Assembly (NCBI GenBank): GCA_034717435.1
Contig: JAYELI010000017.1
Location: 1 to 44,356, forward strand
Source: Candidatus Omnitrophota bacterium
GTDB lineage: Bacteria; Omnitrophota; JAUWXU01
Reading direction: 5' to 3'
Length of the DNA stretch: 44,356 nucleotides
The notes beneath the pieces were generated by a model. That model did no database searches, had not been told where the DNA came from, and was given only the letters and a program-made list of their open reading frames with translations. The stretch's first letter is position 1, and every line of letters begins with the position of its first letter. This document shows positions 1-44,356 of this stretch, in pieces. The position numbers and the translations under genes were made by a program.

Positions 1-85
1 CGCCATGGAAAAAGAACAGCGGTTTGCTATCCGGGAAGGCGGACATACAGTGGGTGCCGGGGTGGTTTCGGAAGTAATTGCGTAG
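1..85 (+). CDS. tuf: Elongation factor Tu, C-terminal fragment of a second tuf copy (cut by window edge)
   Basis: The first 85 bases encode the last 27 residues of EF-Tu and a TAG stop. The first base is the third position of a codon. The sequence is base-for-base identical to the end of the complete tuf gene at 14290-15492, and the identity continues through the 3' spacer to the next start codon. The rest of the gene lies upstream of the window. A tuf copy ahead of secE-nusG in addition to one after fusA is the classical two-tuf arrangement. rpmG and the tryptophan tRNA follow at once, so this copy probably heads the rif cluster. Confidence 0.95.
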   Translation, partial: AMEKEQRFAIREGGHTVGAGVVSEVIA

Positions 86-127
86 TCGGAAGCTCATGGC
101 TTAAGTTGGGGAAAGAAGCAGAAAATG
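1..127 (+). repeat. 127-bp exact direct repeat, copy 1 (tuf 3' end plus spacer)
   Basis: Bases 1-127 match 15408-15534 exactly. The match covers the end of tuf, the whole 39-nt downstream spacer and the ATG of the following gene, and it stops at the first base after that ATG. The left limit is the window edge, so the true repeat is probably longer, perhaps all of tuf. A length of exactly 127 is also a common maximum k-mer in assemblers, so this edge may be a contig break at the tuf repeat. Confidence 0.97.
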
Positions 128-277
128 CCGCAGGAAATAGTTACACTGGTTTGTGGTGAATGTAAAAGAAAAAATTACACTACCACTAAGAATAAGAGAA
201 AAAACCCCGATAAACTGCAATTAAACAAATACTGTCGGTTTTGCAAAAAGCATATCGTACACAAAGAAACGAAATGA
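125..277 (+). CDS. rpmG: 50S ribosomal protein L33 (zinc-binding form)
   Basis: The 50-residue protein is a component of the large ribosomal subunit. Two CxxC pairs (C10/C13 and C37/C40) are present, the zinc-binding C+ form of L33. The rest is a basic [10 protein letters not shown]-type core typical of the family. The start ATG is the last three bases of the tuf 3' repeat, and the leader carries a weak GGGGAAAG ribosome site. The stop codon ends one base before the mature 5' end of the tryptophan tRNA, so the two must be processed from a common transcript. It is in the expected place between tuf and secE. Confidence 0.96.
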
Positions 278-353
278 AGGCCTGTAGCTCCTAATTGGCT
301 AGAGCACCGGTCTCCAAAACCGGGTGATGGGGGTTCGAATCCCTCCAGGCCTG
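278..353 (+). tRNA. trpT: tRNA-Trp (anticodon CCA)
   Basis: The 76-nt cloverleaf folds completely. The 7-bp acceptor stem is AGGCCTG with CAGGCCT, and the discriminator base is G353. The D arm has a GCTC/GAGC stem, the anticodon stem is CCGGT/ACCGG with loop CTCCAAA, and the T arm is GGGGG/CCCTC with loop TTCGAAT. The anticodon CCA at 314-316 reads UGG. The 3' CCA is not encoded. tRNA-Trp between tuf/rpmG and secE is a widely conserved bacterial arrangement. Confidence 0.98.
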
Positions 354-368
354 CTAATGAAGTCATAA

Positions 369-397
369 CTTAGCAAGTCCTGAAGGGACGAGCTAAG
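369..397 (+). other. Short stem-loop after tRNA-Trp
   Basis: CTTAGC at 369-374 pairs with GCTAAG at 392-397. An inner helix forms between GTCC at 377-380 and GGAC at 386-389. No T-run follows, so a terminator is unlikely. It may be a processing or spacing structure between trpT and secE. Confidence 0.5.
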
Positions 398-413
398 CTG
401 TAAGACCGAATTA

Positions 414-450
414 GTACCGACGATTTGCCTTAACGGCAAATTGTTGGTAC
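414..450 (+). other. 16-bp stem-loop upstream of secE
   Basis: A 16-bp helix runs from 414-429 to 435-450 around the loop TTAAC. It has two G-U pairs and no mismatches as RNA. The downstream sequence is A-rich (CTATAGAAATAAAAAG), not U-rich, so it is not a rho-independent terminator. The G-U pairs preserve the fold on the transcribed strand, which suggests an RNA function such as RNase III processing of the tRNA-mRNA transcript. Confidence 0.6.
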
Positions 451-474
451 CTATAGAAATAAAAAGAAATATAA

Positions 475-660
475 ATGGCTAATAAAATAGTAGGTTTTTT
501 AAAAGAAGCTCGGACAGAATTAAAAAAAGTATCGTGGCCTACCAAAGATGAGTTAATCGGTTCAACCGTGATAGTAATAGTTGTTACTTTATTGTTGGTT
601 ACTTTTATAGGCATCTGTGATTATTTTTTGTCTAGAGGTATCGGATTGTTGATCAGGTGA
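475..660 (+). CDS. secE: Preprotein translocase subunit SecE
   Basis: The 61-residue protein is the short, single-membrane-segment form of SecE, which clamps SecY in the SecYEG channel. An amphipathic helix (residues 4-19) precedes the conserved WPTKDEL motif at 21-27, and one hydrophobic membrane segment runs from about 29 to 48. Three bases separate its stop from nusG, the universal secE-nusG order. The ribosome site is weak and A-rich. SecY is encoded in the same window at 24999-26330. Confidence 0.96.
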   Translation: MANKIVGFLKEARTELKKVSWPTKDELIGSTVIVIVVTLLLVTFIGICDYFLSRGIGLLIR

Positions 661-663
661 GAA

Positions 664-1194
664 ATGGCCAAGAAATGGTATGTAGTTCATGCCCAGACCG
701 GACGCGAACATCAAGTAAAAGTTAGTCTTAAGAAACGTGCGGAGTTAAACGGATTAGCAAGCAGTATTTCTCAGGTCTTAATCCCCACAGAACAAGTATC
801 CGAGGTTAAAAGCGGAAAAAAATCTATAAGCCAAAGGAAGTTTTTTCCAGGATATCTTGTAGTAGAAATGGACTTGAACGATAAAACTTGGTATCTGGTA
901 AGGAATACTCCCGGGGTTACCGGCTTTGTCGGTTCAGGTACCAAACCCTTGGCATTGCGCGATAGCGAAGTAAAGAATATTTTAAAACAAATTGAAGAAA
1001 AGACAGCTAAGCCGAAACCCAAAGTTCTTTTTGAGCAAGGAGAAATAGTTAGGGTGAAAGAAGGTCCTTTTACCAATTTTAACGGCAGTATCGAAGAAAT
1101 AAATCCGGCTAAGGGTAAATTAAAAGTAACAGTCTCAATATTCGGAAGGCCCACGCCGGTTGAATTGGAATATTGGCAGGTGGAGAAGGTATAA
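664..1194 (+). CDS. nusG: Transcription termination/antitermination factor NusG
   Basis: The 176-residue protein has the usual two domains. The NGN domain (about 1-110, with [10 protein letters not shown] at 60-69) binds RNA polymerase across the cleft. The KOW domain (about 123-176, with [11 protein letters not shown]) contacts Rho or ribosomal protein S10. Length and motifs are normal, and there is no extra domain between the two. The AGGTGAG upstream overlaps the end of secE and can serve as ribosome site. rplK follows after one base. Confidence 0.98.
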
Positions 1195-1195
1195 A

Positions 1196-1618
1196 ATGGC
1201 TAAGAAAGTTAAGGCAGTTATAAAATTGCATGTTGCAGGTGCTCAGGCAAATCCAGCTCCCCCAGTTGGTCCGGCTTTAGGGCAACACGGACTTAATATT
1301 ATGGAGTTTTGCAAGGCTTTTAACGTAATTACCAAAGGCAAAGAAGGATTGGTTATTCCGGTTGTTATTACTGCCTATGAAGATAGATCATTTACTTTTA
1401 TTGTCAAAAGCCCGCCGGCTGCCGTGCTTTTAAAAAAGGCTTGTGGTATAGCCAAGGCTTCGGGTGAGCCGAATAAAGAAAAAATTGGTAAAGTAACCAA
1501 ACAGCAGGTTGAAGAAATAGCCAAGATTAAAATCAAGGATTTAAATGCTAAAGACCTAAGTGGCGCAATGAGGATTATTGAGGGTACGGCGAGGAGTATG
1601 GGGATTGAAACCGAGTAA
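1196..1618 (+). CDS. rplK: 50S ribosomal protein L11
   Basis: The 140-residue protein belongs to the L7/L12 stalk base and binds the GTPase-centre rRNA. The proline-rich motif [11 protein letters not shown] is at 20-30, at the junction typical of L11. I chose the ATG at 1196, which gives the canonical [11 protein letters not shown] start. An in-frame upstream start at 1160 would lie inside nusG and add 12 unrelated residues. The GGAGAAGG ribosome site is in the end of nusG. The 3' end overlaps rplA by 14 nt. Confidence 0.98.
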
Positions 1619-2294
1619 AAGATATAAAGAAACTCAAAAATTAGTTAATAAAAACAAACTCTATGGGCTCCAGGAAGCGGTCGAGACATTAAAGAAATTT
1701 TCCGGAGCTAAATTTGATGAAACGGTAGAGGTTTCTTTTAAATTAGGAGTTGATCCCAAAAAGTCTGATCAATTAGTGCGGGGTACGGTGATCTTACCCC
1801 ACGGGACCGGCAAAAAAGTTAAAGTAACAGTTTTTTGTAAAGGCGAAAATGAAAGAATAGCTAAGGAAGAAGGGGCGGATTTTGTAGGCTCAGAAGAGTT
1901 GATTAAGAAAGTAAATTCCGGCTGGCTGGATTTTGATGTAGCCATTGCCAGCCCTGATATGATGAAGGAAATAAGCAGGTTGGGGCGTATTCTCGGGCCG
2001 CGCGGCTTAATGCCCAGTGTCAAAGCCGGCACCGTAACTCCGGATATCAAAAAAGCAGTCAGCGAGACAAAAAAAGGAAAGGTACAATTTAAGGTTGACA
2101 AGCAAGCCGATATTCATCTCGGAGTAGGCAGGATTTCTTTTCAACCAAAAGCACTTTCTGAAAATATACGTAGCTTGATCAAAGCAGTAATCGAACATAA
2201 ACCTTCACATTCCAAAGGTCAGTATATAAAAAGCATGAGTTTAAGTACCACAATGGGTTCAGGAATCAGGCTGGATGTTAGTTCTCTAAAATAG
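1605..2294 (+). CDS. rplA: 50S ribosomal protein L1
   Basis: L1 of 229 residues forms the E-site stalk. The family signature [17 protein letters not shown] lies at about 130-146. No ATG is available at the 5' end. I chose TTG at 1605 because GAGGAG at 1591-1596 is 8 nt upstream and the resulting MKPSKRYKE start matches the family. A TTG at 1578 would add nine odd residues and lacks a ribosome site. The gene overlaps rplK by 14 nt, so translation is probably coupled, as is common for L11-L1 pairs. Confidence 0.95.
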
Positions 2295-2357
2295 TATTGT
2301 TAAATTGTCAAATTGCTAAACTGTTAAAATGAGAGGTTGCAATTTAACAATTTAAAC
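2295..2357 (+). repeat. Octamer-word hairpin (family A) between rplA and rplJ
   Basis: TTGTTAAATTG at 2297-2307 pairs perfectly (11 bp) with CAATTTAACAA at 2340-2350. The 5' arm continues with related 8-nt words (AAATTGCT, AAACTGTT). It fills the spacer from the rplA stop almost to the rplJ ribosome site (GAAGAGG). An L10 autoregulatory leader is often found at this place in other bacteria, but I see only this repeat. Confidence 0.8.
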
Positions 2358-2371
2358 AAAGAAGAGGCAAA

Positions 2372-2899
2372 ATGGCATCGTTTGATAAAGAATTACTAGT
2401 TAAGGAATTGACGAGCAGATTTCAACAGGCCGAAGTTTTAATCTTCACCAAAATTAATAGGCTTAGCGCTATGGAAATGAACCAGTTGAGGCGCAAGCTC
2501 AATACGCAGGCCGGGCAGTACTTGGTTGTTAAAAACCGTCTTGCTGAATTGGCCCTGAAGAACTCAAATCTATCAAAAGGACTTGATTTAATAGAAGATT
2601 CTGTAGGAATAGCTATCAGCAAGGAATCACCGGAGAGTATTTTCAAATCTCTGGTTGATTTTAACAAAGACCACCCGGCGCTGGATATTTGCGGTGCACT
2701 GACAGGTGAAAAATTACTTTCAAGTGATTGCGTAAAAGCCATTGCTGCTTTGCCGAGCCGGGAGGTTTTATTAGCCAGCGTTGTCAGGGGATTGAACGCA
2801 CCGGTCAATGGCTTGGTTAATGCATTAAGCCAGGTAATAAGGAAATTTGTTATCGTACTGGATAAAATCAGAAAGAAACAGGAAAAACAGGGAGGTTAG
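2372..2899 (+). CDS. rplJ: 50S ribosomal protein L10
   Basis: The 175-residue protein anchors L7/L12 dimers on the stalk. The N-terminal rRNA-binding domain includes the conserved [13 protein letters not shown] stretch at about 50-62. The C-terminal helix (about 150-175, [20 protein letters not shown]) is the L7/L12 docking helix. GAAGAGG lies at a normal distance from the ATG. The stop is one base before the ATG of rplL, so the two stalk proteins are translationally linked. Confidence 0.96.
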
Positions 2900-2900
2900 A

Positions 2901-3389
2901 ATGTCTGAGTTGAAAGAAGAAAAGAAAGAGAAGAAGAAACCTGAACCAAAAGCTGAGGCAGAACCTGTTGTGAAAACTGAGGCAAAACCTGCTCCGGAGA
3001 TATCCGACAAGCTCAAAGAGATAATGAAGTCTATTGGACAAATGAGCGTGATAGAGCTGTCTGAATTAGTGAAAGCAATGGAGGATAAATTCGGAGTTTC
3101 AGCTGCTGCTCCGATGATGGCCATGGTTCCTGGTTCTATGGCTGGTCCGGCTGGTGCTGGAGCGGCTGCTGAGGAAAAAACTACCTTTAGCGTTGTTTTG
3201 GCAAAAATAGGGGACAAGAAAATTCAGGTTATTAAAGAAATCAGAAGTATGACCAGCCTGGGCTTGAAAGAGGCTAAGGACTTGGTTGAGGCTGCGCCCA
3301 AGCCGATCAAGGAAGGCGTCTCTAAAGAAGAGGCCGAAGAGATGAAGAAAAAAATCGAAGCCCAGGGCGCGACAGTAGAACTTAAGTAA
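2901..3389 (+). CDS. rplL: 50S ribosomal protein L7/L12 with charged N-terminal extension
   Basis: The ATG at 2901 follows a strong GGGAGG and gives 162 residues. Family members usually have about 120-130. Residues 1-33 are a Lys/Glu/Pro/Ala-rich extension ([16 protein letters not shown]...). Residues 34-68 are the dimerisation domain, 69-92 the Ala/Gly hinge and 93-162 the canonical C-terminal factor-binding domain. The domain order is otherwise normal. In-frame codons upstream lie in rplJ and lack a ribosome site. The extension would sit next to the L10 docking helix; its role is unknown to me. Confidence 0.95.
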
Positions 3390-3409
3390 AAGGATAAAAA
3401 AAGGAAAAA

Positions 3410-6400
3410 ATGTTAAAGCGAAAAAATTATGCGCGCATCCCGGAAGTTATTAATCTACCCAGCCTGATAGAAATTCAGACGTCTTCTTACGAAGATTTTT
3501 TGCAGATAGGCTGTCCGAAAACGAAACGGGAGAATAAAGGTCTGCAGGCGGTTTTTAACCAGGCTTTTCCGATCAAGAGTTATGACGGCGAGGTAACGCT
3601 TAAATTTATCAGTTATTCTCTGGGAAGGCCGAAGTACACTGCTGAAGAATGTCAGAAACGGGGTATAACTTATGCCGCGCCTTTGAAATTGAAATTAAGG
3701 CTCTCCCGGAAAGAGGCGGATCCTAAGGAAGAGGATGTTTATATTGGTGATCTTCCGCTGATGACCAGGACAGGGACATTTATTATAAATGGTGCCGAAA
3801 GGATAGTGGTTAGCCAGCTTCATCGTTCTCCGGGTGTCAGCTTTGAAGAAGCTATTCATCCCAGCGGAAAACGGGTCTATACTGCCCGGCTTATTCCTTA
3901 TCGCGGAGCCTGGTTGGAATTAGAATTGGACATAAATGATGTATTATTTGTTTATATTGATAGGCGCCGAAAGTTTTTAGCCAGCACATTTCTTAAAGCA
4001 TTAGGATGTTCTGATGACGGAGGAATTATAACGCTGTTTTATGAATCTGAATCCTTTAAGATAGATAAGAACCAATCAGTTCATAAGCTGATCAATAGAA
4101 TATTAGCGCATGATATTATTGATAAGGAAAATAATAAACTTCTGGCCAAGGCTGGCCAGAAGATCAGCGAGGATTTATTGAAGGACTTGCGGACGCTCCG
4201 GATCAAAACGGTCAAGGTTTTAAAAGAACCAGTTAAAGATTTTGCCATAATTAATACCTTGCTAAAAGATGTTCATCGTTCTAAAGAAGAAGCATTACTG
4301 GCTATTTATAGAAGGATGCGGCCGGGAGACCCAGCGATAAAAGAAAACGCAGAGGCTTTGATTAACAGACTTTTTCTGGATTCGCACTACTATAATCTTG
4401 GCCGGGTCGGCAGATATATTCTTAATCGAAAATTAAAATTGAATGTGTTGCTGGATAAAAGAATTCTGGAATTGAAAGATATTATAGAAGCTATTAAATA
4501 TTTGGTAAGATTAAAAAACGGCGAGGGCAAAATTGATGATATTGACCATTTAGGTAACCGCCGTGTCAGGACTATCGGCGAATTGCTTCAAAATCAGTTC
4601 AGAGTAGGAATGGCCCGGATGGAACGGTCAATTTTAGAAAGAATGTCAATTTATGATTTAAATTCCGCTATGCCCCATAACTTGATTAATGCCAAGTTGA
4701 TTTCTGCCACTGTTAAGGATTTTTTTGGCCGAAGTCAGCTTTCCCAGTTTATGGACCAGATCAACCCATTAGCTGAATTGACCCATAAGCGCAGGCTTTC
4801 TGCTCTTGGCCCGGGAGGATTAAGCAGGGAAAGGGCGGGATTTGAAGTTAGAGACGTTCATTATTCACATTATGGACGTGTTTGTCCGGTAGAAACCCCC
4901 GAAGGCCCGAACATAGGCTTAATATCTTCACTGAGCACTTATGCCAGAGTAAACGAGTTTGGCTTTTTGGAAAGTCCCTACCGAAAGGTTATTAACGAAC
5001 GGGTAACCGATAAAATCGAATATCTTTCTGCTGATATTGAAGACAAATATGCTATTGCCCAAGCTAATGCAAAATTAGATAAAAAAAATAATTTTATTGA
5101 AGATATTGTATTCTGTAGATATCAGGACGACTTTATCAGGGTACTAAAAGGTAAAGTAGACTATATGGATGTTTCACCTAAACAGCTGGTTGGGGTATCG
5201 GCCAGCCTTATTCCGTTTCTTGAGCATGATGACGCCAACAGGGTGTTGATGGGATCAAATATGCAGCGCCAAGCAGTGCCGCTTCTTACTCCCGAAGCTC
5301 CGTTGATCGGCACAGGGATGGAAGGCGTAGTAGCCAGAGATTCAGGAGTAGTGGTTATAGCTGAGCATTCAGGAGTGGTTAAAGAGGTGACCGCAGACCG
5401 GATTCGAATTGATGAAAAAGAATATCGGCTGACAAAGTTTGCCCGGTCTAACGCAAGCACCTGTATAAATCAGAAGCCGATTGTTTCTGTCGGCGATAAG
5501 ATCAAGAAAGGGCAAGTAATAGCCGATGGCTCGGCCACCTGTCAGGGAGAGCTTTCTCTGGGCAGGAATGTGCTGGTGGCATTTATGCCTTGGCGTGGCT
5601 ATAACTTTGAAGATGCAATTCTGGTCAGCGAAAAGCTGCTTAAAGACGATGCGTATACCTCGATTCATATTGAGGAATTTGAAATAGAAGCCCGGGATAC
5701 TAAATTGGGGAATGAAGAGATAACCTGCGATATTCCCAATGTTGGAGAAGATGCCTTAAGCCACCTGGATGACGAGGGTATTGCTCGGATCGGCGTTGAA
5801 ATCGGGCCAGGAGATATATTAGCAGGAAAAGTTACTCCCAAATCAGAAACAGAACTTTCGCCAGAGGAAAAGTTATTGCGGGCTATCTTTGGCGAAAAAG
5901 CAGGTGATGTAAGAGATGCCTCGCTCACTGCGCCGGCAGGCTTGGAAGGGATAGTGGTAGATGTCAAAGTTTTTTCCAGGAAGTCTGCTGGTCCCAGAAC
6001 CAAGGAACAAAGAAAATCCGAACTTAACCAAATGGATAAGATTCGGCGAAGCTATAAAAAAAGAATATTAGAAATTACCCGGGAGAAGGTTCAAAGGATT
6101 TCCAGCTTTTTAATGGGGAAGGTTTTAGGTGAACCGTTGCTGGATAGCCAATCCGGAGCAATTCTTGTTGCCAAAGGGAAAAAGATCAGCAAGATTAATA
6201 TCAACAAGATTAAGAAATGTGATTTCCAAAACATTAAGTTAGAAACAAACACTGCGGTAGAAGAAGAAATATCCAAGGTTGCCCGAATTTGCGATGATTC
6301 CATCGAGCAGTTGATAGACGAGCAGGAAAAAGAGATCGAATATTTAAAAAAAGGAGATGAACTTCCGCCGGGAGTGATCAAAAAAGTCGTAGTTTATATT

Positions 6401-7147
6401 GCTACGAAAAGAAAGCTGTCGGTAGGCGATAAAATGGCCGGTCGCCACGGCAATAAAGGGGTTATCGCCAAGATACTACCCGAAGAAGATATGCCGTTCT
6501 TGCCCGATGGCACGCCGGTAGAGATAGTTTTAAATCCACTAGGGGTTCCTTCCAGAATGAATGTCGGGCAGATCCTGGAAACTCATTTGGGCTGGGCTGC
6601 TAAAGTATTAGGTTTTTATGTAAAAACGCCTGTTTTTGACGGCGCTGGCGAGTTGCAAATAAAAGAAGAACTCAGAAAGGCCTTTCTTCCCGAAGACGGC
6701 AAGATCAGACTTTATGATGGCCGGACAGGAGAGCCTTTTAAACAGAAGGTAACGGTTGGATATATCTATGTTATGAAATTAGCCCATCTGGTTGCTGATA
6801 AGATCCATGCCCGGTCTATCGGACCTTATTCTTTGGTCACCCAGCAGCCGCTGGGAGGAAAGGCCCAGTTCGGCGGCCAGCGCTTTGGTGAGATGGAAGT
6901 TTGGGCATTAGAAGCTTACGGAGCAGCCTATTGTCTTCAAGAATTGCTTACGGTTAAATCAGACGATGTAAGCGGACGGACCAGGATTTATGAAGCAATT
7001 GTTAAAGGAGAAAATGCGCTTCAGCCGGGAACCCCGGAATCTTTTAACGTGTTAATTAAAGAGCTGCAGAGCCTGGCGTTAGATGTAGCAGTTGAGCGGA
7101 CAAAGGAAAAAGATGGAGGGGTTCTAAAAGCCGATGGGACACGATAA
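3410..7147 (+). CDS. rpoB: DNA-directed RNA polymerase subunit beta
   Basis: The 1245-residue beta subunit is complete. The rifampicin pocket is at about 440-470, with wild-type D449, H459 and S464 (E. coli 516, 526, 531). [12 protein letters not shown] at 1006-1017 belongs to the nucleotide-binding core, and the switch-region motif [11 protein letters not shown] starts at 1162. No intein or frameshift is visible. The spacer after rplL is 20 nt with AAAGGA and AAGGAAA elements. The 3' end overlaps rpoC by 14 nt, the usual tight beta/beta' coupling. Confidence 0.99.
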
Positions 7148-10100
7148 TATTAATGTTTTTGATTCAGTAACTATTAGGATTGCTTCTGCGGAAATAATTA
7201 GGAGCTGGTCAAGGGGAGAAGTTAAAAAACCAGAGACTATAAATTACCGGACCCTGCGGCCTGAAAAAGGCGGGTTGTTTTGCGAGAAAATATTTGGGCC
7301 AAGCAGGGATTGGGAATGTGCCTGTGGTAAATATAAGCGCATCAAAAATAAGGGTATTATCTGCGACAGGTGCGGGGTAGAGATTACTCAAGCCAAAGTA
7401 AGAAGGGAAAGAATGGGACATATTGAATTAGCTGTGCCGGTGTCCCATATTTGGTTCTTTAAAATTTCGCCTTCACGCATCGGCGCGCTGTTGAATATGA
7501 GCGTAAGGGCATTAGAAAGGGTTTTGTATTACGAAGACTATATAGTTATTGATCCGGGCCAGACGCCGCTAAAGAAAAAACAACTTTTATCCGAACCAGA
7601 ATATCAAAGGTATCTGTCCCAGTACGGTTCGAAGTTTACAGCCAGGATGGGCGGGAAGGCAATAAAAGAATTATTGAGCGAGATCAATCTTAACAAAATG
7701 GCTGTTGGCCTTCGCAGGCAGTTAGGAGCTTCAACATCAAGACAGACAATGCTCAGGTTGGTCAAATCGTTAAAGGTAGTAGAGTCGTTCAGAAAATCAG
7801 GGAATAAGCCGGAATGGATGGTTCTGGATGTAATCCCGGTCATTCCTCCTGATTTAAGGCCGTTGGTGGCTTTGGATGGCGGCAGGTTCGCTACCTCAGA
7901 TTTGAACGATCTTTATCGGAGAGTAATAAACAGGAATAACCGGTTGAGAAGACTTCTTGAGCTCAAGGCTCCGGATATTATTATTCGTAATGAGAAAAGG
8001 ATGCTCCAGGAAGCGGTTGATGCACTATTTGATAATGGCCGGCACGGCCGGTCTATTTTGGGTCCGGGCAACCGTCCGTTAAAGTCTTTGAGCGATATGC
8101 TTAAAGGTAAACAAGGTCGTTTTCGTCAAAATCTTCTTGGTAAAAGGGTTGACTATTCCGGAAGAAGCGTAATCGTAATTGGCCCGGAACTTAAACTTAA
8201 TCAGTGCGGGCTCCCTAAAAAAATGGCCCTGGAATTATTCGAGCCGTTTATTATTAAAAGACTAAAAGAAAAAGGATTGGTTCACACTATCAAGAGCGCC
8301 AAAAAAATGGTGGAAAAGATTAAATCAGAAGTTTGGGATATATTAGAGGAAGTGGTAAGTGAACACCCGGTTTTACTTAACCGCGCTCCTACTCTTCACC
8401 GTTTAGGTATCCAGGCATTTGAACCGATTTTGGTGGAAGGCAAGGCTATCCGCGTTCATCCGCTGGTTTGCGCGGCGTTTAACGCTGATTTTGACGGCGA
8501 CCAGATGGCAGTTCACGTTCCATTATCAATAGAAGCCCAGATGGAGGCCAGGATTTTAATGCTCGCTTCCAACAATATATTTTCCCCGGCTAACGGAGAG
8601 CCGATTGCCAGTCCCACCCAGGACATAGTCCTAGGTTGTTATTATTTAACTAGAGAAAAACCAGGGGATACGGGAGAAGGAAAAATATTTTCTGACCCCC
8701 GGGAAGTCACTACCGCTTATTTAGATAAAGAAGTGGGCCTGCAGGCCAAAATTAAGGTAAGGATCAACAAAAAAATTATCGAGACCACTGTCGGCCGGGT
8801 TCAGTTTAATGAAATCTTTCCTGAAGGATTTCCGTTTTTCAACGATGTAATCAATAAAAGTAAGCTTAGCCGTATTATCGTAGATTGCTATAAACAGTTT
8901 GGCCAGTACCAGGTAATTTTGATTTTAGACAAATTAAAAGAGGTTGGTTTCGAAGAATCAACCTCAGCAGGAATTTCTATCTCTATTGACAGCCTTCAGA
9001 TACCTCCGCAAAAAAGAGAATATTTAAACGAGGCAAAGCAGGAGGTAGGCACTATTGAAGAGCAGTACCGTAAAGGCCTGATTACTAACCGGGAAAGATA
9101 TAACAGGGTTGTTGATATCTGGACGCGCACCAGCGATAAGGTTTCTGAACGGATATTCGAAACCCTGAACACGTTTAATCCTATTTTTATGATGGCTAAT
9201 TCCGGAGCCCGCGGCTCAAAACTTCAGATCAGGCAGCTCTGTGGGATGCGGGGTTTGATGGCTAAACCTTCCGGTGAGATTATCGAGAATCCGATCACCG
9301 CTAATTTCCGCGAAGGCCTGACAGTGCTGGAATATTTTATTTCTACTCACGGTGCCCGTAAGGGATTGGCTGATACAGCGCTAAAGACAGCTGACTCCGG
9401 GTATTTGACCAGAAGGCTGGTTGATGTAGCCCAGGATGTTATTATCAGAGAGATAAATTGTGGAACCTTGAACGGAATTACAGTCGAGGCGATAATTGAA
9501 GGCGATGAAGTGGTGGTGAGCCTAAAAGAGCGGATTATCGGCCGGATCGCATTGGATAACGTAGTGGACATTATCACCGACGAAGTTATTGTCCGCGCCG
9601 GAGAAGACATTACCGAAGAGATGGCTGTGAAAATCGAGGCTGCTTCGATTGAAAAGATCCGTATTCGAAGTGTTTTGACCTGTGAGGCAGCAAGCGGAGT
9701 TTGTGCTAAATGTTACGGTCGAAACCTTGCTACAGGTAAGTTGGTCGAAATAGGCGAGGCAGTAGGCATTGTAGCTGCCCAGTCTATCGGGGAACCGGGA
9801 ACTCAGCTTACAATGAGGACTTTTCATATCGGGGGTACTGCCAGCAGGGTTATTGAACAATCATTTGTTAAAGCCAGGAATAAAGGGACGTTGAAATATC
9901 ATAACCTGAAGATAGTAGAATCCGGCTTAAAAGGAGAGATGATCATTTTAAATAGGAACGGCCAGGTCAGCGTCCATGATGATAAAAAAAGAGAACTGGA
10001 ACGGCATACCATCCCGATTGGCTCCAAAATACTGGTTAAGGAAAATGAAATGGTTAAGAAAGGGAAAATTTTTGTTAAATGGGATCCTTATACCATTCCA

Positions 10101-11117
10101 ATCCTTACTGAGGTTAAAGGCAAAGTCAGGTTTGAAGATGTAATTAAAGACGTGACTATTAAGGAGGAATTGGATTCAACCACCAATTTGACCAAGAGAG
10201 TAATTGTAGAGCATAAAGAAGATCTTCATCCCCAGATCGTTATTTACGGGTCCAAAAGAGAGATTTTGACGTTTTATCCCATGCCGGTAGGCGTGCATAT
10301 TGTAGTCAAAGATAACCAGGGGGTTAAAGCTGGAGATCTATTAGCGAAAACTCCTCGTAAGTTTATCAAGACCAGAGATATTACCGGTGGGCTGCCCAGA
10401 GTAGCCGAGCTATTTGAGGCCAGGCGGCCCAAAAATCCAGCGGTTATCAGCGAAATTGACGGAACAGTCGAATTTGGCGAAGCGCCGAAGGGGCAAAGAA
10501 AGATTGTTGTTAAATCGCCGACCGGAATGAAAAAGGAATACACCGTACCCTATGATAGCCATCTTAATGTTTATAAGGGCGATAAGGTGATAGCCGGTGA
10601 GCAGTTGATCGAAGGCCCGATAGTGCCCCATGATATTTTAAGGGTTCGCGGAGATAAACATCTTCAGGAATATCTGGTTAGAGAGATTCAGGAGGTTTAC
10701 CGTCTGCAGGGCGTGCGGATAAATGATAAACATATCGAGGTTATCGTCAAGCAAATGCTTAGAAAGGTAAGAATAGAGAATTCGGGTGATACAGAATTTT
10801 TGGTCGGAGCAAATGTGGATAAGTTCAGGTTTCACGAGGAAAATGAGAAAATGGCCAAAAAGAACAAACAGCCTGCCCGGGCAACTCCGCTGCTCTTGGG
10901 GATAACCAAAGCGTCCTTAGACACAGATAGTTTTATTTCTGCGGCCAGTTTTCAGGAAACCACCCGTATTTTAACGGATGCAGCTGCCAGAAGCAGAAAG
11001 GACAGCTTGCTTGGTCTTAAAGAAAATGTTATCATGGGCCATCTTATTCCGGCCGGAACGGGATTCAGGGAACATCGAGAGATCGAAATGGTAAAGAAGA
11101 TAGCTGAAGAGAAATAA
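7134..11117 (+). CDS. rpoC: DNA-directed RNA polymerase subunit beta'
   Basis: The 1327-residue subunit is complete. The N-terminal zinc site is C62/C64/C77/C80. The catalytic magnesium motif NADFDGD is at 450-456. The second zinc site is C776/C850/C857/C860, and the trigger-loop motif [19 protein letters not shown] is at 880-898. The ATG at 7134 lies in the end of rpoB with GGAGGGG about 13 nt upstream. There is no large lineage-specific insertion, so the length is near the short end of the family. A family A hairpin separates it from rpsL. Confidence 0.99.
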
Positions 11118-11219
11118 ATAAATTGCTAAACTGTTAAACTGTTAAATGGATAAAGTATTTTTTAAATAACAATTTAGCCATTTAGCAATTTAACAATTTA
11201 AATGAGGAGTTAAACGATA
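11118..11219 (+). repeat. Octamer-word hairpin cassette (family A) between rpoC and rpsL
   Basis: The 23-nt arm at 11127-11149 pairs with 11178-11200, with one G-U and two A-C mismatches. The arm is built of repeated 8-nt words (AAACTGTT). The loop holds AGTATTTTTTAAATAAC. The element begins at the rpoC stop and ends in the ribosome site module GAGGAGTTAAACGATA. Bases 11125-11219 are identical to 11608-11702 upstream of rpsG. Confidence 0.9.
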
Positions 11220-11220
11220 G

Positions 11221-11592
11221 ATGCCGACAGTAAGCCAGTTAATCAGAAAAAGAAGAAAGAGTAGTTTTAAAAAGAGTAAGTCCAAAGCCATGGAGGGTTC
11301 ACCCCAGAAAAAAGGTGTTTGCTTATTGGTTAAGACACAGACGCCCAAAAAACCGAATTCCGCCCTTCGCAAAGTAGCCAGGGTCCGTTTAACTAATAAT
11401 ACAACAGTGACTGCTTATATTCCGGGTGTTGGCCACAATCTTCAAGAGCACTCAATAGTGACTATCAGGGGCGGCAGGGTTAAAGACCTGCCTGGTGTGA
11501 GATATCACATAGTCAGGGGGATGCTTGATACTGCCGGTGTTACTGACCGGAAGAAATCAAGATCCAAATACGGATCAAAGAGAGGGAAATAA
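11221..11592 (+). CDS. rpsL: 30S ribosomal protein S12
   Basis: The 123-residue decoding-centre protein has the conserved [17 protein letters not shown] segment with the wild-type lysine at the streptomycin-resistance site, and the [11 protein letters not shown] and [10 protein letters not shown] motifs. Its translation start is inside the shared cassette (GAGGAGTTAAACGATAG then ATG). It opens the str cluster, placed directly after rpoC without a promoter that I can recognise. Confidence 0.99.
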
Positions 11593-11702
11593 ATAAACTG
11601 CTAAACTGCTAAACTGTTAAACTGTTAAATGGATAAAGTATTTTTTAAATAACAATTTAGCCATTTAGCAATTTAACAATTTAAATGAGGAGTTAAACGA
11701 TA
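11593..11702 (+). repeat. Octamer-word hairpin cassette (family A) between rpsL and rpsG
   Basis: This is a near copy of the rpoC-rpsL spacer. Bases 11608-11702 equal 11125-11219 exactly (95 bp). The predicted hairpin is 11610-11683. The 5' arm has one more octamer than its twin (AAACTGCT repeated before AAACTGTT), a difference expected from slippage. It ends with GAGGAGTTAAACGATA just before the rpsG ATG. Confidence 0.92.
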
Positions 11703-11703
11703 A

Positions 11704-12174
11704 ATGAGAAGGCAGCGGGCGCCAAGACGCGGGATAAAACCAGATACAAAATATAACGACAAGTTGGTAGGAACGCTGATTAGTATGTTGATGCTCAAGG
11801 GGAAAAGATCTCTGGCTGAAAGAATAGCCTACAGCGCCTTTGATATTGTCAGCAGTAAAACAGATAAGCAGGATCCCCTAGAGATTTTTAAAAAAGCGGT
11901 TGATAATGCCAAACCTTTGCTGGAAGTAAAGTCAAGAAGAGTCGGAGGTGCGACCTATCAGGTTCCGATCGAAGTAAGTTCAGCCAGAGGGATTGTGCTG
12001 GCTTTGAGGTGGATGAGGAATTTTGCCCGCGCTAAAAAGGGCAAACCGATGGAAGAGAAATTAGCCGCTGAAATAATCGCTGCTTATAAAAAAGAGGGAT
12101 CAGTCATAAAGAAGAGAGAAGATACTCATAGAATGGCCGAGGCAAACAAAGCATTTGCGCATTATCGTTGGTAA
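11704..12174 (+). CDS. rpsG: 30S ribosomal protein S7
   Basis: The 156-residue protein initiates assembly of the 30S head. The N-terminal [10 protein letters not shown] motif, the [23 protein letters not shown] core and the C-terminal [10 protein letters not shown] are all family signatures. The start is set by the hairpin cassette's GAGGAGTTAAACG. Seventeen bases lie between its stop and fusA. Confidence 0.99.
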
Positions 12175-12191
12175 ATGCTGAACGATAAACA

Positions 12192-14273
12192 ATGACAAGA
12201 GAATATCCCATAGAACAGACACGGAATATTGGAATAATGGCCCACATTGACGCTGGTAAGACCAGTATCACCGAGAGGATACTTTATTACACCGGCAGAT
12301 TGTATAAGATGGGAAAAGTTGATGAAGGAACGGCTACTATGGATTGGATGAGCCAGGAAAAAGAGAGGGGGATAACCATTACTTCGGCAGCCACTACTTG
12401 TTTCTGGCGTAATCACAAGGTAAACATCATTGATACCCCGGGTCATGTGGATTTTACTGCTGAAGTGGAACGGTCATTAAGGGTGTTAGACGGGGCGATC
12501 GGTATATTCTGTGGGGTAGGAGGGGTTCAACCGCAGACCGAGACTGTTTGGTATCAGGCGGATAGGTATAATATTCCCCGGATTGCTTTTGTCAACAAAA
12601 TGGATAGGTCAGGAACGGACTTTTTTTCCTGCCTAGAGGAAATGGAGACGAAATTAAAAGCAAACGTAGTCCCGATTCAGCTGCCGTTAGGGAAAGAAGA
12701 TGATTTTAGCGGGGTTATCGACTTGGTAAAAATGAAAGCTATAACCTATAGCGATAATCAGAAATCAGGCGCGGTTTTTATTGAGAAGGATATTTCTTCC
12801 GAATTAATTGAGGAAGCAAATAACTATAGAGCAAGGTTGATCGAAAAACTGGCAGAGGAAGACGAGATCATTATGGATAAGTTTGTCCATAGCGGCCAGC
12901 CGACCATAAAAGAAATAAAAAGAGCATTAAGAGAGGCGACTATAAAAGGGAAAATTGTCCCGGTATTGTGCGGAACCGCCCTTAAGAATAAAGGGGTTCA
13001 GCCATTACTTGACGCTATACTCGATTATCTTCCTTCGCCAATAGATATTCCTTCGATCAAGGGAGTAAACCCCGAAACCGACAGGGAAGAAGAGCGTCCG
13101 GCTTCTGAGCAAGCGCCATTCAGCGCCCTGGTGTTTAAGATGGTTACCGATCCTTATGTAGAAAAACTGGCTTTTTTCAGGGTTTATTCAGGCCGGATTT
13201 CTGCGGGTTCACAAATCTATAATTCTACAAAACAGAGGCGCGAGCGGATTGCCAGACTCTTGCAGATGCATGCTAATAAACGGGAGGATAGATCCGAGGT
13301 GTATGCCGGTGATATCGTCGCTGCGGTGGGATTAAAATCTGTCACTACCGGTGATACGTTGTGTAATAAGGAAAATATTGTTGTCCTGGAGTCGATACAT
13401 TTTCCAGATCCAGTGATATCTGTGGCTATTGAACCGAAGACCAGCTTAGATAGAGAAAAGCTTTCTCTTACTCTGAAAAAATTATCCGAGGAAGATCCGA
13501 CGTTTAAGGTCAAAATCGATCGAGAAACAGAGCAAACTATAATTTCCGGAATGGGGGAGCTGCATTTAGAAATTTTGAAAGAGAGAATGCTCAGAGATTT
13601 TAAAGTGAAAGCTAATGTTGGGAAACCCCAGGTAGCTTATAAAGAAACTATTACTAAATCGGTGGAATCAGAAGGTAAATTTGTCAAACAGACCGGCGGT
13701 AAAGGCCAGTATGGACATGTATTATTCAAAATCGAACCTGCTCCGGCGGGTCAGGGAATTATATTTGAAAATAAAATTATCGGAGGTAAAATTCCCCGGG
13801 AGTTTATCGCTTCTACGAAACAAGGGGTAATAGAAGCGGCTAAAAGCGGAGTCCTGGCGGGATATCCGGTTGTGGATTGCCGGATTGTTCTGTTTGATGG
13901 GTCGTATCATGAGGTAGACTCTTCTGAGTTTGCCTTTAAGATGGCGGCTTCTATCTCATTTAATAATGGGTTAAAGAGAGCGCAATCAATATTGCTGGAG
14001 CCGATAATGCAAGTAGAAGTCGTGGTTCCGGAAGAATATATGGGTGTTGTGGTTGGTGACTTTAATTCGCGTCGAGCCAAGATAGAAGAAATAGAAATAG
14101 AACAAGGCGCAACCCGAAAGATAATTAAGGGGTTTGCGCCTTTATCAGAGATGTTTGGTTATGCGACTGCCTTAAGGAACCTTAGCCAGGGCCGGGCTAC
14201 TTATACCATGGAGCCCGCTCATTATGGAGAGGTTCCCGGGCAGATAGCGGAAAAGATAATCGGGAAAATCTAA
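12192..14273 (+). CDS. fusA: Elongation factor G
   Basis: The 693-residue translocase GTPase has all five domains. G1 is AHIDAGKT at 17-24, the switch region contains [10 protein letters not shown]3 is DTPGH and G4 is NKMD. Domain IV and V sequences run to the C-terminus without gaps. The 17-nt spacer after rpsG (ATGCTGAACGATAAACA) has no clear Shine-Dalgarno, so reinitiation from rpsG translation seems likely. Length and motifs are normal for the canonical EF-G rather than the EF-G2 paralogue. Confidence 0.98.
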
Positions 14274-14289
14274 AAAAAGGAGGTAACTT

Positions 14290-15492
14290 ATGGCCAAAGA
14301 AAAATTTGAACGCACCAAACCTCATATCAACATCGGCACTATTGGGCACGTAGATCATGGAAAGACTACTTTAGCCAGTGCAATGACCAAGTTTTTAAGC
14401 AAAAAAGGCTTATCTGAAGAACGTTCCTTTGAGTCTATCGATAATGCTCCGGAAGAAAAGGAACGGGGTATTACCATTGCAGTTTCCCACATCGAATATC
14501 AGACCGACAAGCGGCATTACGCTCATATCGACTGCCCGGGGCACGCTGATTATATCAAGAACATGATTACCGGCGCTGCCCAGATGGACGGCGCTATTTT
14601 AGTAGTCTCAGCAGCTGACGGCCCGATGCCCCAGACAAGAGAACACATTCTTCTGTCTCGTCAGGTAGGCGTACCTTACATCATAGTATTTTTGAACAAA
14701 ATAGACCAGGTAGATGATCCCGAACTCTTAGACCTGGTAGAACTCGAAGTAAGGGAACTTCTCACCAAATACGAATTTCCCGGCGACGACATTCCGGTAA
14801 TAAAAGGAAGCGCGGTCAAATCAATGAACTGTGGCTGTGGAAAAGATGATTGCCCGGATTGTAAATTTGTTCCCGAACTGCTTAACGCCGTTGATAACTA
14901 CGTCCCTACCCCTAAAAGAGATATTGACAAACCATTCCTTTTGCCCGTAGAAGACGTATTCTCAATCACCGGTAGAGGAACGGTTGCCACCGGCAGGGTT
15001 GAACGAGGCCAGATCAAGATAGGCGAAGAGGTAGAGATAGTCGGTCTTACCAAAGAGATCAAAAAGACAGTAGTTACTGGAGTCGAGATGTTCAGAAAGA
15101 CCCTGGACTCCGGCCAGGCCGGAGATAATGTGGGCCTGTTGTTAAGAGGTGTAGAAAAAGAGCAGATTAGCCGAGGCCAGGTTTTGGCTAAACCAAAATC
15201 AATCACCCCTCATACCAAATTCAAAGCCAAGGTTTATATCCTGAGCAAGGAAGAGGGCGGCAGGCACACCCCGTTCTTTACCGGTTATCGTCCTCAGTTT
15301 TATTTCAGGACCACTGACGTTACCGGCGTAGCAACCCTGCCCAAGGGCGTAGAAATGGTAATGCCCGGAGATAACGCAGAATTGGAAGCAGAACTGATCA
15401 TCCCGATCGCCATGGAAAAAGAACAGCGGTTTGCTATCCGGGAAGGCGGACATACAGTGGGTGCCGGGGTGGTTTCGGAAGTAATTGCGTAG
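14290..15492 (+). CDS. tuf: Elongation factor Tu with a four-cysteine insertion in the G domain
   Basis: The 400-residue protein delivers aminoacyl-tRNA. G1 is GHVDHGKT at 19-26, G3 is DCPGH at 81-85, G4 is NKID at 136-139 and the G5 GSA follows at 173-175. After G5 the sequence carries C181, C183, C188 and C191 (pattern CxC-x4-Cxx[13 protein letters not shown]), which resembles a small metal-binding loop and is absent from E. coli EF-Tu. AAGGAGGT gives the strongest ribosome site in the window. The last 85 bases and the spacer are duplicated at the left window edge. Confidence 0.98.
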
Positions 15493-15534
15493 TCGGAAGC
15501 TCATGGCTTAAGTTGGGGAAAGAAGCAGAAAATG
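15408..15534 (+). repeat. 127-bp exact direct repeat, copy 2 (tuf 3' end plus spacer)
   Basis: This is identical to bases 1-127. It covers the last 85 bases of tuf, the 39-nt spacer and the ATG of rpsJ, and the match ends at the first base after the ATG. The two tuf copies therefore share the same 3' spacer although the downstream genes (rpmG, rpsJ) are unrelated. Confidence 0.97.
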
Positions 15535-15855
15535 ACTAAAAGAAAAGTTTCGCAGGGAAAAATACGAATAAGATTAAAGGCCTATGATCATAGGGTATTG
15601 GACCAGTCTATCTTAGAGATTGTCAACACCGCTAAACGGACAGGGGCAAAGATCTCCGGGCCTATACCTTTGCCTACCGCCAGGGAAGATTATACGGTTT
15701 TACGCAGTCCGGTAATTGATAAAAAATCGCGGGAGCAATTCCAGATTAAAATCCACAAAAGACTACTTGATATACTAGAACCCACTTCCAAAACCGTGGA
15801 TGCCCTAATGAAGCTTGACTTGCCGGTAGGTGTAAACGTAGAAATTAAGCTATAA
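15532..15855 (+). CDS. rpsJ: 30S ribosomal protein S10
   Basis: The 107-residue protein is a 30S head protein and NusE antitermination partner of Nus[18 protein letters not shown] and the SGPIPLPT loop are family signatures. The ATG lies at the end of the 127-bp tuf repeat, so it uses the same leader (GGGGAAAGAAGCAGAAA) as rpmG. It opens the S10 cluster but is joined to tuf by only 39 nt, so str and S10 are probably cotranscribed. Confidence 0.98.
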
Positions 15856-15871
15856 GACGATATTTAACCGG

Positions 15872-15894
15872 ATCCTGCGGTTTAACCGCAGGAT
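15872..15894 (+). other. 9-bp perfect stem-loop upstream of rplC
   Basis: ATCCTGCGG at 15872-15880 pairs with CCGCAGGAT at 15886-15894 around loop TTTAA. The loop and preceding sequence share the direct repeat TTTAACCG. No T-run follows. It lies in the 67-nt spacer between rpsJ and rplC and may be a truncated member of the hairpin-spacer class. Confidence 0.55.
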
Positions 15895-15922
15895 GACACA
15901 GAGCAGCGGGAAAGCAAAGACA

Positions 15923-16525
15923 ATGGTTAAAGGGATTTTGGGAAAAAAAATAGGGATGATGCAGATTTTTAAACAGAACGGTGATGCTATTCCGGTAACC
16001 GTAATAGAAGCCGGCCCCTGTTTAGTAATCCAGCTGAAAACTCTCGAAAATGACGGGTATCGGGCCATTCAGTTAGGCTTTAAGGAAAAAAGATTTATCC
16101 GGGAGTTTAAAATTTCCGGGGAAGATAAGTTTAAGGTCAACCAGGAGATAAAGGTCGATGTATTCAATGAAGGCGATTTTGTTGATATTACAAGCGTATC
16201 TATTGGCAAGGGATTTCAAGGAGGGATGAAAAAATGGGGCTGGAGCGGCCAGTGCGCTTCTCACGGCTCGATGACCCATCGCCGTCCCGGGTCAATAGGG
16301 GCCAGTGCCTTTCCATCCAGAGTGGTCAAAGGCCATCATCTTCCCGGGAGAATGGGGGGGCAGAGAAAGACTATCCAGAACTTAAAGGTCGTTAAGGTAG
16401 ATCTAGAAAGTAATATTCTTATGATTAAAGGCTCGGTTTCAGGCCATAGAAACAGTTATTTGATGATCAGAAACGCTAAAAAAAAGCAACAAACCGTTAA
16501 GACAGATAAATCAGATAAGCAATGA
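15923..16525 (+). CDS. rplC: 50S ribosomal protein L3
   Basis: The 200-residue protein reaches toward the peptidyl-transferase centre. The start MVKGILGKKIGMMQIF is canonical, so I placed it at 15923. An upstream in-frame ATG at 15893 falls in a hairpin and would add ten unrelated residues. The conserved region SMTHRRPGSIGASAFP and PGRMGGQ is present. The stop overlaps the rplD start as ATGA. Confidence 0.97.
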   Translation: MVKGILGKKIGMMQIFKQNGDAIPVTVIEAGPCLVIQLKTLENDGYRAIQLGFKEKRFIREFKISGEDKFKVNQEIKVDVFNEGDFVDITSVSIGKGFQGGMKKWGWSGQCASHGSMTHRRPGSIGASAFPSRVVKGHHLPGRMGGQRKTIQNLKVVKVDLESNILMIKGSVSGHRNSYLMIRNAKKKQQTVKTDKSDKQ

Positions 16526-17190
16526 TATCGTCAGCTACTATTTATGATTTAAAAGGAAAGCAAACCGGCAAGGTTGATCTTGACGAAAGAGTTTTTAACG
16601 GCAGGGTTAACCAACCGCTGTTAAAGCAGGCAATGATGATTTATGCCCGGAATAAGCGCGGGGGTTACGCTTCTACAAAAACCCGTAAGGACGTAAGAGG
16701 CGGAGGAAGCAGGCCCTGGAGGCAGAAGGGCACTGGCCGGGCAAGGGCCAGCACCATCAGGTCGCCGTTATGGAAGGGAGGCGGAGTGATTTTTGGACCG
16801 CATCCCCGGGATTATTCCTGCAAGCTTTCTAAAAAGATGAAAAGCCTGGCTTTGATCTCAGCCTTAAATTCTAAACTTCAAAGTAAACAGATAATAGTTG
16901 TTAAAGAGATAACAATCAGTAAGCCAAAGACAAAAGAGGTTGCCTCTATCTTGTTGAAATTAAAAGCACTGGATAAGCCTTTGGTTATTGTTGATAATTT
17001 AGATTCAGTTTTAATCAGGTCAGCAAGAAACATCTTCGGCCTGGCTATAAAGAGCCCGGCTGATCTTAATACCTATGACTTGATCAGGCATCATAAGTTA
17101 GTTATCACTGAACAGGCCCTTAAAGCCGTGACTGACCGATTGCTGAAAAAACAACAGATGAATACAGATAAAAAAGGTAGAGAGTCATGA
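16522..17190 (+). CDS. rplD: 50S ribosomal protein L4
   Basis: The 222-residue protein has the exit-tunnel loop region with KTRKDVRGGGSRPWRQKGTG at about 53-72 and the GGGVIFGPHPRDYS motif. In some bacteria L4 represses the S10 operon, but I see no leader of that kind here. It begins in an ATGA overlap with rplC and ends in an ATGA overlap with rplW, so three proteins are tightly coupled. Confidence 0.97.
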   Translation: MISSATIYDLKGKQTGKVDLDERVFNGRVNQPLLKQAMMIYARNKRGGYASTKTRKDVRGGGSRPWRQKGTGRARASTIRSPLWKGGGVIFGPHPRDYSCKLSKKMKSLALISALNSKLQSKQIIVVKEITISKPKTKEVASILLKLKALDKPLVIVDNLDSVLIRSARNIFGLAIKSPADLNTYDLIRHHKLVITEQALKAVTDRLLKKQQMNTDKKGRES

Positions 17191-17465
17191 AAAATCCGTA
17201 TTCTATAATTAAATATATGCTGCTGACTGAAAAGGGAACTAAGCAGGGCCCTCTTAACAAATACTTTTTTTCAGTTGATGTCAATGCTAATAAAATAGAG
17301 ATAAAAAAGGCTGTTGGGGAAATATATAAAGTAAAAGTCAACGCTGTTAATACGATGAAGGTGCGGGGCAAAAAGAAAAGAGTACGTTTTCAGGAAGGAA
17401 GAACAGCGAATTGGAAAAAGGCTGTTGTGACTTTGGCTGAAGGACAAACCATCGATATAACATAA
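17187..17465 (+). CDS. rplW: 50S ribosomal protein L23
   Basis: The 92-residue protein is located at the tunnel exit, where signal recognition particle and trigger factor dock. The LLTEKGTKQGPLNKYFFSVD and VKVNAVNTMKVRGKKKR segments match the family. The length is typical. It starts in the ATGA overlap with rplD. The following 86-nt spacer is one of the few long ones without a large inverted repeat. Confidence 0.95.
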   Translation: MKNPYSIIKYMLLTEKGTKQGPLNKYFFSVDVNANKIEIKKAVGEIYKVKVNAVNTMKVRGKKKRVRFQEGRTANWKKAVVTLAEGQTIDIT

Positions 17466-17551
17466 GAAGAGTCTCATTGAAATTAATTTCGCGGCGAAGT
17501 TCTGAAAAAATTTTAGAGCATATTTCAACTAGTTATAGTTAAAAGGAATAT
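17466..17551 (+). other. rplW-rplB spacer with a 12-nt palindrome
   Basis: GAAATTAATTTC at 17479-17490 is a perfect palindrome, followed by TTTCGCGGCGAAG, which can form a very small hairpin. No long stem or tandem word is visible. AAAAGGAATAT before 17552 is the ribosome site of rplB. Confidence 0.4.
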
Positions 17552-18394
17552 ATGGCAATCAGGAAATTTAAACCGACAACGCCTACCAGAAGATTTGGGA
17601 GTGTATCTACGTTTGAGGATGTCACTTCCAAAAAACCGGAGCGGTCTTTAATCAAAACGCTTAAAAAAATAGACGGAAGAAACGTATATGGCCGTATTAC
17701 TATCAGGCACAGGGGTGGAGGTCACCGCCGCAAATACAGGATTATTGATTTCAAGAGAGATAAACATGATGTTCCGGCAAAAGTGCTGTCTGTTGAGTAT
17801 GACCCCAACAGGTCTGCCCGGATAGCTCTGGTTGAGTATAATGACGGTGAAAAAAGATATATAATAGCTTCTTCAGATTTAGAAGTAGGCAGCGAAATAA
17901 TTTCCAGTGTTGAAGGTGAAATAAAAACAGGCAATTGCCTGCCTCTGCGTAAAATCCCGGCGGGTATGCCAATCTATAATATTGAATTAAAAGCTGGCCA
18001 GGGAGGCAAGTTAGTGCGCAGCGCCGGTAATAATGCCTTGATTGCTGCTAAGGAAGGCCAATTTGCCCATATTAAACTACCTTCTGGTGAGATACGGTTG
18101 GTTGGGCTTGATTGTTTTGCCACTATCGGCCGGGTTTCAAATATAGATCATAATGCTCTATCCTTTGGCAAGGCCGGTCGAAAACGGTGGTTGGGAGTAA
18201 GGCCGGCTACCCGGGGAGTGGCTATGAATCCCGTAGATCATCCTCTTGGCGGCGGTGAAGGAAAAGCCTCCGGCGGCAGACACCCGGTTACACCCTGGGG
18301 CAAATCGACCAAAGGCCTTAAAACAAGAAGGAAAAGAAGATATTCCGATAGGTTTATTGTTAAACGCCGGCAAAGGAAAAAGAAAAAGAGGTAA
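17552..18394 (+). CDS. rplB: 50S ribosomal protein L2
   Basis: The 280-residue protein supports subunit association and peptidyl transfer. The N-terminal KPTTPTRR, the RNA-binding core [19 protein letters not shown] and the C-terminal [20 protein letters not shown] segment, with the conserved histidine, are all present. AAAAGG precedes the ATG. Six bases separate it from rpsS. Confidence 0.99.
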
Positions 18395-18400
18395 TTTAAT

Positions 18401-18685
18401 ATGGGACGCTCGTTAAAAAAGGGTCCATACGTTGACCCCAAGCTTCTAATAAAGGTTGATAAAGCAAGAAAGTCGGGTGACCGAAAGGCGATTAAGACCT
18501 GGTCCCGGCGTTCTACCATAACCCCGGATTTTATAGGTTTGACCGTATCTGTCCATAATGGGAAAAAGTTTATGCCGGTCTTTATTACCGAAAACATGGT
18601 TGGGCATAAGCTGGGTGAGTTTTCGCCGACCAGGATATTCAGAAGGCACGGTTCTGCCACCGAGGTTTCTGTAGCGTTGAAGTAA
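18401..18685 (+). CDS. rpsS: 30S ribosomal protein S19
   Basis: The 94-residue protein of the 30S head has the [14 protein letters not shown] start and the [20 protein letters not shown] and GEFSPTR motifs. AGAGGTAATTTAAT is the ribosome site in the spacer after rplB. A family A hairpin cassette starts directly after its stop codon. Confidence 0.98.
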
Positions 18686-18782
18686 ATAAATTGTTAAATT
18701 GTTAAACTGCTAAATCGATAAAGTATTTTTTAAATAACAATTTAGCCATTTAGCAATTTAACAATTTAAATGAGGAGTTGAA
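18686..18782 (+). repeat. Octamer-word hairpin cassette (family A) between rpsS and rplV
   Basis: The 21-nt arm at 18695-18715 pairs with 18748-18768 with a single A-C mismatch. The loop and 3' arm (GATAAAGTATTTTTTAAATAAC and onward) are nearly identical to those upstream of rpsL and rpsG. The cassette ends in GAGGAGTTGAACGA, a one-base variant of the shared ribosome site module. Confidence 0.9.
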
Positions 18783-18790
18783 CGACGACA

Positions 18791-19129
18791 ATGATTTCTA
18801 GGGCAATTGCCAAATATATCAGGATTTCTCCCCAGAAGGTAAGGCAGGTAACCCGATTAGTCCAGGGTAAAAATGCCCAGAGGGCTCTGGTTATTTTAGC
18901 CGGGGTAAACAAAAAGTCTGCTGGCTGCATTGCCAAGGTTTTAAAGTCGGCAGTTAGTAATGCCAAACAAAAGCCGGAAATAAATGAACAGGATCTGTAT
19001 ATTTCCAAGGTGGTTGCGGATAAAGGCCCGATGCTGAAAAGGTTTCGGCCGCGGGCAATGGGCAGGGCTGCTTCGATTTTAAAAAAAACAGCTCATATAA
19101 CTGTAGAATTAGACAAAAAACCGAACTAA
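18791..19129 (+). CDS. rplV: 50S ribosomal protein L22
   Basis: The 112-residue protein lines the exit tunnel. The start AIAKYIRISPQKVRQVTRLV and the loop-bearing C-terminal RFRPRAMGRAASILKKTAHI are typical. The start uses GAGGAGTTGAACGACGACA from the hairpin cassette. The stop codon is itself part of the next hairpin stem (19127-19141). Confidence 0.98.
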   Translation: MISRAIAKYIRISPQKVRQVTRLVQGKNAQRALVILAGVNKKSAGCIAKVLKSAVSNAKQKPEINEQDLYISKVVADKGPMLKRFRPRAMGRAASILKKTAHITVELDKKPN

Positions 19130-19230
19130 ATTGTTAAATTGCAAGATGAAAAAAATACTCAGAGTTAAAAGTTATCAGTTTAGCAATTTAGCCATTTGAC
19201 AATTTGACAATTTAAATAAGGAGTTAAACG
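19127..19230 (+). repeat. Octamer-word hairpin cassette (family A) between rplV and rpsC
   Basis: TAAATTGTTAAATTG at 19127-19141 includes the rplV stop and pairs over 15 bp, with one U-G wobble, with CAATTTGACAATTTA at 19200-19214. The 3' side repeats 8-nt words (CAATTTAG, CCATTTGA). It ends with AAGGAGTTAAACGGA before the rpsC ATG. Confidence 0.87.
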
Positions 19231-19237
19231 GAAGATT

Positions 19238-19930
19238 ATGGGTCAAAAAGTACATCCAACAGGGCTGAGGTTAGGATATATTAAAGAGTGGAGTTCATCA
19301 TGGTTTGCTAAAAGCAGGGATTTTGGCGGGCTTGTTTACAAAGACGTAAAATTAAGGCGTTTTATCAAGGAGAGATTTTCATTCGCCGGCATAGCCAAAG
19401 TTGAAATTGAACGTGCCGGTCACAACGTTAAACTTAATATTTATAGCGCTAAACCCGGTGTTATAATCGGCCGTCGCGGCCAGGAGATCGAGCGGCTCAA
19501 AGAAGACCTTCAAAAATTTACCGGTCAGGAAATCTATATTAATATAAAAGAAGTAAAATCTCCCCGGCTTAACGCTCAATTAGTTGCCGAGAATGTCGCT
19601 TTTCAGCTTAAAAAACGCATTAATTTCCGGCGGGCGATGAAAAAAGCAATAGCTGCTACAGTAGAAGCAGGTGGTTTGGGGATAAAGATTGCCTGTGCCG
19701 GGAGGTTAGAGGGGTCGGAAATAGCGCGCTCGGAAGGTTATAAAGAAGGTAAGATTCCCCTGCATACCTTTAGGGCGGATATAGATTATGGTTTTTGCGA
19801 AGCCCAGACTACTTATGGTTTGATCGGGGTAAAGGTTTGGGTATACAAGGGAGAAATACTGGATCCAGGCCCCAAAAACAGGTTCAAGAAGGGAAAATCC
19901 GATAATGGCACTAATGCCCAAAAGGGTTAA
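19238..19930 (+). CDS. rpsC: 30S ribosomal protein S3
   Basis: The 230-residue protein forms part of the mRNA entry site. The N-terminal [17 protein letters not shown], the KH domain with [12 protein letters not shown] and the C-terminal domain ([20 protein letters not shown]) are present. The extreme C-terminus is short and polar. AAGGAGTTAAACGGAAGATT supplies the ribosome site. It overlaps rplP by 26 nt. Confidence 0.98.
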
Positions 19931-20312
19931 ATATCGTAAATCACAGCGGGGACGGAGATCCGGAGTTGCCAGCAAGGGTTCGACAATTGCTTTTGGCGAG
20001 TACGGGATAAAAGCGTTAGGTAATGTCTGGTTGACGAACATCCAAATTGAAGCTGCCCGGGTAGCCTTGACTAAACACGTCAAGCGGGAAGGAAAGATAT
20101 GGGTAAGGGTTTTTCCCGATAAATCAGTGAGCAAGAAACCAGCAGAAACCAGGATGGGTAAAGGAAAAGGTGAGCCCGAGTATTGGGTATGCGTAATTAA
20201 GCGGGGCAGGATATTATTTGAAATAGATGGTGTGCCCGAGGAGTTGGCTAGAGGAGCAATGAGGACCTGCGCTCATAAACTGCCCTTACGAACTAAATTT
20301 GTCAAAAGATGA
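19905..20312 (+). CDS. rplP: 50S ribosomal protein L16
   Basis: The 135-residue protein binds near the A-site tRNA and 5S r[20 protein letters not shown] and the [17 protein letters not shown] segment are diagnostic. I kept the ATG at 19905 (MALMPKRV) because GAAGGGA lies 9-10 nt upstream; a second ATG at 19914 is possible. The 26-nt overlap with rpsC and the ATGA overlap with rpmC imply coupled translation. Confidence 0.96.
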
Positions 20313-20518
20313 AAACAGACGAAATCAGACAGTTAGGTACTGCCGAATTAGAACATAAGTTGGCTGAGTTAAAAGAGGAACTTTTCAAGCTGAGGTTCCA
20401 GGCAAAATCAGGCAAGCTTGAAAAGCCCAGCCGGATTAGTGAAGCCAGGCGGATGATAGCCAGGATTTTAACTATTAAGCGCCAGACAGAAAGCGTAAAA
20501 GACCATGACAAAAAATAA
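20309..20518 (+). CDS. rpmC: 50S ribosomal protein L29
   Basis: The 69-residue two-helix protein is at the tunnel exit. [19 protein letters not shown] and the [13 protein letters not shown] helix fit the family. It starts in an ATGA overlap with rplP and overlaps rpsQ by 14 nt. Confidence 0.96.
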
Positions 20519-20780
20519 AAGAGGCCTTCGCAGAGAACAAGTTGGCATAGTAATAAGCGATAAGATGGATAAGACCATTGTTGTGCGGATAGCCAGGTTG
20601 AGCAAGCATCCTGTTTACAACAAGGTCATTACCAAGACCAGCAAATTTAAGGTCCACGATCAGGATAACAAAGCCAGGACCGGGGATAAGGTCAAAATTA
20701 TGGAAACCAGGCCTCTTTCTAAACAGAAAAGATGGAGGTTGGTGGAAGTGGTAAGCACGGAAGAAGCAAGAGGTAAGTAG
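20505..20780 (+). CDS. rpsQ: 30S ribosomal protein S17
   Basis: The 91-residue OB-fold protein has [10 protein letters not shown]-like N-terminal residues, then [21 protein letters not shown] and the [16 protein letters not shown]-terminal strand, all characteristic. The ATG lies inside rpmC (14-nt overlap). A 51-nt spacer follows, with no large inverted repeat, and then rplN. Confidence 0.97.
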
Positions 20781-20831
20781 TGATGAGAGGCATAGTAAGA
20801 TTGGCGTATAGTTAGCGAGCAGCGAGAAAAA

Positions 20832-21200
20832 ATGATACAGATGCAGAGCATTTTAGATGTGGCTGATAATACTGGCGTGAAAAAAGTTGGCTGTATTGGG
20901 GTAATCGGCCGTTCCGGGAAAAGATATGCTTCAATAGGAGATATAATTACCTGTGCGGTCAAGGAAGCTACGCCAACAGCAGTAATAAAAAAGGGCGAAG
21001 TGGTAAGGGCTGTGGTGGCCAGGACATGTTTTCCGATTAGGCGCAAAGACGGTTCATATGTAAAGTTTGATTCGAACGCAGTTGTTATTATAGATGCAGA
21101 TGGCAATCCCAAAGGGACAAGGATATTTGGTTCTATTTCCAGGGAACTGAGAGATAAGAATTTTATGAAAATTATCTCTCTTGCTCCGGAAGTAGTGTGA
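20832..21200 (+). CDS. rplN: 50S ribosomal protein L14
   Basis: The 122-residue protein begins [18 protein letters not shown] and has the family signature [33 protein letters not shown] and the [10 protein letters not shown] end. The upstream GCGAGCAGCGAGAAAAA offers only a weak ribosome site. It opens the spc cluster but is only 51 nt from rpsQ, so cotranscription with S10 genes is likely. Confidence 0.98.
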
Positions 21201-21260
21201 GATAATATACAGATCCAAATTCATAATGACCAAAATCTTAGATGGCAGGAGAGATAGATA
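21201..21260 (+). other. rplN-rplX spacer with CCAAATT/AATGACCAA words
   Basis: The 60-nt spacer contains CCAAATTCATAATGACCAAA, which shares AATGACCAA with the leuC-leuD spacer at 33858-33956. No long stem is visible. GGCAGGAGAG before the ATG at 21261 is the ribosome site of rplX. Confidence 0.35.
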
Positions 21261-21572
21261 ATGAGGCATATTAAGCGGAATGATCTGGTTATGGTCATCA
21301 ACGGCGAGGAAAAAAAGGGAACCGGTAAGGTTTTAAAAGTTTTTTCTAAGCAGGGCCGGGCGATAGTGGAAGGTTTAAATATAGTAAAAAAGGCCAGCCG
21401 GCCTACCAAGATAAATCCCCAGGGCGGTATTGTTAAAAAAGAAGGATCTATCCATTTGTCTAATCTGATGTTATTTTGCCCAAAGTGTAAACAGCCTGCT
21501 AAGATCGGTCATAAATTCTTATCCGACGGCGCTAAAGTCAGGACCTGTAAGAAATGCGGGGAGATTATATAA
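21261..21572 (+). CDS. rplX: 50S ribosomal protein L24 (zinc-ribbon form)
   Basis: The 103-residue assembly-initiator protein has the KOW motif near the N-terminus (NDLVMVINGEEKKGTGKVLK). The C-terminus keeps two CxxC pairs (CPKC and CKKC), a zinc-ribbon form. GGCAGGAGAG lies upstream. RplE follows after 17 nt with an AAAAGGTGATAAACA leader. Confidence 0.97.
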   Translation: MRHIKRNDLVMVINGEEKKGTGKVLKVFSKQGRAIVEGLNIVKKASRPTKINPQGGIVKKEGSIHLSNLMLFCPKCKQPAKIGHKFLSDGAKVRTCKKCGEII

Positions 21573-21589
21573 TAAAAAGGTGATAAACA

Positions 21590-22129
21590 ATGGTCAGATT
21601 ATTGGAACTATACAATAACGAGATTATCCCCAAGATGCTGGATAAGTTCGGCTTTAAAAATAAGCTTGCTATTCCCAGGCTGAAAAAGCTGGTTGTCAAT
21701 ATGGGTGTAGGCGAAGGCGCTCAGGATATAAAAATTTTGGAGCAAGCCATGGCCGAATTAGCTATTATTACCGGCCAGAAACCAATAAAAACGCTTGCCA
21801 AAAAAGCAGTGGCTGGCTTTAAAATCAGAGCCGGTGTTCCGGTCGGTTGCAAAGTTACGTTAAGGGGCAGGAAGATGTACGAATTCCTGGATCGTTTGAT
21901 AAATGTTACCTTGCCCCGGGTCAGGGATTTTAGAGGAGTGCCTAAAGGCTCATTTGACAAAAAAGGTAATTACTCTCTAGGAATAAATGAACAAACGATA
22001 TTTCCTGAGATTGATTATGATAAGGTCCAGAGGACTCAGGGTATGGATATAACAGTGGTTTTTACCGGTGATTCGGATAAACAGAACTTTGAATTGTTGC
22101 GGCTGATGGGAATGCCGTTTAGAAAATAA
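21590..22129 (+). CDS. rplE: 50S ribosomal protein L5
   Basis: The 179-residue protein binds 5S rRNA and P-site tRNA. The motifs LKKLVVNMGVGEGAQD, GQKPIKTLAKKAVAGFKIR and GVPVGCKVTLRG are typical, as is the GMDITVVFTGDSD end. AAAAGGTGA is the ribosome site. The downstream spacer contains a small repeat hairpin starting directly after the stop. Confidence 0.98.
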   Translation: MVRLLELYNNEIIPKMLDKFGFKNKLAIPRLKKLVVNMGVGEGAQDIKILEQAMAELAIITGQKPIKTLAKKAVAGFKIRAGVPVGCKVTLRGRKMYEFLDRLINVTLPRVRDFRGVPKGSFDKKGNYSLGINEQTIFPEIDYDKVQRTQGMDITVVFTGDSDKQNFELLRLMGMPFRK

Positions 22130-22173
22130 ACACAGACCTCTGTTTTCTGACCTCTGATTTTTGTAACCTGTGT
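22130..22173 (+). repeat. Word-repeat hairpin between rplE and rpsN
   Basis: ACACAG at 22130-22135 pairs with CTGTGT at 22168-22173. Between them the octamer GACCTCTG occurs twice (GACCTCTG TTTTCT GACCTCTG). The element begins one base after the rplE stop and ends before the AAGGAATGAAGA leader of rpsN. It resembles the larger elements in architecture but is short. Confidence 0.55.
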
Positions 22174-22190
22174 ATAAGAAGGAATGAAGA

Positions 22191-22376
22191 ATGGCTAAGA
22201 AGTCATTGATCGAAAAACAACAACGAAAACCCAAGTTTAAGGTAAGGGCATATAATCGCTGCCGGGTTTGTGGCCGGTCGAGGGGTTATATGCGAAAATT
22301 TGGATTGTGCCGGATATGTTTCCGGGAACTTGCATCTAAGGGAGAAATACCGGGAGTAACCAAGGCGAGCTGGTGA
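22191..22376 (+). CDS. rpsN: 30S ribosomal protein S14, type Z (zinc form)
   Basis: The 61-residue short S14 has CRVC at 24-27 and CRIC at 40-43, the CxxC-x12-CxxC zinc signature of type Z. The [20 protein letters not shown] core and the terminal TKASW are diagnostic. AGAAGGAATGAAGA precedes the ATG. A long family A hairpin separates it from rpsH. Confidence 0.98.
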
Positions 22377-22383
22377 AAAACAA

Positions 22384-22526
22384 CATTGCTAAACTGCTAA
22401 ACTGTTAAACCGGAGATTTGTCTTCTAAGTTTTAAAACGCGAATTTTTCATAACAGCCTGCGTTAAAGCATGTTTTCAGAGATTTTCAATTTAACAGTTT
22501 AGCAGTTTAACCATTTAACAATTTAA
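22384..22526 (+). repeat. Octamer-word hairpin cassette (family A) between rpsN and rpsH, 80-nt loop
   Basis: The arms at 22390-22409 and 22490-22509 are perfectly complementary over 20 bp. The 80-nt loop at 22410-22489 differs from all other copies and has its own weak AACGC/GCGTT pairing. The 3' side continues with AACCATTTAACAATTTAA. The ribosome site is AGAGGTAGCTAA, so this copy does not carry the GAGGAGTTAAAC module. Confidence 0.9.
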
Positions 22527-22539
22527 AAGAGGTAGCTAA

Positions 22540-22938
22540 ATGAGTATTACAGATCCAATAGCGGATGGCTTGACCATAATCAGGAATGCCGGCCGGGCCG
22601 GGCACGAAAAAGCCGATATTCCTGCTTCCGGAGTGATGGAAGAGATTGTAAGGATTTTAAAAAAAGAAGGATATATTTCTAATTATAAAAAAATTTCTGA
22701 TAATAAACAGGGGACATTAAGGACTTATTTAAAATTTACTTCCAGGAATAAACCGATTATCAAAAACATTAAAAGGATTTCAAAACCGGGACTGCGTATT
22801 TATGTTAACCGCGGCAAGATACCCACGGTTTTGCAGGGGATGGGAATGAGTATACTTTCAACCTCTAAGGGTGTTTTGACTGGCAAGACTGCCCGAGAAA
22901 AGAAAGTTGGCGGAGAAGTACTGTGCTACGTGTGGTAA
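22540..22938 (+). CDS. rpsH: 30S ribosomal protein S8
   Basis: The 132-residue protein binds the central domain of 16S rRNA. SITDPIADGLTIIRNA, the KPGLRIYVNRGKIPTVLQG region and the C-terminal GEVLCYVW are signatures. AGAGGTAGCTAA is the ribosome site. The stop is immediately followed by a family A hairpin. Confidence 0.98.
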   Translation: MSITDPIADGLTIIRNAGRAGHEKADIPASGVMEEIVRILKKEGYISNYKKISDNKQGTLRTYLKFTSRNKPIIKNIKRISKPGLRIYVNRGKIPTVLQGMGMSILSTSKGVLTGKTAREKKVGGEVLCYVW

Positions 22939-23059
22939 ATTGCTATATTGTTAAACTGTTGAACTGTTAAACTGCTAAACTGTTAAATTGTGACGTGAGA
23001 AAATGCTTAGGATCACAAGTTAGCAATTTAGCCATTTGACAATTTAAATTAGGAGTTAA
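22936..23059 (+). repeat. Octamer-word hairpin cassette (family A) between rpsH and rplF
   Basis: The 5' side is a run of 8-nt words (AAACTGTT, GAACTGTT, AAACTGCT, AAACTGTT, AAATTGTG). The 3' side has AGTTAGCAATTTAGCC and ATTTGACAATTTAAA. TTGTGA and TCACAA close an inner loop whose sequence (ACGTGAGAAAATGCTTAGGA) is homologous to the loop upstream of secY. It ends in TAGGAGTTAAAGACGA before the rplF ATG. Confidence 0.85.
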
Positions 23060-23068
23060 AGACGAAAA

Positions 23069-23605
23069 ATGTCAAGAGTAGGCAAGAATCCGATAAGCAT
23101 TCCGGAGAAGGTTAAGGTTGAAATATCAGGCGCTCATATAAAAGTTAAGGGGCCGCAGGGCGAATTGTCCCGGGATATAAATCTTCGGATGAAGATAGAG
23201 CAGAAGGATAGTCGGATTTTAATTATCAGGTCGTCTGAATCTAAACAGGATTGCTCACTCCATGGCTTGACCAGAAGCTTGATCGCCAATATGATAACCG
23301 GCGTAACCGATCAACACTCTAAAGAGCTTGAAATTCACGGCATGGGTTATCGGGCCCAGCTCAAAGGTCATTTACTCAGTCTGTTATTGGGCTATTCGCA
23401 TCCGATAGATTTTTCTATTCCCGAAGGGATCAAAATAGAAGTGCCCAAGCCCACCAGGATTGTTGTCAAGGGTATTGATAAACAAAAGGTGCATGAAGTA
23501 GCTGCCAAGATCCGCCGTTTTTATGAACCAGAACCCTATAAAGGAAAAGGGGTAAGATATGCCGGAGAATATGTCCGGCGTAAACAGGGTAAGGCTGTTG
23601 CGTAA
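23069..23605 (+). CDS. rplF: 50S ribosomal protein L6
   Basis: The 178-residue protein has the SRVGKNPISIPEKVKVEI start, the duplicated L6 fold and the signature PEPYKGKGVRYAGEYVRRK near the end. The ribosome site AGGAGTTAAAGACGA is from the hairpin cassette. The stop overlaps the rplR start by one base (TAATG). Confidence 0.98.
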   Translation: MSRVGKNPISIPEKVKVEISGAHIKVKGPQGELSRDINLRMKIEQKDSRILIIRSSESKQDCSLHGLTRSLIANMITGVTDQHSKELEIHGMGYRAQLKGHLLSLLLGYSHPIDFSIPEGIKIEVPKPTRIVVKGIDKQKVHEVAAKIRRFYEPEPYKGKGVRYAGEYVRRKQGKAVA

Positions 23606-23970
23606 TGAAAAAGAATAAAAAAGAAATCGCGCTGAAGAAAAGGCACAAGAGGATCAGAAAAAAGATAATCGGGACCGGAATAATTCCCCGGCTTAGCGTG
23701 CACAGGAGCCATCTTAATCTCTATGTTCAGCTGGTAGACGATGTTAAAGGCAAGACCATATTTTCGGCTTCTACCAAAAATGAAAAGTTCAGAAAAAAAA
23801 GCTCTAAAGGCGGCAACATTGAGGCGGCTAAACTTTTGGGCCGGGTCTTGGCCGGAGAGATAAAATCAAAAGGTATTGATAAAGCCGTGTTTGATCGGGG
23901 AGGTTATATTTATCACGGCAGGATAAAAGCCCTGGCTGAATCTCTAAAAGCCAATGGGCTTAAATGTTAA
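23605..23970 (+). CDS. rplR: 50S ribosomal protein L18
   Basis: The 121-residue 5S rRNA-binding protein has the basic N-terminus [15 protein letters not shown], the [18 protein letters not shown] strand and the [21 protein letters not shown]-terminal signature. The start is in a TAATG overlap with rplF and the end overlaps rpsE by 7 nt if the first ATG of rpsE is used. Confidence 0.97.
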
Positions 23971-24500
23971 AGACTATGAAAAAAACTATCAAAAGAAAAG
24001 AACGGAAAACAGAAGAACAGCTGCCGGAATTGATCGAAAAGGTTATCAACATTAACAGGGTGGCTAAGGTAGTTAAGGGTGGCAGGCGTTTTTCTTTTAA
24101 TGCGCTGGTGGTTGTAGGCAATGGCCGCGGCCGGGTTAACTATAGCCTGGGAAAAGCTAAAGAGGTCAGTAAGGCCATTAAGAAAGCCAGTGATTATGCC
24201 AGAAAAAACATGGTTTCTATCCCGATTAAGGGGACCACTATTCCTCATCAGGTAATAGGACATTTTGGCGCTGCCCGGGTATTGTTAAAGCCTGCTTCTG
24301 AAGGTACAGGGGTAATTGCCGGGGGGCCGGTGCGGGCTGTCTGCGAGTGCTGCGGGATAAAAGATATTTTGACTAAATGCATGAGAACGAAAAATGCGAT
24401 TAACGTAGTCAAGGCAACAATAGAAGGCTTGACCAGCATGACCCTTAACAAACGAGAGGAAAAGGATGTTATCGCAGATACGGAAGAAAAAAAAGCGTAG
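23964..24500 (+). CDS. rpsE: 30S ribosomal protein S5
   Basis: The 178-residue protein has the double-stranded-RNA-binding N-terminal half ([38 protein letters not shown]) and the C-terminal S5 domain ([19 protein letters not shown]). Two ATG codons are possible, 23964 (overlapping rplR) and 23976; neither has a strong ribosome site, and I kept the longer form. It overlaps rplO by 35 nt. No rpmD (L30) gene lies between it and rplO. Confidence 0.95.
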
Positions 24501-24891
24501 AGGCCGGGGGATTGGTTCAGGCCATGGCAAGACATCTTGCCGGGGACATAAAGGCCAGAAGGCCCGTTCCGGCGGTGGAGTGCGGCCTGGCTTTGAGGGG
24601 GGACAGATGCCTTTGAGCAGAAGGATTCCCAAAAGAGGTTTTTGCTCCCAGTTTAAGAAGCATTATCAGCTGATTAATCTCGATCAACTCGAGGGTCTTG
24701 ACAAGAACTCAGTGGTTACGCCGGATAGCTTAAAAGAATGCAAGAGTATAAAAAAGATAGATCAGAACATTAAAATTCTGGGTGGGGGCGGACTCTCCAA
24801 GCCATTGACTGTAAAGGCTCATGCTTTTTCTAAAAATGCAAAAGAAAAAATAGAAAAAGCCGGAGGGAAAATTATATTGCTAAATTGTTAA
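24466..24891 (+). CDS. rplO: 50S ribosomal protein L15 (short N-terminus)
   Basis: The 141-residue protein has the [20 protein letters not shown] core and the [17 protein letters not shown] segment. The N-terminal LxxLxP-type segment common in L15 is missing; the protein starts [15 protein letters not shown]. The ATG at 24466 follows AGAGGAAAAGG and lies 35 nt inside rpsE, so the short N-terminus may result from the overlap. The TAA stop is part of the next hairpin stem. Confidence 0.95.
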
Positions 24892-24990
24892 ATTGCTAAA
24901 CTGTTAAATTGTAACGTAAGAAAATACTTAGAATTAGAAGTTAGCAATTTAACTATTTAACAGTTTAGCAATTTAAAAGAGGAGTTAAAC
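24876..24990 (+). repeat. Octamer-word hairpin cassette (family A) between rplO and secY
   Basis: The 21-nt arm at 24888-24908, which contains the rplO stop codon, is perfectly complementary to 24956-24976. The loop (GTAACGTAAGAAAATACTTAG) is homologous to that upstream of rplF. The cassette ends with GAGGAGTTAAACAACGATAA before the secY ATG. Confidence 0.93.
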
Positions 24991-24998
24991 AACGATAA

Positions 24999-26330
24999 AT
25001 GTTAAAAGCGTTAAGTAATGTTTTTAAGATAGCGGATTTAAAAAAGAAAATACTTTTTACATTCGGTTTAATCGCGGTTTATAGAATCGGCGCGTTTATT
25101 CCTACTCCGGGTATTGACGGAAGGGCGTTGGCCCAGTTCTTTGATAATATAGCTAAAACTCAAGGCGGGACATTATTCGGCCTGATGAATATGTTTACTG
25201 GCGGCGCTATGACCAGGATGACGATTTTTGCCCTGGGAATTATGCCTTATATTTCGGCATCGATTATCCTCCAGCTTTTAACAGTAGTCATTCCCCAATT
25301 AGAGAAATTAAGCAAGGAAGGCGAGATTGGCCGGCGCAAATTAACCCAGTATACCCGCTATGGCACGGTCGTACTCTGTATTATCCAATCCTTTTTTATC
25401 AGTTTATGGCTTGAGAACTCTGCCCATTTCCAGGGTATCCAAATCGTTCAATTTCCCGGGTGGTCGTTCAGGCTGCTAACCGTCCTTACCCTGACTGCGG
25501 GTACGACGTTTATTATGTGGGTCGGCGAGCGGATTACTGAACGGGGTATAGGAAACGGGATTTCATTGATAATTACCGCAGGTATTGTTTCAAGAATGCC
25601 GGCTGCGTTTTATCAGCTTTACGTTCTTTTAATCAAGAAACAGGTGGATATCTTGACCGTTGGCTTGATGCTGGTAATGCTATTGGCTGTTATCGTGAGT
25701 ATAATCCTTATTACCCAGGGCCAGCGCCGGATACCTGTTCAATATGCCCGCAGGATCGTCGGCCGCCGGGTTTACGGAGGGCAAAGCACCTATATACCGC
25801 TTCGGGTTAATCAGGCAGGGGTTATCCCGATTATTTTCGCCCAATCGGTTATTCTTTTTCCGGCTACCATTGCCGGGCTCATTCCCGGAAGGGCTGTTCA
25901 GACCATAGCTAACTTGCTGGTGCCAGGCAAGGCTTTTTACGAAATCTTTTATGCGATTATGATAATTTTCTTCTGTTACTTTTACACTGCGATCACTTTT
26001 AATCCGGTAGACATAGCTGACAATATGAAAAGATACGGTGGCTTTGTGCCGGGGATCAGGCCGGGCAGGCCGACGGCGGTTTATTTTGACCATATAATGA
26101 CCAGGATCACCTTAAGCGGTGCTGTATTCCTGGCGATTGTCGCAATACTCCCCCATTTTGTTTCGCAGGGGTTTAAGATACCTTATTTGGTAGCCAGCTT
26201 TTTTGGCGGGACAGGAGTTTTAATTATCATCGGAGTAATCCTGGATACCATGAAACAGATAGAATCCCAGCTTTTAATGCGGCATTACGAAGGTTTTATG
26301 AAAAAAGGAAAGATCAGGGGAAGGCGATAA
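24999..26330 (+). CDS. secY: Preprotein translocase subunit SecY
   Basis: The 443-residue channel protein has ten predicted membrane segments. The plug and pore region (YRIGAFIPTPGID near the start), ERGIGNGISLIITAGIV, the cytoplasmic loop with RRIPVQYARRIVGRR and the late NPVDIADNMKRYGGFVPGIR are all family signatures. The ribosome site is the GAGGAGTTAAAC module. Its partner SecE is encoded at 475-660. A family A hairpin separates it from adk. Confidence 0.98.
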   Translation: MLKALSNVFKIADLKKKILFTFGLIAVYRIGAFIPTPGIDGRALAQFFDNIAKTQGGTLFGLMNMFTGGAMTRMTIFALGIMPYISASIILQLLTVVIPQLEKLSKEGEIGRRKLTQYTRYGTVVLCIIQSFFISLWLENSAHFQGIQIVQFPGWSFRLLTVLTLTAGTTFIMWVGERITERGIGNGISLIITAGIVSRMPAAFYQLYVLLIKKQVDILTVGLMLVMLLAVIVSIILITQGQRRIPVQYARRIVGRRVYGGQSTYIPLRVNQAGVIPIIFAQSVILFPATIAGLIPGRAVQTIANLLVPGKAFYEIFYAIMIIFFCYFYTAITFNPVDIADNMKRYGGFVPGIRPGRPTAVYFDHIMTRITLSGAVFLAIVAILPHFVSQGFKIPYLVASFFGGTGVLIIIGVILDTMKQIESQLLMRHYEGFMKKGKIRGRR

Positions 26331-26430
26331 ATTAAATTGCTAAACTGTTAAATTGCTAAACTGTTAAATTAAAAGATAATTTATATAACAGTTTGACCAT
26401 TTAGCAATATAGCAATTTAGCAATTTAATT
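26330..26430 (+). repeat. Octamer-word hairpin cassette (family A) between secY and adk
   Basis: AATTAAATTGCTAAA at 26330-26344 pairs perfectly over 15 bp with TTTAGCAATTTAATT at 26416-26430. The 5' arm then repeats AAACTGTTAAATTGCT twice, and the 3' arm has several TTTAGCAA words. It begins at the secY stop. AATAAGGAGAAGG follows as ribosome site, without the TTAAACGA part of the module. Confidence 0.88.
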
Positions 26431-26446
26431 AATAAGGAGAAGGCTG

Positions 26447-27112
26447 TTGAATTTAGTGTTGTTAGGCCCGCCGGGAGCGGGCAAAGGGTCACAAGCCGAG
26501 GTTCTTTCTCAAAGGCTCAATATTCCCCATGTTTCTACCGGGGATATACTACGGCAGAATGTTAAGGATGATACATCGATTGGCCGGCGGGCCCGGGAAT
26601 ATATGCAAAAAGGAGAGCTTGTCCCCGACGAAATAGTTATCAAGATGGTAGAGGAATTTATCGGTTCACAATTTCTAAAGAACGGTTTTATTCTGGACGG
26701 TTTTCCCCGGACATTAGAGCAGGCTGAGCGCTTAGACAGGCTCCTGACTAAGTTAAATAAAAAGTTAGACTTGGTTATGGATTTTAAAACCACTAACCCG
26801 GTGATTATTGAACGTCTCTCCGGAAGAAGAATTTGTGAAAACTGCGCTGCAAATTATCATATTAAAAATATCCCTCCTAAGGTAGAAGGCATTTGCGATA
26901 AGTGCGGAGGGAAATTATATCAGCGCAGTGATGATAAACCCGAAACAGTTCTCAGAAGAATAAACTTATATTATAAAGATGCCGCTCCGTTGATTGAGTA
27001 CTATCGTGAAAAAGGAATATTAGAGAGTGTTTGCGGAGATTTAGGAATAGAGGCTCTTTATAAAGTCATAATCGATACCTTTTTAAAAAATCTACTCTAT
27101 GATCCCAATTAA
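26447..27112 (+). CDS. adk: Adenylate kinase (zinc-LID form)
   Basis: The 221-residue enzyme catalyses ATP + AMP = 2 ADP. The P-loop GPPGAGKGS is at 7-15, STGDILR at 30-36, and LDGFPRT at 83-89. The LID carries four cysteines C130, C133, C150 and C153, the zinc-binding form common in Gram-positive bacteria. The start is TTG at 26447 with AAGGAG 8 nt upstream; no ATG is available. The secY-adk-map-infA order is conserved. It overlaps map by 14 nt. Confidence 0.97.
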   Translation: MNLVLLGPPGAGKGSQAEVLSQRLNIPHVSTGDILRQNVKDDTSIGRRAREYMQKGELVPDEIVIKMVEEFIGSQFLKNGFILDGFPRTLEQAERLDRLLTKLNKKLDLVMDFKTTNPVIIERLSGRRICENCAANYHIKNIPPKVEGICDKCGGKLYQRSDDKPETVLRRINLYYKDAAPLIEYYREKGILESVCGDLGIEALYKVIIDTFLKNLLYDPN

Positions 27113-27854
27113 ATCGGCAAGAGAAATCGAATTGATCAAAAATGCGTCCGGAATACTCTTTAAAGTAGCCAGGAAGTTAACTGAATATGTCAAGCCGGGC
27201 ACGAGGACTGAAGATATTGATCAAATAGCCGGAGAGTTGATTATCGAAAATTCGGCCAAACCAGCGTTTTTCGGTTACCGGGGTTTTCCGGGTAATATTT
27301 GTGTTTCCTTAAATGATGAACTGGTGCACGGGATTCCCGGGCCCCGCAGATTAAAAGACGGGGATATAATCAGCATAGATATCGGTGTTGAGCTTGAAGG
27401 ATATTTTAGCGATGGAGCTGTTACTTTGCCGGTGGGCAGGATATCCGAAGAAGCCAAAAAACTGCTTGAAGCTACCAGGAATGCTCTTAAGATAGGTATC
27501 GAGCAAGCCAGACCCGGGAATAGATTGTCGAATTTATCTTGCGCTATTCAGAAATTTATAGAGGCCAGCGGATTTTCAATAGTTCGTGATTTTGTCGGCC
27601 ATGGTATTGGTTCTGAACTGCACGAAGAACCGGCGATACCGAATTTTGGCCAGCCAAATCAGGGCCCGATGTTAGAGCCGGGCATGGTATTGGCCATTGA
27701 ACCAATGGCGACCCAGGGCGGCTGGAAAATTAAGGTGCTGGGTGATCACTGGACAGCTGTAACTTGTGATGGGCTGCTTTCAGCCCACTTTGAAGATACC
27801 GTAGCGGTCACTAAAAATGGGCCGGAAGCATTAATTGGAATGTCAACACTGTGA
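27099..27854 (+). CDS. map: Methionine aminopeptidase, type I
   Basis: The 251-residue enzyme removes N-terminal methionine. The dinuclear metal ligands are visible in ISIDIGVELEGYFSDGAVT (two Asp), FVGHGIGSELHEEP (His), VLAIEPMA (Glu) and HFEDTVAV (Glu). HGIPGP carries the substrate-binding histidine. There is no N-terminal zinc-finger extension. The ATG lies in the end of adk and lacks a clear ribosome site, so coupling to adk is likely. Confidence 0.97.
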   Translation: MIPIKSAREIELIKNASGILFKVARKLTEYVKPGTRTEDIDQIAGELIIENSAKPAFFGYRGFPGNICVSLNDELVHGIPGPRRLKDGDIISIDIGVELEGYFSDGAVTLPVGRISEEAKKLLEATRNALKIGIEQARPGNRLSNLSCAIQKFIEASGFSIVRDFVGHGIGSELHEEPAIPNFGQPNQGPMLEPGMVLAIEPMATQGGWKIKVLGDHWTAVTCDGLLSAHFEDTVAVTKNGPEALIGMSTL

Positions 27855-27901
27855 TATTGGAAGCTCCTTAACTATAAATCAGCTTCGAAAGTTACGAAAA
27901 A
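27855..27901 (+). repeat. GGAAGCT spacer between map and infA, homologous to the ends of the ctp-tsaD spacer
   Basis: After the TGA stop the spacer starts TATTGGAAGCTCCTTAAC and ends ATAAATCAGCTTCGAAAG then TTACGAAAAA. GGAAGCT can pair with AGCTTC. The spacer upstream of tsaD begins with the related TGCTGGAAGCTCGTTTAAC and ends with ATAAACCAGTTTTGAAAG then TTACGAAAAA. No Shine-Dalgarno is visible before the infA ATG. Confidence 0.7.
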
Positions 27902-28120
27902 ATGGCAAAAGAAGAGCATATAGAGGTAGAAGGCACGGTGGTCGAGACATTACCCAATGCCATGTTCAGGGTGGAATTGGAAAACGGCCACAAGATACTG
28001 GCTTATATCTCCGGGAAAATGAGGATGTACTATATAAGGATTCTTGCCGGAGATAAGGTCAAAGTAGAACTTTCTCCTTACGATCTTAGCAGAGGAAGGA
28101 TTACCTACAGGGCAAAATGA
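27902..28120 (+). CDS. infA: Translation initiation factor IF-1
   Basis: The 72-residue OB-fold factor binds the 30S A site during initiation. [37 protein letters not shown] and [18 protein letters not shown] are diagnostic. The start has no Shine-Dalgarno and instead the leader GAAAGTTACGAAAAA, which is also found before tsaD. It ends in an ATGA overlap with rpmJ. Confidence 0.98.
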
Positions 28121-28230
28121 AAGTACGATCTTCGGTTAAAATAATGTGCGCCAAGTGCAAGATTATCAGGCGGAAAGGAGTAGTAAGAGTAATCTGCTCC
28201 AATCCGAAACATAAACAGAGACAGAAATAA
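28117..28230 (+). CDS. rpmJ: 50S ribosomal protein L36 (zinc form)
   Basis: The protein is 37 residues ([20 protein letters not shown]...). The zinc ligands C11, C14, C27 and H32 are all present, the C+ form. The ATG overlaps the infA stop (ATGA). Its place between infA and rpsM is the conserved one. Confidence 0.97.
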
Positions 28231-28275
28231 ATTGCTAAACTGTTATAGCAATTTAGCAATTTAGCCATTTAGCAA
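28228..28275 (+). repeat. Minimal octamer-word hairpin (family A) between rpmJ and rpsM
   Basis: ATTGCTAAA at 28231-28239 pairs with TTTAGCAAT at 28252-28260. More 8-nt words (TTTAGCCA, TTTAGCAA) follow. This is the shortest copy of the family. The ribosome site AAGGAGGT comes after it and is stronger than the GAGGAGTTAAAC module. Confidence 0.8.
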
Positions 28276-28293
28276 TATTATTAAGGAGGTAGG

Positions 28294-28695
28294 ATGCCAA
28301 GGATTGTCGGGGTTGATTTGCCAAAAGATAAAAGAATAGAAATAGCCCTTACTTATATTTACGGAATAAACAGGTCTTTATCTAATAGATTGTTGAAAAC
28401 TGCCGGAATAGATCTTGAGAGAAGAGCAAGGGATTTGACTGACGAAGAGGTCTCCCGGCTCTCGGCTGTTATCCGGAAGGGATGCAAGGTAGAGGGAGAT
28501 TTAAAAAGGGAAATTTCTCAGAACATTAAGAGGCTGATTGACATCGGCACTTATCGGGGTCTGCGCCACCGCAAAGGCCTTCCGGCAAGGGGCCAGAGGA
28601 CGCATACAAATGCCCGGGGAAGAAAAGGGCCGAAGAGAACCGTAGGTGTAAGGCGAATTAAAACAGCGCCAACGAAGGGGGAAAAGAAAAAATAA
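28294..28695 (+). CDS. rpsM: 30S ribosomal protein S13
   Basis: The 133-residue protein of the 30S head has the [20 protein letters not shown] start, the helix-two-turn-helix region and [20 protein letters not shown] followed by a basic tail that contacts the P site. The tail [10 protein letters not shown] is slightly longer than usual. AAGGAGGTAGG is a strong ribosome site. rpsK starts at the next base after its stop. Confidence 0.98.
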
Positions 28696-29067
28696 ATGGC
28701 TAAGGAAAAAAAGATCAAATCAGTAGTTAAAGGAATCGCCCATATTCAGGCAACATTTAACAATACCATAATTACCATTACCGGTATTGGCGGAGCAACT
28801 ATATCATGGTCTTCAAGCGGAGCAATTGGGTTTAAAGGTTCGAAAAAATCCACTCCTTTTGCAGCGCAGATGGCCAGTAAAAATGCCGCTAAAAAGGCGA
28901 TGGAGCACGGAATGAAAGAAGTCGAGGTCTATGTTAAGGGGCCGGGTTCTGGACGCGAGTCGTCCATCAGGGCCTTACAGGCCGCAGGGCTTTCAATAAG
29001 CATTATTAAAGACGTTACCCCGATTCCCCATAATGGCTGCCGTCCGCCAAAACGCAGGAGGGTTTAA
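28696..29067 (+). CDS. rpsK: 30S ribosomal protein S11
   Basis: The 123-residue platform protein has [34 protein letters not shown] and the C-terminal [16 protein letters not shown], all signatures of S11. It follows rpsM without spacer and is 3 nt from rpsD. Confidence 0.98.
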
Positions 29068-29070
29068 CCG

Positions 29071-29697
29071 ATGGCACGAAGATTAGGTCCGGTTTGCAGG
29101 CTTTGCCGGAGAGAAGGAGCAAAGTTATTCTTAAAAGGCACTAGATGCCAGACTGATAAATGTGCGTTTGACCGAAGAGGCCATCGTCCCGGACAACATG
29201 GTAAAGCGCGGATGAAACTGTCTAATTACGGCTTGCAGCTCAGAGAAAAACAAAAGGTAAAGAAGATATACGGACTTTTAGAGAAACAGTTCAGGCTTTT
29301 CTTCAAAAGGGCTGAAGCGTCTAAAGGCGTTACCGGCCAGAAGCTTCTTGAGCTTTTAGAGCGAAGGCTTGATAACGTAATATTCCGGTTATGTTTCGGC
29401 ACGTCCAGGGCCCAGGCCAGGCAGCTTGTTAAGCATAATCATGTTTATGTAAATTCTAAAAAGGTCAATATTCCTTCCTATATTGTAAAAGAGAAAGATG
29501 AAATACGGATCAAGGGATCTGAAAGAAGCTTAAAGCAGGCCAAAGACAGCATAGAGCGGGTGGGTGAACGGCCTGTGCCGGAATGGTTAAAAGCCGATCA
29601 TCAAGCGTTGACCGCTAAGGTTCTTAGGCCGCCGCGTCGGGAAGAAGCCACTATTGGTATACAGGAAGAGTTAATAGTAGAGCTATATTCGAAATAA
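29071..29697 (+). CDS. rpsD: 30S ribosomal protein S4 (zinc form)
   Basis: The 208-residue assembly-initiator protein carries C9, C12, C26 and C31, the zinc site at the N-terminus found for example in Thermus S4. The S4 RNA-binding domain contains LERRLDNVIFRLCFGTSRAQ and ARQLVKHNHVYVNSKKVNIPS. In several bacteria S4 represses the alpha operon; no such leader is recognised here. A complex hairpin spacer separates it from rpoA. Confidence 0.98.
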   Translation: MARRLGPVCRLCRREGAKLFLKGTRCQTDKCAFDRRGHRPGQHGKARMKLSNYGLQLREKQKVKKIYGLLEKQFRLFFKRAEASKGVTGQKLLELLERRLDNVIFRLCFGTSRAQARQLVKHNHVYVNSKKVNIPSYIVKEKDEIRIKGSERSLKQAKDSIERVGERPVPEWLKADHQALTAKVLRPPRREEATIGIQEELIVELYSK

Positions 29698-29699
29698 TA

Positions 29700-29827
29700 A
29701 CACAGATGAGCGCGGATAAAGGATAAATCCTAAAAAGGTCATAAGTCATAAGTCATAAAACTTATAACCTATGACCTATGACTTAATCTGATTTATTTAG
29801 TTTTTAATAGCTAATAAACATTTGTGT
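29700..29827 (+). repeat. Nested hairpin element with GTCATAAG words between rpsD and rpoA
   Basis: An outer helix forms between ACACAGATG at 29700-29708 and CATTTGTGT at 29819-29827 (9 bp, one G-U). Inside, GGTCATAAGTCATAAGTCAT runs are opposed by TATAACCTATGACCTATGACTT, an imperfect inverted repeat of 7-8-nt words. The element starts just after the rpsD stop and ends before the CAGGAGG ribosome site of rpoA. Confidence 0.8.
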
Positions 29828-29844
29828 AATCAGGAGGTTTTAAC

Positions 29845-30819
29845 ATGGGCGTAAGGTGGAGAAATTTTGAGTTACCAAAGGTATTGGAATGCGATAAGAC
29901 CAAGTTAACTGCTACTTACGGCAAATTTATAGCTGAACCTTTTGAAAAAGGTTACGGGGTTACGATCGGGAATTCTTTGCGCCGGGTCCTGATTTCTTCT
30001 ATTGAAGGTACGGCAGTAACCAATGTCAAAATAAATGGCGTACTTCATGAATTTTCGATCATTCCGGGAGTAGTCGAAGACATGACTCAGATTATCTTAA
30101 ACATAAAAGGGCTTGTCCTGCGTTCTCATTCAAGGACGCCGAAAACTATCAAAATAAATGTGGACAAGAAAGGAGAAATCACGGCCAAGGATATTCAGAC
30201 AGACGCAACGGTTGAGGTTTTAAATAACGATTTGCACATTGCCACCTTATCGGAAAAGACTAAATTTAACGTAGAAATGGAAGTGGCTAAAGGGAGAGGT
30301 TATTTGCCTGCGGAGAGCAATAAAAAAGAAAATCAGCCCATAGGAATTATACCGATAGATTCGATATTTTCTCCGGTAAGAAAAGTAAACTATCATGTTG
30401 AAAATACCAGGGTCGGCCGGCTGACGGATTATGAACGGCTGATCTTAGAAGTCTGGACAGATTCCAGCCTTTCTCCTGAAGAGGCTCTTCTTTATGGTTC
30501 AAATATCCTGCAAAAACACCTCGAAGTATTTGTTGAATATGGCAAACTTCCAGAAGAAGAAGAAGTTGAGGAAAAAGAAGAAGAAAAAGAGTTTTATGAA
30601 GTTTTGCGGAAACCAATATCTGAATTGGAGTTGTCGGTAAGAAGCGCTAATTGTTTGAGAGAAGCCAGGATCAAGACAATCGGGGAGCTTGTCCAGAAGA
30701 GCGAATATCAGATGTTAAAATATAGAAACTTTGGCAAAAAATCTTTAGGCGAAATTCTGGAAATTCTTAAAAGAATGGATCTGTCTTTAGGAATAAAGGT
30801 AGACAAAGAAAGGTTATAA
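29845..30819 (+). CDS. rpoA: DNA-directed RNA polymerase subunit alpha
   Basis: The 324-residue protein has the N-terminal dimerisation domain (about 1-235, with EPFEKGYGVTIGNSLRRVLI), a Glu-rich linker (EEEEVEEKEEEKEF, about 240-252), longer and more acidic than usual, and the C-terminal DNA- and activator-binding domain (about 255-324, with IKTIGELVQKSEYQMLKYRN). CAGGAGGTTTTAAC is a strong ribosome site. rplQ starts at the base after its stop. Confidence 0.98.
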   Translation: MGVRWRNFELPKVLECDKTKLTATYGKFIAEPFEKGYGVTIGNSLRRVLISSIEGTAVTNVKINGVLHEFSIIPGVVEDMTQIILNIKGLVLRSHSRTPKTIKINVDKKGEITAKDIQTDATVEVLNNDLHIATLSEKTKFNVEMEVAKGRGYLPAESNKKENQPIGIIPIDSIFSPVRKVNYHVENTRVGRLTDYERLILEVWTDSSLSPEEALLYGSNILQKHLEVFVEYGKLPEEEEVEEKEEEKEFYEVLRKPISELELSVRSANCLREARIKTIGELVQKSEYQMLKYRNFGKKSLGEILEILKRMDLSLGIKVDKERL

Positions 30820-31356
30820 ATGCGGCACAAAAAGAAAAAGAAGAGAATTAAAGCCCACAGGGTTGGGCATAGAAAAGCCATCATCAGAAGCCTTCTGATC
30901 AGTTTGTTTACGCACCAGAGGATCAAGATTACTGTAGCCCGGGCCAAGGAGATTAGGCGGTTAGCTGATCGATTAATCAGTTTAGCCAAACAGCCCACAG
31001 TGCACAGGCAGCGGCAGGCCATCAAGACGTTACAGGACAGGTCGTTGGTAAAAAAGTTATTTACAGAAATAGGGCCTAAGTTTGAACATCGTCAGGGAGG
31101 TTATACGCGGCTGATCCGTATCTCGCCGCGGGCGGGCGATAAAGCTGAAATGGCAATTCTGGAGTTGACTGAATTAATAGCTTCCAAGCCGGCTAAGCTT
31201 AAAAAAGAAGAGCAGGTAGATAAAAAACCACTGCTGAAAAAAGAGACAAAGCCGGAAAAAGAAGTAAAGCCGAAAGAAAAAGCAAAGCCGAAGGTAAAAA
31301 AACCCGAAGGTTTTTTGCGAGGCTTGAGAAAATATTTTAGGCATGAATCTGGCTAA
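30820..31356 (+). CDS. rplQ: 50S ribosomal protein L17 with Lys/Glu/Pro-rich C-terminal extension
   Basis: The 178-residue protein is longer than the common 115-130 residues. The L17 core spans about 1-122 (GHRKAIIRSLLISLFTHQRI, GGYTRLIRISPRAGDKAEMA). Residues 123-178 are a tail of KPEKEVKPKEKAKPK-type repeats ending in GFLRGLRKYFRHESG, with a basic amphipathic end. It starts directly at the rpoA stop and overlaps the aminotransferase gene by 14 nt, so the ribosomal run is coupled to metabolism. Confidence 0.95.
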   Translation: MRHKKKKKRIKAHRVGHRKAIIRSLLISLFTHQRIKITVARAKEIRRLADRLISLAKQPTVHRQRQAIKTLQDRSLVKKLFTEIGPKFEHRQGGYTRLIRISPRAGDKAEMAILELTELIASKPAKLKKEEQVDKKPLLKKETKPEKEVKPKEKAKPKVKKPEGFLRGLRKYFRHESG

Positions 31357-32512
31357 AAAAATTGCCGGTATTAAGCCGTCCGTAACCTTAGCTGTCACTA
31401 GCCAGGCTAAACAGATGGCTGGCCGGGGTATCAGGGTCATAAATTTTGCAGCCGGAGAACCGGATTTCAATACTCCTCTGCATGTCAGAACAGCCGCAAT
31501 CCAGGCCATTAATAACGGGTTTACCAAATATACTCCTGTTTCCGGCGCAAGAGAGCTTAAAGCAGCCATCTGCGATAAGCTTAGGCGCGATAATGCGTTA
31601 AATTATCAGACAGAACAAATTGTCGTTTCCTGCGGGGCTAAACACTCCTTATTTAATATCCTTCAGGTCTTATGTCAAAAAGGCGATCAAGTAATAATTG
31701 CCTCTCCTTATTGGGTAAGCTATCCCCAGATGGTTAAGCTGGCCGGCGCCAGGCCGATTATTATTCCGACAAAAATAAATAATCAATTTAAGATGACCGG
31801 AAAGCAGTTAGCATCTTCGATTACTTCCCGGACCAGGGCAGTTATCTTAAACAGCCCGGCTAACCCGACCGGCAGTGTTTATAACCGGGAAGAACTTGCA
31901 GAAATAGCCAGGGTTGTCCTCAGGCATAATATATATCTGATCAGCGACGAAATTTATGAAAAGATAATCTATGATAAAAAGCGCCATATTTCTATTGCTT
32001 CCCTGAACAAGAAAGTTAATAAAATAACCATTGTAGTAAACGGCCTGTCCAAGGCCTATTCGATGACCGGCTGGAGGATAGGATATTTGGCCGGGCCAAA
32101 AGAGCTTGCTTCGGCCGTAGCTGTTCTCCAGAGCCATTCTACGTCTAATCCTAATTCAATTGCCCAGAAGGCAGCCCTGACAGCTTTAAACGGCAAGGAA
32201 GAGTTTATCGTTAAGATGCAAAAGGAATTTAGCAAAAGACGTAACTATCTTTTAAAAGAAATTCGAAAAATAGATAAAATTTCATTTTCTAAACCCGAAG
32301 GCGCGTTTTATTTATTCTGTGATATATCGAAAACAGGCAGAGGTTCGTTAAATTTTAGCCAAAAACTCCTTGAACGGGAAAAAGTGGCTGTGGTGCCCGG
32401 CGTTGCTTTTGGAGAAGATAATTACATCCGGCTTAGCTTTGCTACGGGCATGGAAGATATAAAAGAAGGAGTGAATAGGTTGGCGAAGTTCATAAGCCGC
32501 ATTAGGCCATAG
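31343..32512 (+). CDS. PLP-dependent aspartate-type aminotransferase (class I)
   Basis: The 389-residue enzyme fits the fold-type I AspB subgroup. AAGEPDFNTP near residue 31, NSPANPTGSVYN, ISDEIYEKIIY, the PLP-lysine K237 in NGLSKAYSMTGWRIGY and the carboxylate-binding R363 in NYIRLSFAT are all visible. Likely reaction: aspartate + 2-oxoglutarate to oxaloacetate + glutamate, but related enzymes also use prephenate or aromatic acids, so I give no symbol. The ATG overlaps the end of rplQ by 14 nt. The next genes could supply its 2-oxoglutarate. Confidence 0.9.
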   Translation: MNLAKKIAGIKPSVTLAVTSQAKQMAGRGIRVINFAAGEPDFNTPLHVRTAAIQAINNGFTKYTPVSGARELKAAICDKLRRDNALNYQTEQIVVSCGAKHSLFNILQVLCQKGDQVIIASPYWVSYPQMVKLAGARPIIIPTKINNQFKMTGKQLASSITSRTRAVILNSPANPTGSVYNREELAEIARVVLRHNIYLISDEIYEKIIYDKKRHISIASLNKKVNKITIVVNGLSKAYSMTGWRIGYLAGPKELASAVAVLQSHSTSNPNSIAQKAALTALNGKEEFIVKMQKEFSKRRNYLLKEIRKIDKISFSKPEGAFYLFCDISKTGRGSLNFSQKLLEREKVAVVPGVAFGEDNYIRLSFATGMEDIKEGVNRLAKFISRIRP

Positions 32513-32581
32513 GTCATAGGCCATAAGTAAAAACCCATGACATATGGTTTACCAATTTCTTATGATCTATAACCCATGACG
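32513..32581 (+). repeat. GTCATAGG/GCCATAAG hairpin between aminotransferase and leuC-like gene
   Basis: The spacer starts within the stop codon with CCATAGGTCATAGGCCATAAG and ends with CTTATGATCTATAACCCATGAC. GGTCATAGGCCATAAG and CTTATGATCTATAACC pair at 13-14 of 16 positions counting one G-U. The words are shared with the rpsD-rpoA element. No clear ribosome site lies between it and the ATG at 32594. Confidence 0.7.
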
Positions 32582-32593
32582 TTTAATTAAAAT

Positions 32594-33853
32594 ATGGGAC
32601 AGACAATAGCCGAGAAGATATTATCCAATCACGCCGGCAGGGAAGTAAGGGCAGGGGATATAGCTGTCTGCGAAGTGGATTTTTGTTTCGGACAGGACGG
32701 CACCAGCGGAATTATTATCGATAGTTTTTATCAGATGGGCCTGAAGTCCATACCTGATCCCCGGAAGTTCTGCATGGTCATTGACCATAGCGCGCCCAGC
32801 CCTAACCAGGGTGTTTCGGATTTACACCAGAAGATGAGGCGTTTTTCTACTGATACGGCTAGCAAAATTTATGATGTTGGTAATGGCGTTTGTCACGTAG
32901 TAATTCCCGAGCGCGGCTTGGTGGTAGCCGGCGATTTGGTAATCGGGGCAGATTCACATACTACTACTTATGGCGCAATCAATGTCCTGGCTGCGGGTGT
33001 CGGGTCTACCGATCTTGCCATTAGTCTGGCCAGCGGGAAGAATTGGTTCAGGGTCCCCGAAACAATAAAGATAAAAATAAAAGGGAAATTACCCCGGGGG
33101 GTTTATTCCAAGGATGTAATCCTTTCGATAATCGGCGGCCTAAAGGCCGATGGCTGTACCTATGATTCAATTGAATTCTCCGGCAGCACGATCGACCAGC
33201 TAAGCTTGGAAGCAAGGTTTACCATAAGCAATATGGCGGTTGAGATGGGCGCAAAATGCGGATTGATGGAGGCAGATGCAAAGACCCTAAAATGGATCGA
33301 GAAGCATTCTAAACGAAAGCCCAGGCCGGTTAGCGCAGATCGCGATGCCCGGTATAAAGATATCAGGGAATATGATGTCAGCAAATTAGAACCCCAGGTT
33401 TCAAAACCCCATTCCGTTGATAATGTCTGCGGGATCAAAGAACTGGAAGACAAGCGCATCGATCAGGCATTTTTAGGCACATGCACCAATGGCCGGCTGG
33501 AAGACTTAGAAATAGCCGCTGGGATTATCAAAGGTAAGAAAATCCAACCCGGGGTAAAATTTATAGTTTGCCCGGCGTCTAAAAATATTATGCTGGAATC
33601 AGCAAGAAAAGGACTGCTTTCTTCTTTTATAGAGTCAGGGGCTGTGATTTTGCCCCCTGGCTGTGGGCCCTGTGTCGGAACGCAGGGAGGGGTTCCTGCT
33701 GACGGAGAAGCGGTTATTTCAACAGCAAACAGGAATTTTAAAGGAAGAATGGGGAACAGCTCTGCGGAGATATATCTAGCTTCTCCGGCAACTGTTACGG
33801 CCAGCGCAATCAAAGGCAAAATAACCGATCCCCGAGAGTATATTGGTAAATAA
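32594..33853 (+). CDS. Aconitase-family hydro-lyase, large subunit (LeuC/homoaconitase type)
   Basis: The 419-residue protein has the size of the thermophile/archaeal-type large subunit. The three iron-sulfur cysteines are C297 (LGTCTNGR) and C357/C360 (PPGCGPCVG). GADSHTTTYGAINVLAAGVG and the HSAPSPNQG segment are active-site regions. It works with the small subunit at 33989-34495. The family isomerises 3-isopropylmalate, homocitrate or citrate, and sequence motifs alone do not tell me which. The neighbouring NAD-isocitrate-dehydrogenase-like gene favours citrate or homocitrate. Confidence 0.92.
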   Translation: MGQTIAEKILSNHAGREVRAGDIAVCEVDFCFGQDGTSGIIIDSFYQMGLKSIPDPRKFCMVIDHSAPSPNQGVSDLHQKMRRFSTDTASKIYDVGNGVCHVVIPERGLVVAGDLVIGADSHTTTYGAINVLAAGVGSTDLAISLASGKNWFRVPETIKIKIKGKLPRGVYSKDVILSIIGGLKADGCTYDSIEFSGSTIDQLSLEARFTISNMAVEMGAKCGLMEADAKTLKWIEKHSKRKPRPVSADRDARYKDIREYDVSKLEPQVSKPHSVDNVCGIKELEDKRIDQAFLGTCTNGRLEDLEIAAGIIKGKKIQPGVKFIVCPASKNIMLESARKGLLSSFIESGAVILPPGCGPCVGTQGGVPADGEAVISTANRNFKGRMGNSSAEIYLASPATVTASAIKGKITDPREYIGK

Positions 33854-33857
33854 ATAA

Positions 33858-33956
33858 CTAATTTCTAATTGACCTAAATAAATCCCAATGACCAATTAAC
33901 AATAACAAAATTTGGACATTAGAAATTGGGAATTGATTAGAAATTAGGTCAATTAG
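33858..33956 (+). repeat. CTAATTTCTAATTGACC inverted repeat with two alternative stems between the dehydratase subunits
   Basis: CTAATTTCTAAT at 33858-33869 pairs perfectly with ATTAGAAATTAG at 33936-33947 (12 bp). Alternatively CTAATTGACCTAA at 33865-33877 pairs perfectly with TTAGGTCAATTAG at 33944-33956 (13 bp). The two stems overlap and exclude each other. CCAATGACCAATT and TTGGACATT form a weaker inner pair. AATAGGAGTTTCTTTA is the ribosome site of the next gene. Confidence 0.8.
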
Positions 33957-33988
33957 GTTAATTAGGCATTATAATAGGAGTTTCTTTA

Positions 33989-34495
33989 ATGTTAAGAGGC
34001 GATGCGTTAAAACTTCCCTTTGATGACGACATAAATACCGATTATATAATCTCGGGAAGGTATAAGTTTCATATTCAGGATCCTGTTGAGCTCAGCCGGC
34101 ATATTTTTGAGGATATTGACAATGATTTTTATAACAGGGTCAAAAAAGGATCTTTTTTGGTGGCAGGAAAAAATTTCGGCATGGGTTCTTCCCGGGAACA
34201 AGCGCCCCTGGCCTTGAAGGCGGCCGGTATTTCGGCGATTATCGCCAAAAGCTTTGCCCGGATATTTTACCGCAATTCCTTTAATATAGGCCTGGCGCTG
34301 GTTGAGTGCGATACCTCAAACATCGAACAGGGCGATCAGCTGGTGGTTGATTTAGACCAGGGATTGCTTAAAGACATTACAAAAAATATTGAAATTAAAA
34401 TAAGTGTTTTGCCCCCTACGATGAAAAGACTGCTCGAAGACGGAGGGGCTATCGAGCATTTTAAGAAATACGGAGGGTTTGAATTTGGACCATAA
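33989..34495 (+). CDS. Aconitase-family hydro-lyase, small subunit (LeuD type)
   Basis: The 168-residue swivelling domain carries the substrate-binding motif KNFGMGSSREQAPLALKAAG and AKSFARIFYRNSFNIG. The N-terminal FDDDINTDYIISGRYKFH resembles LeuD, but the loop after INTD reads YKFH, unlike the loops I know from assigned isopropylmalate or homoaconitate isomerases, so the substrate stays open. AATAGGAG is the ribosome site. It overlaps the next gene by 11 nt if the TTG at 34485 is the start. Confidence 0.92.
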   Translation: MLRGDALKLPFDDDINTDYIISGRYKFHIQDPVELSRHIFEDIDNDFYNRVKKGSFLVAGKNFGMGSSREQAPLALKAAGISAIIAKSFARIFYRNSFNIGLALVECDTSNIEQGDQLVVDLDQGLLKDITKNIEIKISVLPPTMKRLLEDGGAIEHFKKYGGFEFGP

Positions 34496-35573
34496 AATTA
34501 CGTTTATTCCCGGAGACGGTATTGGACCGGAGGTAATGGAGGCAATGAGAAGATGCCTGGACGCTACCGGCGTAAAGATAGAGTGGGAAAAAGTCGAGGC
34601 TGGCCAAAAAATGCTTGACCAGGAGAATAACTCCCTTCCTCCGGCAGTGCTTGATTCAATAAAAAGAAATAAGGTCGGGATAAAAGGCCCGATAGTTACC
34701 CCGATCGGCAGGGGTTTTCGGTCTGTTAACGTGAAGATGCGGCAGGCCCTGGGATTGTATGCCTGTTTAAGGCCCTGCAAATCTTACCAGGGCGTGAGGT
34801 CGAAATATAAAGATATAGACCTGGTTGTGGTCAGAGAGAACACCGAAGATCTCTATGCCGGAATAGAATTTGAGGAAAACAGCTCCCCGGCTTTAGATAT
34901 CATAAAAAAAATTGAGGGCATTTCTCTTCAAAAGATTGCCGGGGATTCAGCGATTAGCATAAAACCGATTTCCAGATCCGCTTCTGAGCGAATTGTAAGG
35001 TTTGCCTTTGAATATGCGCTGGAAAATAAAAGGAAAAAGGTTACCGCGGTTCATAAGGCCAATATTATGAAATATACCGATGGCCTGTTCCTGGAATCAG
35101 CAAGGAAAATAGCGCAGAAATATCAAGGCAGAATAGAATTTGAAGACAGGCTGGTTGATAATATGTGTATGCAGTTGATCCAGAAACCCCATCTTTACGA
35201 CGTGCTGGTTTTGCCCAATCTTTACGGTGATATTATCTCTGATTTATGCGCCGGGCTGTGCGGGGGGCTGGGCCTGGGCCCGGGGGCGAATATCGGCGAT
35301 GATATCGCTCTGTTTGAACCGATCCACGGGGCAGCGCCTAAATATAAAGGCCGGAATAAAGTCAATCCTGTTGCGATGATATTATCCGGTGTTTTAATGC
35401 TCCGCTATATTCAGGAAAAACAGGCAGCTGACAGGCTGGAAAAAGCGGCAGCAGAAGTGATCCGGGAAGGAAAAAGAGTTACCTATGATTTGAAAGACTC
35501 CCCCCTTGACCCCTCAGCCGTAGGCACTTCTCAGATGGCTGATGCTATCATCGAAAAACTGCAGCCCCGGTAA
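34485..35573 (+). CDS. NAD-dependent isocitrate dehydrogenase-like enzyme (beta-decarboxylating dehydrogenase family)
   Basis: The protein is 362 residues from the TTG at 34485, chosen because GGAGGG at 34472-34477 is 7 nt upstream; a TTG at 34479 is too close. GRGFRSVNVKMR holds S80 and N82, which contact isocitrate in isocitrate dehydrogenases. R117-E118-N119-T120 (RENTEDLYAG) and the catalytic lysine K191 in HKANIMKYTDG match NAD-isocitrate or homoisocitrate dehydrogenase and not isopropylmalate dehydrogenase, which has RELTGG. Likely reaction: isocitrate + NAD to 2-oxoglutarate + CO2 + NADH. Confidence 0.88.
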   Translation: MDHKITFIPGDGIGPEVMEAMRRCLDATGVKIEWEKVEAGQKMLDQENNSLPPAVLDSIKRNKVGIKGPIVTPIGRGFRSVNVKMRQALGLYACLRPCKSYQGVRSKYKDIDLVVVRENTEDLYAGIEFEENSSPALDIIKKIEGISLQKIAGDSAISIKPISRSASERIVRFAFEYALENKRKKVTAVHKANIMKYTDGLFLESARKIAQKYQGRIEFEDRLVDNMCMQLIQKPHLYDVLVLPNLYGDIISDLCAGLCGGLGLGPGANIGDDIALFEPIHGAAPKYKGRNKVNPVAMILSGVLMLRYIQEKQAADRLEKAAAEVIREGKRVTYDLKDSPLDPSAVGTSQMADAIIEKLQPR

Positions 35574-35589
35574 GGGCAAGTGAATAGGA

Positions 35590-35652
35590 AAAAAGTAAGC
35601 AGTGGTGTGGGCTATGAGCTATGAGCCCAAAGCCCAAAGCTAAGTGCATAGC
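35590..35652 (+). repeat. GCTATGAG/GCCCAAAG hairpin element upstream of thiL
   Basis: GGGCT at 35609-35613 and AGCCC flank ATGAGCTATG, a GGGCTATGAGCTATGAGCCC hairpin. GCCCAAAGCCCAAAG words follow. The element starts with AAAAAGTAAGCAGT at 35590-35603, which matches 13 of 14 bases at 37052-37065 upstream of rsmA. It lies 16 nt after the dehydrogenase stop. Confidence 0.75.
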
Positions 35653-35666
35653 ATTAGGGGCGTAAC

Positions 35667-36575
35667 GTGAAGTTATTAAAAGATATCGGTGAAGCCGGAT
35701 TGATCGATAGAATCCGGCGTAAGACAAAAACCAGCAGCCGGGTAATCAAAGGCATCGGCGATGATGCCGCAATAATAAAGTTTAGCAGGGATAAATACTT
35801 GGTTTTGACCTGCGATATGCTGGTTGAGGGTGTGCATTTTGATTGCAGCAGGGCCACTCCTTATCAGATAGGGTGGAAGGCAATAGGTGTTTCGATCAGC
35901 GATATAGCCAGCATGGGCGCTTTACCGGGCCAGGCCCTGATATCTTTAGGACTGGCACCTGGGTTGAGCGTAAAATTTGTCGACCAAATATATTCCGGAT
36001 TAAAAAAACTGGCAGGTCTTTTTGCTGTTGACCTGGTGGGCGGAGACATCGTAAAATCGGAAAAACTGGTTATAAATGTAAGTATGACCGGCCTGGTAAA
36101 TAAAAAAGATGTTCTCTTGCGCAGTACAGCCCGGCCTGGAGACGCTATTTTAGTTACCGGCAGGCTGGGAGGGGTTATTTTTGATAAACACCTTAAGTTT
36201 ATGCCCCGCTTGAACGAAGCACGGTTTTTAAATAATAATTTTAAAATAAACAGCATGATCGATATATCTGACGGTCTTATTGGGGACCTTGGCCATATTA
36301 CAAAAGAGAGCAGGCTGGGGGCTGTGATTTACCAGAGGGATATCCCTGTCTGTTCAAACCGGGATTTTAAGCGGGCTATAGAGCATGGAGAAGATTTTGA
36401 ATTGTTATTTACCATGCCAAAGGCTGAGGCAAGGAAGGCGCTTTCTTCTTTCGGAAAGGCGTTCAGCACCCCGATCAGCATGATCGGAGAGATTGTCAAA
36501 AACAAGGGCATTTGTTTAGCCGATAAACACGGCAGAATAAAAAGCATCGGGCCAAAAGGCTGGCAGCATTTTTAG
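35667..36575 (+). CDS. thiL: Thiamine-monophosphate kinase
   Basis: The 302-residue enzyme phosphorylates thiamine phosphate to thiamine diphosphate. The ATP/Mg region GIGDDAAII at 29-37, LTCDMLVEGVHFD, IGWKAIGVSISDIASMGA and NSMIDISDGLIGDLGHI are ThiL signatures within the AIR-synthase-related fold. The start is GTG at 35667 with TTAGGGG upstream. tsaE begins at the base after its stop, an arrangement that suggests cotranslation rather than shared function. Confidence 0.95.
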   Translation: MKLLKDIGEAGLIDRIRRKTKTSSRVIKGIGDDAAIIKFSRDKYLVLTCDMLVEGVHFDCSRATPYQIGWKAIGVSISDIASMGALPGQALISLGLAPGLSVKFVDQIYSGLKKLAGLFAVDLVGGDIVKSEKLVINVSMTGLVNKKDVLLRSTARPGDAILVTGRLGGVIFDKHLKFMPRLNEARFLNNNFKINSMIDISDGLIGDLGHITKESRLGAVIYQRDIPVCSNRDFKRAIEHGEDFELLFTMPKAEARKALSSFGKAFSTPISMIGEIVKNKGICLADKHGRIKSIGPKGWQHF

Positions 36576-37067
36576 ATGAAGGCTATTTTGAGTAAGAGCA
36601 CCAGCCAGACCAGGGCGTTAGGAAGAGAAATAGGCCGGTATTTAAACAAAGGCGATGTAGTCGGTTTAGTAGGCGAGCTGGGAACAGGCAAGACTGTCTT
36701 GGTTCAGGGTATGGCTTCGGGCTTGGGAGTAGGAATTAAAAATTATGTCCGGAGCCCTTCGTTTATTTTGTTAAATATCTATCAGGGTAGGCTGCCGCTC
36801 TATCATTTTGATTTGTACAGGCTGGATAGCCCTGACGATCTGGAAGAAATAAATTATACCGAATACGTTTATGGAGATGGAATAACCGCAATAGAATGGG
36901 CCGAGAGCTTAAAGGGCGCCCTGCCAGCCGAACATCTAAAAATAGAGCTGTTTCATCACAGCCAACAGGCCAGGATTATCAAACTAATCCCCAGGGGCAG
37001 CCGCTACAAAAAGCTAGTTAACAAACTAGAATTAGACACAGATGGACACAGAAAAGGTAAGCAGTAA
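36576..37067 (+). CDS. tsaE: tRNA threonylcarbamoyladenosine biosynthesis ATPase TsaE
   Basis: The 163-residue ATPase acts with TsaB and TsaD in making t6A37 on ANN-reading tRNAs. The P-loop GELGTGKT is at 33-40, YHFDLYRL at about 76-83 and TAIEWAESL further on are diagnostic. The final residues LDTDGHRKGKQ and the stop are encoded by repeat words (GACACAGATGGACACAGAAAA and AAAAGGTAAGCAGT), so the repeat has become part of the gene end. TsaD is at 42820-43926; I see no tsaB in the window. Confidence 0.94.
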   Translation: MKAILSKSTSQTRALGREIGRYLNKGDVVGLVGELGTGKTVLVQGMASGLGVGIKNYVRSPSFILLNIYQGRLPLYHFDLYRLDSPDDLEEINYTEYVYGDGITAIEWAESLKGALPAEHLKIELFHHSQQARIIKLIPRGSRYKKLVNKLELDTDGHRKGKQ

Positions 37068-37131
37068 TGTGAACTTTGGGCTATGAGCTTTGGGCTATGA
37101 GCTAAAAAGCGCACAGCGCACAGCTCATAGC
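37052..37131 (+). repeat. GCTTTGGGCTATGAG hairpin element between tsaE and rsmA
   Basis: CTTTGGGCTATGAG occurs twice in tandem. GCTATGAGCT at 37094-37103 pairs perfectly with AGCTCATAGC at 37122-37131. The loop contains AGCGCACAGCGCACAGC, the same words found in the insertion inside tsaD. The left end AAAAGGTAAGCAGT overlaps the last codons of tsaE and matches the start of the element upstream of thiL. Confidence 0.8.
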
Positions 37132-37146
37132 TGATCTGTATATAAA

Positions 37147-37983
37147 ATGAATATTAAACCGATATTGCGCAAGTATGATTTCAGGCCGAGAAAGAGATGG
37201 GGGCAGAATTTTCTAATTAACGATAAGGTCAGGGATAAGATGATCGGGTTTGCCGGGATAAAGCCGGCAGATTCAGTGCTGGAGATCGGGCCTGGCCTGG
37301 GAATGCTGACCGAAAAGATAGCCCGGCAGGCAAAAGAGGTTATTGCGGTTGAAAAAGACAAAAAACTTTGCCGGATTCTGAAGGACCTTCTTGGCAATTA
37401 TTCAAACCTGCGGATCATTTGTAATGATATATTAAAGATTGACCTGTTCAGTCTGGTCAGGGGCAATAAAAAGTTGAAAGTGATCGGCAGTCTTCCCTAC
37501 TATATTACCAGTCCGATTATTTTTCGTTTGCTTAATGCGGGAAAAATTATTGATGTTGTGTTGATTACTGTCCAGAAAGAGGTAGGCCGGCGTTTACTGG
37601 CCGGACCGGATACAAAAGATTACGCAAGCATATCCCTGAACATAAGATATTACAGCGAGCCGTCGCTGCAAAGCGTAATAAAAAAAGATGCCTTTTTCCC
37701 CCGGCCAAAGGTAGACAGTAGTATCATCAGGCTTAAGATGCTTAAGCAGCCGGCGGTACGAGTGAATGATGAGCAGGAGTTCTTTAGGCTGGTCAGGGCT
37801 TCTTTTAACAAAAGGAGGAAAACAATCTTGAACTCTCTGGCCGGTTCAAAATGTTTTAATTTAACTAAGCAGGAATGGTCGGACGTCTTTAAAAAATCCC
37901 GGCTGGACCCCTTAAGGCGTGCCGAGAGCCTGAAGCTGGAGGAATTCGCCGGGCTTTTTAATAACCTGAAGGCAGGTATTTGA
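37147..37983 (+). CDS. rsmA: 16S rRNA (adenine-N6) dimethyltransferase RsmA/KsgA
   Basis: The 278-residue enzyme dimethylates A1518/A1519 in small-subunit rRNA. RWGQNFLIND at 18-26 and the SAM motif EIGPGLG at 46-52 are intact. The catalytic NLPY motif reads SLPY (S115), an Asn to Ser change. The C-terminal helical domain is normal (FFPRPKVDSSIIRL, ASFNKRRKTILNSL). There is no strong ribosome site. The S115 change might alter the reaction; the rest supports RsmA and not an Erm enzyme. Confidence 0.93.
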   Translation: MNIKPILRKYDFRPRKRWGQNFLINDKVRDKMIGFAGIKPADSVLEIGPGLGMLTEKIARQAKEVIAVEKDKKLCRILKDLLGNYSNLRIICNDILKIDLFSLVRGNKKLKVIGSLPYYITSPIIFRLLNAGKIIDVVLITVQKEVGRRLLAGPDTKDYASISLNIRYYSEPSLQSVIKKDAFFPRPKVDSSIIRLKMLKQPAVRVNDEQEFFRLVRASFNKRRKTILNSLAGSKCFNLTKQEWSDVFKKSRLDPLRRAESLKLEEFAGLFNNLKAGI

Positions 37984-38031
37984 CTTTTAAATAAGGCTGT
38001 GTTATTTTGGTTTTTAACCGGGGGTGTTATC

Positions 38032-38310
38032 TTGAGTACCATAGACATTAATTATGCGGCAAAGCTGGCCAGGATCGGGTTGACCGATTCGGAAAAGGGG
38101 CGTTTTGCCAAAGACCTTTCCACTATCTTAGACTACATTAACAAGTTAAATCAGTTAGATACCGGGCAAGTCCCGTCCACCAGCCATGTAATCAAACTTC
38201 AGAATGTATTCAGAGAAGACAAGGTTTTGGATTCTTTGACAACAGATCAGGCCTTGGATAATGCACCGATGAAAGACGGAACATCTTTTAAGGTGCCGAG
38301 AGTGCTTTGA
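38032..38310 (+). CDS. gatC: Aspartyl/glutamyl-tRNA amidotransferase subunit C
   Basis: The 92-residue protein is the small subunit that wraps GatA and GatB. I chose the TTG at 38032 (MSTIDINYAAKLARIGLT) because GGGGG lies 7 nt upstream; the GTG at 37999 would add a hydrophobic stretch not found in GatC. FAKDLSTILDYINKLNQLDT and the C-terminal FKVPRVL are typical. It precedes gatA and gatB. Its last codons and stop run into the next hairpin spacer. Confidence 0.92.
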   Translation: MSTIDINYAAKLARIGLTDSEKGRFAKDLSTILDYINKLNQLDTGQVPSTSHVIKLQNVFREDKVLDSLTTDQALDNAPMKDGTSFKVPRVL

Positions 38311-38346
38311 GCTTTAAGCTCATAGCCCAAAGCTCATAGCTCATAG
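38308..38346 (+). repeat. GCTTTGAGCTTTAAGCTCATAGC hairpin between gatC and gatA
   Basis: The sequence after the stop is a run of GAGCTTTAAGCTCATAGCCC and AAGCTCATAGCTCATAGAGG words. GAGCTTTAAGCTC is a self-complementary hairpin with its first bases in the gatC stop codon region. The words are shared with the elements upstream of thiL, rsmA and gatB. Confidence 0.7.
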
Positions 38347-38368
38347 AGGGAATTAAAGGTCACGGACA

Positions 38369-39799
38369 ATGGGATTGAATGAATTAACCGCCCACGAAAT
38401 GCTGGCTAAAATAAAGAAAAAAGAAATATGTTCCCATGAAGTGGTTAAAGATATCTTTAAGCAGATCGAATGCTTTGAAAAAGATATAAATGCCTATGTC
38501 TTTCTGGATAAACAGGCATCGCTTAACCAGGCAAAGGCCAGACCCGCCGGCATTCCGGTTGCTGTCAAAGATAATATTTGCACCAAAGGCAAGCCGACCA
38601 CTTGCGGTTCAAAGATATTAAGCGGGTTCAGGCCGCCGTACAATGCCGGCGTTATTCAAAAACTTGAGGCTTCAAAGGCTGTTTTTATCGGAAAGACCAA
38701 TATGGATGAATTTGCCTTTGGCTCCTCTACCGAGACCTCCTGTTTTGGCCCGACCCGTAATCCCTGGAATTTAAAAACTATTCCCGGCGGATCAAGCGGA
38801 GGTTCGGCAGCTGCTGTCAGCGCTGATCAGGCCATCTTGGCAATCGGTTCAGATACCGGCGGCTCGATCAGACAGCCTGCTGCAATGTGCGGAGTGGTAG
38901 GCTTAAAGCCTACCTATGGCCGCGTTTCCCGTTTTGGCCTGATTGCTTTTGCCTCTAGCCTTGACCAGATCGGTGTGATTACAAAAGACGTAGAGGATGC
39001 TGCCTTGCTTTTAAATATGATCGCCGGACATGATCCTTGTGATTCCACATCTGTTGATTTAGCTGTTCCCGATTATACTCAGGTGCTCCGGGCCGGTGTT
39101 AAAGGATTAAAGATAGGCATACCTAAAGAATACTTTGGCCGGGGCATTGACCGGGAGGTGGAAGATTCAGTGCGCAACGCGATTAAAAAGTTATCTGATT
39201 TAGGGGCTGAATGCCGGGAGGTAAGCCTGCCCCACACTGAATTTGCGGTCAGCGTATATTACATCCTGGCGCCTGCCGAGGCCTCATCGAATCTTGCCCG
39301 ATACGACGGCATCCAGTATGGTTATCGGGCAAAAGAAGAAAACCTGCTTGATACCTATTTCGATACCAGAAAACAAGGGTTTGGCCGGGAGGTCAAACGG
39401 AGGGTGATATTAGGGACTTATGCCTTAAGCAGCGGGTATTACGAGGCATATTATATTAAGGCCCAGAAGGTTCGCACCCTGCTCAAGAAAGATTTTGACA
39501 AGGTTTTTTCCCGCTATGATTTGATTTTAACCCCTACCTCTCCGACGCCTGCGTTCAATATCGGAGAAAAAATCAATGACCCTCTCAAGATGTATCTTTC
39601 AGACATACTTACTATTCCGGTTAATCTGGCTGGACTGCCGGCGGTATCGATTCCCTGCGGTTTTACTGCTTCAGGATTGCCGATCGGTCTTCAGATTATA
39701 GCTAAACCATTTAACGAAGAAGCTATTTTTAAATGCGCTTACGCGTTTGAGCAGAACACTGGCTATCACCTGAAAAAACCGGAAATAGAACACAAGTGA
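38369..39799 (+). CDS. gatA: Aspartyl/glutamyl-tRNA amidotransferase subunit A
   Basis: The 476-residue amidase-signature subunit releases ammonia from glutamine. The catalytic triad is K67 (AVKDNI), S142 (GGSSGGS) and S166 (SDTGGSIRQPA), with the same spacing as in characterised GatA. The ammonia passes to GatB to convert misacylated Glu-tRNA(Gln) or Asp-tRNA(Asn). The ATG at 38369 follows GGTCACGGACA, a weak ribosome site. Presence of gatCAB suggests the organism lacks one of the direct synthetases. Confidence 0.97.
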   Translation: MGLNELTAHEMLAKIKKKEICSHEVVKDIFKQIECFEKDINAYVFLDKQASLNQAKARPAGIPVAVKDNICTKGKPTTCGSKILSGFRPPYNAGVIQKLEASKAVFIGKTNMDEFAFGSSTETSCFGPTRNPWNLKTIPGGSSGGSAAAVSADQAILAIGSDTGGSIRQPAAMCGVVGLKPTYGRVSRFGLIAFASSLDQIGVITKDVEDAALLLNMIAGHDPCDSTSVDLAVPDYTQVLRAGVKGLKIGIPKEYFGRGIDREVEDSVRNAIKKLSDLGAECREVSLPHTEFAVSVYYILAPAEASSNLARYDGIQYGYRAKEENLLDTYFDTRKQGFGREVKRRVILGTYALSSGYYEAYYIKAQKVRTLLKKDFDKVFSRYDLILTPTSPTPAFNIGEKINDPLKMYLSDILTIPVNLAGLPAVSIPCGFTASGLPIGLQIIAKPFNEEAIFKCAYAFEQNTGYHLKKPEIEHK

Positions 39800-39835
39800 G
39801 CTTTGAGCTCAAAGCTCAAAGCTCAAAGCTCAAAA
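39798..39835 (+). repeat. GAGCTTTGAGCTCAAAGCTC palindrome between gatA and gatB
   Basis: GAGCTTTGAGCTCAAAGCTC at 39798-39817 is a perfect 20-nt palindrome that overlaps the gatA stop codon, followed by tandem AAAGCTC words. AAAGGAGTTGAAAGC follows as ribosome site of gatB, with the same GGAGTT start as the family A module. Confidence 0.8.
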
Positions 39836-39852
39836 GGAGTTGAAAGCAACCA

Positions 39853-41277
39853 GTGAAGTACGAAGCGAATATCGGCTTAGAGGTGCATGTTCAGCTTTCC
39901 ACGAAAAGCAAGATATTTTGCGGATGCAGCACCCGGTTTGGAGCCCGGCCCAATAGCCAGACCTGTCCGGTTTGCCTGGGACTGCCCGGGTCTTTGCCTG
40001 TTTTAAATAAAGAAGTGCTTAACAGGGCTGTTAAAGTTGCCTTGGCTTTAAACTGCAAGATAGCCGGTAAGCTTAAGTTTGACCGCAAAAATTATTTTTA
40101 TCCGGATCTGCCTAAAAACTATCAGATTTCCCAATTTGGCGAACCCCTTTCTTATCAGGGTTATCTGGAAGTCGCCGGCAGACGGATAGGAATTGTCAGG
40201 GTTCATTTGGAAGAGGACGCCGGCAAGCTCGTGCATCCGGAATTATCCGTTAAGACGAGCCTGGTTGATTTTAATCGCGCAGGTATACCTTTACTGGAAA
40301 TCGTAAGCACTCCTGAGATATCTTCTCCAGAGGAGGCTTACCGGTATCTTTCATTGTTAAAATCAATTTTAGGTTATTTAGAGATAAGCGATTGCAATAT
40401 GGAGAAAGGCAGTCTTCGCTGTGATGCCAATGTCTCGATCAGGCCTCAGGGCACGGCCTCTTTAGGCGCGAAGGTAGAAATAAAGAATATGAATTCATTC
40501 AAAGGGGTTAAAGACGCGCTAAGTTATGAACTTTCCCGCCAGGAGAAAATGCTTGCTGGAGGAGAAAGGATAATTCAGGAAACCAGGTTATGGGATGCGG
40601 CAGAAGGCGTTACCAAATCTATGCGCAGTAAAGAAGAAGCCCATGATTACCGTTATTTTCCCGAGCCGGATCTGGTGCCGTTTGTAATTGAACCGGCTGA
40701 GATTGAAGCGATAAAAGACCAGCTTCCCGAACTTCCCGGAAGCAAAAAAGAACGCTTTAAAAAAGATTATTTTCTTTCCGATTATGACGCCGGGGTATTG
40801 ATTTCCAGTAAGGATTTAGCGGATTATTTTGAGGAATGCGTTAAATCGTATAACAATCCCAAGCAGATCAGCAACTGGATTACCGGTGAGGTGCTGGCCC
40901 AATTGAATTTGAGACACGTGAGGATAAAAGAACTTGGCCTTTTAGCTTCCCATTTAGCCGAATTGATCAAGATGGTGGATTCCGAAGAGATTAATATTAA
41001 GATGGCTAAGCAGATATTGCCGGAATTAATCGAAAAGAAGTCCTCTCCCGCTGAAATAGTAAAAAACAGGGGTTTGGTCCAGGTCTCGAGCAAGGATCAG
41101 TTGGCCGGGATAATAGATAAAGCAATAGAAGATAACCCGGGATCGGTTAAAGATTACCAGGGTGGCAAAGTCAGGGCCCTGGAATTTTTAGTAGGCCGGG
41201 TAATGAGGCAGACAAAGGGGATGGCCAATCCCCGGATGGTAAACGAGATATTAAAAGAGCGGCTTAAAAATAGCTAA
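39853..41277 (+). CDS. gatB: Aspartyl/glutamyl-tRNA amidotransferase subunit B
   Basis: The 474-residue protein activates and amidates the misacylated tRNA. GLEVHVQLSTKSKIFCGC, the zinc ligands C23, C25, C38 and C41, FDRKNYFYPDLPKNYQIS, MEKGSLRCDANVSIRP and the tail domain with KGMANPRMVNEIL are family signatures. The start is GTG with GGAGTT about 13 nt upstream. The usual GatCAB complex is complete here. The largest family A array follows directly after the gene. Confidence 0.97.
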   Translation: MKYEANIGLEVHVQLSTKSKIFCGCSTRFGARPNSQTCPVCLGLPGSLPVLNKEVLNRAVKVALALNCKIAGKLKFDRKNYFYPDLPKNYQISQFGEPLSYQGYLEVAGRRIGIVRVHLEEDAGKLVHPELSVKTSLVDFNRAGIPLLEIVSTPEISSPEEAYRYLSLLKSILGYLEISDCNMEKGSLRCDANVSIRPQGTASLGAKVEIKNMNSFKGVKDALSYELSRQEKMLAGGERIIQETRLWDAAEGVTKSMRSKEEAHDYRYFPEPDLVPFVIEPAEIEAIKDQLPELPGSKKERFKKDYFLSDYDAGVLISSKDLADYFEECVKSYNNPKQISNWITGEVLAQLNLRHVRIKELGLLASHLAELIKMVDSEEINIKMAKQILPELIEKKSSPAEIVKNRGLVQVSSKDQLAGIIDKAIEDNPGSVKDYQGGKVRALEFLVGRVMRQTKGMANPRMVNEILKERLKNS

Positions 41278-41427
41278 ACTGATAAATAGCTAAATTGCTA
41301 AACTGTTAAACTGATAAATTGCTAGATATACTGCTAAATTGCTAAACCAGTATAGCAATTTAGCAATTTAACCATTTAACAATTTAGCCATTTAGCCATT
41401 TAACAATATAACCATTTAACAATTTAT
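41271..41427 (+). repeat. Largest octamer-word array (family A) between gatB and the S41 protease gene
   Basis: About 150 nt consist almost only of 8-nt words. The 5' half has AAATTGCT, AAACTGTT, AAACTGAT and AAATTGCT; the 3' half has TTTAGCAA, TTTAACCA, TTTAACAA and TTTAGCCA. Central stems are TATACTG at 41327-41333 with CAGTATA at 41348-41354, and TAAATTGCTA at 41315-41324 with TAGCAATTTA at 41361-41370. It begins inside the end of gatB (AATAGCTAA) and ends before the GGAGG of the next gene. Confidence 0.88.
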
Positions 41428-41444
41428 CTATAATGGAGGCAATA

Positions 41445-42659
41445 ATGATTAGAAAAAAAATAGTTATTTACGTAGCGGTATTTGCTTTTGTCATGAATCT
41501 TGCCTGGCCGGTAATGGCTGCAGAGAAAGAAACATCGATTTACGACCAACTGCCGATTTTTGCCGATGCCATAAGCATAATCCAAACCGATTATGTAGAA
41601 GAGGTAGGTGCCCGGGACATAATCTACGGTGCGCTTCAAGGCATGCTTTCTTCCCTTGATAAACACAGCCAATTCCTGAACCCGGATACTTACAGAGAAA
41701 TGAAAGTTGAAACCAAGGGTGAATTCGGGGGATTAGGTATTGTTATTACTATCAGGGACAGCCTGTTGACTATTATTTCTCCGATCGAGGATACGCCGGC
41801 TTATAAGGCCGGGGTGGAATCCGGGGATAAAATCATCAAGATCAATAATGAATCGACAAAGGACATTACCCTGATGGAAGCGGTTAAAAAAATGAGGGGA
41901 AAGCCGGGGACAGATTGCACCCTGACTATCTTAAGAGAGCCTGAACAGAAATTATTAGAGTTCCCGATTACCAGGGCTGTAATAAAGATAAAAAGCGTAA
42001 AAGATGTTAGGCTGGTCGAGGGGCGGACAGGTTATATTAAACTTATTGAATTTCAAGAAAAGACCCCCCGGGATTTGGAGCAGGCCCTGGATAATTTAGA
42101 AAAACAAGGCATGGACAGGTTAATTTTGGATTTAAGAAATAATCCCGGCGGGCTTTTGGATGTGGCGGTCAAGGTAGCGGATAAATTTATCTCTAGCGGC
42201 AAGCCGATTGTTTCTACCCGCGGCCGGAGGGACAGCCAGAATATGAAATTCAGAGCCAGCGCCAGGTTTACTCACCCCGGTTATCCCTTGATTGTTCTGG
42301 TAAATAAAGGTAGTGCCAGTGGTTCTGAAATTGTGGCTGGCGCAATCCAGGATCATAAGCGGGGCGTGCTGTTGGGGGAGAAAACATTTGGCAAGGGTTC
42401 GGTTCAGACAGTAATTCCGTTAAGCGACGGCTCGGCTTTGAGGTTAACTACTGCAAAATATTTTACTCCCAGTGGAATTTGTATTCACGATATCGGTATT
42501 ACTCCCGATGTAGTCGTAGAGCCAGAATCTCGGGAAGAGGACGAAGAAGAACCGACCGTGGAGCAAGTAGCTGAGGAAATATCCGGGCTTACTGAGCCTA
42601 AAGACCCGGCTGATGATCGACAGTTGTCGCAAGCGATCGAACTGATTAAAAACATGTGA
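41445..42659 (+). CDS. ctp: S41 family carboxyl-terminal processing protease (secreted)
   Basis: The 404-residue serine protease is exported. I chose the ATG at 41445 because GGAGG lies 5 nt upstream; an ATG at 41433 would include the ribosome site as coding. A signal peptide (MIRKKIVIYV... to VMAA, cleavage near residue 25) is present. The PDZ domain lies about 80-160 (GGLGIVI, AGVESGDKIIKIN). The catalytic dyad is S292 (GSASGSE) and K317 (FGKGSVQ), with Q321. It resembles CtpA/CtpB. It may trim periplasmic or surface proteins. Confidence 0.95.
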   Translation: MIRKKIVIYVAVFAFVMNLAWPVMAAEKETSIYDQLPIFADAISIIQTDYVEEVGARDIIYGALQGMLSSLDKHSQFLNPDTYREMKVETKGEFGGLGIVITIRDSLLTIISPIEDTPAYKAGVESGDKIIKINNESTKDITLMEAVKKMRGKPGTDCTLTILREPEQKLLEFPITRAVIKIKSVKDVRLVEGRTGYIKLIEFQEKTPRDLEQALDNLEKQGMDRLILDLRNNPGGLLDVAVKVADKFISSGKPIVSTRGRRDSQNMKFRASARFTHPGYPLIVLVNKGSASGSEIVAGAIQDHKRGVLLGEKTFGKGSVQTVIPLSDGSALRLTTAKYFTPSGICIHDIGITPDVVVEPESREEDEEEPTVEQVAEEISGLTEPKDPADDRQLSQAIELIKNM

Positions 42660-42819
42660 TGCTGGAAGCTCGTTTAACGTTGTCGATGCTGGTGTCGAAA
42701 CTGGAAGCTGGAAACTGGAAGCTGGATAATTTAGGATTAAACCCCGAGCTTCCAGCTTCCAAGACGAGCATCGATACGAGCATCGACAACCATAAACCAG
42801 TTTTGAAAGTTACGAAAAA
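42657..42819 (+). repeat. CTGGAAGCTGGAAA element with double stems between ctp and tsaD
   Basis: GTTGTCGATGCT at 42679-42690 pairs perfectly with AGCATCGACAAC at 42779-42790. Inside it, CTGGAAGCTGGAAACTGGAAGC words oppose GAGCTTCCAGCTTCC. A second GAGCATCGATAC word repeats the outer arm. The element begins at the ctp stop (GATGCTGGAAGCTC) and ends with CCAGTTTTGAAAGTTACGAA before the ATG of tsaD. Its two ends match the short map-infA spacer. Confidence 0.88.
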
Positions 42820-43926
42820 ATGTTAGTGCTGGGCATAGATACCTCCTGCGACGAAACAGCTGTTTCCATAGTAGAAAACAGCAGAAAGGTTCTTTCCAGC
42901 GTTGTCTTTTCCAGCCTTAAACTGCATAAAAAATTTGGCGGGGTTGTTCCGGAGATAGCATCCCGGGCTCACCTGGAAAAAGTGATTTATGTCATTCATC
43001 AGGCCCTGGAGCAGGCCGAAGCCGGGCTTGAAGACATCGGTTTAATCGCGGTTACCTATGGCCCTGGTCTGGTCGGCAGCCTGCTGGTGGGGATTTCTGT
43101 TGCTAAAAGTTTTTCCCTCAGCCATAAGTTACAGCTTGTCGGGATTAATCATTTAGAAGCCCATTTAGAGGCCAATTTTATCGGCAAGAGAATTCCCCGC
43201 TCCCCGTTTATCGGCTTGGTGGTTTCCGGAGGCCATACCAGTTTGGTTTATAACAGGAAGGGAAGGTATCAGCTTTTGGGCCGGACTCGCGATGACGCTG
43301 CCGGAGAGGCATTTGATAAAGTGGCCAGGATATTAGGCCTGGGTTATCCCGGAGGGCCGGTCATTGAGCGTCTCTCAAGGAAAGGCGATCCGCAAAAGAT
43401 AAAATTTCCCCGCTGTTTTTTAAAAAAGGATTCTCTGGATTTTAGTTTTAGCGGAATAAAAACATCTGTGTTATACTACGTAAGAGATCATGTTGATCGT
43501 AGCGCATTGTGTGTTGTGCGTCGTGCGTCAGGAAAAATAAAGCGGGATTTTGAAGAAAAGCGGAATTTTAAAACATTAGAACGCACGACGCACGACGCAC
43601 AGCGCACAGCGCAGATAGCGGATATCGCTGCCGGTTTTCAAGAGGCAGTGGTAGATACCCTGACCGCTAAAGCAATTTCTGCCTGCAAAACGAAAAGGGT
43701 TGATAAGATGGCGGTCGGCGGGGGCGTGGCAGCTAATCTTAGATTCAGAAAAAAACTGACTGCTGAAGCAGATAAATCAGGCATAAAAATCTGTTGGCCG
43801 GAGAAGGAATTTTGCACGGATAATGCGGCGATGGTGGCCAGCTTAGGATACAGGCAATATAAAAAAGGAAAAAGGTTTGATTTGAGCCTAACAGCAATGC
43901 CAAGCCTGGAATTTGGAGGGGGATAA
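42820..43926 (+). CDS. tsaD: tRNA threonylcarbamoyltransferase TsaD with an in-frame repeat insertion
   Basis: The 368-residue protein transfers threonylcarbamoyl to A37. GIDTSCDETAVSIV at 5-18, the metal ligands H111 and H115 (NHLEAHLEA) and D334 (FCTDNAAM), and DDAAGEAFDKVARILGL are intact. The family is usually about 335-350 residues. The region from about 225 to 262, between FSFSGIKTSVLYYVRD and the IADIAAGFQEAV segment, is a basic insertion encoded by an inverted repeat. The start lacks a Shine-Dalgarno and uses GAAAGTTACGAAAAA, as infA does. Confidence 0.95.
   Translation: MLVLGIDTSCDETAVSIVENSRKVLSSVVFSSLKLHKKFGGVVPEIASRAHLEKVIYVIHQALEQAEAGLEDIGLIAVTYGPGLVGSLLVGISVAKSFSLSHKLQLVGINHLEAHLEANFIGKRIPRSPFIGLVVSGGHTSLVYNRKGRYQLLGRTRDDAAGEAFDKVARILGLGYPGGPVIERLSRKGDPQKIKFPRCFLKKDSLDFSFSGIKTSVLYYVRDHVDRSALCVVRRASGKIKRDFEEKRNFKTLERTTHDAQRTAQIADIAAGFQEAVVDTLTAKAISACKTKRVDKMAVGGGVAANLRFRKKLTAEADKSGIKICWPEKEFCTDNAAMVASLGYRQYKKGKRFDLSLTAMPSLEFGGG
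43508..43601 (+). repeat. Inverted repeat of GTGCGTC words inside tsaD
   Basis: The arms at 43508-43528 and 43581-43601 are complementary over 21 bp with two G-U pairs and no mismatch as RNA. The loop is 52 nt. The arms are made of tandem GTCGTGC and GACGCAC words, and the 3' side goes on with AGCGCACAGCGCA, also present upstream of rsmA at 37108-37120. It is read in frame as the 32-residue stretch around SALCVVRRASG to TTHDAQRTA. Confidence 0.93.
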
Positions 43927-43927
43927 A

Positions 43928-44356
43928 ATGTTGACGGATGGTCAGATTATGCTGCGGTTGGTTATAGCGGCTGTCTTAAGCGGATTGGTGGGATTTGAGC
44001 GGGAGATACATGGCCGGGCCGCTGGTTTTAGGACGCATATCCTGGTTTGCGTGGGTGCCGCGCTTATTACGATGGTTTCTATATATATCGCCGAGATTTA
44101 TCAGGGAATAGCTCAGGTAGATCCGGCCAGGATTGCCGCCCAGATAGTTACCGGGGTCGGGTTCCTGGGCGCCGGCACGATTTTGAGATTCAAGGCGTCA
44201 GTCAGGGGTTTAACCACAGCCGCCAGTCTCTGGACAGTAGCCGGCATAGGCCTGGCCCTGGGGTGTGGTTTTTATCAGGGGGCAATGGGTACTACGGCAA
44301 TAGTCCTGATTACCTTATTATTCTTTGGCCGGATGGAACGAAAAATACTAAAAAAG
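43928..44356 (+). CDS. MgtC/SapB family membrane protein, N-terminal 143 residues (cut by window edge)
   Basis: The open frame starts at ATG 43928, one base after the tsaD stop, with GGAGGGGG upstream, and runs off the window without a stop. GFEREIHGRAAGFRTHILV at about 23-41 and GVGFLGAGTILR at 76-87 match MgtC/SapB. Membrane segments are about 7-23, 36-54, 68-84 and 101-132. Family members affect membrane potential or intramacrophage survival in pathogens, and many environmental homologues have unknown roles. The ligand is not predictable from this part. Confidence 0.9.
   Translation, partial: MLTDGQIMLRLVIAAVLSGLVGFEREIHGRAAGFRTHILVCVGAALITMVSIYIAEIYQGIAQVDPARIAAQIVTGVGFLGAGTILRFKASVRGLTTAASLWTVAGIGLALGCGFYQGAMGTTAIVLITLLFFGRMERKILKK

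Follow-up and report, generated by a model that had tools for sequence, protein, structure and literature searches.

Eleven spacers in a 44,356-nt stretch of DNA from a Candidatus Omnitrophota bacterium (hereafter the window) carry hairpins built from the same short words, and the question raised by this locus is whether these are RNA structures serving the ribosomal protein operons in which most of them lie, or copies of an element that merely happens to reside there. A preliminary description had left both options standing. The window corresponds to contig C17 of a draft genome (G000) of 1.0 Mb in 60 contigs, 96% complete, and the comparison genome G001 is a sister of 72% completeness from the same family, which consists of these two genomes only.

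The claim that all eleven spacers share one design was borne out in every case. That is, a complete element runs from the upstream stop codon through tandem AAAYTGYT words (W), a core and inverse words to the Shine-Dalgarno (SD) region. The window contains 34 AAAYTGYT and 30 ARCARTTT octamers, 64 together, compared to a mean of 12-15 and a maximum of 25 under Markov models of order 1-3, and its longest inverted repeats are the AAAYTGYT cassettes. These elements, followed by hairpins made of other words, are located as follows:

2292..2357, + strand, AAAYTGYT element in the rplA-rplJ spacer, a weak copy with 2 W and 1 V word
11115..11220, + strand, AAAYTGYT element in the rpoC-rpsL spacer, SD tail GAGGAGTTAAACGA, core type A
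11590..11703, + strand, AAAYTGYT element in the rpsL-rpsG spacer, SD tail, core type A, 99% identical to the rpoC-rpsL copy
18683..18790, + strand, AAAYTGYT element in the rpsS-rplV spacer, SD tail, core type A, 95% identity
19127..19237, + strand, AAAYTGYT element in the rplV-rpsC spacer, SD tail AAGGAGTTAAACGG, few exact words
22385..22524, + strand, AAAYTGYT element in the rpsN-rpsH spacer, 20-bp perfect stem
22936..23068, + strand, AAAYTGYT element in the rpsH-rplF spacer, SD tail, core type B
24874..24998, + strand, AAAYTGYT element in the rplO-secY spacer, SD tail, core type B, 22-bp perfect stem
26328..26446, + strand, AAAYTGYT element in the secY-adk spacer
28228..28293, + strand, AAAYTGYT element in the rpmJ-rpsM spacer, tight palindromic centre GTTATAGC
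41268..41425, + strand, AAAYTGYT element in the gatB-ctp spacer, longest arms in the window
29736..29786, + strand, GYCATAR heptamer word hairpin in the rpsD-rpoA spacer
32513..32580, + strand, GYCATAR-type word hairpin in the spacer after the ORF at 31343-32512
35611..35652, + strand, GCTDTGR heptamer word hairpin
37077..37131, + strand, GCTDTGR heptamer word hairpin
38311..38346, + strand, GCTDTGR words in inverse orientation, 3′ arm only, before gatA
39800..39834, + strand, GCTTTGA/GCTCAAA words in the gatA-gatB spacer
42697..42761, + strand, CTGGAAR heptamer word hairpin in the ctp-tsaD spacer
43507..43613, + strand, GTGCGTC-type heptamer word hairpin, in frame inside tsaD (42820-43926)

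The elements measure about 65-160 bp. In each, a degenerate word of 7-8 nt is repeated in two arrays that face each other head to head across a variable core, the words W of the AAAYTGYT family being AAATTGCT, AAACTGTT, AAATTGTT, AAATGGCT, AAACTGCT, AAATGGTT and AAACTGAT. Every complete element has terminal inverted repeats (W and inverse W), as a MITE does. Around 11 copies have the tight palindromic centre GYTATARC, and others have recurrent core types. The 5′ arm had been described as starting at or inside the upstream stop codon, which is right to within a few nucleotides for 9 of the 11 spacers but not for rplA-rplJ, where the stop is TAG, or for rpsN-rpsH, where a TGA stop precedes the first word by about 8 nt; at rplO-secY the last residues of rplO are themselves encoded by words of the element. 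More generally, arrays in the G000 sample begin near a stop codon and mostly finish about 5-25 nt ahead of the next start codon. The stem design also stands, but the 9-23 bp initially given for it had to be corrected to longest perfect stems of 8-22 bp, the 8-bp extreme being found at both rpsL-rpsG and rplV-rpsC. The SD module reported for six spacers is indeed present in six, and within the G000 sample the tail GAGGAGTTAAACGA is all but confined to six ribosomal spacers. Conservation of this tail among the six ribosomal copies is an observation that speaks against the near-neutral origin favoured below.

The strand polarity of the elements is strict. W precedes inverse W in 23 of 23 G000 elements with two words on each side, and likewise in 64 of 64 elements from other phyla, with no reverse or mixed cluster, the latter elements coming from loci retrieved with a pattern of that same order. 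Avoidance of start codons was dropped as the reason for this polarity because the GYCATAR family has ATG in its second arm.

The preliminary description had presented the cassette as a feature of the ribosomal cluster, a speciality that is not supported since the AAAYTGYT family is spread genome-wide and the SD tail is missing from most copies. Genome-wide, 16-mers of this family number 144 in G000, compared to 11 with a reversed-pattern control. We counted elements (at least three exact words) in 206 kb of G000, a sample picked partly for its word content in which genes were called as simple open reading frames, and found 43 of them, with 228 words in noncoding and 62 in coding DNA while 93% of the bases are coding. 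Among the elements with a gene called on both sides, 35 of 37 lie between codirectional and 2 between convergent genes (by spacer orientation in the sample: 39 codirectional, 3 convergent, 0/3 divergent). This near-exclusive codirectional placement in the G000 sample would also be predicted by a functional intercistronic role, and it counts against the explanation that we favour.

The AAAYTGYT words are only one of several vocabularies. A de novo search for tandem periods in G000 returned almost only periods 7 and 8, with words including AAAYTGYT, GCTDTGR, GYCATAR, GTTRYGC, CTGGAAR and AGTGTCAW, and GCTDTGRGCTDTGRGC occurs 76 times in the genome and never in the control. The other families are likewise arranged head to head, some being GC-rich with the same design, and the first arm contains more G than C in 22 of 26 of their hairpins versus 23 of 62 non-periodic inverted repeats. 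Such word hairpins fill most long gene gaps of G000, the ribosomal protein cluster not excepted.

Searching GTDB contigs for the hairpin pattern with two words per arm identified 54 loci. They belong to Patescibacteria (Peribacteria, Magasanikbacteria, Falkowbacteria, Parcubacteria, Roizmanbacteria and others), Omnitrophica, Bacteroidota, Hatepunaea (phylum Electryoneota) and a Desulfuromonadaceae MAG, use the same variant words and, as far as simple gene calls tell, lie in spacers. The distribution is patchy, with strong expansion in single genomes: against the 144 16-mers of G000, none of 57 relatives has more than 7, and the next highest count among 384 genomes of the phylum is 15, and the Peribacteria genome G058 has 268, compared to at most 3 in 39 relatives. 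A second family is also common to G000 and G058 (76 and 49 occurrences), and GCTDTGR is common in several Peribacteria relatives too. The AAAYTGYT hairpin pattern had no match in viral contigs, and spread on viruses was rejected on that ground. No printed occurrence of the exact words was found in the literature searched.

At some junctions the elements were copied as units. The rpsL-rpsG spacer is 99% identical to the rpoC-rpsL spacer over 101 nt and the rpsS-rplV spacer 95% identical over 100 nt, so that stop-hairpin-SD units were duplicated. In the sister genome G001, rpoC and rpsL overlap by 26 nt where G000 has a 103-nt spacer, and rpsL and rpsG overlap by 4 nt where G000 has 111 nt; the secY-adk spacer has about 14 nt versus 116 nt, rpsN-rpsH 23 nt versus 163 nt, and rpsS-rplV, from which the element is absent, 39 nt versus 105 nt, although G001 is too diverged from G000 for these filled and empty junctions to give exact insertion ends. 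The near-identity of the copies and the overlapping G001 genes at two junctions agree with the earlier proposal that the repeated unit can be a whole stop-to-start module. From the two genomes and the 99% copy identity we infer that the elements were gained in G000 rather than lost in G001. No transposase and no related autonomous (parent) transposon was identified for them, nor did junctions of this divergence reveal a target-site duplication.

The spacers of G001 are not simply empty. The rplO-secY spacer is short and made of other words, and further spacers have hairpins or arrays of CGTATTG/CAATACG, GTGACGA or CTAGATAC. The preliminary description had named unrelated sequence without a stem in close relatives as evidence against its element, and G001 agrees with one half of this, since its spacers are unrelated in sequence, but not with the other, several of them having hairpins of other words. 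The same slot can thus be occupied by different words in related genomes, as seen for the S10-spc spacers of G000 and G001 and for the zwf-ybaK spacer of the Peribacteria G058 and G399.

A different kind of site is provided by tsaD, the last gene of the window. In its product, 41 residues stand against 4 in Thermotoga TsaD, which amounts to a 37-residue in-frame insertion, located between the residues aligned to T. maritima positions 221 and 226, and the extra stretch is encoded by the GTGCGTC-type hairpin. A discrete palindrome has here been inserted in frame into a coding sequence, as is typical of Rickettsia palindromic elements (RPEs). Although it is one case only, it is the clearest sign that word hairpins enter sites as units.

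Could the hairpins nevertheless be functional RNA, insulating cistrons, directing RNA cleavage or protecting 3′ ends, with the SD just past the stem? We consider this unlikely. Such a role would agree with the strong predicted folds (z = -1.6 to -7.6, the SD lying outside the stem), with the placement from stop codon to SD, with the SD tail common to the ribosomal copies and with the absence of elements from the small number of divergent G000 spacers that the sample contained. However, G058 has the elements in divergent spacers (6 of 17) no less often than in codirectional ones (8 of 41), next to a single case among 15 convergent spacers. Most of the G000 elements are missing from the corresponding junctions of G001, and tsaD contains a hairpin of another family. 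A selected stem would moreover lead to better matching within an element than between swapped arms and to U-G pairs replacing C-A, and neither was found. For the 22 non-redundant elements of G000, the two inner words matched at 0.470 within an element and at 0.570 once arms were swapped (P 0.007), and for the 64 elements from other phyla the values were 0.668 and 0.716 (P 0.014); these are modest statistics from tests picked with the data already in view, and as perfect palindromes have possibly been lost in assembly and the arms of the energy test were unequal in length, we claim only that the arms are not more matched than swapped ones. On the coding strand, C-A mismatches outnumber T-G wobbles (56 versus 29). 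A conserved RNA role is therefore not indicated, and a selected stem finds the arm swaps, the mismatches, the divergent spacers and tsaD all against it. The near-perfect stems result from the head-to-head use of a small vocabulary, and the lower matching within elements may mean that perfect palindromes were purged or dropped out during assembly. That one arm arose from the other by fold-back copying was rejected, the arms being no better matched than swapped ones. There is no T tract after the AU-rich stems, as an intrinsic terminator would have; scanning for terminators and promoters gave no more than shuffled sequences did, so that both identities were rejected, and an Rfam scan of the window at gathering score returned only a tRNA.

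Explanations at the DNA level have to be weighed as well. The words could be protein-binding arrays for DNA uptake, segregation or nucleoid organisation, forming a lineage 'dialect' in the way of DNA uptake sequences, whose dialects are a precedent for lineage-specific words (PMC3630211). A degenerate but bounded vocabulary common to several phyla, the fixed polarity and the different word families at the same slots of relatives would fit; we still find it quite improbable, given that several unrelated families stand side by side in one genome, that copy number is very uneven among relatives, that the elements are extragenic hairpins instead of scattered single sites, and that no binding protein is known. 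Addition of words to the 3′ ends on both sides of a break, followed by joining as in fused telomeres, would always place W ahead of inverse W, and the absolute polarity of each family, the excess of G over C in the first arm of 22 of 26 hairpins of the other families, the independence of the arms in word order and number and the tight GYTATARC joins are as it predicts. This mechanism nevertheless seems very unlikely to us, since the cores and spacers are homologous between copies, which requires copying, and the polarity is equally expected from descent of a palindromic element. No reverse transcriptase (PF00078) was found in G000, G001, G058 or G399, which include the two richest genomes, and a telomerase-like origin was rejected accordingly.

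Of 14 genomes searched, 12 encode RAYT-like Y1 transposases, G000 having three, and the GTTAAAY and RYYYAAC strings resemble integron attC core boxes. But the RAYT genes of G000 are flanked by their own boundary repeats and none by words, for which reason a RAYT/REP origin was rejected; a GTAG/CGTC tag lies within 14 nt of an end in 6 of 43 elements, which is the chance level, and the words occur in G001 and G059, where no RAYT was detected. The boxes are in the order opposite to attC (RYYYAAC ... GTTRRRY) in 15 of the 16 elements that have both, and other word families lack them, so that identity with REP/RAYT elements or attC sites is highly improbable. Chance in AT-rich DNA or an assembly artefact is barely credible: G000 is a 60-contig draft with some arrays at contig ends, but the words are enriched over Markov models and reversed-pattern controls, the same elements recur in independently assembled genomes from other studies, and GC-rich families have the same design. 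A last alternative, which we regard as doubtful, is that gene junctions are the target of a hitherto undescribed system by which 7-8 nt words are written, or maintained, in head-to-head arrays, with few words per lineage, a vocabulary common to unrelated phyla and fixed strand polarity, the words then being the product or recognition code of a putative enzyme instead of drifted repeats. AAAYTGYT and GCTDTGR do occur side by side in two genomes, one from Omnitrophota and one from Peribacteria.

The explanation that we favour, at somewhat better than even chances, is that the cassettes were copied from palindromic elements that are near-neutral (selfish), have expanded within lineages and behave like RPEs. 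The earlier suggestion of a mobile palindrome equipped with its own ribosome site suits the six ribosomal copies, since whole spacers were copied and the G001 genes overlap at the first two junctions. Such elements would spread by insertion, or by gene conversion or template switching between junctions, and an insertion would be tolerated only if it left the stop codon, the SD and the reading frame intact. The AAAYTGYT word would carry stop codons in all frames, so that reading into an element would end at once. The arms may then grow, shrink and reshuffle through slippage and word exchange, the hairpin being a probable by-product of head-to-head arrays and not a maintained RNA structure. As a side effect, the overlapping and probably translationally coupled pairs rpoC/rpsL and rpsL/rpsG would become separately initiated. 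What emerges is a class of intergenic repeat made from degenerate words, which swaps words at the same junctions and enters ribosomal operons as well as an essential gene. If confirmed, it would give the candidate phyla a further kind of DNA, selfish or written, and account for much of their intergenic sequence, it would raise the testable question of how, and by which enzyme, identical words come to be made in unrelated bacteria, and it cautions against reading such hairpins as ribosomal regulators.

The elements were also compared with known systems. Like REP/BIME sequences mobilised with RAYTs, they are extragenic palindromes in many copies in a genome that encodes RAYTs (PMC3733652, PMC2817692), but they are longer, have arms of tandem words and lack both the GTAG/CGTC tag and a flanking RAYT. 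Hairpin-forming repeats of organelles also fill spacers and have expanded in independent bursts in relatives (PMC2800124); these are mitochondrial, and their helices are conserved with substitutions in the loop, which is the reverse of the uncoupled arms seen here (PMC2800124). Heptameric repeats are abundant in bacteria (PMC4692102). The closest in material are the TAACTGA heptamers, which stand in tandem between genes, in some cases within ribosomal protein operons, and have a patchy distribution over Beggiatoaceae, Cyanobacteria and Bacteroidetes (MacGregor 2015, PMC4679880). Both are tandem direct repeats of a short unit between genes, with periods 7 and 8 dominating here, whereas the TAACTGA repeats are direct only, consist of one exact word and mostly lie directly before start codons, usually without an SD, with no inverse arm, variant vocabulary or slot turnover described; our elements use other words in head-to-head inverse arrays. 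The short tandemly repeated (STRR) heptamers of cyanobacteria are period-7 intergenic arrays as well, which to our knowledge have not been described as head-to-head hairpins of fixed polarity. The closest in behaviour are the RPEs, palindromes of about 150 bp with several families per small genome that occur in frame in protein genes (PMC10969869). The likeness, palindrome families in a small genome with in-frame insertion into a protein gene (tsaD here), is one of behaviour: RPEs have a family-wide consensus and are best known from coding insertions, whereas the present elements are mostly intergenic, have arms of tandem degenerate 7-8-mers and draw on word families common to several phyla.

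The S10 operon of the sister genome G001, which belongs to the same family as the source genome G000, carries two blocks in swapped order (L033, contig C105, reverse strand, whole stretch), its gene order being rpsJ-[rpsC-rplP]-[rplW-rplB-rpsS-rplV]-[rplC-rplD]-rpmC. Words of the CGTATTG/CACGACGAAGTGA type are present at three junctions of the rearranged operon, and the block swap is either a real rearrangement that occurred through the word repeats or else an assembly error. Further features were located as follows:

Window, 43507-43613: word hairpin forming an in-frame insertion in tsaD, with about 37 residues added
Omnitrophota genome G111 (other than G000), contig C35, 7874-7969: long AAAYTGCT word array
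G000, contig C57, ~24.8-25.9 kb (stretches L114/L117): RAYT-like Y1 transposase gene
Stretches L042, ~2507-2548, and L039, ~4195-4333: GC-rich hairpins of the GTCATTCTGCGGCTTGACCGCAGAATCC type

The two arms of the G000 elements are asymmetric relative to transcription, in that C at word position 4, read on the coding strand, is commoner in 5′ arms (49/112) than in 3′ arms (22/105; window and other G000 elements).

The RAYT-like transposase of contig C57 bears a C-terminal extension, and inverse copies of GGGGTCAGTCCTCGAAAATCGAAAA lie on both flanks of its gene; together, gene and flanks are a mobile element of a separate type. The GTCATTCTGCGGCTTGACCGCAGAATCC-type hairpins, for their part, are similar to dRS3-like GTCATTCCC...GGGAATCC repeats, which are widespread.
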